Position numbers and translations under genes: made by a program
The notes under the pieces: model-generated
Told to the model about the DNA's origin: nothing
Database searches by the model: none
The model's input: the letters and a program-made list of their open reading frames with translations, nothing else
Virus record (IMG/VR): IMGVR_UViG_3300032241_002034
Location: 1 to 50,124 of that record
Reading direction: 5' to 3' (one strand)
Length of the DNA stretch: 50,124 nucleotides
DNA from: a virus
Part shown: piece after piece, positions 1 to 50,124 of the stretch
Layout of the letters: every line of letters starts with the position of its first letter
How positions within the stretch are numbered: the stretch's first letter is position 1

Positions 1-535
1 AAGAATTAAAATGATCAGGTGCTTTGTATGTAGTACACCATGCTGAGTCTTTTCCATCTTCTTCACAGTCTCTAAAAGCAAATTTTGATAGACCTAGTTT
101 ACGGGATGCCTCATGTGTGTGTGGAGATATAATTAGTAAATTGGAATTATCTATTACCGTGTCGTAATCGTTTTCAAGGTCCTTAACAGAAACACCTTCA
201 CTGGATTTATTTATAGCATCTACCTCAGAATGTAAATCTTTAAAAGATTTAAACTGATTGATGTCTTTAGTTTTTGTTTTACCCTTGTTTAAAAAAACAT
301 TAAACTCTTCTACTGTATTTCTTAAATCATCTATATCAGGTTTATTATTAATAAACACTTTAGTCATCCATCCTACATATTTTTTTTGAGGTGTTGGGTC
401 AGCTGTTATTAGTTTTTCCAAATCTTCTTTAGATAACTTACCCTGATCAACATACTGTTTAGCTAACTTTAGGTTTTCTAAAATATAGCTTTTATTTGAA
501 TGTGTTAATCGCTTGCTTTCTGTTAGTAGGTTCAT
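1..535 (-). CDS. Hypothetical phage protein with N-terminal (L/I)xE tag, C-terminus beyond window
   Basis: Open frame of 178 codons that starts at ATG 535 and runs off the left edge without a stop, so it is partial at its C-terminus. It begins MNLLTESKR, a short version of the tag seen on many neighbours, with L-T-E as the possible cut site. The middle is lysine-rich and helical. Near the edge it carries DSAWCTTYKAP; tryptophan-cysteine motifs of this kind recur in phage proteins of unknown function. It follows the repeat protein at 560-1336 by 24 bases and is probably cotranscribed. Function unknown. Confidence 0.7.
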   Translation of the reverse strand, partial: MNLLTESKRLTHSNKSYILENLKLAKQYVDQGKLSKEDLEKLITADPTPQKKYVGWMTKVFINNKPDIDDLRNTVEEFNVFLNKGKTKTKDINQFKSFKDLHSEVDAINKSSEGVSVKDLENDYDTVIDNSNLLIISPHTHEASRKLGLSKFAFRDCEEDGKDSAWCTTYKAPDHFNS

Positions 536-559
536 ATTTTTTATAGTTTAATCATTATT

Positions 560-1336
560 TTATATGTAAATTTTACCTTTAATCCCCGGTACCATTTTTT
601 TAATTTGGGCTTTTGTGTATTTTTGAGCAAGTGGAGTATTATTTAACCAAAGATCACCACCAACTTGCAAATTGTCAGGTAGTGATGTGATTGGAGTACC
701 ATTCAAATCAAGATTACCACCAACTTCTAAATTGTTAGGTAATGATGTGATTTTAGTACCATCTAAATCAAGATAACCACCAAATTTTAAATTGTCAGGT
801 AATGATGTGATTTTAGTACCACTCAAACCAAGATTACCATCAACGTGTAGATTGTCAGGTAGGGATGTAATTGGAGTATTCCTTAAATAAAGACTACCAC
901 CAACTTTTAGATTGTCAGGTAGCGATGTGATTGGAGTATTATTCAAATAAAGATGACCACCAACTTGCAAATTGTCAGGTAATGATTTAATTTTAGTTTG
1001 CTGTAAATCAAGATAACCACCAACTTTTAGATTGTCAGGTAGTGATGTAATTGGAGTATTCTGTAAATCAAGATTACCACCAACTTCTAAATTGTTAGGT
1101 AAAGATGTGATTAGAGTATCGTCCAAAAAAAGATCACCTCCGACTTTTAAATTGTTTGGTAGAGAGGTAATTGGAGTACCAGTTAAAATAAGATCACCTT
1201 CTTCTCCGTTTTTTATATATTGTTGTATTTTTTTTTGGGCAGTAATAAGATGATTTTTTTGACGTTCTTCAGGAGAGCGTCTTGGAACTAATATTTTATT
1301 AGCTTCTTCTTTTAGTATGTCTATTAGTTTAATCAT
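560..1336 (-). CDS. Leucine-rich-repeat-like solenoid protein with tag
   Basis: A 258-residue protein. Residues 1-10 (MIKLIDILKE) are the ten-residue tag with L8-K9-E10. After a basic helical stretch, residues about 47-237 are nine near-perfect 20-residue repeats of the form ITSLPDNLxVGGxLxLxxT, which should fold as a leucine-rich-repeat-like beta solenoid. Residues 238-258 are a basic tail. Such repeats usually bind protein, but no ligand can be read from the sequence. The repeats are also conserved at DNA level with a 60-base period, so copy number may change by recombination. It is the second of a run of tagged genes. Confidence 0.8.
   Translation of the reverse strand: MIKLIDILKEEANKILVPRRSPEERQKNHLITAQKKIQQYIKNGEEGDLILTGTPITSLPNNLKVGGDLFLDDTLITSLPNNLEVGGNLDLQNTPITSLPDNLKVGGYLDLQQTKIKSLPDNLQVGGHLYLNNTPITSLPDNLKVGGSLYLRNTPITSLPDNLHVDGNLGLSGTKITSLPDNLKFGGYLDLDGTKITSLPNNLEVGGNLDLNGTPITSLPDNLQVGGDLWLNNTPLAQKYTKAQIKKMVPGIKGKIYI
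626..1198 (-). repeat. 60-bp tandem repeat array encoding LRR-like units
   Basis: Nine near-identical 60-bp units in frame inside the gene at 560-1336. Each unit holds the coding equivalent of SLPDNL-VGG. Most differences between units are single bases, so the array looks recently amplified or homogenised. Confidence 0.85.
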
Positions 1337-1337
1337 T

Positions 1338-2012
1338 TTACTTAGTCAACATCATATAAGTTATACCACCTATTACAATACCCGCTGCTATTTTAGTAAA
1401 TTTATTTTTAAATTTAAGTTTTTGATTTTCTAATTGCAATGTATTGTATTGGAATTTCCAATCTGATATTTGTGTGCTTTGGTTAGATACTATTTTCTTA
1501 TATGATCCTTCTTTTTTAACGTAAGTTGTTATAATACTATCTTTACCATTTAACCTTAAACTATCTAATCCTATAATAGTATCTTTAACTTTAAGTAATT
1601 CTTTAGCACCATCAAATTCTACTAAATCTTTAGCTGTAGACACTAATACTGGTTTAGCTACTTCTAGTTTGTTACTTATTGTATCAGTTGGATAACGCTT
1701 ATTAAATGTTGATACTAATTCAGTATCATTTAAGTTATTAATTTTAGCTTTTTCCGTTTCTACATGTTGAACAATAAATTGTGTTTTACTTTTTACAACA
1801 TTTAATTGAGCTAATAAAGCACCATCTTCTTCATTTAATTCCATAATTGTAGAATCATCATGTTTGATATCTAAAATTAATGAGTCTACTTCATGTACTA
1901 AACTATCTTGTTTGTGCGTAAATTCTTTAGTTAATCCAACATTGCTTATTTTATCAAAAGCAAAATATCCCAATACTAAAACAACTAAAATTCCTAAAAC
2001 GATTTTTTTCAT
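1338..2012 (-). CDS. Coiled-coil protein with membrane segments at both ends
   Basis: A 224-residue protein. Residues about 4-20 form a hydrophobic helix (VLGILVVLVLGYFAF), residues about 30-190 are charged and heptad-like with DSLVHEVDSL and similar repeats, and residues about 206-222 form a second hydrophobic helix (KIAAGIVIGGITYMML). This predicts a membrane-anchored coiled coil. Membrane fusion (spanin-like) or a virion-internal role are possible, but there is no lipobox and it is far from the endolysin. It ends one base before the repeat protein region and starts three bases after the 2016-3068 gene. Function unknown. Confidence 0.7.
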   Translation of the reverse strand: MKKIVLGILVVLVLGYFAFDKISNVGLTKEFTHKQDSLVHEVDSLILDIKHDDSTIMELNEEDGALLAQLNVVKSKTQFIVQHVETEKAKINNLNDTELVSTFNKRYPTDTISNKLEVAKPVLVSTAKDLVEFDGAKELLKVKDTIIGLDSLRLNGKDSIITTYVKKEGSYKKIVSNQSTQISDWKFQYNTLQLENQKLKFKNKFTKIAAGIVIGGITYMMLTK

Positions 2013-2015
2013 ATA

Positions 2016-3068
2016 TTATTTTTTTATTCCAGCGTAAAATTGCCATTTGCCCATTACCCATTCATCTAATGGTTCTTCTTCTTCCTCTTCATCCGGTTCA
2101 ATAACAGGTTCTGGTGCTGCTATTGGAGTACCACCTGCTATTTTTTTAACGTAATCTGATTTGTTAATTAAATCATTGATTCTTTTTTCTAATGATATTT
2201 TTAAATCTTCTAAACGTTGTAATTCAGATGATGGTTTATCTTTTAAATCACCAGCTGTTGTTTTACCACGTTTTAATTTTAATATATTACCCTTAGTAGC
2301 AGCTAAACGACGAGATAATTCAGAATATTTTAATGAATCTTCAAAATCTTCATCTGATACTTTAGGTACATTAATTGGATGTGTTTTTTCAATATCACCT
2401 ACTGTTGGTTCTTCTTCATCATTAAAATCTTCTTCACCATTAGTGTTTGGTTTATTATCAAAATAAGCTGCTAATGGATCTTCTTCTGGTTCTTCTTCAT
2501 GATCTTCTTCACCACCTGCTACTGGAGCTTTAGTTGGTTCTTCACCTATTTTAGTTAATATACCTGAATCCATCAATGCATTTACTAATGCATTAGTAAT
2601 TTGAGGGCGAACAAATTTAAAATGTTGTTGAATTTGCTTTTTCTCAGTACCTGGATTTTCACGGAAATATTCAATAATATCTGATAAAGGAACACCACTT
2701 ACTTTTTTATTTGCAAATGCGCTTGTATCAACATCAGGATCTGATAATTGAAATCCTTTAGCAATACGAGCTAATTCATTTATATCTAATGATGATACAC
2801 CAGGTTGTGATAAGTTTTGCATTTTCTTTTGAACATATGCAATTTTCTTATTAATAGCTGCTATTTCAGCGTCTTGAGCTGGTTTTTGATCAGGTGACAC
2901 TGTAGTACTGCTTAGAGTAGACTTGTGTTGTTGTAAAGCTTGTAATTGTTTAATAGAGGCTTCCTTAGCTGCTTCCTCAGCTGCTTCGTCAGCGGCTTCG
3001 TCTTCTCTTAGATTAATAGTTTCATTAATCATTTCGCGTACTAATCTACGAAGTTGTTTAGCTTTCAT
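2016..3068 (-). CDS. Tagged acidic protein with winged-helix-like domain
   Basis: A 350-residue protein from ATG 3068; an upstream in-frame ATG at 3098 would add ten residues. I prefer 3068 because an AATATTTAT element overlaps codon 1 of the longer form, and because the short form begins with a typical tag, MKAKQLRRLVREMINE, with I-N-E as the possible cut. The middle region (PLSDIIEYFRENPGTEKK followed by a predicted recognition helix and DSGILTKIGE) looks like a winged helix. It is flanked by long acidic, alanine- and glutamate-rich linkers. The domain suggests DNA or protein binding. The tag suggests packaging. Both are inference. Confidence 0.75.
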   Translation of the reverse strand: MKAKQLRRLVREMINETINLREDEAADEAAEEAAKEASIKQLQALQQHKSTLSSTTVSPDQKPAQDAEIAAINKKIAYVQKKMQNLSQPGVSSLDINELARIAKGFQLSDPDVDTSAFANKKVSGVPLSDIIEYFRENPGTEKKQIQQHFKFVRPQITNALVNALMDSGILTKIGEEPTKAPVAGGEEDHEEEPEEDPLAAYFDNKPNTNGEEDFNDEEEPTVGDIEKTHPINVPKVSDEDFEDSLKYSELSRRLAATKGNILKLKRGKTTAGDLKDKPSSELQRLEDLKISLEKRINDLINKSDYVKKIAGGTPIAAPEPVIEPDEEEEEEPLDEWVMGKWQFYAGIKK

Positions 3069-3096
3069 TGTCTTTAATTCAGTTAGTGTTATATCC

Positions 3097-3105
3097 ATAA
3101 ATATT
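3097..3105 (-). promoter_or_regulatory. AATATTTAT late-type element
   Basis: Coding-strand AATATTTAT, 28 bases before ATG 3068 and overlapping the alternative ATG at 3098. It supports the shorter start of the following gene. Confidence 0.35.
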
Positions 3106-3622
3106 AAATGTTTTGTAAGATTGTAGCAATACGTTCCTCAGTAGTGCCTTTAATGTAAATTAATTTATTTGGTTTGTATTCTTCTAATGCTTCTTTAATT
3201 GTCCAATCTATTTTATCACGATATTCAGGATCAATAGTGCGAACACCATTATCTTCTAATTCAACGCCTTCAGGTAATACATAAAATACTATATCATAAT
3301 ACGAACGCATTGTCATAGCTGCTTCAACAAAATCACGCTTAGTAAACCAATCAATTGATTTAGATGATAATGTAAATGCACTTACGTCCCATATTGTTCT
3401 ATCAGTAATAATATTTTCACGTAATAATTCACTTGCGCGTTCAGCTAAAAATATAAATTGACCTAATATTGTAGAATCATTGTTTAATGGAATACCTAAA
3501 TCACGTAAATATTTACTACGTTCAGTAGCAATATAATAATCTTTAAATTGATCTAGTTCGCCTAGTGCTTTTGCTAATGTAGTTTTACCTACAGACATTG
3601 TACCTGCTAATCCTATTTTCAT
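3104..3622 (-). CDS. P-loop kinase, NadR/AAA_28-like
   Basis: A 172-residue P-loop NTPase. The Walker A motif GTMSVGKT is at residues 7-14. Overall length, the TERSKYLRDLG segment and the later DRTIWDVSAF segment resemble the NadR-type ribosylnicotinamide kinase / AAA_28 family, with deoxynucleotide kinases as the other option. It would phosphorylate a nucleoside or nucleotide with ATP. No (L/I)xE tag is present. The ATG overlaps the stop of a 24-codon reading frame (3619-3693) as ATGA, so translation may be coupled. The substrate cannot be told from sequence. Confidence 0.75.
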   Translation of the reverse strand: MKIGLAGTMSVGKTTLAKALGELDQFKDYYIATERSKYLRDLGIPLNNDSTILGQFIFLAERASELLRENIITDRTIWDVSAFTLSSKSIDWFTKRDFVEAAMTMRSYYDIVFYVLPEGVELEDNGVRTIDPEYRDKIDWTIKEALEEYKPNKLIYIKGTTEERIATILQNI

Positions 3623-3693
3623 AATACTTTTTTAAAATATGTTGGTGGTAAAGATACATCATTTGCTTTGACATAATTTGGATTCATATTCAT
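3619..3693 (-). CDS. Possible 24-residue leader peptide, coupled to kinase
   Basis: A short reading frame MNMNPNYVKANDVSLPPTYF followed by four more residues. Its TGA overlaps the ATG of the kinase gene. It could be a translated leader, a remnant of a longer N-terminus, or chance. The exact stop-start overlap and the lack of another gene in the 148-bp gap are the only support. Confidence 0.3.
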   Translation of the reverse strand: MNMNPNYVKANDVSLPPTYFKKVL

Positions 3694-3770
3694 CTATTGT
3701 TCATGCTTTTTATTTTCACAAATAAAATACAATTTTGAAAGCTTATGTAATACTATATCTCCTACGTAAA

Positions 3771-3974
3771 TCATTTGTCATTTATTTTTTTCATTTGACG
3801 AGCTGTGCGGCGATCATCTTTAGCTTGTTTAATCCTTTTATTCCAATTCTTTGTTTTGTCAGCGCCGTTTTTGTATTTAATATCTACCTGTATTGGACCA
3901 TTGGGGAATTTGTCAGTATCAAACGTCCATACTTCAGTAGTATCTTCGTGCTCATATGTGCGGGTAAATTTCAT
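3771..3974 (-). CDS. Small basic hypothetical protein
   Basis: A 67-residue protein beginning MKFTRTYEHEDTTEVWTF. The first half looks like a beta hairpin domain with aromatic residues (EVWTFDTDKFPNGPIQVDI). The last 25 residues are a strongly basic helix (KNWNKRIKQAKDDRRTARQM). It starts ten bases after the U-tract of a hairpin terminator, so it may depend on read-through. No family recognised. Confidence 0.6.
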   Translation of the reverse strand: MKFTRTYEHEDTTEVWTFDTDKFPNGPIQVDIKYKNGADKTKNWNKRIKQAKDDRRTARQMKKINDK

Positions 3975-3984
3975 AATGTAAAAT

Positions 3985-4008
3985 TAAAAAAGGGATCTTG
4001 ACGATCCC
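3985..4008 (-). terminator. Rho-independent terminator after the 4036-4440 gene
   Basis: On the minus strand a perfect 6-bp stem GGGATC/GATCCC with loop GTCAA is followed by TTTTTT. It lies 27 bases beyond the stop of the upstream gene. Confidence 0.75.
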
Positions 4009-4035
4009 AATTTTATATTCTTTATGCTATTATAA

Positions 4036-4440
4036 TTAAATATCTAAATCACCTAAAATATCTTCTACACCTTTTTTAGGTTTAGCAGCGATTGCAGGGT
4101 TTGTATTTTGATATCCTTCTTTAGCTACTAATCCTTTTTCTTCTAATTGATTGAATAATGGATTAATCGCTGGTTGAGGTACTCCTTTTTCTCTAGCATA
4201 ATCTACTTTTTGTACTCTTTTGCCTTCTTTAGCTGCTTTAAATAAGAAAACTAAAACTGCTACTTGACTAGCTCTAAGTCCTGCAGGTAATTCACCTGTA
4301 GCTTTTGCTTGCTTTAATACGTCTTCACCTTCTGGTGTAATACTATATGCACCGCCTGTATTAGCTGTACGAGCCATTTCAGGAAGAGACATTTCTTGAA
4401 TTGTATTTTTGATTACTTTTCTAAGTTCAGATAATTTCAT
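4036..4440 (-). CDS. Tagged winged-helix-like protein
   Basis: A 134-residue protein. Residues 1-16 (MKLSELRKVIKNTIQE) form an amphipathic helix ending in I14-Q15-E16, the tag pattern. The middle (SQVAVLVFLFKAAKEGKRV, then REKGVPQPAINPLFNQLEEKG) has the helix-turn-helix and wing layout of MarR-like winged helices, with PQPAINPLFNQLEEKGLV as the likely recognition helix. DNA binding is plausible. It is the second tagged winged-helix protein here, after 2016-3068. A strong terminator follows it. Confidence 0.7.
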   Translation of the reverse strand: MKLSELRKVIKNTIQEMSLPEMARTANTGGAYSITPEGEDVLKQAKATGELPAGLRASQVAVLVFLFKAAKEGKRVQKVDYAREKGVPQPAINPLFNQLEEKGLVAKEGYQNTNPAIAAKPKKGVEDILGDLDI

Positions 4441-4456
4441 TGTTGGAATGTTTACA

Positions 4457-4465
4457 ATAAATATT
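4457..4465 (-). promoter_or_regulatory. AATATTTAT late-type element
   Basis: Coding-strand AATATTTAT ends 16 bases before ATG 4440. No GGCAAAA box lies upstream. Confidence 0.4.
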
Positions 4466-4466
4466 A

Positions 4467-4721
4467 TTAAACTCTAGCTCCCGCCGCTTTTCCCGCTGCT
4501 GTTTTATACCATGGTTGACCATTGATATCTTTCTTTCTATCTCCCCATTGGTCTTTAGTGTATTTAAAACTAAATAACCAATATTCAGATGCGCGTTTAT
4601 TGCCTTTAGGTATATAAGCCGGTCCATCCCAATTATGCATCATTTTTTTTCCATCAAGTTCAATATAATGTACAATCGTTCCGTCTTCTGTTTTAATTTT
4701 TTTAGTTCCTAATTCTCCCAT
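4467..4721 (-). CDS. Small conserved-looking phage protein
   Basis: An 84-residue protein starting MGELGTKKIKTEDG. It contains LDGKKMMHNWDGPAYIPKG and EYWLFSFKYTKDQW, a pattern (HN-x-DGPA-x-x-P-x-G ... EYW) that I know from many large phages, where the function is unknown. The tail is Ala/Gly-rich and basic. An overlapping frame at 4427-4627 is a shadow. Its stop lies 27 bases before the start of the winged-helix gene. Confidence 0.7.
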   Translation of the reverse strand: MGELGTKKIKTEDGTIVHYIELDGKKMMHNWDGPAYIPKGNKRASEYWLFSFKYTKDQWGDRKKDINGQPWYKTAAGKAAGARV

Positions 4722-4750
4722 CGTTTTTGTTTAAAGTTATAAAAAAATAG

Positions 4751-6052
4751 TTATATAGCCAAATTTTCCGCTATGTAAATGCCGTGTGCACCTGATACTG
4801 TAATACCTCTAGCTGATAAAGCATCACCAGCAAAGTGTACATTTGGGTAATCGTTTAATGATAAATCTGTATAGTTTACTAATGGTTCAGGTGATAAGTA
4901 CTTTACTTCAGGAATATACATTCCCCAATCATATCCAAAATCAAATACTTTTTTCATATCAGCAATAAAGTTGATAATATAATCAGCATATTCACCTAAT
5001 GCTTCTTTAAATACATTTAAAGTACTAATTTGACTAGCATTTACAGTTGTACCTTCAGATGTATTTGATGGAGTACGCGTAGCTGAATAATATAAACCAG
5101 TACCATTATGTTGTAATTTTTGTACTACATCTCTACTCCACTTAAACGGATCTTCAATACCTTTAATTTCCATTAAAATACCAAAATTGGTCATATCATT
5201 TCTAAATTCCTCACCTTTTTTAGCGTGACCGTTGTAGCTAATATCACCATATGTTTCCTCTACTGCTACATAAGCTGCATTATTGTTAGTACAGAATGAG
5301 CGAATAGATACATTATCGTGTTTTTGATATAACTTAAAGTCATAAGATACATCAATTAATTTCTGGAAGTATTTTTGTGGTGCTTCAAATCGAACACCAA
5401 TTTGTACTGCTTTGGCTTCAGTTGGTAATTGATATTGGTCTGATAATGCTTGAGCAAAATCAATACCTGATTTACCTACTGCAAATATTAATTCATCATA
5501 TTCAATCCATTCTTGCTGTGGTTCAAAGTGCCATTTTCTAAAAAAATGAACTTTATTATTTGCAAATTCAATTTTGTCTACTTCAGTTTCCCATTCAAAC
5601 TTAACACCTTTATCTAACAAATATTGATACCAATTTTTAGCAATCTCATGTAAATAATTTGAACCAATGTGCCATACAAGTGACATACGTAAGTCAAAAT
5701 ACGGTTTAATAAATTCAGGTTCTTCCTTAGGATCAGAACATGAAATATCTTCTGGTTTAGGGTGAAAACGAGTAAAATTAGCTACTACTTCATTCATTAA
5801 TTCCATAGCTTTTTCCTCACCACAATACTTAGACAATTGTCCCCCTTGTACTGTTGATACTACTAATTTACCATCTGACCAGCCACCAGCACCTAGCATA
5901 CCAGTCATTACCTCTTCGGGTAAGCGGTTAATTGGGTCATTACCCTTATCTATAATAGTAATTAAATTACCATCGTAGCCGTTATCTACTAATTTTGTAG
6001 CAGCATTAATACCTGCTACTCCAGCCCCAATAATTACAATTTTTTTAGCCAT
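4751..6052 (-). CDS. FAD-dependent oxidoreductase, COG2509-like
   Basis: A 433-residue flavoprotein. The N-terminal Rossmann motif is G9-A-G11-V-A-G14, followed by a GMLGAGGWSDGKL segment (about 51-63) that resembles the GAGxxSDGKL motif of COG2509 FAD-dependent dehydrogenases. The C-terminal FAD motif HFAGDALSARGITVSGAHG (about 406-424) is intact. It should bind FAD and catalyse a redox reaction; the substrate is unknown. Its start overlaps the stop of denV by 8 bases, so the two are one operon. A full-length flavoprotein of this type is unusual in a T4-like phage and was probably acquired from a cell. Confidence 0.8.
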   Translation of the reverse strand: MAKKIVIIGAGVAGINAATKLVDNGYDGNLITIIDKGNDPINRLPEEVMTGMLGAGGWSDGKLVVSTVQGGQLSKYCGEEKAMELMNEVVANFTRFHPKPEDISCSDPKEEPEFIKPYFDLRMSLVWHIGSNYLHEIAKNWYQYLLDKGVKFEWETEVDKIEFANNKVHFFRKWHFEPQQEWIEYDELIFAVGKSGIDFAQALSDQYQLPTEAKAVQIGVRFEAPQKYFQKLIDVSYDFKLYQKHDNVSIRSFCTNNNAAYVAVEETYGDISYNGHAKKGEEFRNDMTNFGILMEIKGIEDPFKWSRDVVQKLQHNGTGLYYSATRTPSNTSEGTTVNASQISTLNVFKEALGEYADYIINFIADMKKVFDFGYDWGMYIPEVKYLSPEPLVNYTDLSLNDYPNVHFAGDALSARGITVSGAHGIYIAENLAI

Positions 6053-6404
6053 TTAATTTTTCGTTTATTCGTTGTCTTATAATTTGTTCATCTCTTTCTG
6101 TAGGTGTATAGTCGTTCATTAAGTGTTCAGGTACTTCATTCCAAGCGTTACCGTAGTAAGATACATTAAAATTTCTACTTTTACACTCAGCATATAGTTC
6201 TTCATATCTTTTCTTTAAGTATAATAACTTATTATAGAAGAAGGCTACATGGCCTTTACCTAAAGTAAATTCAGGTGGAACACTATTCATGTTATATCTA
6301 CCTCTAGCTACAACATTTGGTACGCGTTTAATTTCACGGTGTTCAGCGATTAAATGACGTGTTGTCAATTCACGTGGTGGTATTGCTACATTTATTCTTG
6401 TCAT
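6045..6404 (-). CDS. denV: Pyrimidine-dimer DNA glycosylase / AP lyase (T4 endonuclease V)
   Basis: A 119-residue homologue of T4 DenV, which cuts the glycosyl bond of UV-induced pyrimidine dimers and nicks the abasic site. The N-terminus MTRIN is identical to T4. Thr2, whose amino group is the catalytic nucleophile after Met removal, is present, and so is the catalytic Glu (Glu24 here, Glu23 in T4) in AEHREIKRV. FTLGKGHVAFFYNKLLYLKKR and YAECKSRNFNV also align well. It is about 19 residues shorter than T4 DenV and lacks the C-terminal aromatic WYKYYGK segment that contacts the damaged DNA. It has its own promoter only four bases upstream and leads an operon with the flavoprotein. Confidence 0.95.
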   Translation of the reverse strand: MTRINVAIPPRELTTRHLIAEHREIKRVPNVVARGRYNMNSVPPEFTLGKGHVAFFYNKLLYLKKRYEELYAECKSRNFNVSYYGNAWNEVPEHLMNDYTPTERDEQIIRQRINEKLNG

Positions 6405-6408
6405 AGGA

Positions 6409-6432
6409 TAAAGGTAATATTTTTATTTTGCC
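6409..6432 (-). promoter_or_regulatory. GGCAAAA-N9-TACCTTTA promoter of denV, possibly leaderless
   Basis: GGCAAAA (6426-6432), a 9-base gap and TACCTTTA (6409-6416) match the repeated promoter of the right-hand gene cluster. Only four bases separate the box from the ATG, so the transcript would start at or next to the start codon. Confidence 0.65.
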
Positions 6433-6446
6433 TTTTAATAGAAGAT

Positions 6447-6467
6447 GGCTCACCTTTTGGGTGAGCC
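6447..6467 (-). terminator. Hairpin, likely terminator after the 6509-6841 gene
   Basis: A perfect 8-bp stem GGCTCACC/GGTGAGCC with a 5-base loop lies 42 bases past the stop. On the minus strand it is followed by a weak U-rich stretch, ATCTTCTATT. The denV promoter begins 15 bases further on. Confidence 0.5.
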
Positions 6468-6508
6468 ACTACTTCAATTTTTTATTTCGATGCGACTAGG
6501 CAATGAAT

Positions 6509-6841
6509 CTAGTCTATAATTAATCCAGCTAATTGCTTCATTCTTTTAATTTCGTTAATTTGTGTTTTTATTTGTTTATTTTTTATTTTTGATTCTCCAA
6601 TTGCTGGTTTGTTCATTTTAGCTACTGTAGCACGAACATCTTGTCCGTTACTATCTTTAACAATAGCATCATAATCGTCCATTGTTAATGTTTTTCCTTC
6701 TTCGCTCATTGATAAAATATTCTCAGTTGCTACGTGTAAATCTAAATCGGTTTTAGCGTCTTCACGAGCAAATTCTAATAAACGAATAAATAAAGGTACA
6801 TCTACCTTAATAACATCTGTTGGGTTATAATGTGGTTGCAT
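6509..6841 (-). CDS. Hypothetical protein with C-terminal KRMKQLAGLIID motif
   Basis: A 110-residue helical protein starting MQPHYNPTDVIKVDVPLF. Residues about 12-75 contain FIRLLEFAREDAKTDLDLHV and an acidic segment. The C-terminus, INEIKRMKQLAGLIID, closely resembles the N-terminal tag of the next gene upstream (KRFQKLAGILKEA), so the motif appears to be used at either end of a protein. It ends one base after the neighbouring gene begins its frame. Function unknown. Confidence 0.65.
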   Translation of the reverse strand: MQPHYNPTDVIKVDVPLFIRLLEFAREDAKTDLDLHVATENILSMSEEGKTLTMDDYDAIVKDSNGQDVRATVAKMNKPAIGESKIKNKQIKTQINEIKRMKQLAGLIID

Positions 6842-6842
6842 A

Positions 6843-7292
6843 TTAAACTACTTTGTAAGTGTTATTGCCTATTTTTAAATCAGTAATAGTTTTTAAATTT
6901 ACTATTCTGTAGGCACGTTTAGGAATGTCAAAAACAGGAATTAATCCTTTAGCATCAGCATCATAAGGTAGTTCACCACCTTTTAAATATGCTTTAACAC
7001 CTAAACGAGCATTCATTACACGAGTAGTACCATCTTTTTTAATAAATGTTACTGTAAAGAATTTACCTTTAGTGTCTTTAATTAATTTTTTAGCTTCATC
7101 TTTAGATATAGTTCCAGACGGTTTCTCAGGAGTAGGTGATTCTTCGGGTTCTTCCTCAGGTTCTTCCTTAGGTTCTTCTTCAGCCGTTTCCGGTGTTTCA
7201 TCAGGTACATTCTCATCGGGCTTTATTTCTATTGCCTCTTTTAATATACCTGCTAATTTTTGAAAGCGTTTGAATTCTTTAATTAATTCCAT
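6843..7292 (-). CDS. Tagged protein with SH3-like C-terminal domain
   Basis: A 149-residue protein in three parts. Residues 1-19 are the tag (MELIKEFKRFQKLAGILKE, with L17-K18-E19). Residues about 24-60 are a Pro/Glu-rich linker with EEEPEESPTPE. Residues about 62-149 are a compact beta domain (FFTVTFIKKDGTTRVMNARL and FDIPKRAYRIVNLKTI). The KKDGTxR-x-MNARLG pattern resembles SH3-barrel proteins (DUF2693-like) common in phages of Bacteroidota. Function unknown. Confidence 0.7.
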   Translation of the reverse strand: MELIKEFKRFQKLAGILKEAIEIKPDENVPDETPETAEEEPKEEPEEEPEESPTPEKPSGTISKDEAKKLIKDTKGKFFTVTFIKKDGTTRVMNARLGVKAYLKGGELPYDADAKGLIPVFDIPKRAYRIVNLKTITDLKIGNNTYKVV

Positions 7293-7309
7293 AATTCCGT
7301 ATTACGGTA

Positions 7310-7318
7310 ATAAATATT
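7310..7318 (-). promoter_or_regulatory. AATATTTAT late-type element
   Basis: Coding-strand AATATTTAT ends 17 bases before ATG 7292 and touches the stop of the exonuclease gene. Confidence 0.35.
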
Positions 7319-8091
7319 TAATCCTCTAATAAAGATGTATCGTAATCTAATTTAGATTCATATACTCGGTTAGATACAGTATGGTATTTGTGACAATCAT
7401 TACATTGTAACTGTATGCGCGGTGTACCAGCTGCAGTATAACGTTTTTGTGAGAATTTCATATCTACGCCTCCACATTCAGGGCAAGAATATTTTTCACC
7501 ACCTGCTGCAACACCATGATGTGTTTTAGAAGGAATATAAGTAGCCATTTCGTTGTATACTTGTTCTAGTAACGTAACGTCACCTTTACAGTATTCAACC
7601 ATATAATCCAATGATTCTTTATCTTTATCTAATACTACTTTTTTCCATAAATCATATCCAGTATGAATTTTAGCACCAATACCTAAAAATTTAGCTATAT
7701 AGTCTAATTTATTACTGTTAAATTTAAATTTAGAGCGAGCGCTCTTAAGTGTATCTAATGTAGTGTAGTTAGGAAATACTGGTATTCTGTGATATAAACA
7801 ACGTGTTCTAATCCAAGGTAAGTCAAATCTATCACCATTATGACCAATTAATTCGTCTGCTTCGTTAGCTACTTTAATAAATTTCTCTAATAAAGTTTTA
7901 TCGTTTTGATCTTTATCCCATTGCAAAGAATATACTTTATCTTCACCAGCCCATTTGTAACAAATACAAATAATTGCTCTTTCTTTAATTATGCTTTCGG
8001 GAGTAATGCTTAATTTATAACCTGCTGTCCAAAATAATCCAATGTTTGGACTTGTTTCAATGTCAAAAAATAACCTTTTGATTTGACTCAT
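7318..8091 (-). CDS. DnaQ-like 3'-5' exonuclease with zinc ribbon
   Basis: A 257-residue nuclease of the RNase H-like DEDD superfamily. Motif I is D10-I-E12 (FFDIETSP), motif II is GHNGDRFD with D90, and motif III is YCKGDVTLLEQVY with D171. These acidic residues bind two metal ions and remove nucleotides from 3' ends. The C-terminus adds a zinc ribbon, C203-x2-C206 and C230-x2-C233, which may guide nucleic-acid binding. It resembles the YprB/RNase_H_2 branch rather than polymerase proofreading domains. It has its own GGCAAAA promoter and lacks the tag. Likely replication, repair or RNA processing; the precise substrate is unknown. Confidence 0.85.
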   Translation of the reverse strand: MSQIKRLFFDIETSPNIGLFWTAGYKLSITPESIIKERAIICICYKWAGEDKVYSLQWDKDQNDKTLLEKFIKVANEADELIGHNGDRFDLPWIRTRCLYHRIPVFPNYTTLDTLKSARSKFKFNSNKLDYIAKFLGIGAKIHTGYDLWKKVVLDKDKESLDYMVEYCKGDVTLLEQVYNEMATYIPSKTHHGVAAGGEKYSCPECGGVDMKFSQKRYTAAGTPRIQLQCNDCHKYHTVSNRVYESKLDYDTSLLED

Positions 8092-8112
8092 GTATTGTTT
8101 TATTAATTACGA

Positions 8113-8135
8113 TAAATATAGTATGTAATTTTGCC
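8113..8135 (-). promoter_or_regulatory. GGCAAAA-N8-TATATTTA promoter
   Basis: GGCAAAA (8129-8135) and TATATTTA (8113-8120) precede the exonuclease ATG by 21 bases. Confidence 0.6.
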
Positions 8136-8148
8136 TAAACCAAGTTTA

Positions 8149-8361
8149 TTACCCTAGTTCTTCAAAATCATCATCTCTATCTATGTAAAAAGTGTCAGTA
8201 ACACCTTTATCATTAGATAAATGTAATTTAATATCGTTGCCTATTGGCCTAATTTGATCTACAGTTACTTTATCACCTTTTTTAAAATTACCTATTTCAC
8301 CGGATAACGTAAACACATCACTAACTTTAATAGATATAGCTTTAATTTCGCTTAATTTCAT
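8149..8361 (-). CDS. Small SH3-like hypothetical protein
   Basis: A 70-residue protein. It begins MKLSEIKAISIKVSD, with a possible short tag (L3-S4-E5), and continues as an all-beta domain: FTLSGEIGNFKKGDKVTVDQI, then IKLHLSNDKGVTDTFYID. The GxFKKGDKVTV pattern is typical of SH3/KOW-like barrels that bind nucleic acid or protein. It follows the 8372-8950 gene by ten bases. No family assigned. Confidence 0.6.
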   Translation of the reverse strand: MKLSEIKAISIKVSDVFTLSGEIGNFKKGDKVTVDQIRPIGNDIKLHLSNDKGVTDTFYIDRDDDFEELG

Positions 8362-8371
8362 TTTATATATT

Positions 8372-8950
8372 TTAAGTTGTTTCTTCTTCAGGTGTTGGTG
8401 TTTCTTCTTCAGGAGCCGGAGTTGGAGCTGGAGCTGCGCCTGCTGGAGGTGCTGTTGTTTCAGGACCAGCTGCTGCTAATTCAGGACCTAATTCTGCTGC
8501 TGATGTACCCGGTGCTTCAGGAGCTGGTGCTCCAGGAGCTGCTGGTGTAGCAGGTGCTTGTTCTTTACCCTCTGATGGAGCGTAATTTAATTCTAATAAG
8601 TCTGCTATAGCTTGAGATGCACTTTCTTGGTGACCAATATTCATCATATTGTATTTCTTACCAGCTATTTTTACATCCCATTTTTTATTACCTAAATACT
8701 TAATATTAAAATCTTGTCCATTAATTAAATCAACTTTGAAAGTTGTTGGTTTTGGAGCAATAATTTCAATATTGTTAACGTAGCGACCAAAAGCAGGAGA
8801 CATTAATTCTTCTATTACCTTTTTTAAACCAGGAAAGCGGTGCACCAAGTACATCGCTTTTTCTGCTTTTCGCTGTTGTTCTTCTTGCTCTTTAAGAGCT
8901 TTTTTAACAGCTACCTTAACGTATTTTTCTAATATTAGTTTTTTGTTCAT
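8372..8950 (-). CDS. Tagged protein with Ala/Pro-rich tail
   Basis: A 192-residue protein. Residues 1-21 form a basic amphipathic helix (MNKKLILEKYVKVAVKKALKE) with tag-like I-L-E and L-K-E sites. Residues about 30-125 are an alpha/beta domain including FKVDLINGQDFNIKYLGNKK. Residues about 128-192 are a low-complexity Ala/Pro/Glu tail that ends PTPEEETT. Start and stop touch neighbouring genes (overlap of one base with 8950-9423), indicating an operon. Function unknown. Confidence 0.65.
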   Translation of the reverse strand: MNKKLILEKYVKVAVKKALKEQEEQQRKAEKAMYLVHRFPGLKKVIEELMSPAFGRYVNNIEIIAPKPTTFKVDLINGQDFNIKYLGNKKWDVKIAGKKYNMMNIGHQESASQAIADLLELNYAPSEGKEQAPATPAAPGAPAPEAPGTSAAELGPELAAAGPETTAPPAGAAPAPTPAPEEETPTPEEETT

Positions 8951-9423
8951 TATATTTCTTCTGATTCTTCAGCTTCTTCTTCAGCTATAGATTCTTTAAC
9001 GCTATGAATGTAATCTGATGCTAATGTAATATAAGCTGCTATCCAACCTGGAAGTTCATCTTCTGGGCTGATTAATTGATAAAGTTTAGAACCAGCCATT
9101 AACATACTGCGTAATTCAGCTTTAGCCATTTCACCATTAGGACCTTGATTTTCCTTCATTGCCATTGCTTTAGCAATTGCAGCACGGTGTTTCATAATAT
9201 ATTTATCTTGGCTATTTACTTTACCATCGTTATTAACGTCAGCGTCTTCATGGCCAACAGGATCTAATGTTTCGTGAACGCCCATAGCTTTAGAAGTTGC
9301 AATTGCACCTGCTTTAGCACTAGACATACCTTTTTTCTTTAATTTATCATATATCTTACCACGCTTCTTTATTTCAGAAGATGTCATATGTGCTTCAGAT
9401 AATAAATTAGATAACTTTATCAT
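8950..9423 (-). CDS. Tagged EF-hand-like calcium-binding protein
   Basis: A 157-residue protein. The tag is residues 1-10 (MIKLSNLLSE, L8-S9-E10). A basic helical segment follows (YDKLKKKGMSSAKAGAIATS, about 25-44). Residues 62-73, DVNNDGKVNSQD, fit the 12-residue EF-hand/dockerin loop with Asp/Asn ligands at positions 1, 3, 5, 9 and 12, so calcium binding is likely. The C-terminal third is helical and acidic. Start and stop overlap both neighbours by one base. Function unknown. Confidence 0.7.
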   Translation of the reverse strand: MIKLSNLLSEAHMTSSEIKKRGKIYDKLKKKGMSSAKAGAIATSKAMGVHETLDPVGHEDADVNNDGKVNSQDKYIMKHRAAIAKAMAMKENQGPNGEMAKAELRSMLMAGSKLYQLISPEDELPGWIAAYITLASDYIHSVKESIAEEEAEESEEI

Positions 9424-9965
9424 TATTTCTTGAATTTATTCTTTTCCCAATATCCTTTAGGTAAACCTTCTTCTTTTACTCTAGCGGTTTGTTTAGCAGT
9501 TGGACCTGTACCAGCGCCATGCATTTTAGCGTTAGCTACAGCACCAGCAATTTTAGTAGCAGCTTCTTTAGATTTATGACCTTTCTTTTCAATACTTTTT
9601 TCTACTGATGTAAAAGATTCTTCTAAACTTTTCATTTGCTCTTCTAATTCAGCTTTCTTTTCTTCTAAATCTTGAATGCTTTTTTCTAAATCATCATGTA
9701 AATCACTAATGATTTCTGGAGTAACAAAATGGTGCATATTCACAGGAACAGCAGCTTTAATTTCTTTTACTTCATTGATATCTTCTTCAATTTTATTAAT
9801 TTTAGCTTGTAAAGCGGCTTTATCACCAGCTTCATCAATCATCTTTAAACGATTTTCTACTGATGCACTATGTTTAGATTTCTTAGGTGCTTTTTTAGTT
9901 GCTTTTTTATCTTTAGCTTCTGCTATTAAACTACGCACGTATAGACGTAATGCTGAATTGTTCAT
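9423..9965 (-). CDS. Tagged coiled-coil protein
   Basis: A 180-residue, lysine-rich protein. The N-terminus MNNSALRLYVRSLIAEAK carries SLIAE|A, nearly the T4 sequence FIAE|A. Residues about 20-35 are very basic (KKATKKAPKKSKHS). Residues about 50-130 form a long coiled coil with EEDINEVKEIK and DLEEKKAELEEQMKSLEE. The C-terminus is Gly/Ala-rich and basic, ending YWEKNKFKK. A DNA-associated internal head protein would fit this composition; that is inference. First gene of the block 9965-8372. Confidence 0.7.
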   Translation of the reverse strand: MNNSALRLYVRSLIAEAKDKKATKKAPKKSKHSASVENRLKMIDEAGDKAALQAKINKIEEDINEVKEIKAAVPVNMHHFVTPEIISDLHDDLEKSIQDLEEKKAELEEQMKSLEESFTSVEKSIEKKGHKSKEAATKIAGAVANAKMHGAGTGPTAKQTARVKEEGLPKGYWEKNKFKK

Positions 9966-9984
9966 TTATTTTATGTTTATATGT

Positions 9985-9993
9985 ATAAATATT
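9985..9993 (-). promoter_or_regulatory. AATATTTAT late-type element
   Basis: Coding-strand AATATTTAT ends 19 bases before ATG 9965 and sits just past the stop of the preceding gene. Confidence 0.45.
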
Positions 9994-9999
9994 ATATTA

Positions 10000-10782
10000 T
10001 TACCATTTACGACAAGACCAATAGTTGGCTTTCCAACGTGGTCCCGGGCTATCACAATGATGTCTTTTACGATATGCATTACGATGTTTAGGATTGTTAC
10101 GTTTAATATTCATGCCGTGAGCACCAAAATTAACTTTAACAACTTTACCCTTATTATTTTTAACGTATACTTTAAATTTTTTAGTATCACCTTGCATTGG
10201 TTTACCTAACGTTACTTTTCTACCATGATATTCAGCTTCAGTAATACAATCACAAGTAGCTTCAGCTAAGAATGTTTGATATTCTTTCATGAATTGAATA
10301 AACTCTTTTAAGTCTTGTTCGTTTTCAACATCATATTCATCTATATCACCATATAAAGGACCATTATCGTGTCCACATTTATGACAAACGTATGTATCTT
10401 TACCTCCGTTTTCTATTTCCCATTGCCATCCACAATCTTCACAAGTAACAGTTGTTTCTTCATTTTCGTTAATAGGTACACAATTAGGTACCATTCTACC
10501 GTTTTTTTCTTTTTCACCAATTTGTTTATAACCTTTCCAACATGGTGATTTTTCAGCTAATATTTCGTCTATTTCACTTGTTAAATATTTTACAGCACCT
10601 GTTTTTAAATCAGCTTTAAGATTGCCTTTGTACGTTACAGGTGTATCACTTCCTACATATTGTATTGTAGCTTCTCCAGTAGTGTAAAGATTTTTAGCGT
10701 TTACTACTTTGAATTTTTTACCATTCTTATCTACGTAATAATCTACTCGATCTTCATTTAATATGTTTAGTAGCTTTATCAT
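10000..10782 (-). CDS. Tagged mosaic protein: zinc ribbon plus DUF5872-like C-terminus
   Basis: A 260-residue protein starting at ATG 10782; longer frames upstream only read through the previous gene. Residues 1-10 (MIKLLNILNE) are the tag. Residues 81-103 hold CWKGYKQIGEKEKNGRMVPN and CVP, a motif I recognise from many marine phage proteins. Residues 114-136 are a zinc ribbon, C114-x2-C117 and C133-x2-C136. Residues about 185-260 (KKFKVYVKNNKGKVVKVNFG to KANYWSCRKW) resemble DUF5872, also phage-associated and of unknown function. The whole looks like a fusion of phage cassettes. Confidence 0.75.
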   Translation of the reverse strand: MIKLLNILNEDRVDYYVDKNGKKFKVVNAKNLYTTGEATIQYVGSDTPVTYKGNLKADLKTGAVKYLTSEIDEILAEKSPCWKGYKQIGEKEKNGRMVPNCVPINENEETTVTCEDCGWQWEIENGGKDTYVCHKCGHDNGPLYGDIDEYDVENEQDLKEFIQFMKEYQTFLAEATCDCITEAEYHGRKVTLGKPMQGDTKKFKVYVKNNKGKVVKVNFGAHGMNIKRNNPKHRNAYRKRHHCDSPGPRWKANYWSCRKW

Positions 10783-10783
10783 A

Positions 10784-11035
10784 TTAATTTGTTGGCTCCC
10801 ACCAATCAGAGCAATATTCTTTAGGGTTAAACGGTAATACTTTTTGGCCTGACCATTCTTGATAATGTTCATTTCCACATTCCCACTCACCTAATTCTTC
10901 ATTATTTTCAAAATAGCGGCAATTAGCACAACAAGCACCTCCTTCAGGTACTCTCATTGCTGGTTTATGGTCTTTAGGTAATTCGTACTTACCTCCACCA
11001 TATTCTTCTTTTAATAAGTCAGTTAATTTAATCAT
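10784..11035 (-). CDS. Tagged small cysteine protein, HiPIP-like motif
   Basis: An 83-residue protein. The tag is MIKLTDLLKE with L8-K9-E10. Cysteines at 35, 36, 39, 53 and 75 lie in the pattern PEGGACCANCRYF, WECGN, EYCSDWW. The spacing and the final YCSDW resemble high-potential iron-sulfur proteins, so a [4Fe-4S] cluster is possible; a zinc site is the alternative. If packaged, it would be a metalloprotein carried in the head. It abuts the next gene with a one-base gap. Confidence 0.65.
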   Translation of the reverse strand: MIKLTDLLKEEYGGGKYELPKDHKPAMRVPEGGACCANCRYFENNEELGEWECGNEHYQEWSGQKVLPFNPKEYCSDWWEPTN

Positions 11036-11310
11036 TAGAAGTCAGGTTCGTTGTTTGTATGAATATTAGCCATTGGAGAACCTTTATCAACACCTTGTCT
11101 ATCATATTTGGTATGATGTTTTTCATGCGCTGAATCGGCATGCATCATTATGTCTGAGGTGTATTTTGCTATAAATTCAGGATCATTTGTTTCAAGGATT
11201 TTTTCGCATAACTCTTTAATTTTGTTAATATGATCACGCCAATGCATTTGATGATATTCGGGATCGGGGTGGTTTTCTGTTTCCACCAACATGTCCATTA
11301 GTTTAATCAT
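11035..11310 (-). CDS. Tagged small histidine-rich helical protein
   Basis: A 91-residue protein beginning with the ten-residue tag MIKLMDMLVE (L8-V9-E10). The rest is helical and rich in His (HPDPEYHQMHWRDHINKIKE and ADSAHEKHHTKYD), which hints at metal binding but fits no motif I know. It overlaps the upstream gene by eight bases and the downstream one by one, so it is part of an operon. Confidence 0.65.
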   Translation of the reverse strand: MIKLMDMLVETENHPDPEYHQMHWRDHINKIKELCEKILETNDPEFIAKYTSDIMMHADSAHEKHHTKYDRQGVDKGSPMANIHTNNEPDF

Positions 11311-11593
11311 GATTTTTTAATTTAGCATTTTCGGCTGATAAGAATTCAACTTTTATTTTTAATTCGGCTACGGAAGCAGTTAATTTAAGAATTAAACCAC
11401 GCATTTCGTCTTTTTCTTTACCCGCAGCCTCTAATAATGCTTCTAGTTTAGCTATACGATCTCTACAATCATGACGGATGAATTGTTCATCTCTTTCTCT
11501 AGTTTCAGCACGTTTTTCATAGAAACGCCAAGCCGACGCTCCTCCCAAAACCGTTATAGCTGTTATAGCTACTGACCAGATATTTGCATCCAT
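11303..11593 (-). CDS. Membrane-anchored coiled-coil protein
   Basis: A 96-residue protein with one N-terminal membrane helix (WSVAITAITVLGGASAW, about 6-22), then a charged coiled coil (KRAETRERDEQF; LEALLEAAGKEKDEMRGLIL; AELKIKVEFLSAENAKLKN). The topology matches many phage holin-accessory or i-spanin-like proteins, but no lysis genes adjoin it. It starts a small operon running to 10000 behind an AATATTTAT element. Function uncertain. Confidence 0.65.
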   Translation of the reverse strand: MDANIWSVAITAITVLGGASAWRFYEKRAETRERDEQFIRHDCRDRIAKLEALLEAAGKEKDEMRGLILKLTASVAELKIKVEFLSAENAKLKNHD

Positions 11594-11624
11594 TTATAGA
11601 AGTATTAACAATTAGTTATTACCT

Positions 11625-11633
11625 ATAAATATT
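11625..11633 (-). promoter_or_regulatory. AATATTTAT late-type element
   Basis: Coding-strand AATATTTAT ends 31 bases before ATG 11593 and overlaps the TAA of the upstream gene. Confidence 0.4.
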
Positions 11634-12216
11634 ATGAGCCCACAGCATCCTTAAGTTTTTGAATGTATTCTTGTATTTCTCCTATTAGTTGTTGTTTATT
11701 TCCATCTTTACCTTTCCAAGTTTCAATATCACCATCTTCAGTTACAAATGAATCGTTAGATTGTTCCATTAATAATTCTAATAATACATCCTCCATTTCT
11801 TTAATATGAACTCTAGCGCCTTGACGAATTATGGATAATTGATATTCATCAAATAAACCTTCTTTTTTTAATTGAGCTTCATGTTCAATAACACAATCTA
11901 AACATTTTTGATGAATAGAATACATGTATTTATCAGATTGACCTTTAGTCATTGGTTTTTTACAATTAGGACATACTAAAGGCATAACAACCATACGTTT
12001 TACTTCGTCAAAACGAGTTACAGTTTGCTTTAAACCATTTTTAATAGTCCATTGTTTACCATCTTGTTCCCAAACATCACCTTCTTTATGCTCTACATAT
12101 CCAGCAGTATAACCTACTTGAACACCTGTCTTAGCACCATAATCTTTTGTAATAATATTTCGCATGCGTTGTACGTCACGTTCTTTAAACTGACGTTGCA
12201 TCATTGAATCGCTCAT
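11632..12216 (-). CDS. Zinc-finger phage protein of unknown function
   Basis: A 194-residue protein. The first part is basic and includes QFKERDVQRMRNII and a WEQDGKQWTIKNGLKQTV segment. A zinc site is formed by C82-x2-C85 (CPNCKKPM) and C105-x2-C108 (HQKCLDC). The C-terminal half is acidic and helical (KEMEDVLLELLMEQ). I recognise the CPxCxxPM...HxKCxDC pattern from other T4-like phages, where the role is unknown. The ATG overlaps the stop of the nucleotidase gene (ATGA), so translation is coupled. Confidence 0.7.
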   Translation of the reverse strand: MSDSMMQRQFKERDVQRMRNIITKDYGAKTGVQVGYTAGYVEHKEGDVWEQDGKQWTIKNGLKQTVTRFDEVKRMVVMPLVCPNCKKPMTKGQSDKYMYSIHQKCLDCVIEHEAQLKKEGLFDEYQLSIIRQGARVHIKEMEDVLLELLMEQSNDSFVTEDGDIETWKGKDGNKQQLIGEIQEYIQKLKDAVGS

Positions 12217-12680
12217 AGACCTAATTTTTTAAGTTCACTAATTGTATTTGTTGCTGAGGTATGATGTATACCTATTCCACCTTTATTTTTCCATTCTTTA
12301 ATTGTTACTTCCATATCATCAATTAGTATATGTTCTGGAGCAGCAAATCGCTGTTTTTCATGTCTTGGGTAAAAATATACTTTATCATATTGGTTTGGAA
12401 TATGAATCTTTAACCAAGCATCTTTACCAACTTTAGATGTAATACTACGAGAGGGAGAAGATAAAATATTAGGTTTATATTTCCTAATATAATTCCATAA
12501 CGTGTGTCCATCAGACATCCACTCTAGATTAGCCCAAAATGCGGGACCCTCATTATCTATTGGAGCCCAAAATGAACTATCTCCTTTGACATAAGTAGAA
12601 GTATCTACTCTTGTTAAATCGTAATAACCTTTTTCAAAATTGACAAGGACACCGTCCATATCACAATATATTGTATACAT
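12213..12680 (-). CDS. HAD-family 5'(3')-deoxyribonucleotidase-like protein
   Basis: A 155-residue HAD phosphatase. The catalytic motif DMDGVLVNFE has the nucleophile D7 and acid/base D9. Size and the later HILIDDMEVTIKEW segment fit the deoxyribonucleotidase (NT5C) family, which removes phosphate from deoxynucleoside monophosphates. In a phage it would adjust nucleotide pools during DNA synthesis. It precedes the zinc-finger gene with a four-base overlap and follows the 675-residue gene by 13 bases. Confidence 0.8.
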   Translation of the reverse strand: MYTIYCDMDGVLVNFEKGYYDLTRVDTSTYVKGDSSFWAPIDNEGPAFWANLEWMSDGHTLWNYIRKYKPNILSSPSRSITSKVGKDAWLKIHIPNQYDKVYFYPRHEKQRFAAPEHILIDDMEVTIKEWKNKGGIGIHHTSATNTISELKKLGL

Positions 12681-12693
12681 AACTTAATTTATT

Positions 12694-14721
12694 TTACATG
12701 TCTTCAAATTCATCGTTATAATTTTCTATAACCATGACATCTACTTTAATAGGATTAGTAATATTAAATACTTCTTTTTCAGGAAAAAGACTTAATTTAG
12801 TTATAAAATTTGGATTAAAATACAAATCAGCATCACCTGCTTTAGCTCTCATTACTGCTGGTTCTCCTCCATTACGCTCTGCTGTAGATACAGCAAAAGT
12901 AGCTGCAGTATAGTAATCTGTACTCCATGATTGTACTTTACGCTTGGAAGAATATTCTTGATTTAATATTATTTCACCTTGTTTATAAAATTCAGTTTCG
13001 GAACCCTTTAATAATTTTTGTAAATTTGATTTACTTATTGCTGTTCCTCTGTAAATATAACTTGTATCTGGTATTTTAGGATCTCCTATTTCTGGATATT
13101 CTCGTTTTATTTGTTTAAAAATAGGAATATATGAGTCTAAATTAATATTACTATACGTTGATGATTCAGAGTTAACATATTTTTTTAAAGTATTAAATAA
13201 AGCTCTTTCAGCAGGAGTATCTATTTCTTTTTCACTATCATACCATTTTATATCAACTCCAGATTCTTTATCCCCAAAAAGGTAATTCCCGAATTTTTTT
13301 TTTGCCTCGTAAATTTCAGTATGCTGTTGACCGAATTTTCTTAATAATACACCCGCTTGAGCGTTTGCTTCATTTTCAATTTCAGATCCAGTTTCACCAC
13401 TTCCTTGCTCAATTCTACCTTCTTCATCTTGTTTACGATGTACTAATTCATGTGCTAATGTTCTTAACGCATCAGCCATTACTCTATGACCAAAATATAG
13501 CCAAATTGACTTACTATTTGGATCAAAATATCCAAATGTATGTAATTCTTTAGCTTTTTCAGCATCATGAGATATAGTTAATTTAGGTACAGATTTTAAA
13601 CCTAATTCTTTAATAGCAAACTTTAAAAAAGCATGTATGGTATTATTTTGGTCTTTATGTAGTTTACCTTCAGTAATTGGCGGTGAAATACTACCATGCA
13701 TTTTCATATTAATATTACCTTGTAATACAGTAGGAATAGAACCTAATGCTCGGTAAATAGATAATATTACCTCACCTCCAACTAACCAATAACCTTGATT
13801 GTAATTTAATACTAAAGGTAAAGGAATATCATCACCGGATTTAATAGCATCAATATATGGTTTAGGATCAATACCTAATTTTAATGAATGTTGAATAGCA
13901 TCATCTAATGTTTTCATTTTATATGACTTACTATTCTGTAAGTTTTCCCACATTTCATCTGATAATACTACTTCATTTCCTGTTTCAAAAGCATATTGAA
14001 TGTCTGGTATAGGTATATTAAATGTTTCAGATGTTTTTTCAATCTTAGGCATTGCTTTTAATACTAAATCTTGATAAGGGCTAGTACTAGCTTCAGGTTG
14101 AGATTCATGCATTGAACCAGCTGTGTAATTCATGTATCTAGGATCTATCTTAGGTAATTCAGGTTGAATTTGTTTATCAATAGCAGCTAAAAAATCTATT
14201 ATAGAAATGCCTTCAGGAACATGTTCTTCAAAGTCTTTATCTTTATTATTTATAGCATTTTTTAAACCAAGATCATGTGCATCTTCTAATTCACTAGCGT
14301 CCATTAATTCTACGTTAGGATATTTATGCATACCTTTATAACGTTCCATTTCACCTCTACTTAAAGCAATAATGAATTTATCTTTTGGATTTGATCTTAC
14401 AATATCTAATATTTCAATCATAGGAGTACTACTTGAAATATCTACTTCGATATCTTTAGGTAATAAATCCTTATATAGATTCCAAACATTAACACTATGG
14501 TCAGCGGTAACACCGCCTTGACTATCAGGAGTTATTAATACTACTACTTGATTTGCTTTTTCACCTAATTCTCTAGCAACCTCAAAATTGCCTTTATGAG
14601 GTGGTTTATTTGTTGTTGGATATATCCCCACAACAGAACGTGCTTCTGTTTCTAGTAAAGTTGAAGCTAAGTATTTACCTAATTTTAGGCCAAGTGAGTC
14701 CACTTTATTCATAATTGCCAA
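12694..14721 (-). CDS. Multidomain protein: nucleotidylyltransferase-like, ParB-like, HExxH peptidase and ADP-ribosyltransferase
   Basis: A 675-residue protein with four visible parts. Residues 1-24 are a tag ending T-L-L-E. Residues about 29-150 resemble nucleotidylyltransferases (GIYPTTNKPPHKGN, a variant of HxGH). Residues about 297-335 (PLPLVLNYNQGYWLVGG) resemble ParB/Srx-like proteins. Residues 420-455 contain the zinc peptidase motif H424-E-L-V-H428 with a candidate third ligand near E447-E451. Residues about 550-655 fit an R-S-E ADP-ribosyltransferase: YRGT with R558, SWST at 598-601, and E648-K-E650. T4 Alt is likewise a packaged, tag-bearing ADP-ribosyltransferase that modifies host RNA polymerase. 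Packaging and injection are inference. Confidence 0.8.
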   Translation of the reverse strand: MAIMNKVDSLGLKLGKYLASTLLETEARSVVGIYPTTNKPPHKGNFEVARELGEKANQVVVLITPDSQGGVTADHSVNVWNLYKDLLPKDIEVDISSSTPMIEILDIVRSNPKDKFIIALSRGEMERYKGMHKYPNVELMDASELEDAHDLGLKNAINNKDKDFEEHVPEGISIIDFLAAIDKQIQPELPKIDPRYMNYTAGSMHESQPEASTSPYQDLVLKAMPKIEKTSETFNIPIPDIQYAFETGNEVVLSDEMWENLQNSKSYKMKTLDDAIQHSLKLGIDPKPYIDAIKSGDDIPLPLVLNYNQGYWLVGGEVILSIYRALGSIPTVLQGNINMKMHGSISPPITEGKLHKDQNNTIHAFLKFAIKELGLKSVPKLTISHDAEKAKELHTFGYFDPNSKSIWLYFGHRVMADALRTLAHELVHRKQDEEGRIEQGSGETGSEIENEANAQAGVLLRKFGQQHTEIYEAKKKFGNYLFGDKESGVDIKWYDSEKEIDTPAERALFNTLKKYVNSESSTYSNINLDSYIPIFKQIKREYPEIGDPKIPDTSYIYRGTAISKSNLQKLLKGSETEFYKQGEIILNQEYSSKRKVQSWSTDYYTAATFAVSTAERNGGEPAVMRAKAGDADLYFNPNFITKLSLFPEKEVFNITNPIKVDVMVIENYNDEFEDM

Positions 14722-14735
14722 TAGTTATTATATCT

Positions 14736-14744
14736 ATAAATATT
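14736..14744 (-). promoter_or_regulatory. AATATTTAT late-type element
   Basis: Coding-strand AATATTTAT ends 14 bases before ATG 14721, in the gap after the nuclease gene. Confidence 0.45.
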
Positions 14745-14747
14745 AAA

Positions 14748-15536
14748 CTATGCTAGTTTAATTGATGTTGGCAACGATTCAGTATGTGGTTTAGCGTCAG
14801 GATTTTCAAGTTTGTATATTTCTTGTACATTTACAAACATCTTCATTGAATCTTCAATAGATTTATCAAATGTTTTTAATTGCCATCCTTCACCTTGTAC
14901 TTTTTTACCCGTTTTGTCAATGCCGCGTGTAGCTGCTTTTAACCAAATAATACCAGTCTTGGTAATTTTTTCATCATGTGTTTCGTTCCATGCCTCAGCG
15001 TACGCAGCTAACTGTAACTCATAGCTAGTATGTAATGTGTTTGATGTTTTAATATCCATTAACCACAATTCATCTTTAAAACGTACAATTAAATCGGCTG
15101 TACCTGCATATTCATATTTGTCTGAAAATAAATGGTATTCAGTTGCTACTAACTCTGGTTTATTGTTATTCCAAAAGTCAGCAAACTTTAAAATCATCTT
15201 CCAAACATCTAAGTTATATTTAACATTTCCAAATTCATCAATCCAAGTAATATCTTCACCATTTAAAAATGCTTCAGCAGCATTGTGTACTTGTGTACCT
15301 TCACTAGCTGCTTTTTGAGCAATAATGTCACTATTATATCCTACATCTTTTAACCAAGAATGGAAAAATTGATTTTTAGGAAAATAGTTTAAAATACTAG
15401 ATACAGATGGATAAAATTTTCCATTGCGTTGGTAGAAACGTTGATCCAATACGTTTATTTGTTTGTTATCATCACTGTATTGTACAATACGTTTGATTTT
15501 GGGATCTTTAATTACATTTGTGTTTTTATCTATCAT
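14748..15536 (-). CDS. PD-(D/E)XK nuclease (RecB/Cas4-like)
   Basis: A 262-residue nuclease. The core is YAGTADLIV with D148, LMDIKTSN with D161 and K163, and QLAAYAEAW with Q175, preceded by TEYHLF with E133. This is the metal-binding signature of RecB/Cas4/lambda-exonuclease-type PD-(D/E)XK enzymes. It probably resects or trims phage DNA during recombination-dependent replication. Its ATG overlaps the primase stop (ATGA), so the two are translated together. Confidence 0.85.
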   Translation of the reverse strand: MIDKNTNVIKDPKIKRIVQYSDDNKQINVLDQRFYQRNGKFYPSVSSILNYFPKNQFFHSWLKDVGYNSDIIAQKAASEGTQVHNAAEAFLNGEDITWIDEFGNVKYNLDVWKMILKFADFWNNNKPELVATEYHLFSDKYEYAGTADLIVRFKDELWLMDIKTSNTLHTSYELQLAAYAEAWNETHDEKITKTGIIWLKAATRGIDKTGKKVQGEGWQLKTFDKSIEDSMKMFVNVQEIYKLENPDAKPHTESLPTSIKLA

Positions 15537-16474
15537 AAATTAAGTTTTCTAAGTAATAAGCTCTGAAAGTCAAGGGGCTGAGCTTGTTCAATACAGTTTA
15601 AAAATCGTTCAAATCCAATTTCATTTGCGTCTTTACCATCTAATTCTACTAAATAAACCTCTTTACCATATGACATTAATTCTTCAGCATATTTTAGAGC
15701 ATTTTTAATAGCATCCGGATCTAAAGCTACATAAATTCTATTTACAGATGATTTAGCTAATTTAATCATTAACTTTTCATGTATCACCTTTCCAAATAAC
15801 GGTATAACGTTACGCTTGACTGTTAACGCATCAAACATTCCTTCAATAAGAATTATAGGAGCGTCCCAATTTATAAACAATTCTAAACCAATTGCTGATT
15901 TAGCATCTATAGGTGGGTTTTTATATTTTTGCATTTCTTCTTTATAGGCGCGTGCTATAAAGTAATTTAGTGAGCCATTTGCATCATAAGAGGGAATTAT
16001 AACCCTATGACTATAAGGACCTTCTTTACAAAAACCAATATTATATTTTGTTATATCTAGTTCTGTTAATCCACGTAAGCGTAGGAACTTAAGTGCGTGT
16101 TTAGATTCAATTTGTGCTACTCTATCTTGTATAAATGTCTTATGATCGTGTAGTGAAATAAATTCTTTAGGTAATGCTATTGCGATTTCGCGTTTAGCTT
16201 CTTCTTTACCAGGTACTATAATTAATCTTAATTCTGCTAATTTATCAGCGGGTACTTTAGCGCGTTTAAGGAGAGATCTAATGGTTTTTCCTTTTGCCTC
16301 ACACACCCAACAATGCCAAGGATTCTCGTTTTTTGCGTTTGTTACGCAGTTGATTTCCAGTTTATTCTTATGATGAGTACAAAACGGGCATTTGAATGCA
16401 TAGTTACCGCGACTAGTCTTGCTACCAACACCCAATACGGATTCTAATAAAATTAATAATGCAGCATTTTCCAT
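15533..16474 (-). CDS. 61: DNA primase, T4 gp61-like
   Basis: A 313-residue DnaG-type primase, close in size to T4 gp61 (about 340). The N-terminal zinc domain has C29-x2-C32 (KCPFCTHHK) and C55-x2-C58 (WHCWVC). The TOPRIM domain has E211 (LIEGMFDALT) and D252-x-D254 (YVALDPDA). No helicase domain is fused, as expected in T4-like phages where gp41 is a separate protein. It makes RNA primers for lagging-strand synthesis. It lies directly upstream of the PD-(D/E)XK nuclease. Confidence 0.88.
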   Translation of the reverse strand: MENAALLILLESVLGVGSKTSRGNYAFKCPFCTHHKNKLEINCVTNAKNENPWHCWVCEAKGKTIRSLLKRAKVPADKLAELRLIIVPGKEEAKREIAIALPKEFISLHDHKTFIQDRVAQIESKHALKFLRLRGLTELDITKYNIGFCKEGPYSHRVIIPSYDANGSLNYFIARAYKEEMQKYKNPPIDAKSAIGLELFINWDAPIILIEGMFDALTVKRNVIPLFGKVIHEKLMIKLAKSSVNRIYVALDPDAIKNALKYAEELMSYGKEVYLVELDGKDANEIGFERFLNCIEQAQPLDFQSLLLRKLNL

Positions 16475-16491
16475 AAGCGGAAGATACCCAT

Positions 16492-16947
16492 TTATTCTGC
16501 CGAAATCAAATCTTTTCTAAAAAATGTACCTAGTATATTATCATTCATATAACGTTCATCTTCTAACACATTGTAAGTAAATAGGTATTTTGTTTCCCAA
16601 TACGTTAATTCCTTTTTAGTTTTACACAATTTCATTACAACTCGTGTTAACTCATTTTTAGGTAGTGATTTTACTTCAGTATTAGAACCATAGTATGTTT
16701 TCCAGTCGCTTTCTGTTATAACTTGTTTTTTAGAAGGTCTTCTACCTCTACCAATAGGAATTTCTGCTAGTTCTTTTTTACCTAATTTTTTATTTGTAGT
16801 ATGTTGAAATGCTTTTTTACCAATATATTGGCGTCCCGTCTTGAAATGACTTGTCATATAAACGTATCCATAATATTTAGTAATATCGAAATTAGGATCG
16901 TTAATTAGATCCTCAACCAGCATTGCTGGTCCTATAACTTGTAGCAT
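16492..16947 (-). CDS. GIY-YIG-like (Seg-type) nuclease domain protein
   Basis: A 151-residue protein. YYGYVYMTSHFKTGRQYIGK matches the GIY...YIG core. ESDWKTYYGSN and LCKTKKELTYWETKYLF follow, a pattern I know from phage proteins annotated as putative Seg-like homing endonucleases. The central part is basic (KKLGKK; GRGRRPSKK). Whether it is a mobile homing enzyme or a domesticated nuclease cannot be decided. It precedes the primase gene by 17 bases. Confidence 0.6.
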   Translation of the reverse strand: MLQVIGPAMLVEDLINDPNFDITKYYGYVYMTSHFKTGRQYIGKKAFQHTTNKKLGKKELAEIPIGRGRRPSKKQVITESDWKTYYGSNTEVKSLPKNELTRVVMKLCKTKKELTYWETKYLFTYNVLEDERYMNDNILGTFFRKDLISAE

Positions 16948-16959
16948 AACTTTTGTATT

Positions 16960-17262
16960 TTAAATATCGTATTTAACAATGAATGTCATATCAGTATGTT
17001 GAGATATAGGAATTGGTTTAGCTAATTTAGCTACAGCTAATAATTCATTTTGATCATTATATAATCCAATTGTAGTAACATATGGTTCAAAAAATGAACC
17101 CGTAGCGAATGATCGTAATGATCCACTAGCATAACTACCTGTTACTAAGGATGGGTTATATGATAAATTAAATTCGCTTTCTTTCACAACACAACTTACT
17201 TCATTTTCATAAATAATGTGTTCGTTTTGAAAGCATAAGCTAAATGATCCTGTGTATGACAT
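16960..17262 (-). CDS. Virion structural-like protein, paralogue of a tail-protein C-terminus
   Basis: A 100-residue beta-rich protein. Its second half (TTIGLYNDQNELLAVAKLAK) matches the C-terminus of the 22666-23643 protein (TTVGLYNDNNDLLAVAKLSQ), and NEVSCVVKESEFNLSYNPS matches VKNNEFNYTTNPS there. It is therefore a stand-alone copy of that domain, common in structural proteins of related phages. An AATATTTAT element lies four bases before the ATG. Confidence 0.7.
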   Translation of the reverse strand: MSYTGSFSLCFQNEHIIYENEVSCVVKESEFNLSYNPSLVTGSYASGSLRSFATGSFFEPYVTTIGLYNDQNELLAVAKLAKPIPISQHTDMTFIVKYDI

Positions 17263-17264
17263 GA

Positions 17265-18083
17265 TTATAAATATTGACCAGTATATCTTTTTAAATAAGG
17301 TGTAGCATAATTTCTATAGAAAGATGGATTAAAATCACTTTCATGTTCAATTAAGTAATCATAATATTTGTTGTATATATCACCCACAAGTCCGTGTATT
17401 AATGGTCCTTTAACATAATCTTGTGTAGCTAATTTATGTTGTTCAAAATTATTAGGGTCATTTATATTTCCACTTTGTTTATGACCAGCTATGTCTTGTG
17501 GATCAGACCAATTAAAACAATAAGAAGGAACATAATTTTTATTGTGTTCATCTAAATTACCTTCATCTCTTAATTGACTATACCAACTTAAACCTTCATA
17601 TCCTGTTAAATCAGATCTAAAGCCGATGTCACGTATTCTGTTCATTTTAACTATAACTGATGCTTCCATTGTGTTCATAGCCATTGATAATTCAGATTGA
17701 CTAGCAAAGAAACTCATTTCTGGTTTCCAAGCATCTTTTTGATTTATAAATATTCCATCTACAGCTTGTTTTATATGCCAAGGTAAGTAAATGTCATCAT
17801 CATCAGCTAACATAAAATAATAACCTGAAGCAAAGCGAATAGCATCTCTGCAGATTTCACCTCTATTTTTATAAGGTTCACCTGTTAACATATTTTTACC
17901 ATTATTAACTACAACAATTCTAGAATCAGTAAATCCTAATTCATAAGGATATTCTTCATCAGTGTTGTAAATAATTAATTCTTTATTTTCATATGATTGA
18001 GCATAGAACTGATTTACTATTCTTTGAACACAAGTAAAACGTCTATATGTTGTACATACAAAACTTACTTTTTCCATAAACAT
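17265..18083 (-). CDS. Family 2 glycosyltransferase
   Basis: A 272-residue GT-A fold glycosyltransferase. VSFVCTTYRRFTCVQRIV is the nucleotide-sugar-binding start, and YYFMLADDDDIYLPW holds the metal-binding DDDD at 94-97. ATG 18077 is an alternative start. It overlaps the upstream glycosyltransferase gene by 19 bases. The pair sits just downstream of two secreted-looking proteins with poly-threonine linkers, so glycosylation of those linkers, or of host surface sugars, is a reasonable guess. There is no membrane segment. Confidence 0.8.
   Translation of the reverse strand: MFMEKVSFVCTTYRRFTCVQRIVNQFYAQSYENKELIIYNTDEEYPYELGFTDSRIVVVNNGKNMLTGEPYKNRGEICRDAIRFASGYYFMLADDDDIYLPWHIKQAVDGIFINQKDAWKPEMSFFASQSELSMAMNTMEASVIVKMNRIRDIGFRSDLTGYEGLSWYSQLRDEGNLDEHNKNYVPSYCFNWSDPQDIAGHKQSGNINDPNNFEQHKLATQDYVKGPLIHGLVGDIYNKYYDYLIEHESDFNPSFYRNYATPYLKRYTGQYL
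17267..17275 (-). promoter_or_regulatory. AATATTTAT element four bases before an ATG
   Basis: Coding-strand AATATTTAT ends exactly four bases before ATG 17262. If it is a -7 type promoter the mRNA would be leaderless. Confidence 0.45.
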
Positions 18084-19027
18084 GATTTTACTTCAGTTTC
18101 CTGAATTTCTTTAACGTAATTATAACAATTTTTTGTTTCATCCCATGGTCTATCTATTCCATAAGGTAACATATTCATGTATAATACTTTATAAAACATA
18201 CCTCCGCAAGCGCAAGTAGCACCAGCATTGTGATAGATTGAAGTTTTATTCCAACTATCAACACCATCTGTAGCCCAACTAAAATTTAATTCAGGTATAA
18301 CTCTAGTTTCATTTCCTCTTAACCATCCATTCCAAAGTACTGCCCACATATCAGCACACCAAATTTGTAATTCGTGATGATCAGGATCAATTTCTCTCTT
18401 TTTATTATTTAATTGAGTTATTTGATCAAATAAAGCTTCACTATCCTTTTCAACTTTTTCCCAAAAAGTATAATCTATATTTTTCATTAGATATTGAGCA
18501 CCACCTGAATGGGAGTTCATTAATTTTGGTATTAAGGGATCTATGTCTACTATTTCACACATTTTACCGTACACATCTTGACCTTTAGAAATTATATAAT
18601 CATAATTAATATATGAATTTGTATCACTTAAATACCAAATATTATCTTGTAAAAATGGAGTAAAATCAAGCGGACGAGTAAATACAACATCACAATCATG
18701 ATAAAATATAGCTTCATCTTGTAATTCAGGATGAGCTAAAAAATGTTGTTTTAAAACATTAGGACGTATAGAGGAAATATACTTAATAGGTTGTGGTCTA
18801 GTATCTTGATAAAAGAAAAAACGAACATAGTTGTAATGTGAAGCTAATTTGTTCCACATTTCTACTGCTGTTGGTTCAGAAGTATCATCATTTGGATTCC
18901 AAGCTACAACAATATCTATATTGTTTGGGTTAATTCCATTTTTAATGAAATTATTAATCATTACTTCAACCTGCCAAGCATAATATACAAGACGAGGTTG
19001 AGCGCACACATAACGTAAATTTTTCAT
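18065..19027 (-). CDS. Glycosyltransferase-like protein with DxD motif
   Basis: A 320-residue protein. The DxD motif is D111-C-D113 in FYHDCDVVFTRPLDF. VCAQPRLVYYAWQVEVMINN near the start and SHSGGAQYLMKNID in the middle fit a GT-A enzyme that binds a nucleotide sugar. Late cysteines (GATCACGGMFY) may form a structural site. It is the upstream partner of the GT2 gene, with which it overlaps. The donor sugar and acceptor are unknown. Confidence 0.7.
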   Translation of the reverse strand: MKNLRYVCAQPRLVYYAWQVEVMINNFIKNGINPNNIDIVVAWNPNDDTSEPTAVEMWNKLASHYNYVRFFFYQDTRPQPIKYISSIRPNVLKQHFLAHPELQDEAIFYHDCDVVFTRPLDFTPFLQDNIWYLSDTNSYINYDYIISKGQDVYGKMCEIVDIDPLIPKLMNSHSGGAQYLMKNIDYTFWEKVEKDSEALFDQITQLNNKKREIDPDHHELQIWCADMWAVLWNGWLRGNETRVIPELNFSWATDGVDSWNKTSIYHNAGATCACGGMFYKVLYMNMLPYGIDRPWDETKNCYNYVKEIQETEVKSCLWKK

Positions 19028-19043
19028 AAACTATTTTGTCTTA

Positions 19044-19673
19044 TTAACAGTTAATTCCTGTAGTAGATCCTACAACGGCTGTTAAGCCATTATAATTATA
19101 AGTACTTGTTAGTGGTCCTCCACCTAACATATCAGATTGAGCTATATAATTTATACCTCCTGTGTATTTGTCTCCAGAAGTATCTATATAAACTGTAACT
19201 CCATGTGCTATACTAATATTTGGTGCTTGTAAATAGAATAATTGAGCACCTACACTACAAATATCCCCTATTGTATTACCATAGTTTAAGTATACAGCGT
19301 TATAAGTTGGAGCAGCAGTTGTAGTTGTACTTGTTGTTGAAGTTGTTGTTGTTGTTCCTACAAATGTAGTTGTAGTAGTTGTAGTACTAGTTGTTGGAGC
19401 AGCTGTTGTAGTTGTACTTGTTGTTGAAGTTGTTGTTGTTGAAGTAATACCAGTTATAGATAAATCAACAGAACTATAACAAGTTCCTGTTGAAGTAACT
19501 CTAACAGTACTAGCTCCGTTTGGCACTAAAGTAGAAGTATAACCAGCTAACAAAGCAGTTCTGCTAATTCCTGTTTCAAAAGGAATAAGAAATCCATCTA
19601 TATTAGAATATAAATTAAACGGTCCTGTACTAGGACCTGCTACTGTTAATGTTATAGTTATTGTTTGTGCCAT
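19044..19673 (-). CDS. Adhesin-like protein with poly-threonine linker
   Basis: A 209-residue protein in three parts. Residues 1-75 are a beta domain starting MAQTITITLTVAGPSTGPF. Residues 77-127 are almost only Thr, Ser and Ala-Ala-Pro (TTTSTTTTAAPTTSTTTT). Residues 128-209 form a beta module with two cysteines, ending GSTTGINC. This module matches those at the C-terminus of the 991-residue neighbour. It is probably a small receptor-binding or decoration protein of the virion. The linker is a candidate for O-glycosylation by the adjacent transferases. Confidence 0.7.
   Translation of the reverse strand: MAQTITITLTVAGPSTGPFNLYSNIDGFLIPFETGISRTALLAGYTSTLVPNGASTVRVTSTGTCYSSVDLSITGITSTTTTSTTSTTTTAAPTTSTTTTTTTFVGTTTTTSTTSTTTTAAPTYNAVYLNYGNTIGDICSVGAQLFYLQAPNISIAHGVTVYIDTSGDKYTGGINYIAQSDMLGGGPLTSTYNYNGLTAVVGSTTGINC
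19293..19445 (-). repeat. Threonine-codon microsatellite-like tract
   Basis: About 150 bases of ACA/ACT/ACN triplets coding for the Thr-rich linker. The near-repetitive triplets may allow in-frame length change by slippage. Confidence 0.7.
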
Positions 19674-19686
19674 TTATATTATTTTA

Positions 19687-22662
19687 TTAACATTGTGTTG
19701 CTCTTAAACTCATAGCACCGTTAGAAGCTATTGTCCAAGTATCAGCATTAGATGTTGTAGCTAACACATATCTAGGACCTACTATTACGCTACCATCTGA
19801 GTTTCTAGCTATCATACCTGCTGAGAAATTATTTCCATTAGTTACAAAAGTAGAATGATCTGCAGAACTTAAATATATGTTAGTAGTACCTGTTACACTA
19901 CATGATGTTATATTACTTAATGTATTAGCAGCATTACTAAATGTTACTGGAGGTAATGTTGTTGTTGAAGTTGTTGTTGTAGCAGGACAAGTTGTTTGAC
20001 TAGCTAAAGTACCCTCGCTGTCTGTTACTACATAAACTACACCATTTCCTGAGTAATAGTAGTCTCCATTATTTACAGCTATAAAGTTAGTTGTGTCTGT
20101 ATAGAATTTAGTAACACCATTTACAAGTGATCCTTGATAGAATATGTTTGTTGGAGTTCCACTGTAACAAGCGTTACCTGGAGTGTTACCAAATTTTACA
20201 CTTAAATCTGTCCAAGCCATTGTTGTTGTAGTAGTTGTTGTACTAGTAGTAGTTGTTGTAGTTGCAGGACAAGCAGCATAAGTACCTGATTGAACTGTAG
20301 CTACGCCTGTAACAACGTTAACTTCCCAAGTATATCCACCATTAGAAATATAAATTAATCCGCTATGAGCCATTAAATCACCACCTGTAAATTGAGTACA
20401 GTTAATAAACAAGTTAGCATTACCCTGAATTGTACTAGTAGTAGATGGAGAGTAACAAGCTTGTGATGGTGTACTACCATATCCTACTGTATAAGGATAA
20501 GTCGGAGCTGCTGTAGTAGTTGTAGTAGTTGTTAGACTAGCACAAGTACCACCTGAAGCTATTACACCAGATCCACCACTTACAAGGTAATAATTTGTAC
20601 CATCTGAATAGTAGCCATTAATAGCTGGAGTTGATAAATTACTGTTTTGATATAAAGCATTTCCTACTTGTAAAGTTGCTCCATGAGTCATGTAATAAGT
20701 TACATTGACTGTAGCTGCACAAGCTCCTAATCCAGTAGCGTTTTCAGCTGTTAAAGTATACATAGCAGGCGCTAACGTAGTAGTAGTAGTTGTAGTACTA
20801 GTAGTCGTTGTTGGAGCAGCTGTTGTTGTAGTTGTAGTAGTTGGTGCTAAAGTAGTCGTTGTCGTAGACGACCCTGTATAAGCAGTTGTTGTTGTAGTTG
20901 TGGTACTAGTTGTCGTAGTATTAACCGAATAGGGTATATTAAAATTATAACAAGTGTAATGTTGTCCTGCTCCACCTACATTAGGGAATTGCATATCTGG
21001 ATATGATACAGAAGGTGTAACTTGTGTTGCTGTTAATGCTACAAAGTCATAAGTGAATATAAGTCCAGCTTGTGTAATTCCATAAATGTTTGTTCCATCA
21101 TAGTATAACGCATTAGGAATTTGGTATGATGACGATAAAGTTATCTGTGCTAATAATGTTGTTCCTGAATACAATTGAATATTACCGTATAGTGTATCAG
21201 GCTTAGTATAAGCAATAACAGTTTGACTATTACTTGTATTATATAGAATAGATGTGATGAATGAGTTATCACTAATACTCATATATGGTGTAGCAATGTG
21301 TGTAGTTAAATTATACTCATAAATATCTGATACAAGACTTGGTGAAACACCTACACTATTAACAACAAATAATGTGTTACTATCTTTAAATGCTATACCA
21401 TATCCAGCATTATTACTTGGGTATGTATTATCCCAAATTGTAAATTGTGAGTCATATGTCAATGAGAATGGAGATGTTGTATAGTTGTATACATTATAGT
21501 TTCCACAATGATCTACAATATACATTTTAGAACCATCCATTGCAATTTGTCCAGACACACATCCCGCATGAAGAGAAGCTAGTTCTATATTTGTATGCGT
21601 TACAGAATCATATAATGATAATTTGTTTGTAGTTTCACGAGCTAAAAATATAGAACAATCTGGAGCTATAATAGTTGTTGTACTAGTAGTTGTGCTAGTA
21701 GTTGTAGTGTAAACAACAGCACTACCTGCTAATGCACAGTTTGCAACTGTTGTAGTTGTTGTTGTAGTAGAAGTTGTAGGTGCATTAACAACTACAAATA
21801 CATTTCCATAATTGCTAGTTAAAACACATCCACTTCCACAAGTACTAGTTACTGTGTATTGAACATTGTAATTTCCAGATGAAGTAGTATTTAAAGTAAT
21901 AGTACCATTTGAATTTACAGTATAATATTGAGCATTACTACCTGATAATACAACCGATCCTGTATTTAATGTACAAGATCTAGCTACATCATTAGATAAA
22001 ATATTAATAGTTTTTGGGCTATCTGTTGTAAGAAAACTAGCTGTATTATTATAAGCTAAAGGAGGTAAAGGAAACAAAGGTTGGTAATCACTATTAGTAA
22101 GTACAACTATTCCGTGAGCATAATAAATATTACCTACAAATGTTGGAATACCAGCATAATCGTAGATATTTCCTTGTCCATCATCTTTTATATTAAAAGC
22201 AGAAGATGATAAATTAAAACTATTAGGTAATAATTTAGACCCATAAACAGATCTATTTACCTCTAATACTAAAATAGAAGCATTTGCCCCTGTAGGGAAG
22301 TTTTGGACTAAATTAGGATTAGTATTATAATTAAAATAAGAGCCAGTTGGGCGTTGTTGAGAAGCAGATACATAAGTATCTACATTAAACATTATAGACC
22401 CCGTGTTTAATAAACTACCACTAAATGATTGATAAAACATATGATTAATAGAATCATATACTAATCTTTCATATTGACCATAAGTTTTAGGATCGATAGA
22501 TACATCGTTAGATACAAAAGTACCTGTTATGTAGGTACCTTTATATACGTTGAAGTAGCTATCTCCTCCATTAAAACAAGTATACGGTAGGTTCCAATGT
22601 TTGTTTGCAACATATGGAACTGTCGTAACATCGGGTTTAAATAATTTTTTGAACGCTGACAT
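19687..22662 (-). CDS. Modular tail adhesin with poly-threonine linkers
   Basis: A 991-residue virion protein. Residues about 1-200 are related to the 22666-23643 protein (shared YGQY-x-x-LV and R-S-x-Y motifs) and should attach it to the tail. Residues about 200-292 are a beta-sandwich. Residues about 333-575 look like a beta-propeller (KMYIVDHCGNYNVYNY, DSNTLFVVNSVG and similar blades). Four cysteine-containing modules follow (about 634-707, 721-798, 815-893, 905-991). Thr-rich linkers (294-305, 318-330, 582-631, 710-720, 800-814, 895-903) separate the parts. Probably a receptor-binding fibre; the exact folds are inference. Confidence 0.75.
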   Translation of the reverse strand: MSAFKKLFKPDVTTVPYVANKHWNLPYTCFNGGDSYFNVYKGTYITGTFVSNDVSIDPKTYGQYERLVYDSINHMFYQSFSGSLLNTGSIMFNVDTYVSASQQRPTGSYFNYNTNPNLVQNFPTGANASILVLEVNRSVYGSKLLPNSFNLSSSAFNIKDDGQGNIYDYAGIPTFVGNIYYAHGIVVLTNSDYQPLFPLPPLAYNNTASFLTTDSPKTINILSNDVARSCTLNTGSVVLSGSNAQYYTVNSNGTITLNTTSSGNYNVQYTVTSTCGSGCVLTSNYGNVFVVVNAPTTSTTTTTTTVANCALAGSAVVYTTTTSTTTSTTTIIAPDCSIFLARETTNKLSLYDSVTHTNIELASLHAGCVSGQIAMDGSKMYIVDHCGNYNVYNYTTSPFSLTYDSQFTIWDNTYPSNNAGYGIAFKDSNTLFVVNSVGVSPSLVSDIYEYNLTTHIATPYMSISDNSFITSILYNTSNSQTVIAYTKPDTLYGNIQLYSGTTLLAQITLSSSYQIPNALYYDGTNIYGITQAGLIFTYDFVALTATQVTPSVSYPDMQFPNVGGAGQHYTCYNFNIPYSVNTTTTSTTTTTTTAYTGSSTTTTTLAPTTTTTTTAAPTTTTSTTTTTTTLAPAMYTLTAENATGLGACAATVNVTYYMTHGATLQVGNALYQNSNLSTPAINGYYSDGTNYYLVSGGSGVIASGGTCASLTTTTTTTAAPTYPYTVGYGSTPSQACYSPSTTSTIQGNANLFINCTQFTGGDLMAHSGLIYISNGGYTWEVNVVTGVATVQSGTYAACPATTTTTTSTTTTTTTMAWTDLSVKFGNTPGNACYSGTPTNIFYQGSLVNGVTKFYTDTTNFIAVNNGDYYYSGNGVVYVVTDSEGTLASQTTCPATTTTSTTTLPPVTFSNAANTLSNITSCSVTGTTNIYLSSADHSTFVTNGNNFSAGMIARNSDGSVIVGPRYVLATTSNADTWTIASNGAMSLRATQC
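20770..20919 (-). repeat. Longest threonine-codon tract
   Basis: About 150 bases of Thr triplets with Ala-Pro interruptions, coding for residues 582-631 of the adhesin. Similar shorter tracts recur through the same gene. Confidence 0.7.
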
Positions 22663-22665
22663 GCA

Positions 22666-23643
22666 TTAATAGTCTAATTTGATTCTTATTAAAGCTTCTT
22701 TAGTAAAATCTTTAACTAATGGTTGACTTAATTTAGCTACAGCTAATAAATCATTATTATCATTGTATAAACCAACTGTGGTTATAAATGTTTGTGGGTT
22801 ATTAATTAATGTGCTAAAAATCAAATTACCATTGCTATCTGTTATAGATGGGTTAGTTGTATAATTAAACTCATTATTCTTTACACGAGTAAAGAAATAT
22901 GTAGAGGCAATTGTTTCTGATGATTGTAATGTGAAAGGTGATACACCTGAACCAGATACAATTGAGTTATATAAATTTAAATGGTTATTTACAACTGTAG
23001 TTGCTTGGTTAGGAGCAGCGATATAAGGACTTAATCCTCCAGATGCATTTAATATTATAATTCCTAAATTAGGTAACATTATACCATAGTAAGTTGAAGC
23101 AGCACTGCCTGTATAAGCATTACCATTACTACCACTAATAATATAAAATATTTCATTTTCACCTATAAAACGAGTTAAGCTAGTAGTGTTACTGTCATCA
23201 GTTAAACATATTGTAGCACTACCACTTTTTAAAGTTAAATTTAAAGAACCAGGTTGTAAAGATTCTCTATAACGAGATCTATTTATATTAATAGCGTAAA
23301 TATCAGTTGTTGTAGTAACGCCATCAAAGCTAAAGTTTGAAGTGTCAGTACCAAAAACTAGGTTTCTATATTGTCCATAAACAACACGAGAAGGAGAGTT
23401 TCCAATTACACTAGGATTTATAGGAGCAGATCCTGAACCGTTTAAATTACCATATTGAATATCAAATTGTACTGATGAGCCAGAAGTATTTGAAGTAAGG
23501 TTGTAAACATCTAAATAATATTCTGTGTAAGCGTTAGGTAAGTAGAATGAACTTAAAGAGTTAGTATCTCCTGTCCATAAACCGCGCACTACGGTTTCTG
23601 CACTTACTACTTGGTCTTCAGGATTGTATCTTGAGAATGACAT
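22666..23643 (-). CDS. Tail structural protein
   Basis: A 325-residue beta-rich virion protein starting MSFSRYNPEDQVVSAETVV. Its N-terminal domain is a paralogue of the first 200 residues of the 991-residue adhesin (FYLPNAYTEYYLDVYN; YGQYRNLVFG; INRSRYRESLQPGSLNL). Its C-terminal 75 residues are the same domain as the small protein at 16960-17262. It is probably a tail or baseplate-attachment protein. It lies three bases from the adhesin and twelve from the next structural gene. Confidence 0.75.
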   Translation of the reverse strand: MSFSRYNPEDQVVSAETVVRGLWTGDTNSLSSFYLPNAYTEYYLDVYNLTSNTSGSSVQFDIQYGNLNGSGSAPINPSVIGNSPSRVVYGQYRNLVFGTDTSNFSFDGVTTTTDIYAININRSRYRESLQPGSLNLTLKSGSATICLTDDSNTTSLTRFIGENEIFYIISGSNGNAYTGSAASTYYGIMLPNLGIIILNASGGLSPYIAAPNQATTVVNNHLNLYNSIVSGSGVSPFTLQSSETIASTYFFTRVKNNEFNYTTNPSITDSNGNLIFSTLINNPQTFITTVGLYNDNNDLLAVAKLSQPLVKDFTKEALIRIKLDY

Positions 23644-23655
23644 ATTTTTATTTTA

Positions 23656-24318
23656 TTATGATATTACTTTTTGAATATTAATAGGAACTGTAATTCTTGC
23701 ACCACTATCTCTACCTATTACTGTAAATGTAGTAGTTAAAGTAGTTAATGATGATCCAAATAATGTATTAACAGTTGTACCAGTTAATGTAAATGAAGTA
23801 CCTATTTGAGATAAAGATAATGCTGTACTAGTAGTTGTGTTTACGTTACTACTTCCAGTTGTAGCTGTTGTAATACCAGTTCCACTAAATGAAGATAATA
23901 ATCTAATATCATTAACTGTAGCTATATATCCATCAGCTTCAAATGTATTTGTAGCACCTAAATAGTTAAGTGTTTGTGGAGTAATTGTGATTGAAGCACC
24001 TTGTTTAAGAGTGATTGAATTATATCCTAAGCTAACAACAGGTAAACGACTAGTACCACGTGGAAGTGTTGCTAATTTATAACGCATTATTTGCGTATCT
24101 TCAGGGAACGCCTGTATTACAGGCATATTTACAATTGCTTCGCCATAGAAAGCTGAACCTGAAGGGTGATTGGGGTTATATAAACTGTAGTCAACTTCAT
24201 CATCACTCAATGCGAATTGTGTAATTTCAAAAGTACCATCGTTCTTAGCCAATGCTTGGCGACCCTTTGTGGTTAAAATTGCGTCTACGGTTACTGTTGT
24301 GGGGTTTAATATTGCCAT
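23656..24318 (-). CDS. Virion structural protein with KGRxxLAxNDGTF motif
   Basis: A 220-residue protein starting MAILNPTTVTVDAILTTKGR. The segment VDAILTTKGRQALAKNDGTF and the later ALSDDEVDYSLYNPNHPSGS form a pattern I recognise from structural proteins of uncultured T4-like phages. The rest is Thr/Ser-rich beta structure. Likely a tail-associated protein; the precise position in the virion is unknown. Confidence 0.7.
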   Translation of the reverse strand: MAILNPTTVTVDAILTTKGRQALAKNDGTFEITQFALSDDEVDYSLYNPNHPSGSAFYGEAIVNMPVIQAFPEDTQIMRYKLATLPRGTSRLPVVSLGYNSITLKQGASITITPQTLNYLGATNTFEADGYIATVNDIRLLSSFSGTGITTATTGSSNVNTTTSTALSLSQIGTSFTLTGTTVNTLFGSSLTTLTTTFTVIGRDSGARITVPINIQKVIS

Positions 24319-24339
24319 GTGTTAATTATTGTATATACT

Positions 24340-24348
24340 ATAAATATA
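24340..24348 (-). promoter_or_regulatory. TATATTTAT late-type element
   Basis: Coding-strand TATATTTAT ends 21 bases before ATG 24318, in the gap after the 1501-residue gene. Confidence 0.45.
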
Positions 24349-24355
24349 TTAAAAT

Positions 24356-27300
24356 TTAAAAAGTTCCGCCAGTTGCAGTGTTATTTGCACCTATTGTTGT
24401 ATTTAATTTTGCTACCACGTTACCGACATTTGCTTTAACAGCCAAATCTAAGTCGTATGGTAGTAATAAGGCTTGTGATACTTCTCCTAATGCTTTATTA
24501 AAGTTAAGTATAACAGAAGTTTCATCTGGTTTTGGTCTTAAGAAAGCAAAGTTTTTATTATCAAAATTATTAACATTTACAGCTGTATCTAATACAATAT
24601 GATATTGTCCTGAAGTAAGATTTACTGCTACTACGTTATAATAAATAGCTCCTGTATTGCCAAATTGTCCTAATCTAACTAAATCACCAAGTTGAACACT
24701 AAATAAATCAGTTACAGGAGTATAATGAGCTCCACTTGTTGATGATGGTTGATATGTTGAATTATTAAAGAATGTTGTTGCTGTTGAATCAAATATTAAA
24801 GTATCATTAAGCACATTAGTAGATCCTAACATAAAGAATGCAGGTGTTTGACCAAAAGATCCACTTGTAATATATTCTGTTACAACTGTAGTGCTATCAT
24901 AAATTTCAAAATAAGATGCTTGAGAAGCATTTAAGTAAAACTTCATATAGTTCCAAGCGTTCCATCCATTTCCAATATCAATCCAATAAAATCTTAATCT
25001 AACATAAGCACCCGCTGTTAAAGAAACATTAGTTAAGCTTATAGGTAAATTAAATGACCATAAACCATGCATATCATTATCAAAAAATATAGTATTTGAT
25101 GATGCATCATATGCTGTACCACCGCTTGCTCCAGGATTGCTAATAGAGGATAAATTAGTATTTCCTACCCAAGTCCATGAATTAGGTACATTAGGAGTAG
25201 TTGTTTGTTCAACAATACAAGCTACTTTTGTAAGTGACCATCCTGCTGGATAATCATGTCCATCAAATGAAAAATCTACATTACCATTAATATTATAAGT
25301 ACTAGTTCTAGGAACTTTATATACATAAGTACCTGTTATAGGGTCAATCTCATATACAGTAGGATCTGGTTCTGTATTGTATCCTGAAGTTGTATTATTG
25401 AAATTTAATAAGTCAAATGCATAAACACTACCTCCTGTTCTACTATAAGGATTACCTCCAGTTGCTGTTGAATTTAATCCAGGATAAGATCCCGAATCAT
25501 ATCTCCAACTACCAGTAGGAATAACTTCAGAAGCCATACTTAAGTTAAGAGTAGTAGCTGTAGAACCATTTATATAATAATAATATCCACTACCACCATT
25601 TGTTGCAGGTTGGTCTGGAGATACTACTATAGTATTGTGTACATAGTTGTATTCAAAAGATGAATTATTATATCCTTTTACTCCCAATCTAGTTGTATAT
25701 GAACCTACAGCTGAGGTAAATATAAAGTTAAGTGTTTCATTTAACTCTCTAAATATAATAGGATAATATCTATAACCACCTTTCCAAATCATTTTATTAC
25801 CATTTAAGGATGTTTGGTTAGATGGACTTAATAAATCAGATAATGAAACAATTGTTTCAGAATTAGATTTAAATGTATTTTGTACTTCAAATAAATTGTA
25901 ATTATGTGAAGATAATGTTGTTAATGAACCACTAGGATCAACTAAGTAGTTTATATTAACTTGAGTTTTGTCAGGAAAATTTAAATTACTATACCCTACA
26001 CTTTTAACCCAAGCAAATTTAAGTGTGTTTAAATCAATTGCTGCTGTTAAACCATATGAATTGTCTCCAGCATAAATACCAGAGGCACTAGTATATGTGT
26101 TATAAAGTAAACTAGTTGTTTTAGATCCTTCATAACGTGATATTTGATATGTTCTTAAAGACTCATATGAATCCTGTAATTGAGCAGGGTAAGTAATGCT
26201 ACCTGTTGTACCAAACACATATTCAATTTTTCTTCTAGTTCTAGAAGGTACACTCTGAGAAACATTATTAATTAATACATTAAAATCAGATGGTTTAAAT
26301 GTAGTTAAACTAATGCTTTGTGTAGGATTTTGAACTTGAGAGTTATAAACATTAAAATCTCCTAAATATGGGTTTGTATTTCTTTGTTGAAAATTACCAT
26401 ACACATTAACTTTACTACCACTTAATTGACCTGTATAGTATTCTACTCCGCTTCCTGTTTTAGTTAGGCTATAATATACATGATCATAGCTAGCACTAAT
26501 ATAAGGGGCAGTTATTTCACCTAATTCAGGAATTATTTCAGAAGAACTTGAAGGATTAGCTACAACAAATTTATTTCTTTCTAACACAGGTGAGTTAATT
26601 GTTACACCAGTTGATAAACTTGTACGTTCAGGTACAAAATCACCTAACATTTTGAATAAAGAATTATCAAAATATTGTATTAAGTTAATAAATCCACTAT
26701 AATCCATGTATGAACCAGTAAAACCAGGAAATCCAGCTACACCTGTTTGAAAATATAATGTGCGTTGAGTATCTAAATCATCATATGATGTATGATATCT
26801 TTGTCTAGGATCACCTATATAATCATCTAAACTCCAAGATGGGTTATTAGATGCAATAGATTTAGATATGTAAGTATCAATTTGAGTCTCAGGTGAGAAA
26901 GAAATATCAACATAATTCATATCAATATCCCTAAATGCACTTGATGTAGTAGGTTGTGATTGTAAACTAACAAGGTTAGATAACATATAACTTCCAGAGT
27001 AACTACCAGTTGCAATTGGATTATTAAATATTCTTACTTTATCAGTATTATAACCAGCTAATAATTCAGTTTTAAGTTCACCACCAAATTCTTTAACATT
27101 TAATATACTACCTGTAATACCAAATGTAGTAACTAATGCTTGTAATCCGTTAACTGTACCTTTTGTTTTTAACAAGTAAGGTAAGTTATGATAAATACGT
27201 TTATATAATTCAGCAACTAAATCTTTACGTGGTATATTATTTAAATAACTACCTGTAACAGTAAAATTATTGTCAAATATAGCACTACCTGTATTAGCAC

Positions 27301-28861
27301 CTAAATAGTAACTACTTACAGCTTCACCTGCTTTACTATTGTAAAGCTTAATACCTAATGATTTTAAGCGTTCATACACTAAATCTTTAGATATACCATA
27401 ATATAAATTATTATTAGCAATATTTAAATCAGTTACTGATTTTAAATAAATCCAAATATTATCAAAATATTGACCAGTCATGTTTAAAAATAACAAGAAT
27501 GGTTGGTTGTCAGTATTATCTTTTACAAATGCTGGTACAGCATATTCTAAATTAGTTACATTATTAACATCATAATTAGAAGCAGACATTGATTGAGTTG
27601 TAAACCAATTTATGCTTGTAGATGAAGTTACTGAAAGTAATTGGTATGGTTTTAAAGAACCAGATTTAGGCCAAGTATATGAACCAGAATCAAAATATAA
27701 ATAGTGTTCGTATCCATCAAATTGAGAAATAATATTATTAACACTAGATGAATACTGATTTATTTCAGTTTGTAAGCTAGGTGTTGTAGGCAATAATGCT
27801 GTAAAATTACCGATTGCATTATTATAGCTTTCAATTTGTGTAAGTTTACTTTTAAAATTATTTAAACGTTGATAAGCTGAACCAAAGAATGCAAAATTGT
27901 TATAGTTAGTATAATCAACATTAATATTTACACTTTGGCTAGTAATAAGATTTAATATCTTTTGATAAGAGTTACTTTGTAAACTTTGTAAACTAGATAT
28001 CAACCCAGAGTAATTATTATACTGTGTAGATATAGTATTTTGGTTAGCAAGAGGAATATCAAAATTAGGACCTCTTAACAACGGAGTTGCAGGAGGTAAT
28101 ATTAATTTGTCTAGATTAATATCAAACTCATATGGATTTACCTTTTCTTCAACAACCCATAATGATTGTTTTAACTGAATAAATGTAGGTAAAGGTTGAT
28201 ATAATTTAAATAATATTTCATATCCTGAAGCTACAGTATTTAAAGCTACATTTATAGCTACAAATTGTTGATTATTACCAAAATTAAGTAAAAAATCAAC
28301 ATAATATTCAGTATTATTAATTTCATTTATAAGCTCATTAGCAACAGATTCAATTTCACTATCCGATAATGTTGTTGATGCTAATCTAACTTCAGTTCTG
28401 TCTTGAGATATTTCTTTAACAAATAAAGCTTTATCTATAGGATTTGATAATCTGTTTTTAAAGAAATTATAAACAGTATTAAATTCACCAGATGAATATC
28501 CTGTATTTTGTAAATCCATTACTGGATCTATTTGAATAATAGGATATAATGAAGCTGTAGTTTGAGTAAAGTTAGAGATAACTCCTACTGTATTTGTAGT
28601 GTTATCGCCTGTAGTATTAGGAGCTGTAGAACTACCTGGGTTTAAACTTGTGTTTGGAGGTAATTGGTAGTTTAAATAGCTATAAGTAGAACTTAATAAA
28701 TTTCCACCAGCATCATAAGTAAAGTATTCAATATAATCACTCGGTTCACCAAAATTTTCTTGAATATTTTTAGATGAAATTAATTGAGTATCAGCATCAG
28801 AATATCTTGAAACTGATGTTGTACTTATAATACTTCCTACTATTTGTATATTATTCGCCAT
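24356..28861 (-). CDS. Large tail/baseplate structural protein
   Basis: A 1501-residue protein, the largest here. Residues about 1-540 are mainly helical and charged. Residues about 554-595 (KRIYHNLPYLLKTKGT, then GLQALVTTFGI) resemble a motif found in P2 gpI-type tail proteins and in large structural proteins of related phages. The remainder is beta-rich, with many Gly-Ser-Tyr segments. Position between the gp6/gp25 block and the fibre-like genes suggests a baseplate wedge component, perhaps a gp7-type protein. It overlaps the next upstream gene by one base. Confidence 0.65.
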   Translation of the reverse strand: MANNIQIVGSIISTTSVSRYSDADTQLISSKNIQENFGEPSDYIEYFTYDAGGNLLSSTYSYLNYQLPPNTSLNPGSSTAPNTTGDNTTNTVGVISNFTQTTASLYPIIQIDPVMDLQNTGYSSGEFNTVYNFFKNRLSNPIDKALFVKEISQDRTEVRLASTTLSDSEIESVANELINEINNTEYYVDFLLNFGNNQQFVAINVALNTVASGYEILFKLYQPLPTFIQLKQSLWVVEEKVNPYEFDINLDKLILPPATPLLRGPNFDIPLANQNTISTQYNNYSGLISSLQSLQSNSYQKILNLITSQSVNINVDYTNYNNFAFFGSAYQRLNNFKSKLTQIESYNNAIGNFTALLPTTPSLQTEINQYSSSVNNIISQFDGYEHYLYFDSGSYTWPKSGSLKPYQLLSVTSSTSINWFTTQSMSASNYDVNNVTNLEYAVPAFVKDNTDNQPFLLFLNMTGQYFDNIWIYLKSVTDLNIANNNLYYGISKDLVYERLKSLGIKLYNSKAGEAVSSYYLGANTGSAIFDNNFTVTGSYLNNIPRKDLVAELYKRIYHNLPYLLKTKGTVNGLQALVTTFGITGSILNVKEFGGELKTELLAGYNTDKVRIFNNPIATGSYSGSYMLSNLVSLQSQPTTSSAFRDIDMNYVDISFSPETQIDTYISKSIASNNPSWSLDDYIGDPRQRYHTSYDDLDTQRTLYFQTGVAGFPGFTGSYMDYSGFINLIQYFDNSLFKMLGDFVPERTSLSTGVTINSPVLERNKFVVANPSSSSEIIPELGEITAPYISASYDHVYYSLTKTGSGVEYYTGQLSGSKVNVYGNFQQRNTNPYLGDFNVYNSQVQNPTQSISLTTFKPSDFNVLINNVSQSVPSRTRRKIEYVFGTTGSITYPAQLQDSYESLRTYQISRYEGSKTTSLLYNTYTSASGIYAGDNSYGLTAAIDLNTLKFAWVKSVGYSNLNFPDKTQVNINYLVDPSGSLTTLSSHNYNLFEVQNTFKSNSETIVSLSDLLSPSNQTSLNGNKMIWKGGYRYYPIIFRELNETLNFIFTSAVGSYTTRLGVKGYNNSSFEYNYVHNTIVVSPDQPATNGGSGYYYYINGSTATTLNLSMASEVIPTGSWRYDSGSYPGLNSTATGGNPYSRTGGSVYAFDLLNFNNTTSGYNTEPDPTVYEIDPITGTYVYKVPRTSTYNINGNVDFSFDGHDYPAGWSLTKVACIVEQTTTPNVPNSWTWVGNTNLSSISNPGASGGTAYDASSNTIFFDNDMHGLWSFNLPISLTNVSLTAGAYVRLRFYWIDIGNGWNAWNYMKFYLNASQASYFEIYDSTTVVTEYITSGSFGQTPAFFMLGSTNVLNDTLIFDSTATTFFNNSTYQPSSTSGAHYTPVTDLFSVQLGDLVRLGQFGNTGAIYYNVVAVNLTSGQYHIVLDTAVNVNNFDNKNFAFLRPKPDETSVILNFNKALGEVSQALLLPYDLDLAVKANVGNVVAKLNTTIGANNTATGGTF

Positions 28862-29199
28862 TATGCTGTTGTAGTTAAAGCGTTAAGTGCTTGTTGAGAA
28901 GCAATAACTTGTTCACGCAATGATGTAATTTCATCTAATAATGCTTGAATGTTGTTTTGGTCTATATTAACTCCTAAATAAGCTGCTTCTTTATTTAAAA
29001 TATAAGTATGTGAATTTGTATCTCCTTCTTTTGGAATTTGATAAAATAAATCTTCATATAATTGAAAGAAATCATCTATCGTAAACGTTTGTGTTTCCGG
29101 TGATGTATTACTATTCAATAATTGATGAAATTGTGTATCAATTACTTTTTCAAAGGTATTCTTATCGAATACTGTTTTTTCTATAGGAATTTGAGACAT
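28861..29199 (-). CDS. Small structural-operon protein
   Basis: A 112-residue, mostly helical acidic protein starting MSQIPIEKTVFDKNTFEKV. FTIDDFFQLYEDLFYQIPKE is its most distinct segment, and the C-terminus is a coiled coil (LLDEITSLREQVIASQQALN). It overlaps both neighbouring structural genes by one base, so it is part of the tail operon. It may be a chaperone or a minor baseplate subunit. No family recognised. Confidence 0.65.
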   Translation of the reverse strand: MSQIPIEKTVFDKNTFEKVIDTQFHQLLNSNTSPETQTFTIDDFFQLYEDLFYQIPKEGDTNSHTYILNKEAAYLGVNIDQNNIQALLDEITSLREQVIASQQALNALTTTA

Positions 29200-30305
29200 T
29201 ATCTTATAACTTTAAAGTAATAGTTTTCATCAAATACTATTGTTTCTCCATTTGGTAGTATAGATTTAAATAATAATTGATAATAACGTTCAGGTTCTAA
29301 ACCATTCATATAAACGTTAAAATAACTACTAGTTCCATCGCAGCTTATAGCTGTATATGTTGTATTATAATCTACGACTATTTCCTCAGTATCCAAATCT
29401 TTTATTGACCAGTATGAACAAGAAGGTAAAGCGTAGTTTACTAAATTAAAATTAAACGAAGATGTATTATATGTTCTAGGAGGATATTTAGCTCTAACTT
29501 TAACATTAAAACATTGAACTGAATCCTGTTGGTATTTGTTTTTATTATTACCTAAACTAGTAACATATAAATCTGAATTCATTACTTGTAATGAACCTGT
29601 ATTGTATATTGTATCGTTCCATCTAATTTCTAAACATGGAGGATATATAGTATGAGTATTTGCTGAGAAATACTGTGTTTGAAAAGGTAAAGATGCTGTA
29701 GTAAATTCTAATGATGCACTATTTTTTAATATAAGTCCATAATTAGGTATAGTACTTCCAGACCATGCTGTTACAGTATTTGTAACTTTTAATTCAATAT
29801 CACCAGTAGATATGCTTGAAAACGATTGAGTAGCAGTATATTGTGAACCACTATACCATAAGCCACCTCCTATATTGCTACCAGATTGATATGAACCTGT
29901 TGTTCCAGCAGGGAATGTAGGTAAAGTATACCAAGCATCATTTCCATTTATAGTTGACCAGTTAGCACCATCAGTAATAACGGGGCTATCAGACAATCTA
30001 CCTGTACCAGCGCTCCAGTTAGCCGCTACGGGATGAGATTCAATAGTATAATTTACAGGAATCTCAGTAGCGTTAGCTAAATACATTTTTAAGTAAGCAT
30101 CATACGAAGCTGTACCTACTAAAGTAGCAAATACATTATTTATCTGCCAAGAAGGGAATTGAATTAAAACCCTTGACACTTCGTTTGTAGAAGTAGCAGA
30201 AAGAAAAGTACTAATCTCAGTTATTTCATCTAATCCAGTGTTTTGAGTTGGATAGTATGAATACAGAGTAGCACTTTGTTGTGGAAATATTTTATAAATG
30301 GCCAT
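29199..30305 (-). CDS. Virion protein with DNRLRE-like beta-sandwich
   Basis: A 368-residue beta-rich protein. The opening (FPQQSATLYSYYPTQNTGLD, then SRVLIQF) resembles DNRLRE-type surface domains, in which a chain begins with xATLYSxxPxxNxGxxE. The C-terminal part (GLEPERYYQLLFKSILPNGE) looks like a fibronectin-type strand pattern. It leads the block of tail genes that continues to 16960. Probably an exposed structural protein of the tail. Confidence 0.65.
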   Translation of the reverse strand: MAIYKIFPQQSATLYSYYPTQNTGLDEITEISTFLSATSTNEVSRVLIQFPSWQINNVFATLVGTASYDAYLKMYLANATEIPVNYTIESHPVAANWSAGTGRLSDSPVITDGANWSTINGNDAWYTLPTFPAGTTGSYQSGSNIGGGLWYSGSQYTATQSFSSISTGDIELKVTNTVTAWSGSTIPNYGLILKNSASLEFTTASLPFQTQYFSANTHTIYPPCLEIRWNDTIYNTGSLQVMNSDLYVTSLGNNKNKYQQDSVQCFNVKVRAKYPPRTYNTSSFNFNLVNYALPSCSYWSIKDLDTEEIVVDYNTTYTAISCDGTSSYFNVYMNGLEPERYYQLLFKSILPNGETIVFDENYYFKVIR

Positions 30306-30324
30306 AATTACATGATTACTACAT

Positions 30325-30332
30325 ATAAATAT
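30325..30332 (-). promoter_or_regulatory. ATATTTAT late-type element
   Basis: Coding-strand ATATTTAT ends 19 bases before ATG 30305, directly after the endolysin gene. Confidence 0.45.
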
Positions 30333-30347
30333 GGCCGTTTAGTGTTT

Positions 30348-30947
30348 TTAAGCTAATAAAGCATAATATTCGTGGAAATGCTTAACGCGATCTTCAAGAC
30401 CAATTGTACCACCATTAACACGTTTAGTGATAGATGTAACAACAGCATCAGTAGCACCGCCGTCTGCTAATTTTTGTAATCCATTTTTATGGAAGAACCA
30501 CGCTGCTGATGCTAATGGGTATTTAGTTGCTACTAAATCTGGTGTAGCTACTGTATCTTCACCAATTGCCTCAGCGAATAATTTATAATTATCATGCCCA
30601 GTTAATTGAATAAAACCACGACCGTGGAATTTCCAACCATCTCCTGAAGCTTCAGGACCATTACCCATTCTACCACCATATACTTTGTTAGCGATTTTTT
30701 CTGGTTTGCGCTCATAAGGTAAAGCAGCTGCTTCATCAGCAAAATACTTATGGAAAGTACCTACTAAACCTTTAGCTCCGTAATTTAAATTTTCTTGTAC
30801 TAATTTGAATCCACCTGATTCATGTCCACATTGAGCTAAAAAATGAGCTAAACGTAATGGAGTGTTAATTTCAAATTTGTCTTGTATTCCTGGGATTTGA
30901 GCAATAACGCTATCAGGAATGTGTCCTTTTAGTTTTTCTAAGTTCAT
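30348..30947 (-). CDS. Endolysin, glycoside hydrolase family 19
   Basis: A 199-residue GH19 lysozyme/chitinase-type enzyme. HFLAQCGHESGGF with E43 (general acid) and the nearby E52 (ENLNYGAKGL) are the expected catalytic residues. GDGWKFHGRGFIQLTGHDNY is the family signature. It cleaves peptidoglycan at lysis. There is no signal peptide or membrane anchor, so a holin is needed for export; no clear holin adjoins it. It sits between the Ntn-hydrolase and the tail genes. Confidence 0.92.
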   Translation of the reverse strand: MNLEKLKGHIPDSVIAQIPGIQDKFEINTPLRLAHFLAQCGHESGGFKLVQENLNYGAKGLVGTFHKYFADEAAALPYERKPEKIANKVYGGRMGNGPEASGDGWKFHGRGFIQLTGHDNYKLFAEAIGEDTVATPDLVATKYPLASAAWFFHKNGLQKLADGGATDAVVTSITKRVNGGTIGLEDRVKHFHEYYALLA

Positions 30948-30956
30948 ATACTTGTT

Positions 30957-31850
30957 TTATTTATGTAAACCTGTTTCGCCGAACTTTACTTTTATTTTTG
31001 GTTCGTAGCCTTTAGGTAATTTATTTTCATATCCAGCAAACTTACTATGTTCATCATCATACTCTAATTCAAACGTAAGTTCAGTTAAGTTCATTTTAAG
31101 TTGAGACGTTGTATTCATACCATACTTATTATCTGTTCTATAAGGATTGTTATAATTATCATCTGTTATAGATTTAGATAAAATTGGTAAAATTTGATCT
31201 TCACTTGTTACATCTTCTAATTCGGTTTCTGCTATTTCTCTTCTAGATATAGATGATGCTCTTTTAGGACCACTAGTATAACCAGCGTCTTTGTAATAAA
31301 TACCATGATTTGTTCTAACAAGCACCTTAGTATCTGGTTTCATTTTAGTAATAACAGGTAAGTGTTTGCTTGTAAGTTCAATTACAAAAGTATAGTTAGG
31401 GCTAGAAACAATAGTTTCACCTTTAACTCCTACTTCTTTAGGATCTTCACCTTTATAAGAAGTAATAGCACGTACTGCCTCAGATAATTTTCTATGAGCC
31501 AATGCGTGTCTAATTTTCATACCATCATAAGATGGAGAAGGTCCTTTCTTTTTATCTTTATCCGCATCTGGAGGCATTAATCCTTGAGCTTCATCTTCAG
31601 CAACCATTAAGGAAGCATTGACAATACCAATTCCATATTCATTCATTCCTTCAGAATAGTCAGTAATCTCGTCATATAAATAACAACACTCAATATCATC
31701 AATTAATTCATGAATTATTTTAACAGTAGGGTCATAAGCACGATCCCTGTTTTTAGCTAATATTCTATCACCATCTATTTTAATAGCAGCAACCACACAT
31801 TCATCAAGTCTAGGCTTAAGGATGTTTTTAACAATGTTTAATAGTTTCAT
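30957..31850 (-). CDS. Ntn-hydrolase (C45/penicillin acylase-like) with cleavable propeptide
   Basis: A 297-residue protein. Residues 1-17 (MKLLNIVKNILKPRLDE) are a basic amphipathic propeptide ending L15-D16-E17, the prohead-protease motif. Cys18 follows at once and heads an Ntn-hydrolase pattern: CVVAAIKIDGDRILAKNRDR, with N34 and D36 matching the conserved N-x-D of choloylglycine hydrolases, then YSEGMNEYGIGIV (65-77). Such enzymes need an N-terminal Cys and hydrolyse amides. Cleavage by the phage protease would expose it. This activation route and the substrate are inference. It lies between gp6 and the endolysin. Confidence 0.75.
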   Translation of the reverse strand: MKLLNIVKNILKPRLDECVVAAIKIDGDRILAKNRDRAYDPTVKIIHELIDDIECCYLYDEITDYSEGMNEYGIGIVNASLMVAEDEAQGLMPPDADKDKKKGPSPSYDGMKIRHALAHRKLSEAVRAITSYKGEDPKEVGVKGETIVSSPNYTFVIELTSKHLPVITKMKPDTKVLVRTNHGIYYKDAGYTSGPKRASSISRREIAETELEDVTSEDQILPILSKSITDDNYNNPYRTDNKYGMNTTSQLKMNLTELTFELEYDDEHSKFAGYENKLPKGYEPKIKVKFGETGLHK

Positions 31851-31859
31851 GTTTTAATT

Positions 31860-33698
31860 TTATATTACGACTCTACCTTGAATATCATTATTAGGATATC
31901 TAACCTCAAATATACTTGGGTCTAACGACGGATAAATATGTCCATCACGTGTGGCCCCTGCAATATCATAAGCATATTGTGAATAAGTTGTATTTGTGCT
32001 ATCATAATTGTTAGTAATATTAATATCTACTACGGCTTGTACACCAACTACTTGTAATAGTGTAGACATTATATCAGAAATTATAATAGGTTGATTAATA
32101 GACCAGTTATTAATATTGAAAAAAGTTTGTAAATTTGTAATACAACTTGTAAGTACATCGTTATTATTATATCCTCTTTGTACTCTTATATCAAAATTAA
32201 TACCTATGTTAATGTAAAATGCATCTTTAATATTAATAGCATCAGTAACCATTCTATATTGGTTAATGTAAGTAGCTAAATTATTTTTTAATGATGTACT
32301 AGCTGTAACTAATTGTTTATTAGAATTATAACCTAATATAAACATATCTAAAGCTAATGGGTTACTAGCGTTAGCGTTAAGACTTGATACAGTTGGTTGA
32401 GCTATATTGTTACTTGTTATTTCTTGTGTAACATATACCTTAGCTATGCTACCATAGTTAGAAGGTAATGATAATGCTCTTACAATATAATCTTCTCGCG
32501 TTACCGCTCTTAATTGCGATTGAAACGCATATAAGGCGTTATTACGCATTTCTTCTACCTCATCAGCGCCTCTACCGCCAGCGGCAGGAGCTGGGTTATT
32601 TGAGGCCAAACTCGCTAATACTTGAGCAGACATACTATTATTTATGTTACTAGGAAAATATGCCCCAGTATTGCTTATTATAGTAATATCATTAGATGCA
32701 ACGTTAGATGTTACACCACCACCAGTAAGATATCTTACAGTAATATTACTACTTGGAGCTAAACCATATTCTTGAGTAAAGAATGTAGATGCAACGTTAT
32801 AGTTTGTATTTAAAGTAGAAATACCAGGTACTAAACCAAAATTAATATTATCTGGTGTAGGTAAAATAGTAGTATCAGATGAGTTAGTTAAGCCTGCTCC
32901 GAATTCTAATTGTAAAGTATCATCAGATAAGAATCTAGTTACAAAACGACGAGGTACTCTTTGATAGTTAACTAAGTAAGGAACACCATCGCTTCCAGAA
33001 TTTGGGTTAGCTACAGTACTTAATACAGTAGATTGAGCTAAATATGGTACTTCATACCAGTTATTATTATTAGCATCAACAGCATCTAAAATTTGTAAAA
33101 TATTATTATCTGTAATAGATGCTACTTGAAATTTTTGTGGAGTAGAAAAAGGTAAAACAATTGAATTAATTTGAGCTGAAATAGCAGTAACTGTTCTTTG
33201 TAATAAAAAATAATCTGAATTTACGAAAGTAACAATATTGTTAGCAACATCAGTAAAATCAACTTTAGTTGTAGTTAAAAAATTAGTTCCAGTACTAGCT
33301 GATGTTAAAGTGGTATTTTGTGGAACAACTAAAGCATAAGTATAGTTAGGTACACTTTGTCCTGCTACTGTTGTAGAAGGAATTAATTGGTATATATCAA
33401 CTAAAACATTTGATGCATGGGATACTTGAGGACGATAACCTAACATATAAGAAAGAGCAATTAAGTTTTCTCTCTCTTTAGCATAAGTTAAAAATGTTTC
33501 TTGTATTTGGGTATCAAGGTAAAAAGATGAAACATCACCAACATATGAAGCCAATTCAATAAATAATGCTCCCGGATTAGCATCCGAAAAGTCATTATAA
33601 TTGTTTGGAAAATAAGTTTGAGCGTAGTTTAAAAGGTTAGTTTTAAAATCGCTAAAGGTTTTATTTAAATAAGATACTCTATTATCTGTTGGTGTCAT
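31860..33698 (-). CDS. 6: Baseplate wedge subunit, T4 gp6-like
   Basis: A 612-residue protein (T4 gp6 is about 660). The N-terminus (VSYLNKTFSDFKTNLLNYA; FSDANPGALFIELASYVGDV) is the characteristic gp6/J-like opening. VEEMRNNALYAFQSQLRAVT, then REDYIVRALSLPSNYG, is the baseplate J-like core. It would form the dimer that links wedges around the hub. It directly follows the gp25 gene, as in other T4-like phages. Confidence 0.87.
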   Translation of the reverse strand: MTPTDNRVSYLNKTFSDFKTNLLNYAQTYFPNNYNDFSDANPGALFIELASYVGDVSSFYLDTQIQETFLTYAKERENLIALSYMLGYRPQVSHASNVLVDIYQLIPSTTVAGQSVPNYTYALVVPQNTTLTSASTGTNFLTTTKVDFTDVANNIVTFVNSDYFLLQRTVTAISAQINSIVLPFSTPQKFQVASITDNNILQILDAVDANNNNWYEVPYLAQSTVLSTVANPNSGSDGVPYLVNYQRVPRRFVTRFLSDDTLQLEFGAGLTNSSDTTILPTPDNINFGLVPGISTLNTNYNVASTFFTQEYGLAPSSNITVRYLTGGGVTSNVASNDITIISNTGAYFPSNINNSMSAQVLASLASNNPAPAAGGRGADEVEEMRNNALYAFQSQLRAVTREDYIVRALSLPSNYGSIAKVYVTQEITSNNIAQPTVSSLNANASNPLALDMFILGYNSNKQLVTASTSLKNNLATYINQYRMVTDAINIKDAFYINIGINFDIRVQRGYNNNDVLTSCITNLQTFFNINNWSINQPIIISDIMSTLLQVVGVQAVVDINITNNYDSTNTTYSQYAYDIAGATRDGHIYPSLDPSIFEVRYPNNDIQGRVVI

Positions 33699-33699
33699 T

Positions 33700-34113
33700 T
33701 TATATAAATTGTACTGTTATTTGATCCGATGTTCCCGAAACTGGTAATATATAGTTAACTGTAACTGATATAGAATTATGGTCTGTGTCTTGGTTTACTA
33801 TTACGTCTTGTATTTGTACTTGAGGAATAAACATGTTAGTAGCAGAAACTATAATATCTCGTATTGTAGATGAAGTTTCTTCTGTTATTCCTTCAAATAA
33901 AACTTTTTTTAAATCCATTCCAAACTCAGGGTTAAATACTCTTTCACCTGTATCTGTAAGTAACAGGTTAATTAGATTATATTTAGTTTGATCTTGAGTA
34001 CTAAAAGTATTATTAAATGGCCCAGAAGGACCATTAAAAGGAAGTTTTATCCCAATTGCAATATTTTTTTGCAAATCTAATGGGTTAACACGTATCGTTT
34101 GGGGTATCGCCAT
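33700..34113 (-). CDS. 25: Baseplate wedge subunit, T4 gp25-like
   Basis: A 137-residue protein of the gp25/lysozyme-like wedge family. YNLINLLLTDTGERVFNPEF (NPEFG) and DLKKVLFEGITEET are the family signature. It joins the sheath initiator region to the wedge core with gp6. The gene is directly upstream of gp6, separated by one base, the conserved order in contractile-tail systems. Confidence 0.92.
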   Translation of the reverse strand: MAIPQTIRVNPLDLQKNIAIGIKLPFNGPSGPFNNTFSTQDQTKYNLINLLLTDTGERVFNPEFGMDLKKVLFEGITEETSSTIRDIIVSATNMFIPQVQIQDVIVNQDTDHNSISVTVNYILPVSGTSDQITVQFI

Positions 34114-34114
34114 C

Positions 34115-34483
34115 TTATCCTAGATTTTTTAAACTAGCTTTCTCTTGAGGAGTCATGTTAGCAGCTGAATCAGCTATAAATGCTAAGAAAGGATTAACTT
34201 TCTCTCCAGTTTCTTCATCAACACCGTCGATAACTTGTAATTCATTAAGTTGTGAAGGTTGATTGTTAAAACCGAATTGAGCTCCCATTTTAGAAGCTAA
34301 TTGATTACGAACGTCACCAGATAATGGCACGCTGTTAGAAGTGAAGTTTATTGTTCTACTCTCAGTTAATTGAGCTTTTTTGTTATGTCTAACTAAAGCT
34401 TCCTCAATTAATTCAGGTAATTCTTCGTATATAGCCTCTGCTACCGCTTCTTTGATTAGTTTTTTGAATAATTTAATGTTCAT
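34115..34483 (-). CDS. Tagged helical protein in baseplate operon
   Basis: A 122-residue protein. Residues 1-12 (MNIKLFKKLIKE, I10-K11-E12) are the tag, followed by AVAEAIYEELPELIEEALVR, a long amphipathic helix. The rest has few clear features (FNNQPSQLNELQVIDGV; FLAFIADSAANMTPQEKASL). It is the only tagged gene inside the baseplate block. An AATATTTAT element lies four bases before its ATG, and it may head the gp25-gp6 transcript. Function unknown. Confidence 0.68.
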   Translation of the reverse strand: MNIKLFKKLIKEAVAEAIYEELPELIEEALVRHNKKAQLTESRTINFTSNSVPLSGDVRNQLASKMGAQFGFNNQPSQLNELQVIDGVDEETGEKVNPFLAFIADSAANMTPQEKASLKNLG

Positions 34484-34487
34484 GTAA

Positions 34488-34496
34488 ATAAATATT
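34488..34496 (-). promoter_or_regulatory. AATATTTAT element four bases before an ATG
   Basis: Coding-strand AATATTTAT ends exactly four bases before ATG 34483. Confidence 0.45.
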
Positions 34497-35716
34497 TAGC
34501 CTTGTAAATTTTGTTGATCTATTTGTAATTTTAATTGTTCTATTAAGTCGTTAGGATCCAATGTGTAAGAATAGTCACTACGTAAAGTAGGTACATTACT
34601 ACTATTATAAGCAATAGCATAATGTCTATAATTACCCGCTATGATATATTGTGTATTATTGTCTTGTTTTACGGCAAATGTAAATCCTTTATATGATCCA
34701 AACCCACTTCCGAAACTATTATTTAATAATGTATTTAAATCCGGGTTATTAGCCGCAGATGTATCTAATGTTCCATTAATAGTTAATAATTGTGATTTAT
34801 AATTTTCTAATATAGTAACAGCTCTGCTTAAACTAACTAATATAGCTGGTAAGAATGCACTTAAAGCCAATACTAATTTATTAGCTTTTTCTAATAATTG
34901 TAATAATCGTGATACAATTCCTGGAGGTGTAGGTACAGGTATTGCAGATAATATAGCCGATAATACAGATACTATAATACTGAATATAGAAATGTAAACT
35001 GATATTTGAGAGATTTGTTGTTGGAGGTTATTAATTTTAGCCTCATTGTTACTTATAACCTTTACAGCGTTGTCTCGAGTTACTTTAGCATTATTTAACT
35101 GTACAGTATCATTTGAAATATTAGCATTAGTAATAATAGTATTAGTATCATTAACTAATTTTTTAATAGTATCATTTTGAGCTATAACGTTAGCAATAGC
35201 GTTTGTTAAAGCTAAAGCTAAAATAGGAGCTAATGTTTTAGCAGCATTTTGAAGTACAGCTTGATTTTTAGCTTTTTGAGCAGCTGATTTTTGAGCTTGA
35301 GTTTGTGATTTAGAAATTGATCTATTATTCTTACGTTTAGTAAGAGCATCCTTTTGTTTTTTAAATGGATCTTTAAGATAATTATCTATATCGCTTTGAT
35401 TCTTAGCTTTAGCAGTGTTATTATTACTTATAGCTTTTTGATAATTACTATCTAAAGTAGCTTTATCATTAGCATAAGTAGGGCTATTAGGATCTAAAAC
35501 ATTTACAGCGCTATTATATTTAGCGGTTATTTGTTGCCCTTGTAAAATTAAATCAGTTTTTTGTTGTTCTAATTTAATTAAAGGATTAGTTAAAGCATAA
35601 GTTAAAGCCGCAGCAGCACCCGCTTTTACAACTTGGTCTCCAAACGTTGTAGGAGATGTTTTGCTTAAGGTACTTAAAGTACTAGGGGATACTAAGGTAG
35701 ATACGTCTTGAGCCAT
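34496..35716 (-). CDS. Helical baseplate/hub-region protein
   Basis: A 406-residue Ala/Asn-rich helical protein. Residues about 30-200 are coiled-coil-like and lysine-rich (KKQKDALTKRKNNRSISKSQ). Two hydrophobic stretches follow (about 238-262, VYISIFSIIVSVLSAILSAI; about 283-300, VLALSAFLPAILVSL). The C-terminus (GFTFAVKQDNNTQYIIAGNY) is beta-rich. It overlaps the spike gene by one base. Hydrophobic helices near the spike suggest a hub, tape-measure-like or membrane-penetrating role. This is inference; no family recognised. Confidence 0.6.
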   Translation of the reverse strand: MAQDVSTLVSPSTLSTLSKTSPTTFGDQVVKAGAAAALTYALTNPLIKLEQQKTDLILQGQQITAKYNSAVNVLDPNSPTYANDKATLDSNYQKAISNNNTAKAKNQSDIDNYLKDPFKKQKDALTKRKNNRSISKSQTQAQKSAAQKAKNQAVLQNAAKTLAPILALALTNAIANVIAQNDTIKKLVNDTNTIITNANISNDTVQLNNAKVTRDNAVKVISNNEAKINNLQQQISQISVYISIFSIIVSVLSAILSAIPVPTPPGIVSRLLQLLEKANKLVLALSAFLPAILVSLSRAVTILENYKSQLLTINGTLDTSAANNPDLNTLLNNSFGSGFGSYKGFTFAVKQDNNTQYIIAGNYRHYAIAYNSSNVPTLRSDYSYTLDPNDLIEQLKLQIDQQNLQG

Positions 35717-36888
35717 TATACTGTAAAGGTTTGAGTTGATTGAATATTATCTAAATCACCTAATAAATTTTGTATATCATTAAATAACTGAGTTCCAGCA
35801 TCATTAATGGCAGGTATTGGAGATCCTTCTGAAGTTGCAGTAGCCATTGATAGATAATACGCTACATTTTGTAAAGCTGTACATAAGTCTAATATTAAGT
35901 CGTGTGTTTTACCACCTAATAATACAGGTTCTGTAGGTAAAGTACCATCTACATTGGTTCCTAGATTAATTCTAGGTGAATTTATATGAGTGTATCCATT
36001 AGCGTTTAAATTGATTGTATTATTAGTGTTTATTTCAACGTTAGTTGTAGCAAAAATCATTACTTCATCCTTTTTAGAATTTAAAGTAATTCTATCTGCA
36101 TTTAAAATAACTTGAGATGAATTATATTGGTTAGCTAATAATGGTTTTGTTATTGGGTTTAAGCTATCATTTCTATTTGGTTGTAAAGGAATTAATTGAC
36201 TTGTAGTTAAATAAACAGATGCTTGTTCCTTATTTATTTCTTCAATGTTAGGAGCTAAAGAACTAGAGTCTGTAGTTACATAGCCGTTAGCTAATATAGT
36301 AATTGGATCTCCATCGTTACCAATACTACTCCATTCATTTAAATTAGAATAAGCAGCAACCGTACTTCCAAATCTAATTCCGTTTCCTTTTCTACCTTGG
36401 TAAATTCTATCTCCTTCAAACGCTAATAAATTTCTTATATCAGCATTTTCAGAAAATGTTTTTCCTAAATTTCCTGTTCCAGGAGCATTTTGTTGATTAT
36501 TATTCCAAAGATTAATAACTCCTAAATAATATTTTTGAGCAGCCGTACTATTTACATCTTGAGAAATAGGATTCGGACCATCTACTAGTAAAATTAATTC
36601 ACCTACTAAGGGATAATGTTGATTATCAGCAAAAAACGGTTTAGCAACTTTACATTTAGTTAAATCAGTTACAGACACATTTTTACCAGAACCATATTCT
36701 AAATAAAATACAGTTCCAATTCCATTAAATCCACCATTAGCTTCAAATAAATCTTTAGTTGGAGTATTTTCAGTAGTAATAACACCAAATACCTTACCTA
36801 CGTTAGTAGAAGAAGGAGCAACGGGGCTATTCATTCTAGAACTAGCTAAAGCAAATCCACCTAAATTTTCTTTTATTTTAAAGCTCAT
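35716..36888 (-). CDS. Baseplate central spike protein (gp5/VgrG-like)
   Basis: A 390-residue protein. The N-terminal half looks like an OB-fold (VGKVFGVITTENTPTKDLFE; YPLVGELILLVDGPNP), then FEGDRIYQGRKGNGIRFGST and WSSIGNDGDPITIL. Residues about 265-320 (VILNADRITLNSKKDEVMIF, then NVEINTNNTINLNANGYTHI) are short strands typical of the triple-stranded beta-helix needle. The C-terminal helices may trimerise. There is no lysozyme domain, unlike T4 gp5. It would pierce the outer membrane. Confidence 0.75.
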   Translation of the reverse strand: MSFKIKENLGGFALASSRMNSPVAPSSTNVGKVFGVITTENTPTKDLFEANGGFNGIGTVFYLEYGSGKNVSVTDLTKCKVAKPFFADNQHYPLVGELILLVDGPNPISQDVNSTAAQKYYLGVINLWNNNQQNAPGTGNLGKTFSENADIRNLLAFEGDRIYQGRKGNGIRFGSTVAAYSNLNEWSSIGNDGDPITILANGYVTTDSSSLAPNIEEINKEQASVYLTTSQLIPLQPNRNDSLNPITKPLLANQYNSSQVILNADRITLNSKKDEVMIFATTNVEINTNNTINLNANGYTHINSPRINLGTNVDGTLPTEPVLLGGKTHDLILDLCTALQNVAYYLSMATATSEGSPIPAINDAGTQLFNDIQNLLGDLDNIQSTQTFTV

Positions 36889-37274
36889 TTATTATCTAGT
36901 TGAGGTACGATTGGTGATGTTTCAAGTAATTTATTACTTTCTTTTTGTATTTCTTTTTGTTCTGCTATTAATGCGTTAATTTCATCCATATCTATAAATC
37001 CAATATCATCTGTAGCTGTACTAACTGCCGCACGTTGCGCTATGCCTGCTATTTTAATTAACTGATCATTATTTTTTACATTAACATCAATTAAATCCTT
37101 AACAGTAGGCATTAAATTTATGGCGTAAGCTGCACTTTGAGTAGCCATAGGTTTAATAATATCAATAAATTCATTGATTTGTTTATCGGTATCCTTATTA
37201 TTTTTATGGATTTGTTTAAACAAGTCCGATAAAGACGTATTTCCAAATATTTTTACGTCATCAAAATTAGCCAT
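36885..37274 (-). CDS. Small helical structural protein next to the spike
   Basis: A 129-residue helical protein starting MANFDDVKIFGNTSLSDLFK. It contains QINEFIDIIKPMATQSAAYA and a C-terminal helix EINALIAEQKEIQKESNKLL. Its stop overlaps the spike start by four bases, so translation is coupled. Proteins of this kind (MA-x-F-x-DVKIF opening) accompany spike genes in related phages. Perhaps a baseplate assembly factor. Confidence 0.65.
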   Translation of the reverse strand: MANFDDVKIFGNTSLSDLFKQIHKNNKDTDKQINEFIDIIKPMATQSAAYAINLMPTVKDLIDVNVKNNDQLIKIAGIAQRAAVSTATDDIGFIDMDEINALIAEQKEIQKESNKLLETSPIVPQLDNK

Positions 37275-37289
37275 AGATTATGTTTATCA

Positions 37290-37298
37290 ATAAATATA
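37290..37298 (-). promoter_or_regulatory. TATATTTAT late-type element
   Basis: Coding-strand TATATTTAT ends 15 bases before ATG 37274, between the sigma gene and the spike block. Confidence 0.45.
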
Positions 37299-37303
37299 TG
37301 TAG

Positions 37304-38086
37304 TTAAATTTTTATATAGCCGTGCTGATAGTATTCATTATACAACCTACTTCGCACGATATCTAACTTTTTAGTAACTTTAGTAATCTGAGGTGTAGAT
37401 GTGTCTGTTATCTCACGGATATAAATGTATAATGCTTTCTTATTAAATATTTCTAGCGTCTCACGCTTACGGAATAATTCAATAATAGCATCTGCTGTAC
37501 GAGCATCTGTAGTTTTAGGGAATAAAGTATATAAATGTTTATCTACATACCTAACATACTGATCTATAAATGTATTTGGATTGGCTTCCTCTTCAGCTGC
37601 ACGGATAGTATCATAAAGAATAACTTTATCTTCATCTATATCTTCAACGTCAGCATGTTCTTGAAGTTTCTTATAATTGTTATTATTGTAAACGATTAAG
37701 TAACGTTTAGCAATAGTACCAAAATAGGAGAATGCCTTACCTTTATCTTGTTTATACTTGTGAAGCTTCTCAAGCAAAAAAGTTACTACCTCGTGTTTCA
37801 GTTCCTCAATGGTATCTGAATCCGTGTAGTAAAATTTAAAGGTATGGATTATATTTTCTGCTAACTTATAAAAAGCATATTCAATACGCTCTCTATAGAT
37901 AGCATTTCTAAATGTTTGATCTTCAGAAGCCAAATATTCAATAATGGCGTTCTCAGTATCTTCAGTAAAATAGATACGTGGCTCTTTAGGCTTACGGCGA
38001 CGGGGTTGACCGCGTTTGTTTAAAGCCGGCGATTTTAGCTCATTATCTAAAAAAAAGTCTAAATCATCCTCATAGTAAGTTGACAT
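37304..38086 (-). CDS. 55: Late-transcription sigma factor, T4 gp55-like
   Basis: A 260-residue sigma-70-type factor. IIHTFKFYYTDSDTIEELKH and KGKAFSYFGTIAKRYLIVYN correspond to sigma region 2, which binds core RNA polymerase and the -10 type element. The C-terminal part (RLYNEYYQHGYIKI) is short, and no region 4 is visible, as in gp55. It would redirect the host polymerase to late promoters, probably the (A/T)ATATTTAT elements of the structural genes here. The first 35 residues are basic (KRGQPRRRKPKEPR). It is placed directly before the baseplate genes. Confidence 0.8.
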   Translation of the reverse strand: MSTYYEDDLDFFLDNELKSPALNKRGQPRRRKPKEPRIYFTEDTENAIIEYLASEDQTFRNAIYRERIEYAFYKLAENIIHTFKFYYTDSDTIEELKHEVVTFLLEKLHKYKQDKGKAFSYFGTIAKRYLIVYNNNNYKKLQEHADVEDIDEDKVILYDTIRAAEEEANPNTFIDQYVRYVDKHLYTLFPKTTDARTADAIIELFRKRETLEIFNKKALYIYIREITDTSTPQITKVTKKLDIVRSRLYNEYYQHGYIKI

Positions 38087-38137
38087 AAGTATTTGATGTT
38101 TTACTACAATATAATAACAGGAAATAACGTAGCCAAA

Positions 38138-38416
38138 CTACTTTCTCCTATTACTGAATTGATTTAAAACATCTTGTATTTCCTTTAAACTTCTAAAGAA
38201 AGTACCTACTTCATCATCCGCTTCAAAAGCACCCCTATTATCTAAATCTCTAATAGTAGAGTCAGAATTAGCAATAATAATACTAATCGCGTCAATATAT
38301 TGTTGTTGTTCAATAAGGGCTTTTTCTAATTTAGAATTTTTACTAATAAGTAAATACCCCAATACTATAACTAGTTCAATAATATGAACTAAAACTACCC
38401 AAAACGCTATTATCAT
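38138..38416 (-). CDS. Membrane-anchored coiled-coil protein
   Basis: A 92-residue protein. Residues about 2-24 form a membrane helix (IIAFWVVLVHIIELVIVLGY), followed by a charged helical region (KLEKALIEQQQYIDAISIII) and an acidic tail with EADDEVGTFFRSLKEIQDVL. Two bases separate it from 38419-38631. The topology fits an inner-membrane phage protein. The role is unknown. Confidence 0.65.
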   Translation of the reverse strand: MIIAFWVVLVHIIELVIVLGYLLISKNSKLEKALIEQQQYIDAISIIIANSDSTIRDLDNRGAFEADDEVGTFFRSLKEIQDVLNQFSNRRK

Positions 38417-38418
38417 AA

Positions 38419-38631
38419 TTATCTATTTTGACCAGCATTAGCAAATTGTTGAGCAAAATCATCCGGCTCAACAGAAATCATGCTACGTACACTTTCAATT
38501 GATTCTTTTAACTGTTCAAGGGAAGCAAGAATATCATCTTGTCTCATTCCTCTATTTACTTGTAATTGTACACGACTAACTACTGTTTCTACAGTTGTCA
38601 ATTTATCCAATACGTTGTTTTTATATCTCAT
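38419..38631 (-). CDS. Small helical protein
   Basis: A 70-residue helical protein: LTTVETVVSRVQLQVNRGMR, then ILASLEQLKESIESVRSMIS. Heptad-like leucines and valines suggest a coiled coil, possibly a partner of the adjacent membrane protein (spacing two bases). A TATATTTAT element lies 17 bases upstream. Function unknown. Confidence 0.65.
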   Translation of the reverse strand: MRYKNNVLDKLTTVETVVSRVQLQVNRGMRQDDILASLEQLKESIESVRSMISVEPDDFAQQFANAGQNR

Positions 38632-38640
38632 AATTGTTGT

Positions 38641-38772
38641 TTATATATATAAATATACGATCCTCCGTGTCCCCAACCTCATTTCCCTTCCCTTTCCCCC
38701 TATCAACCATTTTTCAAAACCCTCGTAGGTTGAAGTTACAACATTCACTTTGCACTTCCAAATCTTTCTCAT
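38641..38772 (-). CDS. Doubtful 43-residue basic peptide
   Basis: Reading frame MRKIWKCKVNVVTSTYEGFE followed by 23 residues, rich in Lys, Arg and Gly. It begins at the end of a terminator U-tract. Codons such as GGG, AGG and CGG are unlike the rest of the window. It fills most of the otherwise empty gap between 38631 and 38835. It may be a host-derived insert or not coding at all. Confidence 0.25.
   Translation of the reverse strand: MRKIWKCKVNVVTSTYEGFEKWLIGGKGREMRLGTRRIVYLYI
38649..38657 (-). promoter_or_regulatory. TATATTTAT late-type element
   Basis: Coding-strand TATATTTAT ends 17 bases before ATG 38631. Confidence 0.4.
38671..38700 (-). other. G-rich tract, possible G-quadruplex
   Basis: On the minus strand four G-runs (5, 3, 3 and 4 G) are spaced by 3, 2 and 10 bases. 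Such a run is rare in this AT-rich sequence and lies 14 bases upstream of a late-type element. Confidence 0.4.
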
Positions 38773-38800
38773 AAAAAAAGCCGCTTGACGAGAGCGGCTT
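38773..38800 (-). terminator. Rho-independent terminator after 38835-39077
   Basis: Perfect 8-bp stem AAGCCGCT/AGCGGCTT with a 7-base loop, followed on the minus strand by seven U. It lies 35 bases past the stop. Confidence 0.85.
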
Positions 38801-38834
38801 ATCTAATATATGTACCAGTTTTTGCAAAAAGTAA

Positions 38835-39077
38835 TTATTTACGTTTTAATTCTTCACGAACTATCTGTCTAATAGTTTCTTTAATAGTTTTTATTTTAGG
38901 AGTTGTCTTTAAAATATCTCTAATTAAATTATTAACTTCGGGATTATCCACATCAAACTCAAAATATCCTTTTAGCTTATTTGTTTTAATTTCAAAGCTA
39001 TCAATTTCAACATTTTGCTTTTCCAAAGCATTCAAAAATGCTGCCTTATCTTCTAATTTTATTTTGTAGTGACTCAT
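38835..39077 (-). CDS. Small hypothetical protein
   Basis: An 80-residue protein from ATG 39077; a start 12 codons upstream would run through the TATATTTAT element. It begins MSHYKIKLEDKAAFLNALEK, has a small alpha/beta domain (IDSFEIKTNKLKGYFEFDVD; EVNNLIRDILKTTPKIKTI) and ends with a basic helix KETIRQIVREELKRK. That last segment resembles the tag helices but is at the C-terminus. A strong terminator follows, so it is a single-gene unit. Confidence 0.65.
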   Translation of the reverse strand: MSHYKIKLEDKAAFLNALEKQNVEIDSFEIKTNKLKGYFEFDVDNPEVNNLIRDILKTTPKIKTIKETIRQIVREELKRK

Positions 39078-39081
39078 ATCA

Positions 39082-39090
39082 ATAAATATA
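39082..39090 (-). promoter_or_regulatory. TATATTTAT element four bases before an ATG
   Basis: Coding-strand TATATTTAT ends exactly four bases before ATG 39077. Confidence 0.45.
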
Positions 39091-39165
39091 ATGAGGGAAC
39101 ATTTAACAGCCAATTGCTACTCACCTACATATAAATCTACGTATATACTCATATACTAAACGACT

Positions 39166-39225
39166 TTATATGTTCTTAAATATAAGATCAACCAAAAGCG
39201 CAACCTTATATGTACTTAAATATAA
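39166..39225. repeat. Two 20-bp direct repeats, 40-bp period
   Basis: TTATATGTTCTTAAATATAA (39166-39185) and TTATATGTACTTAAATATAA (39206-39225) differ by one base. On the minus strand each contains TATATTTAAG, so they may be tandem promoters or operator sites upstream of the 38835-39077 gene. No coding frame fills 39078-39242. Confidence 0.5.
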
Positions 39226-39242
39226 ACGCGTTTAAATCGCAT

Positions 39243-39476
39243 TTAAAACATCTGTTTGCGTGGGTTTTTATAATCCACACGCACACGAGAAGTGTGATCA
39301 GACTTAGATAAGTAAGAAAAAGGATTAACAACAGGACCATAATACGTAACTACACTCCAGCGAATATCAGATGGATCTGGTACGCACGTATAAGCAGTAG
39401 CTTTCTGGCATATAAAATGATCATTAATATCTAACTCAACATAATTCTTAGTTTCGTCCTGGGTAATGCGTATCAT
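39243..39476 (-). CDS. Small hypothetical protein
   Basis: A 77-residue protein beginning MIRITQDETKNYVELDINDH. It is beta-rich with several aromatic residues (RWSVVTYYGPVVNPFSYLSK) and a basic end (DYKNPRKQMF). Two cysteines (C23, C31) may be chance. Two bases separate it from 39479-39682, so it is at the end of a small operon. No family recognised. Confidence 0.6.
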   Translation of the reverse strand: MIRITQDETKNYVELDINDHFICQKATAYTCVPDPSDIRWSVVTYYGPVVNPFSYLSKSDHTSRVRVDYKNPRKQMF

Positions 39477-39478
39477 AA

Positions 39479-39682
39479 TTAACGATTTGATTTAAAATCA
39501 TCATCATAAGCACTAGCATACTTAACATAATCATAGTATATAATAATGGCAAAAGCCACCATTAACCCCCCTATTATACACAACGTAGTGATAGGAAATA
39601 AAATAAGCAGCGTAGTAAAGATAATGGCTACTAACCAAATTATTGTCCACGCAATGGCTCTAGCTCTAGTGTGTTTTTTCAT
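39479..39682 (-). CDS. Small membrane protein, two helices
   Basis: A 67-residue protein with two adjoining membrane helices (AWTIIWLVAIIFTTLLILF; TTLCIIGGLMVAFAIIIYY) after a basic N-terminus (MKKHTRARA). The tail is acidic. Basic residues before the first helix suggest both ends are cytoplasmic. It overlaps the next membrane gene by 17 bases. Possibly a host-membrane effector or a holin; with no lysis gene nearby this is open. Confidence 0.65.
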   Translation of the reverse strand: MKKHTRARAIAWTIIWLVAIIFTTLLILFPITTLCIIGGLMVAFAIIIYYDYVKYASAYDDDFKSNR

Positions 39683-39875
39683 TTTGTTTACGCTTAATTT
39701 TAAAATCTGATAATACTCGTAGTGGTAAAAATAACCAACTAACGATACATGCTAATAAAAAAGTTATTAGTATTTCACTATATGAAATTTCATTGTACTT
39801 ATCTAATTCGGTATTTACAACCATTGCTGTAGTGATAGCGCCTGCTAAAAAGCACCATGCTAAAAATAATGTCAT
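39666..39875 (-). CDS. Small membrane protein, two helices
   Basis: A 69-residue protein. Helix 1 (FLAWCFLAGAITTAMVV) and helix 2 (ILITFLLACIVSWLFLPL) are joined by a charged loop NTELDKYNEISYSE. The C-terminus is basic (KIKRKQNEKTH). It overlaps the downstream membrane gene and probably acts with it. Function unknown. Confidence 0.65.
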   Translation of the reverse strand: MTLFLAWCFLAGAITTAMVVNTELDKYNEISYSEILITFLLACIVSWLFLPLRVLSDFKIKRKQNEKTH

Positions 39876-39881
39876 AACTTA

Positions 39882-40463
39882 TTATTTTAAATATTTTGGT
39901 TTAAGTATTCGTTCATAGTAATCTACGACCTCTTCTTTGCCATCTCTACTAATTCTTGTCCATGTTGCCGGAGCTTCTTTTCTACATTGCTCTATCCTTT
40001 CACGTTTGGATTTAGTTTTATCTGTATTATACTCATAATATAACCATGCTTCCCAATAATGATCAACTGCATCCCTATCTTTAAACCCTACCATAAGAGC
40101 AATTTGGTAACCAAAAAATACAAATGATAATATAGGACCCCATTCATATCTAAAACTATCATATTTTGTTTTCCATCCTAAACTACAATAACTAAATCCT
40201 ACTTTAAGTGGTACTGCTTTTTTATAGTTGTAGTACATGTCATATAATTGAGCATCAGATACTAATACTTTATTCTTATTAGCCTTATGTTCCTCTATTG
40301 CCTTTTGTATATCTTGGTTATTATATTTAACCCACTTTCTAGGATAGAAATATGGTATACCTATCTGTATTTTACCAATGTAAAAACTTACTTTGAATGG
40401 TTTGAATGGACTATTCAATATTTTTAGCCATCTAAGACTGCTGAGGATATATTTTAAATTCAT
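39882..40463 (-). CDS. Hypothetical protein with hydrophobic segment
   Basis: A 193-residue protein starting MNLKYILSSLRWLKILNSPF. It is rich in Tyr, Trp and Lys and has one hydrophobic stretch (about 107-128: WGPILSFVFFGYQIALMVGF). After it comes AVDHYWEAWLYYEYNTDKTK and a basic region SKRERIEQCRKEAPATW. The intact, well-defined aromatic motifs suggest a conserved phage protein, but I cannot name it. Upstream of the small membrane genes. Confidence 0.62.
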   Translation of the reverse strand: MNLKYILSSLRWLKILNSPFKPFKVSFYIGKIQIGIPYFYPRKWVKYNNQDIQKAIEEHKANKNKVLVSDAQLYDMYYNYKKAVPLKVGFSYCSLGWKTKYDSFRYEWGPILSFVFFGYQIALMVGFKDRDAVDHYWEAWLYYEYNTDKTKSKRERIEQCRKEAPATWTRISRDGKEEVVDYYERILKPKYLK

Positions 40464-40466
40464 AGG

Positions 40467-40724
40467 TTATTTGTTTGATTCTTCCAAACATCGTGGGCAT
40501 TCTTCTTTATATGCTTTATCGTGTTTAGAACAAAATTTTTCTTCCGTAACGATAGAACTAGGATTTTGCCTAATCAACGTCTTTCCGTTCATTATAGAAT
40601 CCATGTATTCTTCATATGTTACGCCGCATTCTCTTGCTTGCTGTATTCTAACATCTTTAATGTGTTCGACCATTGCCTCTTTTGTTAGCAACACATTTCC
40701 GGTAAATTTTTTTAAAGGTATCAT
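40467..40724 (-). CDS. Small protein with CxxH/CxxC zinc site
   Basis: An 85-residue protein. The N-terminal two thirds are helical (KEAMVEHIKDVRIQQARECG; TYEEYMDSIMNGKTLI). The C-terminus has C65-x2-H68 and C76-x2-C79 (FCSKHDKAYKEECPRCLEES), a likely zinc-binding knuckle. It heads the operon that runs to 39243. An AATATTTAT element lies four bases before its ATG. Confidence 0.65.
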   Translation of the reverse strand: MIPLKKFTGNVLLTKEAMVEHIKDVRIQQARECGVTYEEYMDSIMNGKTLIRQNPSSIVTEEKFCSKHDKAYKEECPRCLEESNK

Positions 40725-40728
40725 GATA

Positions 40729-40737
40729 ATAAATATT
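40729..40737 (-). promoter_or_regulatory. AATATTTAT element four bases before an ATG
   Basis: Coding-strand AATATTTAT ends exactly four bases before ATG 40724. Confidence 0.45.
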
Positions 40738-41005
40738 GTATTTAAGTATATACTTTTGTCGATGCAAAAAAGTTGTTAAAAGGTGATCTTTGGGTTTTAC
40801 AATTGTGATGCAAAAGGGGCTAAATGGAACTTGCGGATATAGGTATATACTATCGATGGTGAAAGATCGTGCGTCTGTTGAACGTTACACCCATTTTTGC
40901 GGCACCGCGGCGCCCCGTCGATGTACCGCAATTAGCGTGGGAGCGACTCGCTATAGTCCCGCCATCGGTCCGATATCAATCGCTATCGTCTCAAAAAGAC
41001 AAAAA

Positions 41006-41027
41006 GACCGAGACTTTCGTCCCGGTC
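41006..41027 (-). terminator. Terminator after 41049-41297
   Basis: Stem GACCG-GAC/GTC-CGGTC with one mismatch and a 4-base loop. U-rich tracts follow on both strands (minus: TTTTTGTCTTTTTG; plus: ATTTTTT), so it may act in both directions. Confidence 0.7.
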
Positions 41028-41048
41028 ATTTTTTATTTACTATTCTGT

Positions 41049-41297
41049 CTATCTAGTAAAATAGCAATATTCTTCTTGAATATCATTAGGTTCAACTAAG
41101 TTCCATCCAAACGGTCCATCCGCCCAATAAGCCTTATCATCTATCCATTTATATAATTCATCCACACTAGTAAATGTAAGTGATCCACCTGAATGTCCTC
41201 CATCACAATCTGAACTACCATAGTTAATATATATTTTTCCGTACTTAACTAGTTGCTTTAGCATTTCATTTTCTGTCTTCAATTGTTCAATTGTCAT
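41049..41297 (-). CDS. Small hypothetical protein
   Basis: An 82-residue protein. It starts with a short coiled coil (MTIEQLKTENEMLKQLVKYG) and continues with a Gly/Ser/Asp-rich loop (YGSSDCDGGHSGGSLTF) and an aromatic C-terminus (WADGPFGWNLVEPNDIQEEY). It is a single-gene unit with its own GGCAAAA promoter and a terminator. Function unknown. Confidence 0.65.
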   Translation of the reverse strand: MTIEQLKTENEMLKQLVKYGKIYINYGSSDCDGGHSGGSLTFTSVDELYKWIDDKAYWADGPFGWNLVEPNDIQEEYCYFTR

Positions 41298-41327
41298 AAT
41301 ATTAATTTTAATTAATTATTTAATAAT

Positions 41328-41351
41328 TAAATATACAAAAATTATTTTGCC
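41328..41351 (-). promoter_or_regulatory. GGCAAAA-N9-TATATTTA promoter
   Basis: GGCAAAA (41345-41351) and TATATTTA (41328-41335) lie 30 bases before ATG 41297. The U-tract of the preceding terminator runs into the box. Confidence 0.6.
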
Positions 41352-41383
41352 AAAAAATGAAGAGCCCTGTTTAACCAGGGCTC
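41352..41383 (-). terminator. Terminator after the 41394-41726 gene
   Basis: Perfect 8-bp stem GAGCCCTG/CAGGGCTC with a 6-base loop, followed by TTCATTTTTT. It adjoins the next promoter directly. Confidence 0.8.
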
Positions 41384-41393
41384 ATTAGTTACC

Positions 41394-41726
41394 TCAGATT
41401 TCCACATCAGCTAAAATATCAGCTACTGAAACCTGGGATACACCATTTCTAGGTATACCAGTAGTACCTTTTGGTCTACCCACTTTAATTTCAATCCCAC
41501 TAGCACGTCTTGCCTCAATTGCCATTAGGCGTTGTTGTCTTGCACTGGTTGGGTTGCTTGGTCTACCACGTTCAACTGATTCACCTGCTGCACGTTTAGC
41601 CTCGATTCTAGCTAATTTCATTTGTCGAGCTGAACCATTTACTACTGGTCTGCCTCTACGTTCTACTTTTTCTGTTGTTACATCGTTCATTGATGCTTCT
41701 GTTGTGTCGAATGTTTCTTTAGTCAT
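41394..41726 (-). CDS. AT-hook DNA-binding protein, three hooks
   Basis: A 110-residue protein with three AT-hook cores, GRP at 25-27, 54-56 and 83-85 (ERRGRPVV, VERGRPSN, KVGRPKG), exactly 29 residues apart. The hooks and linkers form a repeat in which SARQ-x-x-L-x-x-IEAxRA recurs. AT-hooks bind the minor groove of AT-rich DNA, so the likely target is the phage genome itself or AT-rich host promoters. It is a single-gene unit with a promoter and terminator, so probably early. Confidence 0.75.
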   Translation of the reverse strand: MTKETFDTTEASMNDVTTEKVERRGRPVVNGSARQMKLARIEAKRAAGESVERGRPSNPTSARQQRLMAIEARRASGIEIKVGRPKGTTGIPRNGVSQVSVADILADVEI

Positions 41727-41762
41727 AACCTTGATTTTTTATTATTAATTAATTCAATGATG

Positions 41763-41785
41763 TAAATATACGATTGGATTTTGCC
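41763..41785 (-). promoter_or_regulatory. GGCAAAA-N8-TATATTTA promoter
   Basis: GGCAAAA (41779-41785) and TATATTTA (41763-41770) upstream of the AT-hook gene ATG 41726. Confidence 0.6.
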
Positions 41786-41803
41786 TAACCCAATTTTATT
41801 TAG

Positions 41804-42067
41804 TTATTTTTGAATCCGAAAATTACAATCTATCATTACAACATCTGGGTACTCACTATCTTCTTCATAAGTACCATTATCAACTCTTTCATCCATTAAT
41901 TCATAATCCTTTCTAGTTAATTCCACATCATACCACTTTTCTTCATCAATCCTACCTGAAGTTAACTCTTCAGTATAACTCCAATTTGTGTGATCACGGT
42001 GGTATAAAACCACTTTTTTGTCTTGAGGTAATTTCTGTAATTCCTCAATTAATTCTTTTACTGTCAT
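41804..42067 (-). CDS. Small acidic hypothetical protein
   Basis: An 87-residue protein from ATG 42067; the ten extra codons possible upstream are the promoter read as protein (YIYVIKL). It begins MTVKELIEELQKLPQDKKVV, has LYHRDHTNWSYTEELTSGRI and ends with a strand-like VVMIDCNFRIQK. The opening helix-turn-strand pattern resembles many small phage proteins of unknown role. Confidence 0.65.
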   Translation of the reverse strand: MTVKELIEELQKLPQDKKVVLYHRDHTNWSYTEELTSGRIDEEKWYDVELTRKDYELMDERVDNGTYEEDSEYPDVVMIDCNFRIQK

Positions 42068-42086
42068 ACTTATTAATTTTATAACG

Positions 42087-42128
42087 TAAATGTACATAGG
42101 GTAGGGCAGACTAGCAACAGCTGCCCTA
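42087..42128 (-). promoter_or_regulatory. TACATTTA box with overlapping hairpin
   Basis: TACATTTACGTTATAAAATTA (box 42087-42094) is the standard downstream part of the local promoters. In place of GGCAAAA there is a perfect 8-bp stem TAGGGCAG/CTGCCCTA (42102-42128) ending seven bases before the box. Confidence 0.5.
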
Positions 42129-42134
42129 ATTTTT

Positions 42135-42356
42135 TTAGATAAATAATTCGTAGGGATTATCTACATACTCTCCTGTAGTCTGTGCATAAGCACTACGAAT
42201 GTCTACCCAAGTTCCCCATCTTAAGTCTGAAGTAAAGAAGTTCTCTAATAACTGCTTTTCTGCATCAGCACCTAGGCTTGGATACTTCTCTTTCATGTTT
42301 GCTATAGCTTTTAATAACTGTGGTTTTGCTCTCTCTAATAATGTTGGATAATTCAT
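42135..42356 (-). CDS. Small helical hypothetical protein
   Basis: A 73-residue protein from ATG 42356; longer frames only translate the promoter. It contains NYPTLLERAKPQLLKAIANM, DAEKQLLENFFTSDLRWGTW and VDIRSAYAQTTGEYV. Helical and slightly basic at the start. It is probably monocistronic, flanked by promoter and hairpin elements. No family recognised. Confidence 0.65.
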   Translation of the reverse strand: MNYPTLLERAKPQLLKAIANMKEKYPSLGADAEKQLLENFFTSDLRWGTWVDIRSAYAQTTGEYVDNPYELFI

Positions 42357-42375
42357 AACTTTTAATTTTATAACG

Positions 42376-42405
42376 TAAATGTATGAGCGGGACTTTGCCC
42401 GCTCA
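42376..42405 (-). promoter_or_regulatory. Promoter GGCAAAG-N9-TACATTTA inside a hairpin
   Basis: GGCAAAG (42393-42399) and TACATTTA (42376-42383) are spaced by nine bases. An inverted repeat TGAGCGGG/CCCGCTCA (42384-42405) carries the CAAAGT of the upstream box as its loop. Confidence 0.6.
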
Positions 42406-42414
42406 CACAATTTT

Positions 42415-42804
42415 CTAACCGTAAATCACTTCATTATATATTACTGTTTGTATTATACAATCTGCTGTTGTAGCATCGTCACGTTCATTTATAGCATCCA
42501 TTAGGTGCCTATGTGGTGTATTTGCTACCCTTTCATGTATTAAATCCATTGTAATTGGATGACGCTCCTCATCATTATTATCTACTATCCATAGTGACTT
42601 TCCGTTACGTAGCATTTCCATTAATACATCTTCCCAACATTGCTTAATACCTGGTTGAGCCTCGTTTAGTTTTTGTTTGGCTGCTTTGTACTCGTCACTG
42701 TCATAATCTAATTCTAAATCGTAGTAACTTAATTCGCCTAAACCATTGCACATAGCATTGAAGAATATTTCTTCTGATTCGCTTTGTTCTAATACAATTT
42801 TCAT
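42415..42804 (-). CDS. Acidic hypothetical protein
   Basis: A 129-residue protein from ATG 42804; a longer frame upstream is promoter sequence. It is acidic and helical: MKIVLEQSESEEIFFNAMCN, YYDLELDYDSDEYKAAKQKL, CWEDVLMEMLRNGKSLWIVD. Six bases separate its stop from the next hairpin-promoter. No family recognised. Perhaps an early anti-host protein, judged only from acidity, size and location. Confidence 0.62.
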   Translation of the reverse strand: MKIVLEQSESEEIFFNAMCNGLGELSYYDLELDYDSDEYKAAKQKLNEAQPGIKQCWEDVLMEMLRNGKSLWIVDNNDEERHPITMDLIHERVANTPHRHLMDAINERDDATTADCIIQTVIYNEVIYG

Positions 42805-42823
42805 AATTTTTAATTTTATAACG

Positions 42824-42846
42824 TAAATGTACGACGTAATCGTGCC
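42824..42846 (-). promoter_or_regulatory. GGCACGA-N8-TACATTTA promoter
   Basis: GGCACGA in place of GGCAAAA, then TACATTTACGTTATAAAATTA with the box at 42824-42831, upstream of ATG 42804. Confidence 0.5.
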
Positions 42847-42862
42847 TAACACTTTGCCTATT

Positions 42863-43004
42863 AAAATAAATAGTAAATTTGGAGACGGCAAGGCTCGTTC
42901 ATACATTCATGTTACCGATTTGGGTAGGCGCTCCATGGTACGAGTGAAGAGATCAGAGGTAGGCTGCGCTGCAAATATTCATCCGTTCTTGATAGGCAGT
43001 CACC
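42863..43004 (-). ncRNA. Possible small RNA downstream of an orphan promoter
   Basis: The interval holds no convincing gene, yet it is visibly richer in G+C than its surroundings and follows a good match to the local promoter (43005-43028). A 47-codon frame (42912-43055) spans the promoter itself and is doubtful. No terminator hairpin is evident at the left end. An RNA of about 140 bases is a guess from these facts. Confidence 0.25.
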
Positions 43005-43028
43005 TGAAGGTACGAATAGAATTTTGCC
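43005..43028 (-). promoter_or_regulatory. Orphan GGCAAAA-N9-TACCTTCA promoter
   Basis: GGCAAAA (43022-43028), nine bases, then TACCTTCA (43005-43012), one mismatch from the consensus box. No gene starts within 150 bases downstream. Confidence 0.45.
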
Positions 43029-43082
43029 CAAACAAATGAGCAGTAAAGTAGCCATTGCGGAATGCAACAGCTACTATTATAT

Positions 43083-43277
43083 TTACTTATTTAATTCTCG
43101 TTTCAGTGCGTCTTTGATAACACCCGTCAGTACAGTTATTCCTAGTACGATGAAAAACACCATATACAATTTCCATATTGCTTCCCATCCCTTACTGTTG
43201 TGCCTGTTAATGTACGATAGTGGTAATATACAAAAAAACACTACTAAACAACAAACATCGGATAATGTAACGTTCAT
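43083..43277 (-). CDS. Small membrane protein, two helices
   Basis: A 64-residue protein with helix 1 (VCCLVVFFCILPLSYI) and helix 2 (LYMVFFIVLGITVLTGVI) joined by a basic loop NRHNSKGWEAIWK. The tail is basic (KDALKRELNK). It has its own GGCAAAA promoter. Possibly a membrane-acting early protein. Confidence 0.65.
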   Translation of the reverse strand: MNVTLSDVCCLVVFFCILPLSYINRHNSKGWEAIWKLYMVFFIVLGITVLTGVIKDALKRELNK

Positions 43278-43297
43278 AACTAATTAATTTTATAACG

Positions 43298-43320
43298 TAA
43301 ATGTAATGTTTTGTTTTGCC
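43298..43320 (-). promoter_or_regulatory. GGCAAAA-N8-TACATTTA promoter
   Basis: GGCAAAA (43314-43320) and TACATTTA (43298-43305), 20 bases before ATG 43277. Confidence 0.6.
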
Positions 43321-43508
43321 GTACACCAAGGAATTTCTTGTTATACGAAAAGGGGTGGTGTGTTGCGCAAAAATTATGGATCAACTACACACAACCCCCC
43401 ACACCGAACGGGGGACATTCCACATGTAATGAATGACATTTAAACAAAACACCACACATCCCATCCCCGCTACCCACATTACCGTCTTGTTTTACATACA
43501 AAGCCACT
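43321..43508. other. G-rich non-coding gap
   Basis: The 188 bases between the 43509-44045 gene and the next promoter hold no gene. On the minus strand the gap is unusually G-rich, with runs near 43460-43475 and an inverted repeat CCCCC/GGGGG (43396-43414) without a U-tract. It may be a weak terminator region; no clear function. Confidence 0.4.
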
Positions 43509-44045
43509 TTACCCCATACCAAAAAATGCACGAAATTTAGCGCGTAACGGCGCTAAAAAACGCATACCTTTAGCCCCATTACACTTCTCATTATACAAAG
43601 CTACCCAACTATTTCGCTCTTCCGTCATATATTTCAATTGCATTTTATTATAATTCAGTTCCGTTTGCAACGTTATTACCCGAGCATTTAACACATCAAC
43701 CGCTCGCATTGTACTACGTAACATACCCTCTCTATCGTCCAACAATTCCTTTATCACGTCATACTCGTCCTGGGTTATTATATTATTATTCTTTTTCTCT
43801 CCGTCGCCCTCACTTACCGCTACTCCATACTCAACATCCAGTGCCGGATCATAGATTAATTTTATAAGCGCAACTTCATCTTCAGCACACCAATTTGCCC
43901 AATTGCTTGCTCCATCTATTTGTACACGAAACGTTTTGTCTCGTTCATCTATTTCCGTTACAGTCCCTACATTGCCTTTTTTATTAGCAGAGCTACCAAC
44001 CACGTTACGTTTCATTATTACACGATCACCTAATTTGTATTTCAT
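43509..44045 (-). CDS. SH3-like domain plus coiled coil
   Basis: A 178-residue protein. Residues about 1-62 form an SH3/KOW-like barrel (YKLGDRVIMKRNVVGSSANK; GNVGTVTEIDERDKTFRVQI). Residues about 88-160 are a coiled coil (DEYDVIKELLDDREGMLRST; ARVITLQTELNYNKMQLKYM). The end is basic (APLRAKFRAFFGMG). The fold hints at nucleic-acid or ribosome contact. It follows 44047-44169 by one base, in one operon. Confidence 0.65.
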   Translation of the reverse strand: MKYKLGDRVIMKRNVVGSSANKKGNVGTVTEIDERDKTFRVQIDGASNWANWCAEDEVALIKLIYDPALDVEYGVAVSEGDGEKKNNNIITQDEYDVIKELLDDREGMLRSTMRAVDVLNARVITLQTELNYNKMQLKYMTEERNSWVALYNEKCNGAKGMRFLAPLRAKFRAFFGMG

Positions 44046-44046
44046 A

Positions 44047-44169
44047 TTAATTCATATTTTCGTAGTGATCATATTCCTCTACCACTATTCTTATAATGTT
44101 GGAAAAACCAATCATTATTATTATTACTAGGATTATTTCCGCTACAAGTTTAATTAATTCAATTATCAT
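44047..44169 (-). CDS. Single-helix membrane peptide
   Basis: A 40-residue protein from ATG 44169; the 20 codons upstream in frame are promoter sequence. It is a single membrane helix (IKLVAEIILVIIIMIGFSNI) with an acidic tail (VVEEYDHYENMN). It has its own promoter and is followed by the SH3-like gene. Function unknown. Confidence 0.6.
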   Translation of the reverse strand: MIIELIKLVAEIILVIIIMIGFSNIIRIVVEEYDHYENMN

Positions 44170-44188
44170 AACTTTTAATTTTATAACA

Positions 44189-44212
44189 TAAATGTACGTG
44201 CAAAATTGTGCC
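44189..44212 (-). promoter_or_regulatory. GGCACAA-N9-TACATTTA promoter
   Basis: GGCACAA (44206-44212), nine bases, TACATTTA (44189-44196), upstream of ATG 44169. It touches the U-tract of the preceding terminator. Confidence 0.55.
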
Positions 44213-44239
44213 AAAAAAATAAGCCCCATTGCTGGGGCT
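44213..44239 (-). terminator. Terminator after 44248-44658
   Basis: Stem AGCCCC/GGGGCT with a 6-base loop, followed by ATTTTTTT on the minus strand and then the next promoter. Confidence 0.85.
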
Positions 44240-44247
44240 CATTGTAT

Positions 44248-44658
44248 TTATTCTTCTTCTGTTGTTTCGCCGAACTCTTTTATGAATACATCATTAATTG
44301 CTGTTGATACACTGTCGAATAGTTCACTTGTGTTCGCATCTAGTGAATCAATTTCAACTGTATTACTATAACTAATAGTAAATTGTGCTGAACCATAATC
44401 AACTATATCTTCACTATCTAAACGGTCTATTGTTTGTTCTACTGCGGCTAGTACCGTTTCAAGTAATTCCTGATGATCAATTTTGGATTCTGTTGTTTTT
44501 AGTTTTAATCCAACTATCTCATTGATTGATAGTGCAAATTTACTTAGTACTTCCTTTACATCTTCTTTAGTGTAAAGGCTTGGAAAATGGTTATCAATTT
44601 CGGTAAATGATAATGCCATTGTGTCTTGAACCATTGTAGTTAATTCTAACTTGTTCAT
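44248..44658 (-). CDS. Acidic hypothetical protein
   Basis: A 136-residue acidic protein starting MNKLELTTMVQDTMALSFTE. It is helical in the first half (VKEVLSKFALSINEIVGLKL) and ends with DVFIKEFGETTEEE. Single-gene unit between a GGCAAAA promoter and a strong terminator, so it is expressed alone, probably early. No family recognised. Confidence 0.65.
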   Translation of the reverse strand: MNKLELTTMVQDTMALSFTEIDNHFPSLYTKEDVKEVLSKFALSINEIVGLKLKTTESKIDHQELLETVLAAVEQTIDRLDSEDIVDYGSAQFTISYSNTVEIDSLDANTSELFDSVSTAINDVFIKEFGETTEEE

Positions 44659-44689
44659 AACTTGTTTAATTTTTAATTATTTAATAAAC

Positions 44690-44713
44690 TAAATTTACAA
44701 TAAGAATTTTGCC
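44690..44713 (-). promoter_or_regulatory. GGCAAAA-N9-TAAATTTA promoter
   Basis: GGCAAAA (44707-44713) and TAAATTTA (44690-44697), 31 bases before ATG 44658. Confidence 0.6.
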
Positions 44714-44724
44714 AACCAAGTATT

Positions 44725-44910
44725 TTATTGGTATTCCGGTTCGATTTGACTTAAGTCCTCAATCAAATCTTTATTGTCATTCATCAATTTGATTAGTCTA
44801 ATTCTAAAACGTTCGTCACGTTCGTTTCCGGCTTCCTCACTAATATTATTTAAACAATCTAGTAAATCGTGATAGGTATTTTCAAACCTACAATAACTCA
44901 TATTTGCCAT
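44725..44910 (-). CDS. Small conserved-type phage protein (MANMSYCRFENT)
   Basis: A 61-residue protein. The opening MANMSYCRFENTYHDLLDCL is one I recognise from phages of Bacteroidota, with no known function. The rest is helical and charged (NERDERFRIRLIKLMNDNKD). It follows 44922-45512 by 11 bases and shares its promoter. Confidence 0.7.
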   Translation of the reverse strand: MANMSYCRFENTYHDLLDCLNNISEEAGNERDERFRIRLIKLMNDNKDLIEDLSQIEPEYQ

Positions 44911-44921
44911 AATTTTTAATT

Positions 44922-45512
44922 TTATTTTGTTAAGAATAGTTCTATATCACAATCTTTAATTATATATCCTCTAGGACCAATTTCAAATAAATCTCCATCA
45001 TAGTTTAAGTGTCTATGGAGTTTATTTTCAATGGTGTATACTGATCCCATTTCATATCCATGGTGATTGCTATTACCAATTATTTTTACTTTATCTCCAA
45101 CTATGAATTTAGTTGGTGCTTTAGTGAATTTGAAAATAGTATCTTTATTTATCAATTCATATAATTCATTAACCTTATCAAATGGAATCTTTTGACATCC
45201 CACTTCAACTATTTTATTTTCTCTATTAACAATTGCTATATAGTCACTAGTTAGTCTTAACTTGTCAGGAACATCATATTTCTCTAATAATTCAATCATT
45301 TCCGTTAATGATACTCTACGCTCATCATCGATATGTCTTATGCCGCTTATTTGCACATCATTTTTATCAGGATTGAACATAAATACAGGCCGTTTAACTA
45401 CGCCTCCTGATCTGTAATTTTCACATACAGTTATGTTTTTGCTTTCAGCAATGGCAAATAACATGTTTAATACATGTTGGTTTCTGACTTCAGTTGCTCT
45501 TGATTTGTTCAT
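44922..45512 (-). CDS. Hypothetical protein with C-terminal KOW/SH3-like domain
   Basis: A 196-residue protein starting MNKSRATEVRNQHVLNMLFA. Residues about 1-125 are alpha/beta without recognised motifs (VSLTEMIELLEKYDVPDKLR). Residues about 135-196 (KFIVGDKVKIIGNSNHHGYE; GSVYTIENKLHRHLNYDGDL) look like a KOW/SH3 barrel, often nucleic-acid-binding. It is the first gene of a two-gene unit with 44725-44910. Confidence 0.65.
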   Translation of the reverse strand: MNKSRATEVRNQHVLNMLFAIAESKNITVCENYRSGGVVKRPVFMFNPDKNDVQISGIRHIDDERRVSLTEMIELLEKYDVPDKLRLTSDYIAIVNRENKIVEVGCQKIPFDKVNELYELINKDTIFKFTKAPTKFIVGDKVKIIGNSNHHGYEMGSVYTIENKLHRHLNYDGDLFEIGPRGYIIKDCDIELFLTK

Positions 45513-45531
45513 ATTTTTTAATTTTATAACG

Positions 45532-45555
45532 TAAATGTATAAACAAGATTTTGCC
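45532..45555 (-). promoter_or_regulatory. GGCAAAA-N9-TACATTTA promoter
   Basis: GGCAAAA (45549-45555) and TACATTTA (45532-45539), 19 bases before ATG 45512. Confidence 0.65.
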
Positions 45556-45561
45556 TACAAA

Positions 45562-46179
45562 TTATTTTTTAGGTCTTCCTCGCTTACCACCACTCTTAGC
45601 AAGACGTTGTGTATTAGCTAATTCACGTGCTGCTTTTTCTACTTCGCTTAGTCCCGGTCTGCCTCTACGTCCTCCGTTTGCTGCTTTAGGTTGTTTAGGT
45701 ACGCTCTGTCCTGCTGGTCTTCCCCTACGTCCGCTTGATTTTTCGTTACGTTCAGCTTTAGCTGCGTCACGTATTGCTTGTTCTTCATTACTTAGTCCCG
45801 GTCTACCACGTTTACCTCCCTCCGTTTTGACTTTGGCTTGTTTAACTTCCTTAACTACAGCATTTTCGTCTTGCTCTAGTATGTATTTCTTCATTTTAAG
45901 TAATGAAGGATGCTTTATAACTTGATCTAATTCATAGCTACGTGTAGCGCCTGTACTATCAAATACTTCAAATCCACCATCTTTAAACCATTTATTTTCG
46001 CCTGGTTCCCATCTACGTTTCAGGTAGAATGTCATACTGGTTTCATGAAAAAACGGAGCGGGTAGTACTCGTGTCATTGGTTCCGTTGCAACAAGCTCCG
46101 GTTCAACGTCAGTATATGCTCTGACATAGTCACCTAGTACTATGTCTTTTAATATCAGTGGTTTACTTATTATTCTCAT
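45562..46179 (-). CDS. AT-hook protein, four hooks
   Basis: A 205-residue protein. Residues 1-115 form a folded domain without recognised family (VLPAPFFHETSMTFYLKRRW). The C-terminal 85 residues hold four AT-hook cores, GRP at 125, 153, 173 and 201, in GGKRGRPGLS, SGRRGRPAGQ, GGRRGRPGLS and GGKRGRPKK. These should bind AT-rich minor grooves with high avidity. It follows 46192-46419 by 12 bases. It is a second, unrelated carrier of hooks, besides 41394-41726. Confidence 0.75.
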   Translation of the reverse strand: MRIISKPLILKDIVLGDYVRAYTDVEPELVATEPMTRVLPAPFFHETSMTFYLKRRWEPGENKWFKDGGFEVFDSTGATRSYELDQVIKHPSLLKMKKYILEQDENAVVKEVKQAKVKTEGGKRGRPGLSNEEQAIRDAAKAERNEKSSGRRGRPAGQSVPKQPKAANGGRRGRPGLSEVEKAARELANTQRLAKSGGKRGRPKK

Positions 46180-46191
46180 ACTTTAATTTAT

Positions 46192-46419
46192 TTACAAGTT
46201 ATTCAAGGCGTGATTAATCCCATAGTCAATTCCTGCATGGAAAAAAAGTAAATAGTCTGTTACATGACTGGGTTCAAAGCTATACTTTATAATTTTATTT
46301 TCCGAAGGAAATAAAAGTTCACGATCTTGTACGTGTGGTAATTGTTTAACACGATCACCAAATGCCTTTACTAAAAATGGCCAACGATCATCAGTTGTAA
46401 ATAATTCTACTGCATCCAT
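46192..46419 (-). CDS. Small hypothetical protein
   Basis: A 75-residue protein from ATG 46419; upstream codons are promoter. MDAVELFTTDDRWPFLVKAF and SHVTDYLLFFHAGIDYGINH are the main features. Rich in aromatic residues and probably globular. Translated just before the AT-hook gene from the same transcript. No family recognised. Confidence 0.65.
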   Translation of the reverse strand: MDAVELFTTDDRWPFLVKAFGDRVKQLPHVQDRELLFPSENKIIKYSFEPSHVTDYLLFFHAGIDYGINHALNNL

Positions 46420-46438
46420 ATTTTTTAATTTTATAACG

Positions 46439-46462
46439 TAAATATACAACTTTTACTTTGCC
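46439..46462 (-). promoter_or_regulatory. GGCAAAG-N9-TATATTTA promoter
   Basis: GGCAAAG (46456-46462) and TATATTTA (46439-46446) followed by CGTTATAAAATTA, 19 bases before ATG 46419. Confidence 0.65.
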
Positions 46463-46495
46463 AAAAGTAAGGGATCCGGGTAAACACCCAGATCC
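46463..46495 (-). terminator. Terminator after 46530-46916
   Basis: Ten-bp stem GGATCTGGGT/ACCCGGATCC (one T-G pair) with a 4-base loop, followed by CTTACTTTT. It adjoins the next promoter. Confidence 0.75.
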
Positions 46496-46529
46496 GTACC
46501 ATTAAAAATTAAAAGTATGAAAATCGATT

Positions 46530-46916
46530 TTAAGCCTCGTCGGCTAATATCTCTACTTGATTGCCTTTATTATCAAAACATTCCCATCCAGTGAATCTAA
46601 ATGTATCACTATGTACATAAATGTATTCTGCATTATAGTCATTCATCACTTCACAGTATTGGTTAAGTTCTATTTCTCTTGGTTCAACCATACCCCACGG
46701 TTCATTTCTATCACGATGGTATGCAACACAACTATCAAGTGTTTCACCTAATGCACTCAAATCGCCTAACTCTATTAATTCATCTACTATTTCAGATGTA
46801 TTATAGTTATTAACTAACATTTGTCCTACACCAGATGGATAACCATCATAATGACAAAAAATAATCTTAGTAACTTCATTATTCAGTTGGATTCCAATCA
46901 ATGATCTTGTTGCCAC
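46530..46916 (-). CDS. Conserved phage protein, MATRSLIG family, GTG start
   Basis: A 128-residue protein with a GTG start at 46916. MATRSLIGIQL followed by KIIFCHYDGYPSGVGQMLVN is a pattern I recognise from many phages (MATRSxIG ... CHxDGYPxxVG), function unknown. Cysteines and a histidine near the start (FCHYDG) are conserved in that family. It follows 46928-47137 by 11 bases and ends before a strong terminator. Confidence 0.75.
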   Translation of the reverse strand: MATRSLIGIQLNNEVTKIIFCHYDGYPSGVGQMLVNNYNTSEIVDELIELGDLSALGETLDSCVAYHRDRNEPWGMVEPREIELNQYCEVMNDYNAEYIYVHSDTFRFTGWECFDNKGNQVEILADEA

Positions 46917-46927
46917 AGTATTTAGTT

Positions 46928-47137
46928 TTAATGATTAGCAATTGATAAAAAACTATTCGGTCTACCATGCTTATCAGTCCATAACCCCATTATCAATTTA
47001 GCATTAATCTTTGAATCGCTTGCTGTATGTAATCTAGATACATTTAATTCTTCTACCCATTTACGATAAGCAGGATCAGATGCTGTTACTTGTCTTTCCT
47101 GTTCGATTTGATTTAATCTTTCAATTGATACATTCAT
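46928..47137 (-). CDS. Small hypothetical protein
   Basis: A 69-residue protein: MNVSIERLNQIEQERQVTAS (helical), then AYRKWVEELNVSRLHTASDS and LIMGLWTDKHGRPNSFLSIA. It shares a promoter with the MATRSLIG gene. No family recognised. Confidence 0.6.
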   Translation of the reverse strand: MNVSIERLNQIEQERQVTASDPAYRKWVEELNVSRLHTASDSKINAKLIMGLWTDKHGRPNSFLSIANH

Positions 47138-47157
47138 AACTTATTATTTTTATAATG

Positions 47158-47181
47158 TAAATGTATAAAATTTACTTTGCC
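47158..47181 (-). promoter_or_regulatory. GGCAAAG-N9-TACATTTA promoter
   Basis: GGCAAAG (47175-47181) and TACATTTA (47158-47165), 20 bases before ATG 47137. Confidence 0.65.
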
Positions 47182-47183
47182 AA

Positions 47184-47354
47184 TTACTTTATTTCGTTTG
47201 AAGAAACGATAGTAACATTTTTAATATTCATTTTTCCTAACGCTTCAATTACTTGATTAGTAGCATCATTACTGCTTTTAGCTTTAGTTATTACCTCGCC
47301 CCGTGTTTTTTCGTTTTTATCACTAACAGTGAAGGATATTTGGTGTTTTTTCAT
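47184..47354 (-). CDS. Small hypothetical protein
   Basis: A 56-residue protein from ATG 47354. MKKHQISFTVSDKNEKTRGE, then SNDATNQVIEALGKMNIKNV and TIVSSNEIK, suggest a small beta-alpha-beta fold. It follows the lipoprotein gene by ten bases and shares its promoter. No family recognised. Confidence 0.6.
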   Translation of the reverse strand: MKKHQISFTVSDKNEKTRGEVITKAKSSNDATNQVIEALGKMNIKNVTIVSSNEIK

Positions 47355-47364
47355 AACAATTAAT

Positions 47365-47508
47365 TTAATAATTCCATGTTGAACCACTTCTACCTACTAC
47401 ACAAACTCTACGTCTAGGTGCTTTATATCCTCCTAATTTTGCTCCAAATTCTACTGCACATGAACTAAATAAAGCCATAATAACTAATGCTACTAATATT
47501 TTTTTCAT
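47365..47508 (-). CDS. Small lipoprotein
   Basis: A 47-residue protein. MKKILVALVIMALFSSC is a type II signal peptide with lipobox LFSSC, Cys17 being the lipidated residue. The mature part is about 30 residues, basic (KAPRRRVCVVGRSG) and ends in SGSTWNY. It would be anchored to the host membrane facing the periplasm. Possible roles are superinfection exclusion or receptor blocking, as known for small phage lipoproteins; no motif proves either. A hairpin-promoter lies upstream. Confidence 0.7.
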   Translation of the reverse strand: MKKILVALVIMALFSSCAVEFGAKLGGYKAPRRRVCVVGRSGSTWNY

Positions 47509-47528
47509 AATTTTTAATTTTTATGAGA

Positions 47529-47556
47529 TAAATGTAGGTGGTCAGTTTTGACCACC
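47529..47556 (-). promoter_or_regulatory. GTCAAAA-N9-TACATTTA promoter inside a hairpin
   Basis: GTCAAAA (47546-47552), nine bases and TACATTTA (47529-47536). A perfect 7-bp stem GGTGGTC/GACCACC (47537-47556) holds the CAAAA run in its loop and directly abuts the box. Confidence 0.55.
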
Positions 47557-47569
47557 CACAAAAATTATT

Positions 47570-47779
47570 TTAGGCTAACATATTTTCAACCCATATTTCA
47601 TTTGTTCGCTCTACATAATAAACACATATACCACGATAGTCAAATCTTTCGTTTTGTTTTAAATACTCAACGATTTCACTATCGAATTCATTATTAACGG
47701 GGTACTCTACAACTTCTGAATTACCTAAATTACTAAAATAATTCAGATTGTCATTAACAAATTGTTCTAATTTTTTCAT
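47570..47779 (-). CDS. Small acidic hypothetical protein
   Basis: A 69-residue protein: MKKLEQFVNDNLNYFSNLGN, then EFDSEIVEYLKQNERFDYRG and ICVYYVERTNEIWVENMLA. Acidic with an aromatic C-terminal strand. Single-gene unit with its own GGCAAAG promoter. No family recognised. Confidence 0.62.
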   Translation of the reverse strand: MKKLEQFVNDNLNYFSNLGNSEVVEYPVNNEFDSEIVEYLKQNERFDYRGICVYYVERTNEIWVENMLA

Positions 47780-47794
47780 AATTTTTAATTTGAG

Positions 47795-47818
47795 TAAATG
47801 TACAATAAAAACTTTGCC
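47795..47818 (-). promoter_or_regulatory. GGCAAAG-N9-TACATTTA promoter
   Basis: GGCAAAG (47812-47818) and TACATTTA (47795-47802), 15 bases before ATG 47779. Confidence 0.65.
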
Positions 47819-47823
47819 TATTC

Positions 47824-48165
47824 TTAATAATATAATCCTTCATTTCCGTTTTGACCAATAATATCCATTCTTCTATTAGCTGTTGCTTCATCCCAAGCAG
47901 TTTCAGCAGCTGCTTCACGAGCTGTTTTACTCATTTGATTAACACCCATTCCTTCATATTTTAACAATGAATTGCAAAGGTATCTTTGAAATGCAGTCAT
48001 TGATTTAGCTTCATTAACAGCATTCACTATTAATTGTTTATCTTTTTCATTAATAGATTTGTCATTTACAAAGTTAATTGTAAATTCCTTAGCTTCAGCT
48101 AAACTAGTCATTTTAAATACTTGCACACTGATTTGTTCGAAGTTAGATTTAATTGGGTATTTCAT
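47824..48165 (-). CDS. Hypothetical protein
   Basis: A 113-residue helical protein from ATG 48165 (MKYPIKSNFEQISVQVFKMT). Segments AKEFTINFVNDKSINEKDKQ, MTAFQRYLCNSLLKYEGMGV and AREAAAETAWDEATANRRMD are predicted helices. Positive and negative charges are balanced. It sits behind a weak promoter match. No family recognised. Confidence 0.62.
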   Translation of the reverse strand: MKYPIKSNFEQISVQVFKMTSLAEAKEFTINFVNDKSINEKDKQLIVNAVNEAKSMTAFQRYLCNSLLKYEGMGVNQMSKTAREAAAETAWDEATANRRMDIIGQNGNEGLYY

Positions 48166-48181
48166 AGCAATTTTATTTGTA

Positions 48182-48205
48182 TAAAGGTACAATGCTTATT
48201 TTACT
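48182..48205 (-). promoter_or_regulatory. Weak AGTAAAA-N9-TACCTTTA promoter
   Basis: TACCTTTA (48182-48189) with the usual nine-base gap to AGTAAAA (48199-48205), a degenerate upstream box that overlaps the previous stop codon. Confidence 0.35.
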
Positions 48206-48524
48206 CAACCTCATTACTAGTGCTATCTTCTTTCAAAGTCATATTTAATTGTTCAATGGATAGTAATTTACCATCTTCAGCTGCCTCAATTAATTCAACT
48301 ATATTATCCCATAGCATATCTTTATCATCTGCTAAGTAATTGTTTAACATAGTTTCAGCCATTACTTCAGCATCATCCCTGAATAAAATTACTAGTTGAT
48401 CATAAATTGAACTAATTTGTTCGTCTGTTAAAACACGTTGAAAATTGCGAGATTGTGGTGTGGGGTTATTTTCTTTTTCCCACATTTCAACGTTTGGATC
48501 ATGTTCATTGTCATATATTCCCAT
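48201..48524 (-). CDS. Acidic hypothetical protein
   Basis: A 107-residue acidic, helical protein starting MGIYDNEHDPNVEMWEKENN. It contains QRVLTDEQISSIYDQLVILF and AEVMAETMLNNYLADDKDML. It follows 48528-48917 by three bases, so it is translated from the same mRNA. Function unknown. Confidence 0.62.
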   Translation of the reverse strand: MGIYDNEHDPNVEMWEKENNPTPQSRNFQRVLTDEQISSIYDQLVILFRDDAEVMAETMLNNYLADDKDMLWDNIVELIEAAEDGKLLSIEQLNMTLKEDSTSNEVE

Positions 48525-48527
48525 AAC

Positions 48528-48917
48528 TTAACTTTTTAAAACGAGATAATTATTTACTTTAGATTCTTCCCTACAATGTACTACATATCCTACTGAAACA
48601 TCATATGCTTCATTACCATGAATTGGATAAAAATCAGTATTCATTTTACAAAATTGTTTAGCAAAATCAAATGCTTCGTATGACCATTCTTTATTAGCAT
48701 TAGGTAATCGTATTAAAATATAATGTTTAAAAGAATTGATATATCCCTTATGTAATACTTTATAGTTTTGTGTACAAAGGCAAGCATGTATTTTATCTAC
48801 TATACTAACTTCAAATACCTCAGGGAAATAATCTTCAATTTTACGTTTCCAATCTTGGCATGCTAACCTGTGAGCATCTAAAATGAATTTCTCACTTACT
48901 TCGTGCATTTTACTCAT
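48528..48917 (-). CDS. Hypothetical protein
   Basis: A 129-residue alpha/beta protein. It begins MSKMHEVSEKFILDAHRLAC and contains FEVSIVDKIHACLCTQNYKV and YILIRLPNANKEWSYEAFDF. Several Cys and His residues are present but in no known zinc pattern. First of a two-gene pair with 48201-48524, and 20 bases after 48938-49138. No family recognised. Confidence 0.62.
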   Translation of the reverse strand: MSKMHEVSEKFILDAHRLACQDWKRKIEDYFPEVFEVSIVDKIHACLCTQNYKVLHKGYINSFKHYILIRLPNANKEWSYEAFDFAKQFCKMNTDFYPIHGNEAYDVSVGYVVHCREESKVNNYLVLKS

Positions 48918-48937
48918 AACCTATTAATTTTATTGTT

Positions 48938-49138
48938 TTAATTCATTACACTTTGCTTAGCATATATAATTGCTTCGCTAAAAGCCTCTAATTCTTCTTC
49001 AGAACTAGGTGGAAAAAATAAATCTACTTCACCTACTAATGATTCATTGTCGTGAAGTCCTCTCATAATATGATGTTTAACCAAATTTTCAATTTGTAAA
49101 CATTTTAATATTATAGTTGGATCAGTAAGATCATCCAT
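48938..49138 (-). CDS. Small acidic hypothetical protein
   Basis: A 66-residue acidic helical protein: MDDLTDPTIILKCLQIENLV, then EVDLFFPPSSEEELEAFSEA and IIYAKQSVMN. It is first in the unit that includes the next two genes and has its own GGCAAAA promoter. No family recognised. Confidence 0.62.
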   Translation of the reverse strand: MDDLTDPTIILKCLQIENLVKHHIMRGLHDNESLVGEVDLFFPPSSEEELEAFSEAIIYAKQSVMN

Positions 49139-49155
49139 TTCTTATTAATTTACAA

Positions 49156-49180
49156 TAAATATAAAAAAAAAGATTTTGCC
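49156..49180 (-). promoter_or_regulatory. GGCAAAA-N10-TATATTTA promoter
   Basis: GGCAAAA (49174-49180) and TATATTTA (49156-49163) separated by ten bases that include an eight-T run, 17 bases before ATG 49138. Confidence 0.55.
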
Positions 49181-49190
49181 TTTTCAATAA

Positions 49191-49358
49191 TTACTTTATC
49201 CATTCATCACACCCGTACTGAAACGCTTGGGCTGGAGTTAATTCAGGATCTTCCTTCATGTTTTTTAGGGCGCTGTATATAACTTCCAATTCCATTCCTG
49301 CTTCCATAGCTTCTGATAATAATATATCAATCACTTTCATGTCTGTTTGTGCACTCAT
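49191..49358 (-). CDS. Small conserved-type phage protein
   Basis: A 55-residue protein: MSAQTDMKVIDILLSEAMEA, then GMELEVIYSALKNMKEDPEL and TPAQAFQYGCDEWIK. Helical, with a C-terminal tryptophan motif (QYGCDEW) that I have seen in other phage small proteins. ATATTTAT lies 17 bases upstream. The frame is complete and fills an otherwise empty gap. Confidence 0.6.
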   Translation of the reverse strand: MSAQTDMKVIDILLSEAMEAGMELEVIYSALKNMKEDPELTPAQAFQYGCDEWIK

Positions 49359-49375
49359 TGTTTTATAAATTTATT

Positions 49376-49383
49376 ATAAATAT
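49376..49383 (-). promoter_or_regulatory. ATATTTAT element
   Basis: Coding-strand ATATTTAT, 17 bases before ATG 49358, touching the stop of the next gene upstream. Confidence 0.35.
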
Positions 49384-49652
49384 CACGCCTGTCCAATAAC
49401 ACCCATATAAGGTACTTTTACTGGCTCTTGATTGTTTATGTATTGTATGATCATTAATAATGCTTTATCTTGTTCATTATTAGTTATTCTTTCTGTATTA
49501 AGTTCCTTCATTAATTCTATTATATCCATATTTTGGGTATGTTGTTCTTTACCTAATAAAATTAATTCTTCATTAATTAATTTAATGTGTCTTATCAAGT
49601 AAACAATACTTAAACATAAGAAAATTACAATGATTGATAACACTATTATCAT
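49383..49652 (-). CDS. Membrane-anchored coiled-coil protein
   Basis: An 89-residue protein. Residues 1-22 form a membrane helix (IIVLSIIVIFLCLSIVYLI) with RH after it, then a coiled coil (LINEELILLGKEQHTQNMDI; IELMKELNTERITNNEQDKA) and a short tail. Three bases from the next gene upstream, so cotranscribed. Function unknown. Confidence 0.65.
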   Translation of the reverse strand: MIIVLSIIVIFLCLSIVYLIRHIKLINEELILLGKEQHTQNMDIIELMKELNTERITNNEQDKALLMIIQYINNQEPVKVPYMGVIGQA

Positions 49653-49655
49653 AAC

Positions 49656-49997
49656 TTATTTGTTTTTAACTATTTCAATAAACCATTTAATAGCGGCAAG
49701 TTCTGCTGCTTCATAAGATTCATTGTCTTGTAATAACTGCGTTATTGGTCCATAGTGAACAACTGCTATATTTGTGTTACCTATTGAATAAGTAAAACCA
49801 TACTTCTCCCTAAAAAACCTAAATGCTTGTTGGTAGAGTGGTGCGGGTAAACACCATTCGTGTTCAAATGGTATAACTAAGTTAAATGTAGGATTAGGTA
49901 GGTATGGGTCTAAATTATGATAACCTAAACATTTTTCATTAAAACCTAATTCTTTAAGTCCTAATGCTTGTTCGTAAGGGATAAATTCTTTTTTCAT
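49656..49997 (-). CDS. Conserved-type phage protein (KEFIPYEQALGLKELGF)
   Basis: A 113-residue protein. MKKEFIPYEQALGLKELGFN and APLYQQAFRFFREKYGFTYS are motifs I recognise from proteins widespread in phages of Bacteroidota, without known function. The C-terminus (EAAELAAIKWFIEIVKNK) is helical. It follows the partial gene at the right edge by three bases and starts the run of genes described here. Confidence 0.72.
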   Translation of the reverse strand: MKKEFIPYEQALGLKELGFNEKCLGYHNLDPYLPNPTFNLVIPFEHEWCLPAPLYQQAFRFFREKYGFTYSIGNTNIAVVHYGPITQLLQDNESYEAAELAAIKWFIEIVKNK

Positions 49998-50000
49998 AGC

Positions 50001-50124
50001 TTATATATTTTTAGCTTTGTTTAATATTTTTAATATAGTAACCTTGCCATTTGTTAGTTTTGGTTTTATTTTATATCCATTTAATATAGCACTCGCTGTT
50101 GCAGTTTCCATTTCCAATTCTACC
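50001..50124 (-). CDS. Partial hypothetical protein at right edge
   Basis: Reading frame open from the right edge to TAA at 50001-50003; 40 codons are visible. It ends ASAILNGYKIKPKLTNGKVT followed by ILKILNKAKNI, a basic tail. An internal ATG near 50111 could be the true start, in which case the gene is complete. Too little is visible to assign a function. Confidence 0.5.
   Translation of the reverse strand, partial: VELEMETATASAILNGYKIKPKLTNGKVTILKILNKAKNI

Follow-up and report, generated by a model that had tools for sequence, protein, structure and literature searches.

N-terminal peptides ending in [LI]-x-E as probable capsid-targeting propeptides on unrelated phage proteins

A set of phage proteins with different bodies begins with a similar short peptide that ends in [LI]-x-E, raising the question of what such a shared N-terminus is for. 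The genes were found in a stretch of 50,124 nucleotides (IMG/VR record IMGVR_UViG_3300032241_002034; "the window", always at its full length). Our preferred answer, with a probability of about 0.86, is that the peptides are capsid-targeting propeptides of a system of the type formed in T4 by the capsid-targeting sequence (CTS) and gp21, including packaging and cleavage of the proteins that carry them and, for one enzyme, its activation. In this phage and in related phages, dozens of unrelated proteins are probably taken into the head and trimmed there.

Tagged N-termini and their departure from chance

Five genes of the window (at 560, 8950, 10000, 10784 and 11035) encode the form MIKLxx[LIM]LxE exactly (class 1), as the first-pass annotation had reported and as we read directly from the DNA. 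Its wider list of fifteen tagged N-termini contracts to 12-13 credible ones. The variants at 1, 2016, 4036, 6843, 8372, 9423, 12694 and 30957 were accepted as tags (Table 1). The N-terminus at 34115 is ambiguous, because the gene sits in the baseplate cluster and its counterparts there are helix-only. The protein at 8149 fails as a tagged protein, with only MKLSE and no [LI]xE ending a helix, and with a body alignment that starts at residue 23. Within the span of 1-14.7 kb, where the tags are concentrated, the genes at 12213, 11632, 7318 and 3104 have no tag. Among called genes, 11/23 in this span carry a tag versus 1/57 elsewhere (Fisher p 1.3e-6, tags assigned by eye). Note that start sites come partly from a simple gene caller.

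Table 1. Tags and related words in the window (caret, predicted cut; L-numbers, relative loci)
Feature	Position	Strand	Basis or remark
Tagged protein, MNLLTE^SK	1..535	-	sequence; short tag; start codon 533-535; 3' end off contig
Class-1 tag MIKLIDILKE^E on leucine-rich-repeat-like protein	560..1336	-	homologue L115:12125 has MIKLIDLLKE
Candidate tag ...LRRLVREMINE^T	2016..3098	-	sequence
Class-4-like tag MKLSELRKVIKNTIQE^M	4036..4440	-	sequence
C-terminal scaffold-like word RMKQLAGLIID	6509..6841	-	homologues: N-terminal class-1 tag instead
Class-2 tag MELIKEFKRFQKLAGILKE^A on WYL_2 domain protein	6843..7292	-	same body with other tags in L091, L096, L126
Tag MNKKLILEKYVKVAVKKALKE^Q	8372..8950	-	tag kept in L090, L091, L094, L095, L096
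Class-1 tag MIKLSNLLSE^A on dockerin-like protein	8950..9423	-	sequence, homologues
Tag MNNSALRLYVRSLIAE^A on coiled-coil protein	9423..9965	-	kept in L090; different tag in L091, L096
Class-1 tag MIKLLNILNE^D, two-domain body	10000..10782	-	ATG at 10782
Class-1 tag MIKLTDLLKE^E on small Cys-rich protein	10784..11035	-	sequence, homologues
Class-1 tag MIKLMDMLVE^T	11035..11310	-	sequence
Tag ...LGKYLASTLLE^T on multidomain protein	12694..14712	-	ATG 14712; homologues L094/L095 M[NK]LGEYLVNLLLE^E
N-terminal-nucleophile hydrolase; peptide MKLLNIVKNILKPRLDE^ (...RLDE^C) directly before predicted catalytic Cys18	30957..31850	-	

AT-rich genomes favour N-termini rich in Ile, Lys and Leu, and the tags might in principle reflect chance or a DNA-level effect, such as recent copying of 5' ends or a start-codon context that the genes share. 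However, synonymous codons differ among the five class-1 genes (ATT/ATA, AAA/AAG, CTA/TTA/TTG), and no shared upstream DNA was found among them. An independent regular expression matched 10/80 window N-termini, compared to 1.4 expected from the internal frequency and a mean of 2.5 (maximum 8) in shuffles. A matrix trained on the window was then applied to other loci (160 relative loci and two relative genomes). It matched 148/2269 N-termini (6.5%), 0.18% of internal windows and 0.11% of C-termini, and shuffles yielded a mean of 4.7 matches (maximum 12). At the strict threshold, the match rate was ~36-fold lower in internal windows and ~30-fold lower in shuffles than at N-termini, and two Bacteroidota-phage controls without an S77 protease gave 0/62 and 0/77 matches. 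Thus, an origin by chance or at the DNA level is scarcely credible.

Class-1 tags are few in Mel-JY01 and were not found in the stretches of MA9V-1 and LR756508 examined, indicating that this class is lineage-limited. A count of 53-89 tagged families was discarded, because single linkage had fused a giant family and a loose regular expression had admitted lipoprotein-like MKKLF starts.

Tag register, exchange and head-gene context

In an alignment of 80 tagged, mostly unrelated proteins, only L4 and E10 form near-invariant columns; as the members were picked as tagged, this is an illustration and no test. Selection on Glu10 alone retained 164/1342 non-redundant N-termini, and in these hydrophobic residues peaked at positions 4 (L in 69), 7 (I/L in 86) and 8 (L/I in 103). 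In T4 IPIII, residues 4 and 7 function in targeting and residues 8 and 10 in processing, the two being separable (PMC9026906). The positions constrained here, 4, 7, 8 and 10, coincide with those that experiments have mapped in T4's CTS (PMC9026906), which supports the T4-like capsid-targeting interpretation of the first-pass annotation. Moreover, the tag closes, in the window and in relatives, with the L/I-x-E motif after which T4 gp21 cuts (PMC9026906). The T4 substrates gp24 (MAKINELLRE^S), Alt (MELITELFDE^D), gp22 (MLKEQLIAE^A) and IPIII (MKTYQEFIAE^A) are similar to the tags. Note that the window-trained matrix is a poor detector of T4's CTS, placing the T4 sequences at ranks 10-63 of 798 starts and none at the top.

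The tags are modular, the same body being found with different tag types in different relatives. In the 6509 family, homologues begin with a class-1 tag, whereas the window protein ends in a scaffold C-terminal word of the QxLAGI type. A homologue of the two-domain protein at 10000..10782 (L090:11025) carries a class-1 tag directly on the second domain. The core protein itself contains the class-2 word, and a QxLAGI word ends the scaffold protein.

A prohead protease, which the first-pass annotation expected in the genome, is absent from the window, a 50 kb fragment, but S77 (the T4 gp21 family) adjoins the same operon in relatives. In syntenic relatives, the genes for terminase, portal, S77 protease, core and capsid (MCP) lie directly beyond the point where the fragment ends. 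Eight of the ten class-1-pattern matches in a 181 kb relative fall at 141.8-158.9 kb, adjoining S77 at 139.8 kb, and every match beginning with MIKL falls within this interval. The relatives' S77 proteases, one of them encoded at L002:14661-15242, themselves show [LI]xE^S near the start: P3 is L/I in 30/30 and P1' is S in 29/30. The site conserved in MCP departs from a strict [LI]xE, reading [IV]VxE in most cases (P3 V in 16, I in 3).

The tail-gene location of 30957 and 34115, and the capacity of an amphipathic helix to bind many partners, would fit a tag with a non-head partner or another destination (replication compartment, membrane or baseplate). This we consider very improbable, given that the tagged genes are grouped next to those for terminase, S77, core and MCP, that the class-2 word occurs on the core protein itself and that the register is that of T4's CTS.

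In the capsid-targeting reading, a tagged protein in the infected cell would be brought by its tag into the scaffold core as the prohead grows. Targeting would depend on the hydrophobic positions 4 and 7 or, for tags of another class, on QxLAGI, the word with which the scaffold protein closes too. Once the shell has closed, the S77 prohead protease would cut after [LI]-x-E, freeing the mature cargo, which would remain alongside the DNA inside the head and probably enter the next host.

Alternatively, the tags may target the prohead but remain uncut in many proteins, or in some classes, with [LI]xE serving chiefly as a segment of an amphipathic helix that binds. Consistent with this, P1' varies (after class-1 tags it is I or V in 37/110, unlike the Ser of the protease's own site), class-2 words also occur at C-termini with no [LI]xE following, and the targeting and processing residues of T4 are separable (PMC9026906). 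Nevertheless, Glu is the most constrained residue, the protease's own N-terminus has the same ending, and the N-terminal nucleophile (Ntn) hydrolase fold of 30957 needs the Cys immediately after the Glu to be free. Persistence of uncut tags is therefore unlikely.

Predicted cargo and a putative Ntn proenzyme

The tagged protein at 12694 combines a nucleotidyltransferase-like part, a middle domain, a metallopeptidase motif (HELVH) and an ADP-ribosyltransferase (ART)-like C-terminus recognized by motif only. The domain assignments stem from CTP_transf_like and weak metallopeptidase matches, in homologue L094 only; separate homologues of domains were also found. In the AlphaFold model the ART part has low confidence, too poor for a fold call. 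Single-sequence patterns detected no full-length relative in viral contigs. The product of gene 1..535 had no Pfam or PHROG match, and that of 2016..3098 no homologue among the fetched relative loci. Tagged cargo in the phage and its relatives includes Zeta-toxin-like kinases, a Tad3 anti-Thoeris protein and a nucleotidase; PADLOC gave no convincing match on 80 tagged proteins. In Flavobacterium phage immuto, which grows on Flavobacterium sp. LMO8, the tagged proteins include gp082, gp083, gp087, gp092-095 and the product of the gene at 24569.

Relatives of 30957 were found by a search with a three-row alignment, a single-sequence search having given none. The predicted structure (pLDDT 88, pTM 0.87) matches 3gvz with Z 20.9, and IPN acyltransferase (IAT) and NAAA with Z 19-20. 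On superposition, Cys18 falls where IPN acyltransferase, acid ceramidase, PVA and BSH have their nucleophile (Z 16-20; chain residues 103, 143, 1 and 2, respectively). By the fold of this model, 30957 is a Cys Ntn hydrolase whose Cys opens the first strand. The Cys nucleophile is invariant in the family and is preceded by E in 49/49 homologues, with L/I at P3, completing [LI]xE, in 47/49. In divergent groups of the family the respective counts are 10/10 and 9/10. Apart from [LI]xE, the region before the Cys is variable. Among long contigs with a hydrolase of this type, 11/14 also carry S77. A pattern scan of genome contigs returned no cellular homologue, which is weak evidence of absence.

Several structural relatives are self-activated, and the residues before the Cys might likewise mark self-cleavage, as in acid ceramidase and IPN acyltransferase, with the prohead protease uninvolved. 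This explanation competes with the activation step alone and not with the tag reading overall. It is the less probable one, considering that only [LI]xE, the gp21 rule, is constant before the Cys and that 23/49 of the pre-Cys peptides hold a further tag-like word, h..hhxE. On balance, these sequence features favour a phage that packages an inactive Ntn hydrolase, its own prohead protease cutting at [LI]xE^Cys and the enzyme becoming active only in a head that is maturing, from which it could be delivered together with the DNA. The cut would expose the N-terminal Cys of the precursor, and head maturation would therefore activate the hydrolase. If so, capsid maturation doubles as zymogen activation. 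We found no paper in the open-licence literature that links an N-terminal nucleophile with the prohead.

Comparison with known systems

The tags would amount to a readable packaging code, from which it could be predicted by sequence, in a large group of aquatic phages, which unknown proteins travel in the head and reach the host at infection. They may also provide packaging tags for phages of Bacteroidota.

The 30957 family shares fold and Cys nucleophile position with the Cys Ntn hydrolases IPN acyltransferase, acid ceramidase, NAAA, PVA and BSH. Unlike these, it is a family of phage proteins in which the peptide before the Cys closes with a prohead-protease motif. The 12694 protein, with its nucleotidyltransferase-, metallopeptidase- and ART-like parts encoded beside virion genes, would be like the polyvalent proteins of Iyer et al. 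2017 (PMC5512222). It differs in that its ART and middle-domain assignments are weak, and the passages of PMC5512222 consulted do not describe tags of this kind.

In phiKZ and SPN3US, a gp21-like protease cuts the propeptides of the ejection (E) proteins on the C-terminal side of Glu (PMC9026906, PMC10052503). Common to those phages and the present one (here by prediction) are many head proteins processed after Glu by such a protease. Their propeptides are mostly long (111-254 residues in SPN3US), with S/A-x-E in phiKZ, in contrast to the short common tag found here.

Judged from sequence, the present system works like the CTS/gp21 system of T4 but is larger in scale and adds new features. Both have a 10-residue N-terminal peptide with hydrophobic residues at 4, 7 and 8, Glu10 and an L/I-x-E end. 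Both place it on unrelated cargo (IPI-III, Alt and gp24, cut by gp21, in T4) and have an S77 protease, here in the relatives. This likeness is one of form and register and need not mean descent from T4's CTS. Differences from T4 are the far larger number of cargoes, the exchange among four tag classes and the use of the scaffold's C-terminal word as a tag.

Distribution of the tags

In the window, a viral fragment of 50,124 bases, the first-pass annotation had listed about fifteen proteins with a short N-terminal tag ending in [LI]xE. Within 1-14,721, 11 of the 23 called genes carry strictly accepted tags, compared with 1 of 57 in the rest of the window (p = 1.3e-6), and the partial gene 1-535 is additionally tagged. 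All tagged window genes lie on the minus strand. The five exact MIKLxx[LIM]LxE N-termini claimed were confirmed as described; the synonymous codon choices of these genes differ and no upstream DNA is common to them, indicating that selection acts on the peptide. Most other listed genes were accepted, but 8149 was rejected as a tag-bearing protein and 34115 is doubtful. The helical N-terminus of the latter is conserved in synteny beside gp25 in Flavobacterium phage immuto and Microcystis phage Mel-JY01, and its product may be a baseplate protein instead of head cargo.

A scoring matrix trained on 13 window tags was run on other phages: 160 viral contigs (retrieved via the immuto/Mel-JY01 terminase and the window 11632 protein family), immuto, Mel-JY01 and one stretch of LR756508. 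The strict threshold yielded matches in 148 of 2269 N-termini, compared with 0.18% of internal windows and 0.11% of C-termini; shuffled controls gave 4.7 matches (maximum 12). The tags are thus not a product of chance. In threshold-9 matches the Glu was mostly residue 10 (93) or residue 9 (38). Two Bacteroidota-phage controls without S77, the prohead protease family of T4 gp21, gave 0/62 and 0/77 matches, each over its first 50 kb.

Elsewhere in the window, a small ORF contains a tag-like word distant from the cluster, and tail proteins of unusual composition have long Thr/Ser-rich linkers. A repeated promoter-plus-leader ahead of many small genes resembles a -33/-7 early promoter of the Bacteroidota type; translated as protein, it yields false N-terminal extensions (YIYVIKLK).

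Tag classes and features with their locations (^, predicted cut; L handles, loci of viral relatives)
Feature	Location	Sequence or detail
Tag class 1		MIKLxxLLxE
Tag class 2		RMQKLAGIxxE
Tag class 3		FDLRKFLxENKLTxxSxLLxE
Tag class 4		KKSxLxxIIxE
Zeta-toxin-like or related P-loop kinases, class 1	L100:2071, L107:7327, L099:7358, L094:6413, L152:6403	
Tagged Tad3 protein	L126:3582-4319	MRLVDILKE^G
Three adjacent Mel-JY01 paralogues	L007:10276-12718	MIKLxSL[LV]xE tags, VWH[LV]T start
S77 domain, Chryseobacterium phage MA9V-1	record 126606-126944	
Helical N-terminus	window 34115-34483	LFKKLIKEAVAEAIYEEL
Small ORF	window 49191-49358	internal MKVIDILLSE^A
Promoter-plus-leader repeat	window 41300-47900, minus strand	GGCAAA, ~20 bases, TACATTTACGTTATAAAATTAA, ATG
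Tail proteins	window 19044-22662	TTTTSTTTT

Exchange of tag classes

The tag classes are interchangeable, which is new. Different classes occur on one body in the gp80-like family and in the WYL_2 protein (window 6843 versus L091, L096 and L126), and in L090 the tag of the 10000-type protein is attached to the second domain alone. The scaffold core protein terminates in the class-2 word as well: Q.LAG[ILMV] was found at 14 N-termini and 31 C-termini, with none in 547,660 internal residues. Also new is a C-terminal tag that, judged from sequence, is scaffold-derived. Members of the PLFIRLLE family differ: some have a class-1 tag at the N-terminus, whereas window 6509 and others have a LAG word at the C-terminus in its place. 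This exchange suggests that a single prohead component is the destination of both peptides.

Prohead protease and Ntn hydrolase

In relatives that share the operon (contigs G001 and G003), it leads within a few kilobases into genes for the terminase, the portal, the S77 protease, the scaffold core and the major capsid protein. S77 (PF03420) was detected in immuto, Mel-JY01, MA9V-1 and T4; in MA9V-1 the domain sits inside a 1349-residue open frame, perhaps a fused polyprotein. The protease itself begins with a variable peptide closing in [LI]xE^S ([LI]xE in 30/30, Ser in 29/30), as T4 gp21 closes its own N-terminal peptide with LIE9 (PMC9026906). In our reading of the alignment, major capsid proteins have a conserved QI[VI]xE^[AQS] at the T4 gp23 cut position, with V commoner than I/L at P3.

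Homologues of the Ntn hydrolase 30957 were found in 80 viral loci and in Chryseobacterium phages MA9V-1 and MA9V-2; the G003 copy shares 81% identity with the window protein. In 49 distinct N-termini, most of them with a length of 7 to 29 residues, Glu always precedes the conserved Cys; at P3, 47 have L/I, one has M and one F, and P2 is free. Across 10 divergent groups, Glu holds in 10 and P3 L/I in 9. In the AlphaFold model (pLDDT 88) the tag is loose, the first strand starts at residue 19, and the position of Cys18 matches that of the nucleophile in IPN acyltransferase, acid ceramidase, penicillin V acylase and bile salt hydrolase. Ntn hydrolases of this kind require a free N-terminal Cys, so cleavage at the prohead-protease motif would turn the enzyme on. 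The main rival is self-cleavage. The motif by itself is no proof of which protease acts. S77 is present in 11 of 14 long contigs carrying the 30957-type gene, and the other three may be fragments. From the sequences, activation by the prohead protease is likely; a hydrolase activated in the prohead would be new.

Tagged cargo and likeness to T4

A Pfam search over 80 tagged proteins gave five Zeta_toxin matches (best 1e-17), WYL_2, LRR-like, dockerin-like and other domains, and a Tad3 anti-Thoeris domain (1.1e-32; residues 11-123) immediately after a class-1 tag. Among the five tabulated kinase loci, Pfam confirmed L100, L094 and L152. Tagged Tad3 and Zeta cargo is new. The Tad3 protein is possibly a pre-packaged counter-defence protein, for which T4 Ip1-3, injected inhibitors of type IV restriction, are a precedent (PMC12373910). 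A deoxyribonucleotidase has a tag in immuto (gp087) and in L111 but none in the window (12213). The start of the Mel-JY01 paralogues resembles ADP-ribosyltransferases by eye; the two searched had no Pfam match.

In the alignment of the 80 mostly unrelated proteins, only L4 and E10 are near-invariant, and N-termini picked by Glu10 alone are enriched in hydrophobics at positions 4, 7 and 8. In T4 IPIII the first ten residues are enough for packaging, positions 4 and 7 setting targeting and 8 and 10 processing, and gp21 cleaves after L/I-x-E (PMC9026906). The proposed large-scale T4-like capsid-targeting and processing system is supported, with packaging, cleavage and injection as predictions. 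Processed T4 N-termini have the same architecture (gp24 MAKINELLRE^S, Alt MELITELFDE^D, gp22 MLKEQLIAE^A, IPII/III MKTYQEFIAE^A), and T4 substrates rank only 10th to 63rd of 798 under the window-trained matrix. The likeness to the T4 capsid-targeting family is one of working, not of demonstrated descent.

Follow-up and report, generated by a model that had tools for sequence, protein, structure and literature searches.

The gene at positions 30957..31850 on the minus strand of the window (the whole stretch of DNA analysed, a virus record 50,124 bases long) very probably encodes the zymogen of a capsid-packaged Ntn-hydrolase, which the prohead protease would activate in trans. On a broader and somewhat less certain reading, it likely belongs to a widespread family of Ntn-hydrolase zymogens in which self-activation has been lost and the capsid-maturation protease of the virus does the activating in trans, so that activity is locked to virion assembly and the enzyme reaches the next host ready to act. 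The preliminary description of this DNA had proposed that the protease maturing the phage head also activates this amidase; the proposal is well supported, and from the sequences and the structural model we infer both the cleavage and the proposed timing of activity, "only in or after the virion". The fold, the position of the nucleophile, the conservation of the site, the co-occurrence with the protease, and the motif common to the capsid protein and other genes were computed. The carriers of the gene are large T4-like phages.

The hydrolase precursor and its predicted fold

The open reading frame, with an ATG at 31850 and a stop codon at 30957, encodes 297 aa in the order MKLLNIVKNILKPR-L15-D16-E17|C18-VVAAIKIDGDRILAK-N34-R35-D36 ... 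E67GMNEYG73; the residues and numbering listed in the preliminary description (RLDE17 followed by Cys18, N34-x-D36, and EGMNEYG at 67–73) are all correct. The product, a C45-like cysteine Ntn-hydrolase precursor according to its match to NCBIfam NF040521, could be divided into several parts, all encoded on the minus strand. The propeptide, residues 1–17 (MKLLNIVKNILKPRLDE; 31800..31850), has a start resembling the tag MIKLxxLLxE found elsewhere in the window and is unfolded, with low confidence, in the model. It ends with the predicted prohead-protease site Leu15-Asp16-Glu17 (P3–P1; 31800..31808), which has the form [LIVMF]xE in 126/126 distinct relatives, compared with L/I-X-E in the rule for T4 gp21 (PMC9026906). 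Cys18 (P1'; 31797..31799), invariant and structurally aligned to known nucleophiles, is the predicted catalytic N-terminal nucleophile, and the predicted mature enzyme extends from it for 280 aa with an Ntn fold according to AF2 and VIA-align (30957..31799).

In the mature part, K33-N34-R35-D36 (31743..31754), invariant in 46/46 aligned sequences, would form the active-site hairpin with the N-x-D of C45 enzymes, a role assigned from knowledge of the family. The motif E67-G-M-N-E-Y-G73 (31632..31652), with E-G-M-N and the last G invariant, lies within the TDWSEGMNE block used to retrieve relatives. R179-T-N181-H-G183 (31302..31316; R, N, H, and G invariant) is probably the region of the oxyanion-hole Asn, given its presumed equivalence to Asn175 of CBAH (PMC3289653), and S199-S-I-S-R203 (31242..31256; S199 and R203 invariant) probably provides a catalytic or substrate-binding Arg. 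Invariant positions in the 46 aligned sequences are Cys18, A32-KNRDR37, E67-G-M-N70, N78, R179, N181-H-G183, S199, and R203; the Ntn catalytic set (Cys, Asn-x-Asp, oxyanion Asn, and Arg) is conserved, its one-to-one equivalence being presumed.

Since the scores of the window protein fall below the curated cut-offs of both NF040521 (C45 family autoproteolytic acyltransferase/hydrolase; E 1.2e-7, 31.4 bits against a cut-off of 85 for the mature protein) and Pfam AAT (PF03417; E 0.0011, 19.2 against 23.2 bits in a single-sequence search), we regard it as a C45 relative and do not file it as a C45 member. Of 47 representative relatives, 46 matched NF040521 and 24 matched AAT. A PHROG search with the window hydrolase gave no match, and a search of solved structures by sequence gave chance-level matches only. 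Membership in an anti-phage-defence family was rejected, there being no PADLOC match.

An AlphaFold2 model of the chain starting at Cys18, computed with 46 related sequences as input, had a mean pLDDT of 92.2 and a pTM of 0.91. Comparison of this model, which is not itself a solved structure, with solved structures by VIA-align yielded cysteine Ntn-hydrolases with Z of 16–21. The best match was CV2077 (3gvz, Z 21.2), followed by the C89 enzymes NAAA (beta chains, Z 20.1–21.1) and self-activated acid ceramidase (Z 20.5), by isopenicillin N acyltransferase (IAT, Z 19.7), and by bile salt hydrolases and penicillin V acylases of C59 (Z 16–18). Residue 1 of the model, i.e., Cys18, coincided with the alignment start at the known nucleophiles human NAAA Cys126, acid ceramidase Cys143, IAT Cys103, and BSH 2. 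The phage protein is therefore predicted, on the basis of this model, to be a cysteine Ntn-hydrolase related to C45/C89 enzymes. The Ntn fold anticipated in the preliminary description was thus recovered by structure prediction from Cys18, and the likeness to penicillin V acylase and choloylglycine hydrolase noted there holds at the level of the superfamily, although NAAA, acid ceramidase, and C45 acyltransferase are closer.

These enzymes differ in the way the nucleophile is exposed. C45 acyltransferases/hydrolases (IAT; NF040521) share the Cys Ntn fold and the N-x-D, TNH, and S..R motifs with the phage enzyme, but their prodomain is autoproteolytic and about 100 aa long, whereas the phage protein has a short propeptide with a protease site. 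NAAA and acid ceramidase are self-activating two-chain enzymes with 14–17% sequence identity to the phage hydrolase. In the C59 enzymes, the Cys is bared by loss of Met or a few residues and, unlike in the route proposed for the phage hydrolase, no virion protease is involved.

Conservation of the predicted cleavage site

An initial scan with the single hydrolase protein retrieved no relatives, and alignments were needed. Scans of viral contigs with patterns derived from the mature part matched 229 to 425 relatives, 80 being kept per scan; among the matches listed, a profile of the mature part placed the nucleophile in 240 loci (some contigs were fetched twice), which corresponded to 126 distinct sequences. 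Retrieval of these sequences was dominated by the mature part, with L/I-x-E not required, and the 47 representatives, selected with the motif in the filter, were left out of the site count.

The Cys nucleophile was present in every complete relative among the matches listed, and the two loci without it end at a contig edge. P1 was Glu in all 126 distinct phage relatives listed, and P3 in the same sequences was Leu (70), Ile (46), Val (8), Met (1), or Phe (1), so that L or I accounted for 116. Cys18 is thus conserved among homologues, as the proposal in the preliminary description requires, and the head-protease motif noted there directly before the Cys was borne out as well: it reads [LIV]-x-E in practically all listed relatives, with M or F at P3 in two. 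No other position of the propeptide was conserved in this set. When one sequence per 60%-identity cluster was taken, P1 was Glu in 15/15 and P3 was hydrophobic (L/I/V/M/F) in 15/15. Site entropy was 0 at P1, about 1.2–1.4 bits at P3, and about 2.5–3.7 bits at P4–P8; composition-based probabilities for the site serve as a guide only, the sequences being related by descent. A chance occurrence of L-x-E before Cys was rejected, since P1 and P3 are constant while P2 and P4–P8 vary freely. A bacterial origin was also considered and dropped: no close bacterial relatives were found in genome contigs or plasmids with phage-like patterns, the only ones used, which distant relatives could escape.

The propeptide can be as short as 4 residues (MINE|C) or exceed 300, long fusions having about 90 to 334, and in all cases it ends in the motif before C. 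In the shortest forms, MINE|C, MKLSE|C, and MKLLE|C, of which several ORFs have a stop codon immediately 5', the propeptide consists of little but the protease motif, which is hard to explain with a self-cleaving prodomain. Propeptides of 4–5 aa also look too short for targeting signals, which counts against the packaging part of the proposal for these forms. No folded prodomain was seen in the full-length model of the window protein, in which a low-confidence helix and linker precede Cys18 and residues 1–10 have a mean pLDDT of 46. A Met-Cys start was found in none of the 126 distinct sequences listed. Such a start would bare the Cys at once via methionine aminopeptidase, and its absence therefore suggests that the delay of Cys exposure is itself under selection.

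In two loci (L021:5973-7799 and L201:2569-3843) a longer precursor ends with the hydrolase; in it, 334 aa with a weak DUF5872 match or 144 aa of basic small modules are followed by LNE|C or LDE|C. These precursors are possible cargo polyproteins.

The prohead protease, the capsid protein, and tagged genes of the window

The T4 prohead protease gp21 cuts after L/I-X-E and takes off N-terminal propeptides of 7–65 residues (PMC9026906). A protease of this type, S77 (PF03420), was detected in 23/32 hydrolase-carrying records, the remaining 9 being also without a gp23 capsid gene, and the T4-type gp23 capsid gene and S77 occurred together in 19/19 gp23-bearing records. The window, a 50-kb fragment, has no head genes of its own and no recognised prohead protease gene, so the presence of the protease is deduced from relatives; in the nearest genome (G001), whose hydrolase is 81% identical, S77 is located at 15934-16353. 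In the phage MA9V-1, the S77 match falls in an ORF whose published name is "Prohead core protein serine protease" (PMC10537231). In the Chryseobacterium phages, the domain opens a very long ORF of about 1,349 aa (OR050627.1 126501-130544 in MA9V-1), and most other phages have a protease of ~200 aa.

In 17/19 capsid proteins, [LIV]xE was present at one aligned place just before the conserved core, with the words LINE|AT, LLNE|ST, LLDE|AT, LLSE|AT, and LVTE|VS. In the capsid proteins of the two Chryseobacterium phages, FINE|AA and FLNE|SI stand elsewhere in the sequence, and the same words occur in the hydrolases of these phages. By analogy with T4, all these would be the sites at which the capsid protein is cleaved.

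Five unrelated genes of the window have a MIKLxxLLxE-like start with Glu at residue 10. They are located on the minus strand at 560..1336 (MIKLIDILKE|E), 8950..9423 (MIKLSNLLSE|A), 10000..10782 (MIKLLNILNE|D; probable true start at 10782), 10784..11035 (MIKLTDLLKE|E), and 11035..11310 (MIKLMDMLVE|T). In the T4 protein IPIII, capsid targeting resides mainly in the first residues, and residues 8 and 10 govern processing (PMC9026906). Judged by their resemblance to T4 capsid-targeting sequences, the five genes probably constitute a capsid cargo set, and the tags would fit a T4-like group of capsid-targeted proteins. The start of the hydrolase, MKLLNIV, resembles MIKLLNILNE and the other four tags, and the shortest relatives (MINE|C) have no room for such a tag. 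Over the leftmost 38 kb of the window, N-terminal LxE was found 20 times versus 11.2 expected (p about 0.001), and no enrichment was seen in the right part. Across the whole G001 genome, 34 occurrences versus 40.9 expected revealed no enrichment, which indicates that the tag belongs to certain genes and does not reflect a genome-wide bias.

Several other proteins of the window have features worth recording. The products of 10000-10782 and 8950-9423, both matching PHROG families 4359 and 38880 (no assigned function), contain [LI]xE-like breaks between small modules, including a zinc-ribbon-like part and a basic C-terminal part, as if cargo modules had been shuffled. The gene at 12694-14721 encodes a protein of 675 aa with LLE|T near the N-terminus, a nucleotidyltransferase-like GIYPTTNKPPHKG, and an HELVH metalloprotease motif; its C-terminal YRGT...SWST part is suggestive of ADP-ribosyltransferases, with structure matches at chance level (E about 1), and the product could be an Alt-like ejected protein. 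The tail-region proteins encoded at 19044-22662 have small domains joined by long Thr-rich linkers (TTTTTSTTTT).

The hydrolase gene itself sits amid tail genes. On its 5' side are genes for gp25-like and gp6-like baseplate wedge proteins, the latter at 31860-33698 (PHROG baseplate wedge matches), and on its 3' side is a GH19-type endolysin gene at 30348-30947. The position between baseplate gp6 and the endolysin, pointed out in the preliminary description, is real in the window but is not conserved: among the relatives whose neighbourhoods were compared, only L062 also has both genes flanking the hydrolase, the endolysin alone adjoins it in L004–L007, and the others have different neighbours. 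This neighbourhood is incidental and carries little information. A functional tie to gp6 or the endolysin was accordingly rejected, and the hydrolase fits the description of capsid cargo better than that of a baseplate or lysis gene.

Proposed activation in trans and alternative explanations

The following sequence of events could be proposed. The short unstructured propeptide probably acts as T4 capsid-targeting sequences do, helping the precursor to enter the prohead core, and would keep the Ntn active site from working by blocking the amino group of Cys18. As the head matures, the S77 (T4 gp21-type) protease would cut after [L/I]-x-E at Glu17|Cys18, yielding a free N-terminal Cys and completing the active site; the enzyme would thus switch on only inside maturing heads. 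The active hydrolase would then travel in the head and probably be ejected with the DNA into the next host, where it would perform hydrolysis (or acyl transfer) of an N-acyl amide, the presumed class of substrate. The nearest folds of the model suggest a fatty-amide, N-acyl-lipid, or N-acyl-amino-acid substrate. Membranes of Bacteroidota, including Chryseobacterium, the one known host genus, contain N-acyl aminolipids, and taken together with the nearest folds this makes lipid deacylation a reasonable first guess at the activity, no more.

Three other explanations were weighed. The enzyme could strip off its own propeptide in cis, as NAAA, acid ceramidase, and IAT do, with [LI]xE reflecting its own specificity. 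Autoproteolysis has been described as a hallmark of Ntn-hydrolases (PMC9140057), NF040521 is named "C45 family autoproteolytic", and a cis-cleavage specificity could in principle keep the same motif. Nevertheless, self-activation is unlikely, since the full-length model has no folded prodomain of ~100 aa, a propeptide of 4–5 residues offers hardly anything that could be positioned for cis-cleavage, a hydrophobic P3 with Glu at P1 is the rule of the head protease, and the capsid protein of these phages, like their unrelated tagged genes, has the same motif.

Removal of the propeptide by a Glu-specific protease of the host or another one of the phage, with activation in the cytoplasm, is the least probable of the three, even though the window fragment lacks a recognised prohead protease gene. 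Against it stand the identity of the motif with that of the capsid protein and the unfailing presence of S77 in the carriers that have the capsid gene; nor are we aware of any general protease of the bacterial cytoplasm with such specificity. Alternatively, the motif could be a signal for capsid targeting or trimming only, the protein being an inert internal head protein in which the exposure of Cys is incidental; T4 internal proteins bear such signals, and some of them are not known enzymes (PMC9026906). Such a role is highly improbable, given that the cut would fall exactly before the nucleophile in 126/126 listed sequences despite the free length of the propeptide, and that little or no variation is seen at the Cys, N-x-D, R-T-N-H-G, and S..R positions, which means that catalysis is probably under selection.

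The proposed trans-activation by the head protease has its closest parallel in the T4 internal proteins and Alt, which are cut by gp21 and, like the hydrolase, have a short N-terminal propeptide ending in L/I-x-E; the likeness extends to the T4-type gp23 and S77 of the hydrolase phages and to the 10-residue tags of the sister genes. The difference is that in the phage hydrolase the cut would create the nucleophile. To our knowledge, Cys at P1' is not documented as a T4 cleavage residue, and no T4 cargo enzyme is known to us to gain a catalytic group by the gp21 cut. No paper joining a prohead protease and an Ntn-hydrolase was found in the literature searched, which does not prove its absence. 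The parts are known, and as far as the literature was searched, their combination, a T4-type cargo enzyme in which removal of the propeptide creates the catalytic residue, is new.

Ntn-hydrolases are described as self-activating, and in these phages a protease working inside the virus head seems to have taken over the task of exposing the nucleophile. If true, this would be a clean timing device, the enzyme staying inactive in the cell that makes it and working in the particle or the next cell. On this reading, taking off a capsid-targeting sequence could activate a protein as well as trim it, and a simple sequence rule becomes available with which to look for further zymogens and ejected effectors of phages.

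The proposal can be put to a direct test, since two cultured Chryseobacterium phages, MA9V-1 and MA9V-2, carry the hydrolase gene. A search for published virion proteomics or N-terminal sequencing of any carrier, these two included, found none. Their products have about 41% identity to the window hydrolase and are probably annotated seven codons short (L002:11953-11973, L003:11953-11973). Reading from the upstream ATG gives MLNTFTNMTSANNNEFLNE|C and MLKTFTNMTSADNNAFINE|C, in which the propeptide has drifted while L/I-x-E is kept.

Follow-up and report, generated by a model that had tools for sequence, protein, structure and literature searches.

A Bacteroidota-type -7 element combined with a clade-private upstream box in the predicted early/middle promoters of a T4-like phage

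The repeats that precede genes in the IMG/VR virus record analysed here (the window; the whole record, 50,124 bases) are probably early/middle phage promoters, at which the host polymerase would act with the host primary sigma factor and the -33 element is largely replaced by a box, GKCAAAR, that is most likely bound by a phage protein. Phage promoters repeated ahead of early-type genes are of a known kind; what appears unusual is that the box replacing the host -33 is private to one clade and is accompanied by a plausible candidate reader. The phage is T4-like and its hosts are of the flavobacteria type. Nearly all genes of the window lie on the minus strand, among them genes for baseplate wedge, endolysin, primase, denV and DNA polymerase exonuclease, and the nearest named relatives of its sigma-70-type protein (37304-38086) are found in Flavobacterium phage immuto (46% identity), a T4-like myovirus, and in a phage recorded from Microcystis. 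A megablast search of the right-hand cluster against named phages gave no match.

The pattern GKCAAA-N10-TAYATTYA, with one mismatch at most, has 13 matches in the window, all on the minus (coding) strand, as compared to 0.71 expected and a maximum of 4 in 100 shuffles. The form with an 8-base gap adds 3 exact minus-strand copies (8135, 41785, 43320), and when gap variants are included the window holds about 16 copies, each ahead of a short leader (Table 1). They are densest in an early-type cluster of small genes; the genes following the copies at 6432 and 8135 match denV (PHROG 1183, E=2e-37) and the exonuclease (PHROG 403, E=2.5e-61), respectively. An earlier sequence-only reading of this DNA had proposed just such a repeat in the right-hand cluster and ahead of denV and the exonuclease, with a gap of 9 bases in most copies, 8 in some and 10 in one, and both the repeat and the gaps (10, 4 and 1 of the listed copies, weaker copies aside) are confirmed. 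Its statement that most right-hand copies share the sequence that follows did not hold, exact CGTTATAAAATTA being present in 5 only and TGTTATAAAATTA in a sixth. The motif search that it suggested for the genome and its relatives finds the motif in related phages, from which its absence had been named as a refutation: it occurs in dozens of related IMG/VR contigs, almost entirely on one strand in each contig. Across 22 such contigs there are about 200 pattern matches with a coding-strand bias in 20 of the 22, reversed-pattern controls giving 0-3. For alignment, 294 non-redundant copies with identical gaps and with an ATG located 12-40 bases downstream were taken from 145 fetched stretches. The open-access literature searched contained no earlier description of a GKCAAAR box.

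Table 1. Promoter copies and related features of the window
Feature	Position	Strand	Remark
promoter copy, 10-base gap	49156..49180	-	
weak promoter copy AGTAAAA-N9-TACCTTTA	48182..48205	-	
promoter copy, 9-base gap	47795..47818	-	pattern search
promoter copy, GTCAAAA box, 9-base gap	47529..47552	-	pattern search
hairpin inside promoter, GGTGGTCA-AAAC-TGACCACC	47537..47556	-	
promoter copy, 9-base gap	47158..47181	-	pattern search
promoter copy, 9-base gap; weak AT-rich stem surrounding box	46439..46462	-	pattern search
ATH-A, N-terminal domain of about 110 aa and unassigned fold, tail bearing four RGRP AT-hook cores	45562..46179	-	clade-restricted candidate reader
perfect promoter copy, 9-base gap, then CGTTATAAAATTA	45532..45555	-	predicted +1 45527 (-7 calibration from PMC9723704), ATG 45512
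promoter copy (TAAATTTA), 9-base gap	44690..44713	-	pattern search
promoter copy GGCACAA, 9-base gap; ordinary U-tract terminator immediately before	44189..44212	-	
promoter copy, 8-base gap	43298..43320	-	8-gap pattern search
promoter copy, GGCACGA box, 8-base gap	42824..42846	-	
hairpin inside promoter, TGAGCGGG-CAAAGT-CCCGCTCA	42384..42405	-	
promoter copy, 9-base gap	42376..42399	-	pattern search
promoter copy, 8-base gap, weak stem	41763..41785	-	8-gap pattern search
ATH-B, 110 aa, three AT-hook-like GRP repeats	41394..41726	-	relatives also in TTTCC clade
promoter copy, 9-base gap; ordinary terminator immediately before	41328..41351	-	pattern search
candidate core of a late promoter, TATATTTATA, lacking a G box	38648..38657	-	
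sigma-70-type factor of the phage, 260 aa: sigma-2 domain and predicted C-terminal helix-turn-helix	37304..38086	-	
candidate late promoter core TATATTTATA, ahead of structural-region gene	24339..24348	-	
promoter copy, 8-base gap, ahead of DNA polymerase exonuclease gene	8113..8135	-	
promoter copy, 9-base gap, ahead of denV	6409..6432	-	pattern search
weaker promoter copy GTCAAAG-N9-TATCTTTA	3649..3672	-	pattern search

With the first T of TAYATTYA set to 0 in the alignment of 294 copies, GKCAAAR lies at -16..-10, an A is found at +12 in 75% of the copies, and a weak TTG is enriched at exactly -23/-22, 19-20 bases ahead of the -7 (30 and 28 copies, respectively, versus about 5 elsewhere). 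The -7 of the copies (TAYATTYA/TATCTTTA) is similar to TAnnTTTG and ends in A where the host has G. In Flavobacterium psychrophilum the primary-sigma (sigma-A) box TAnnTTTG spans -12..-5 (PMC9723704), and TAYATTTA, as judged from its sequence, is this Bacteroidota -7 element at -12..-5. The calibration would place +1 on the conserved A, GKCAAAR at -28..-22 and TTG at -35..-33, so that the start site is predicted, from another species, to be the A 12 bases past the first T of the -7. TTG at the host -33 spacing (about 19-21 bases) is found in 55 of 204 copies that lack a stem as compared to a background of 16, and in 6 of 46 that have one. Moreover, on contig L128 a tRNA-Leu gene begins 16 bases past the -7 of one copy; a copy ahead of a tRNA, together with a trace of TTG at the correct spacing, argues that the element is a promoter and not a ribosome site. 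Enrichment, occurrence in relatives, the -7 match and the tRNA case all bear out the repeated phage promoter that had been proposed, and the proposed likeness of its downstream half to the Bacteroidota -7 element (TAYATTTA versus TAnnTTTG) stands as well. The upstream half is indeed no host consensus, but its placement at about -20 has to be corrected to about -28..-22, in the spacer between a weak TTG and the -7. Similarly, the host -33 is largely lacking, as had been stated, yet not wholly absent, since roughly a quarter of the stemless family copies still show a weak TTG with the correct spacing.

To compare clades, a sigma-factor tree was built from 236 phage proteins, and -7 boxes were gathered without regard to the upstream box. 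TAYATTTA is common to every clade, and it is the upstream element that varies: GTTGC, spaced by 20 bases, in the Immuto clade, TTTGG(Y) together with TACC in an intermediate set represented by few boxes, and TTTCC, near the -7, in another clade, GKCAAAR being found only in the clade of the window. A constant -7 combined with an upstream element that varies by clade points to a two-part motif made of a shared host-type core and a private box. This suggests that the phages of the window's clade may have exchanged part of the host promoter code for a private one. The clade-by-clade exchange of boxes, the hairpins and the AT-hook proteins that accompany the box all go beyond the sequence-only reading.

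A stem of at least 8 pairs, with arms that differ between copies, encloses the box in its loop in 46 of the 294 copies, whereas GC-matched arm swaps give 18; 204 copies have 5 pairs or fewer. Such register-free swaps were used because the stem register varies, which smears position-by-position covariation of the arms. Mean folding energy in the first set was -4.8 versus -2.2±0.2. G.T pairs outnumber A.C in the stems by 22 to 1, where chance would give 2.4 to 1.4, and a slightly different method gave 20 to 1 in sum for three clades. That G.T is tolerated and A.C is not indicates that pairing is selected in the sense-strand RNA, and as the hairpin region lies upstream of the predicted start this RNA must be the transcript of the upstream gene. 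Stem copies start at a median of 13 bases past the upstream stop codon, and spacer hairpins are also present in the Immuto and TTTCC clades. As canonical terminators the hairpins had to be dismissed because the U run is mostly missing (a scored terminator lies within 120 bases of 3 of the 46 stem copies), and a role in termination can be suggested at most. We infer that the hairpin may be a space-saving 3' end, either a weak terminator or a stability hairpin, that is folded into the next promoter. For promoter recognition the hairpins would be dispensable.

What, then, would read the GKCAAAR box? Comparison of gene content between six large contigs of the clade and four others yielded about 25 clade-only families. 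One of these, ATH-A, carries a DNA-binding signature and is present in 6/6 large clade contigs and the window and in 0/4 others. Its four RGRP cores are flanked by basic residues and conserved in the alignment; the Pfam AT_hook model, which is 13 positions long, gives no match on ATH-A and 14.8 bits, versus a cut-off of 17.4, on a relative of ATH-B, and the structure model of ATH-A has a pLDDT of 58. When 2.9 million viral contigs were searched with a protein profile, 44 ATH-A loci came up; the box is present at 43 of these, in 432 copies, and 29 of the 44 ATH-A genes carry their own box. ATH-A is missing from the 24 other-clade loci with at least 8 kb upstream, and no more than one copy of the box is seen in 23 of these. 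Smaller multi-GRP proteins of the ATH-B type occur in the window's clade and the TTTCC clade (16/16 loci) and in 0/51 loci of the remaining clades, most of which retain a TTG-type -33. No match to ATH-A was obtained by tblastn against named phages. ATH-A appears to be the best correlated candidate reader of GKCAAAR; as the correlation possibly stems from one or two evolutionary events, it is a lead and not proof, and the two could co-occur solely by shared ancestry. In addition, AT-hooks usually read A/T tracts, not a G/C-containing box, which counts against ATH-A in this role. We regard as doubtful the more far-reaching proposal that ATH-A is a hitherto undescribed multi-AT-hook specificity factor which reads GKCAAAR and redirects the host polymerase, in a second, unrelated MotA-like takeover with both reader and box exchanged among the sister clades. 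Another candidate, an XRE-like clade protein of 78 aa, is present in 5/6 contigs but was rejected, as the recognition helix is not constant and Pfam gives no match. The MotA DNA-binding domain (PF09158) is absent in 12 records and AsiA (PF09010) in 8, where a very divergent AsiA could escape detection, and 8 contigs contain no homologue of a multisubunit RNA polymerase.

The phage's own sigma factor is an improbable reader of GKCAAAR-N9-TAYATTTA, even though it is a two-domain sigma-70-type protein and the sigma tree follows the promoter clades. Its region 2 gives weak profile matches (SigI in 24/44 members, best E=7e-6) and by structure comparison aligns with sigma-E region 2 over 91/91 residues (rmsd 2.5, Z 9.3); the C-terminal helices span 216-227 and 231-255, and whole-length alignments have a large rmsd. 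It is a genuine sigma-70-type factor. However, its predicted DNA-reading helix-turn-helix residues are invariant across clades with differing upstream boxes, and the boxes downstream of the sigma gene, in the structural region, keep TATATTTAT and have GKCAAAR in 1/37. The latter makes late promoters the likelier target, to which this factor seems better suited than to box promoters. Thus, where the sequence-only reading left the choice between an activator and a modified sigma, an activator is leading though unproven, and a modified sigma in the sense of the phage's own is unlikely because the helix stays constant while the boxes differ.

It is possible, if on the unlikely side, that GKCAAAR is a strength element which makes a spacer contact with unmodified host RNA polymerase and needs no phage protein, much as extra conserved bases in T4 early promoters act as a strength element for the host polymerase. 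The -7 and the traces of a -33 fit a host sigma-A promoter and the copies are concentrated in the early-type small-gene cluster; yet sister clades with the same -7 carry other boxes, and the consulted part of the F. psychrophilum map describes no host promoter with GKCAAAR (PMC9723704). The box may also be read by a host factor, or directly by the host polymerase, and the -7 boxes end in A, not in the host's G; both points weigh against the reading that we prefer. An RNA element between genes, be it a ribosome or a processing site, would account for copies about 20 bases ahead of ATGs and for hairpins that behave as RNA, but is very improbable given the copy ahead of a tRNA gene, the -33/-7 spacing and a box that is conserved without any stem. 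Least credible, to the point of being negligible, is a promoter formed by a DNA hairpin, as for the N4 virion RNA polymerase, in which GKCAAA would be the loop: the excess of long stems with varied arms over the swap control (46/294 versus 18) would suit it, but most copies are stemless, stems also occur in clades without the box, stem copies start just past the upstream stop codon, and the asymmetry of G.T over A.C is that of pairing selected in sense RNA. It was rejected on the asymmetry and the many stemless copies.

According to our preferred reading, of host polymerase assisted by a phage protein, the repeats would serve as promoters of early/middle-type genes for host RNA polymerase that carries the Bacteroidota primary sigma, and transcription would start at the conserved A, producing an A-rich leader of 10-25 bases. 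In the window's clade only, GKCAAAR at -28..-22 would largely supplant the host -33 contact, and a phage-encoded protein would most likely bind it and hold the polymerase at the promoter, in the role that MotA plays at T4 middle promoters and without being a MotA homologue. If space permits, the hairpin at the 3' end of the upstream mRNA would be accommodated within the spacer and serve there as a compact 3' end or as a terminator. Start site, host sigma usage and phage reader are all predictions from sequence. A large and mostly uncultured group of T4-like Bacteroidota phages keeps one -7 and swaps the upstream box by clade. This natural series lends itself to studying the co-evolution of promoter code and reader, puts forward a reader that can be tested, and provides a phylum for which genetic tools are scarce with strong promoter candidates.

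With Bacteroidota primary-sigma promoters (-33 TTG / -7 TAnnTTTG) the window's promoters share the -7, apparently the spacing of the residual TTG, and a predicted short A-rich leader; they differ in the extra GKCAAAR in the spacer, the weak -33 and the -7 ending in A instead of G. N4 virion-polymerase promoters require a stem-loop in every copy, unlike the repeats described here (204/294 with 5 pairs or fewer). A review of T4 knew appropriation of sigma solely from T4-type phages with MotA/AsiA (PMC2988021). As in T4 middle promoters, the host -10/-7 is kept and the host -35/-33 replaced by a phage box, GKCAAAR standing where sister clades rely on TTG; the MotA box lies 12±1 bases ahead of the T4 -10 (PMC2988021), and GKCAAAR 9 bases ahead of the -7. 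However, the box sequence is different, and the MotA DNA-binding domain and AsiA are undetected in the records searched. With regard to T4 late promoters and their gp55 sigma, phages of the window's kind seem to possess TATATTTATA promoters without an upstream box together with a phage sigma, a late-type class apart from the GKCAAAR motif. Finally, the early-type promoters of Immutovirus (Flavobacterium phage immuto) retain GTTG at the host -33 and lack GKCAAAR, and are like those of the window in their -7, the position of the leader and the T4-like gene order.

Small proteins made up of three or four AT-hook-like GRP repeats occur in two phage clades, both with non-host upstream boxes: that of the window, with ATH-B, and the TTTCC clade, in which they were found in L087 and 15 other loci. 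None were seen in the remaining clades compared. Intermediate clades carry two additional upstream boxes, TTGACCG (L076 and L071) and TTTGGYTACC (L061, L192 and L204), with only a few copies of each observed.

The phage sigma factor has more than 590 relatives in IMG/VR, and its versions in the named relatives are annotated as hypothetical proteins only. Microcystis phage Mel-JY01 (PP395634) encodes a relative of this factor; the Microcystis culture may have contained a Bacteroidota bacterium that is the phage's real host.

Features of the window and of the related phage L135
Feature	Location	Strand
Divergent sigma-70-type factor, two domains	37304-38086	-
Small GRP-repeat protein (ATH-B)	41394-41726	-
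TATATTTAT(A/T) box before structural-region gene	38657	-
TATATTTAT(A/T) box before structural-region gene	24348	-
TATATTTAT(A/T) box before structural-region gene	37298	-
Motif copy, one mismatch, no long ORF directly downstream	43005-43028	-
Spacer hairpin 1	47537-47556	-
Spacer hairpin 2	42384-42405	-
Phage-encoded tmRNA, tag DVELSTMTFEDAMAFVGADYAVAA	L135 548-939	+

In three clades of these phages, hairpins are built into the promoter spacer and begin directly behind the upstream stop codon; their arms covary in both window copies and at many related loci, and G.U pairs are tolerated. A short gene or an RNA that has not been annotated may be transcribed from the mismatched motif copy. The tmRNA of L135 adjoins a tRNA-Leu.

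Finally, the TATATTTAT(A/T) boxes preceding structural-region genes are likely a late promoter class, and they are similar to the T4 TATAAATA.
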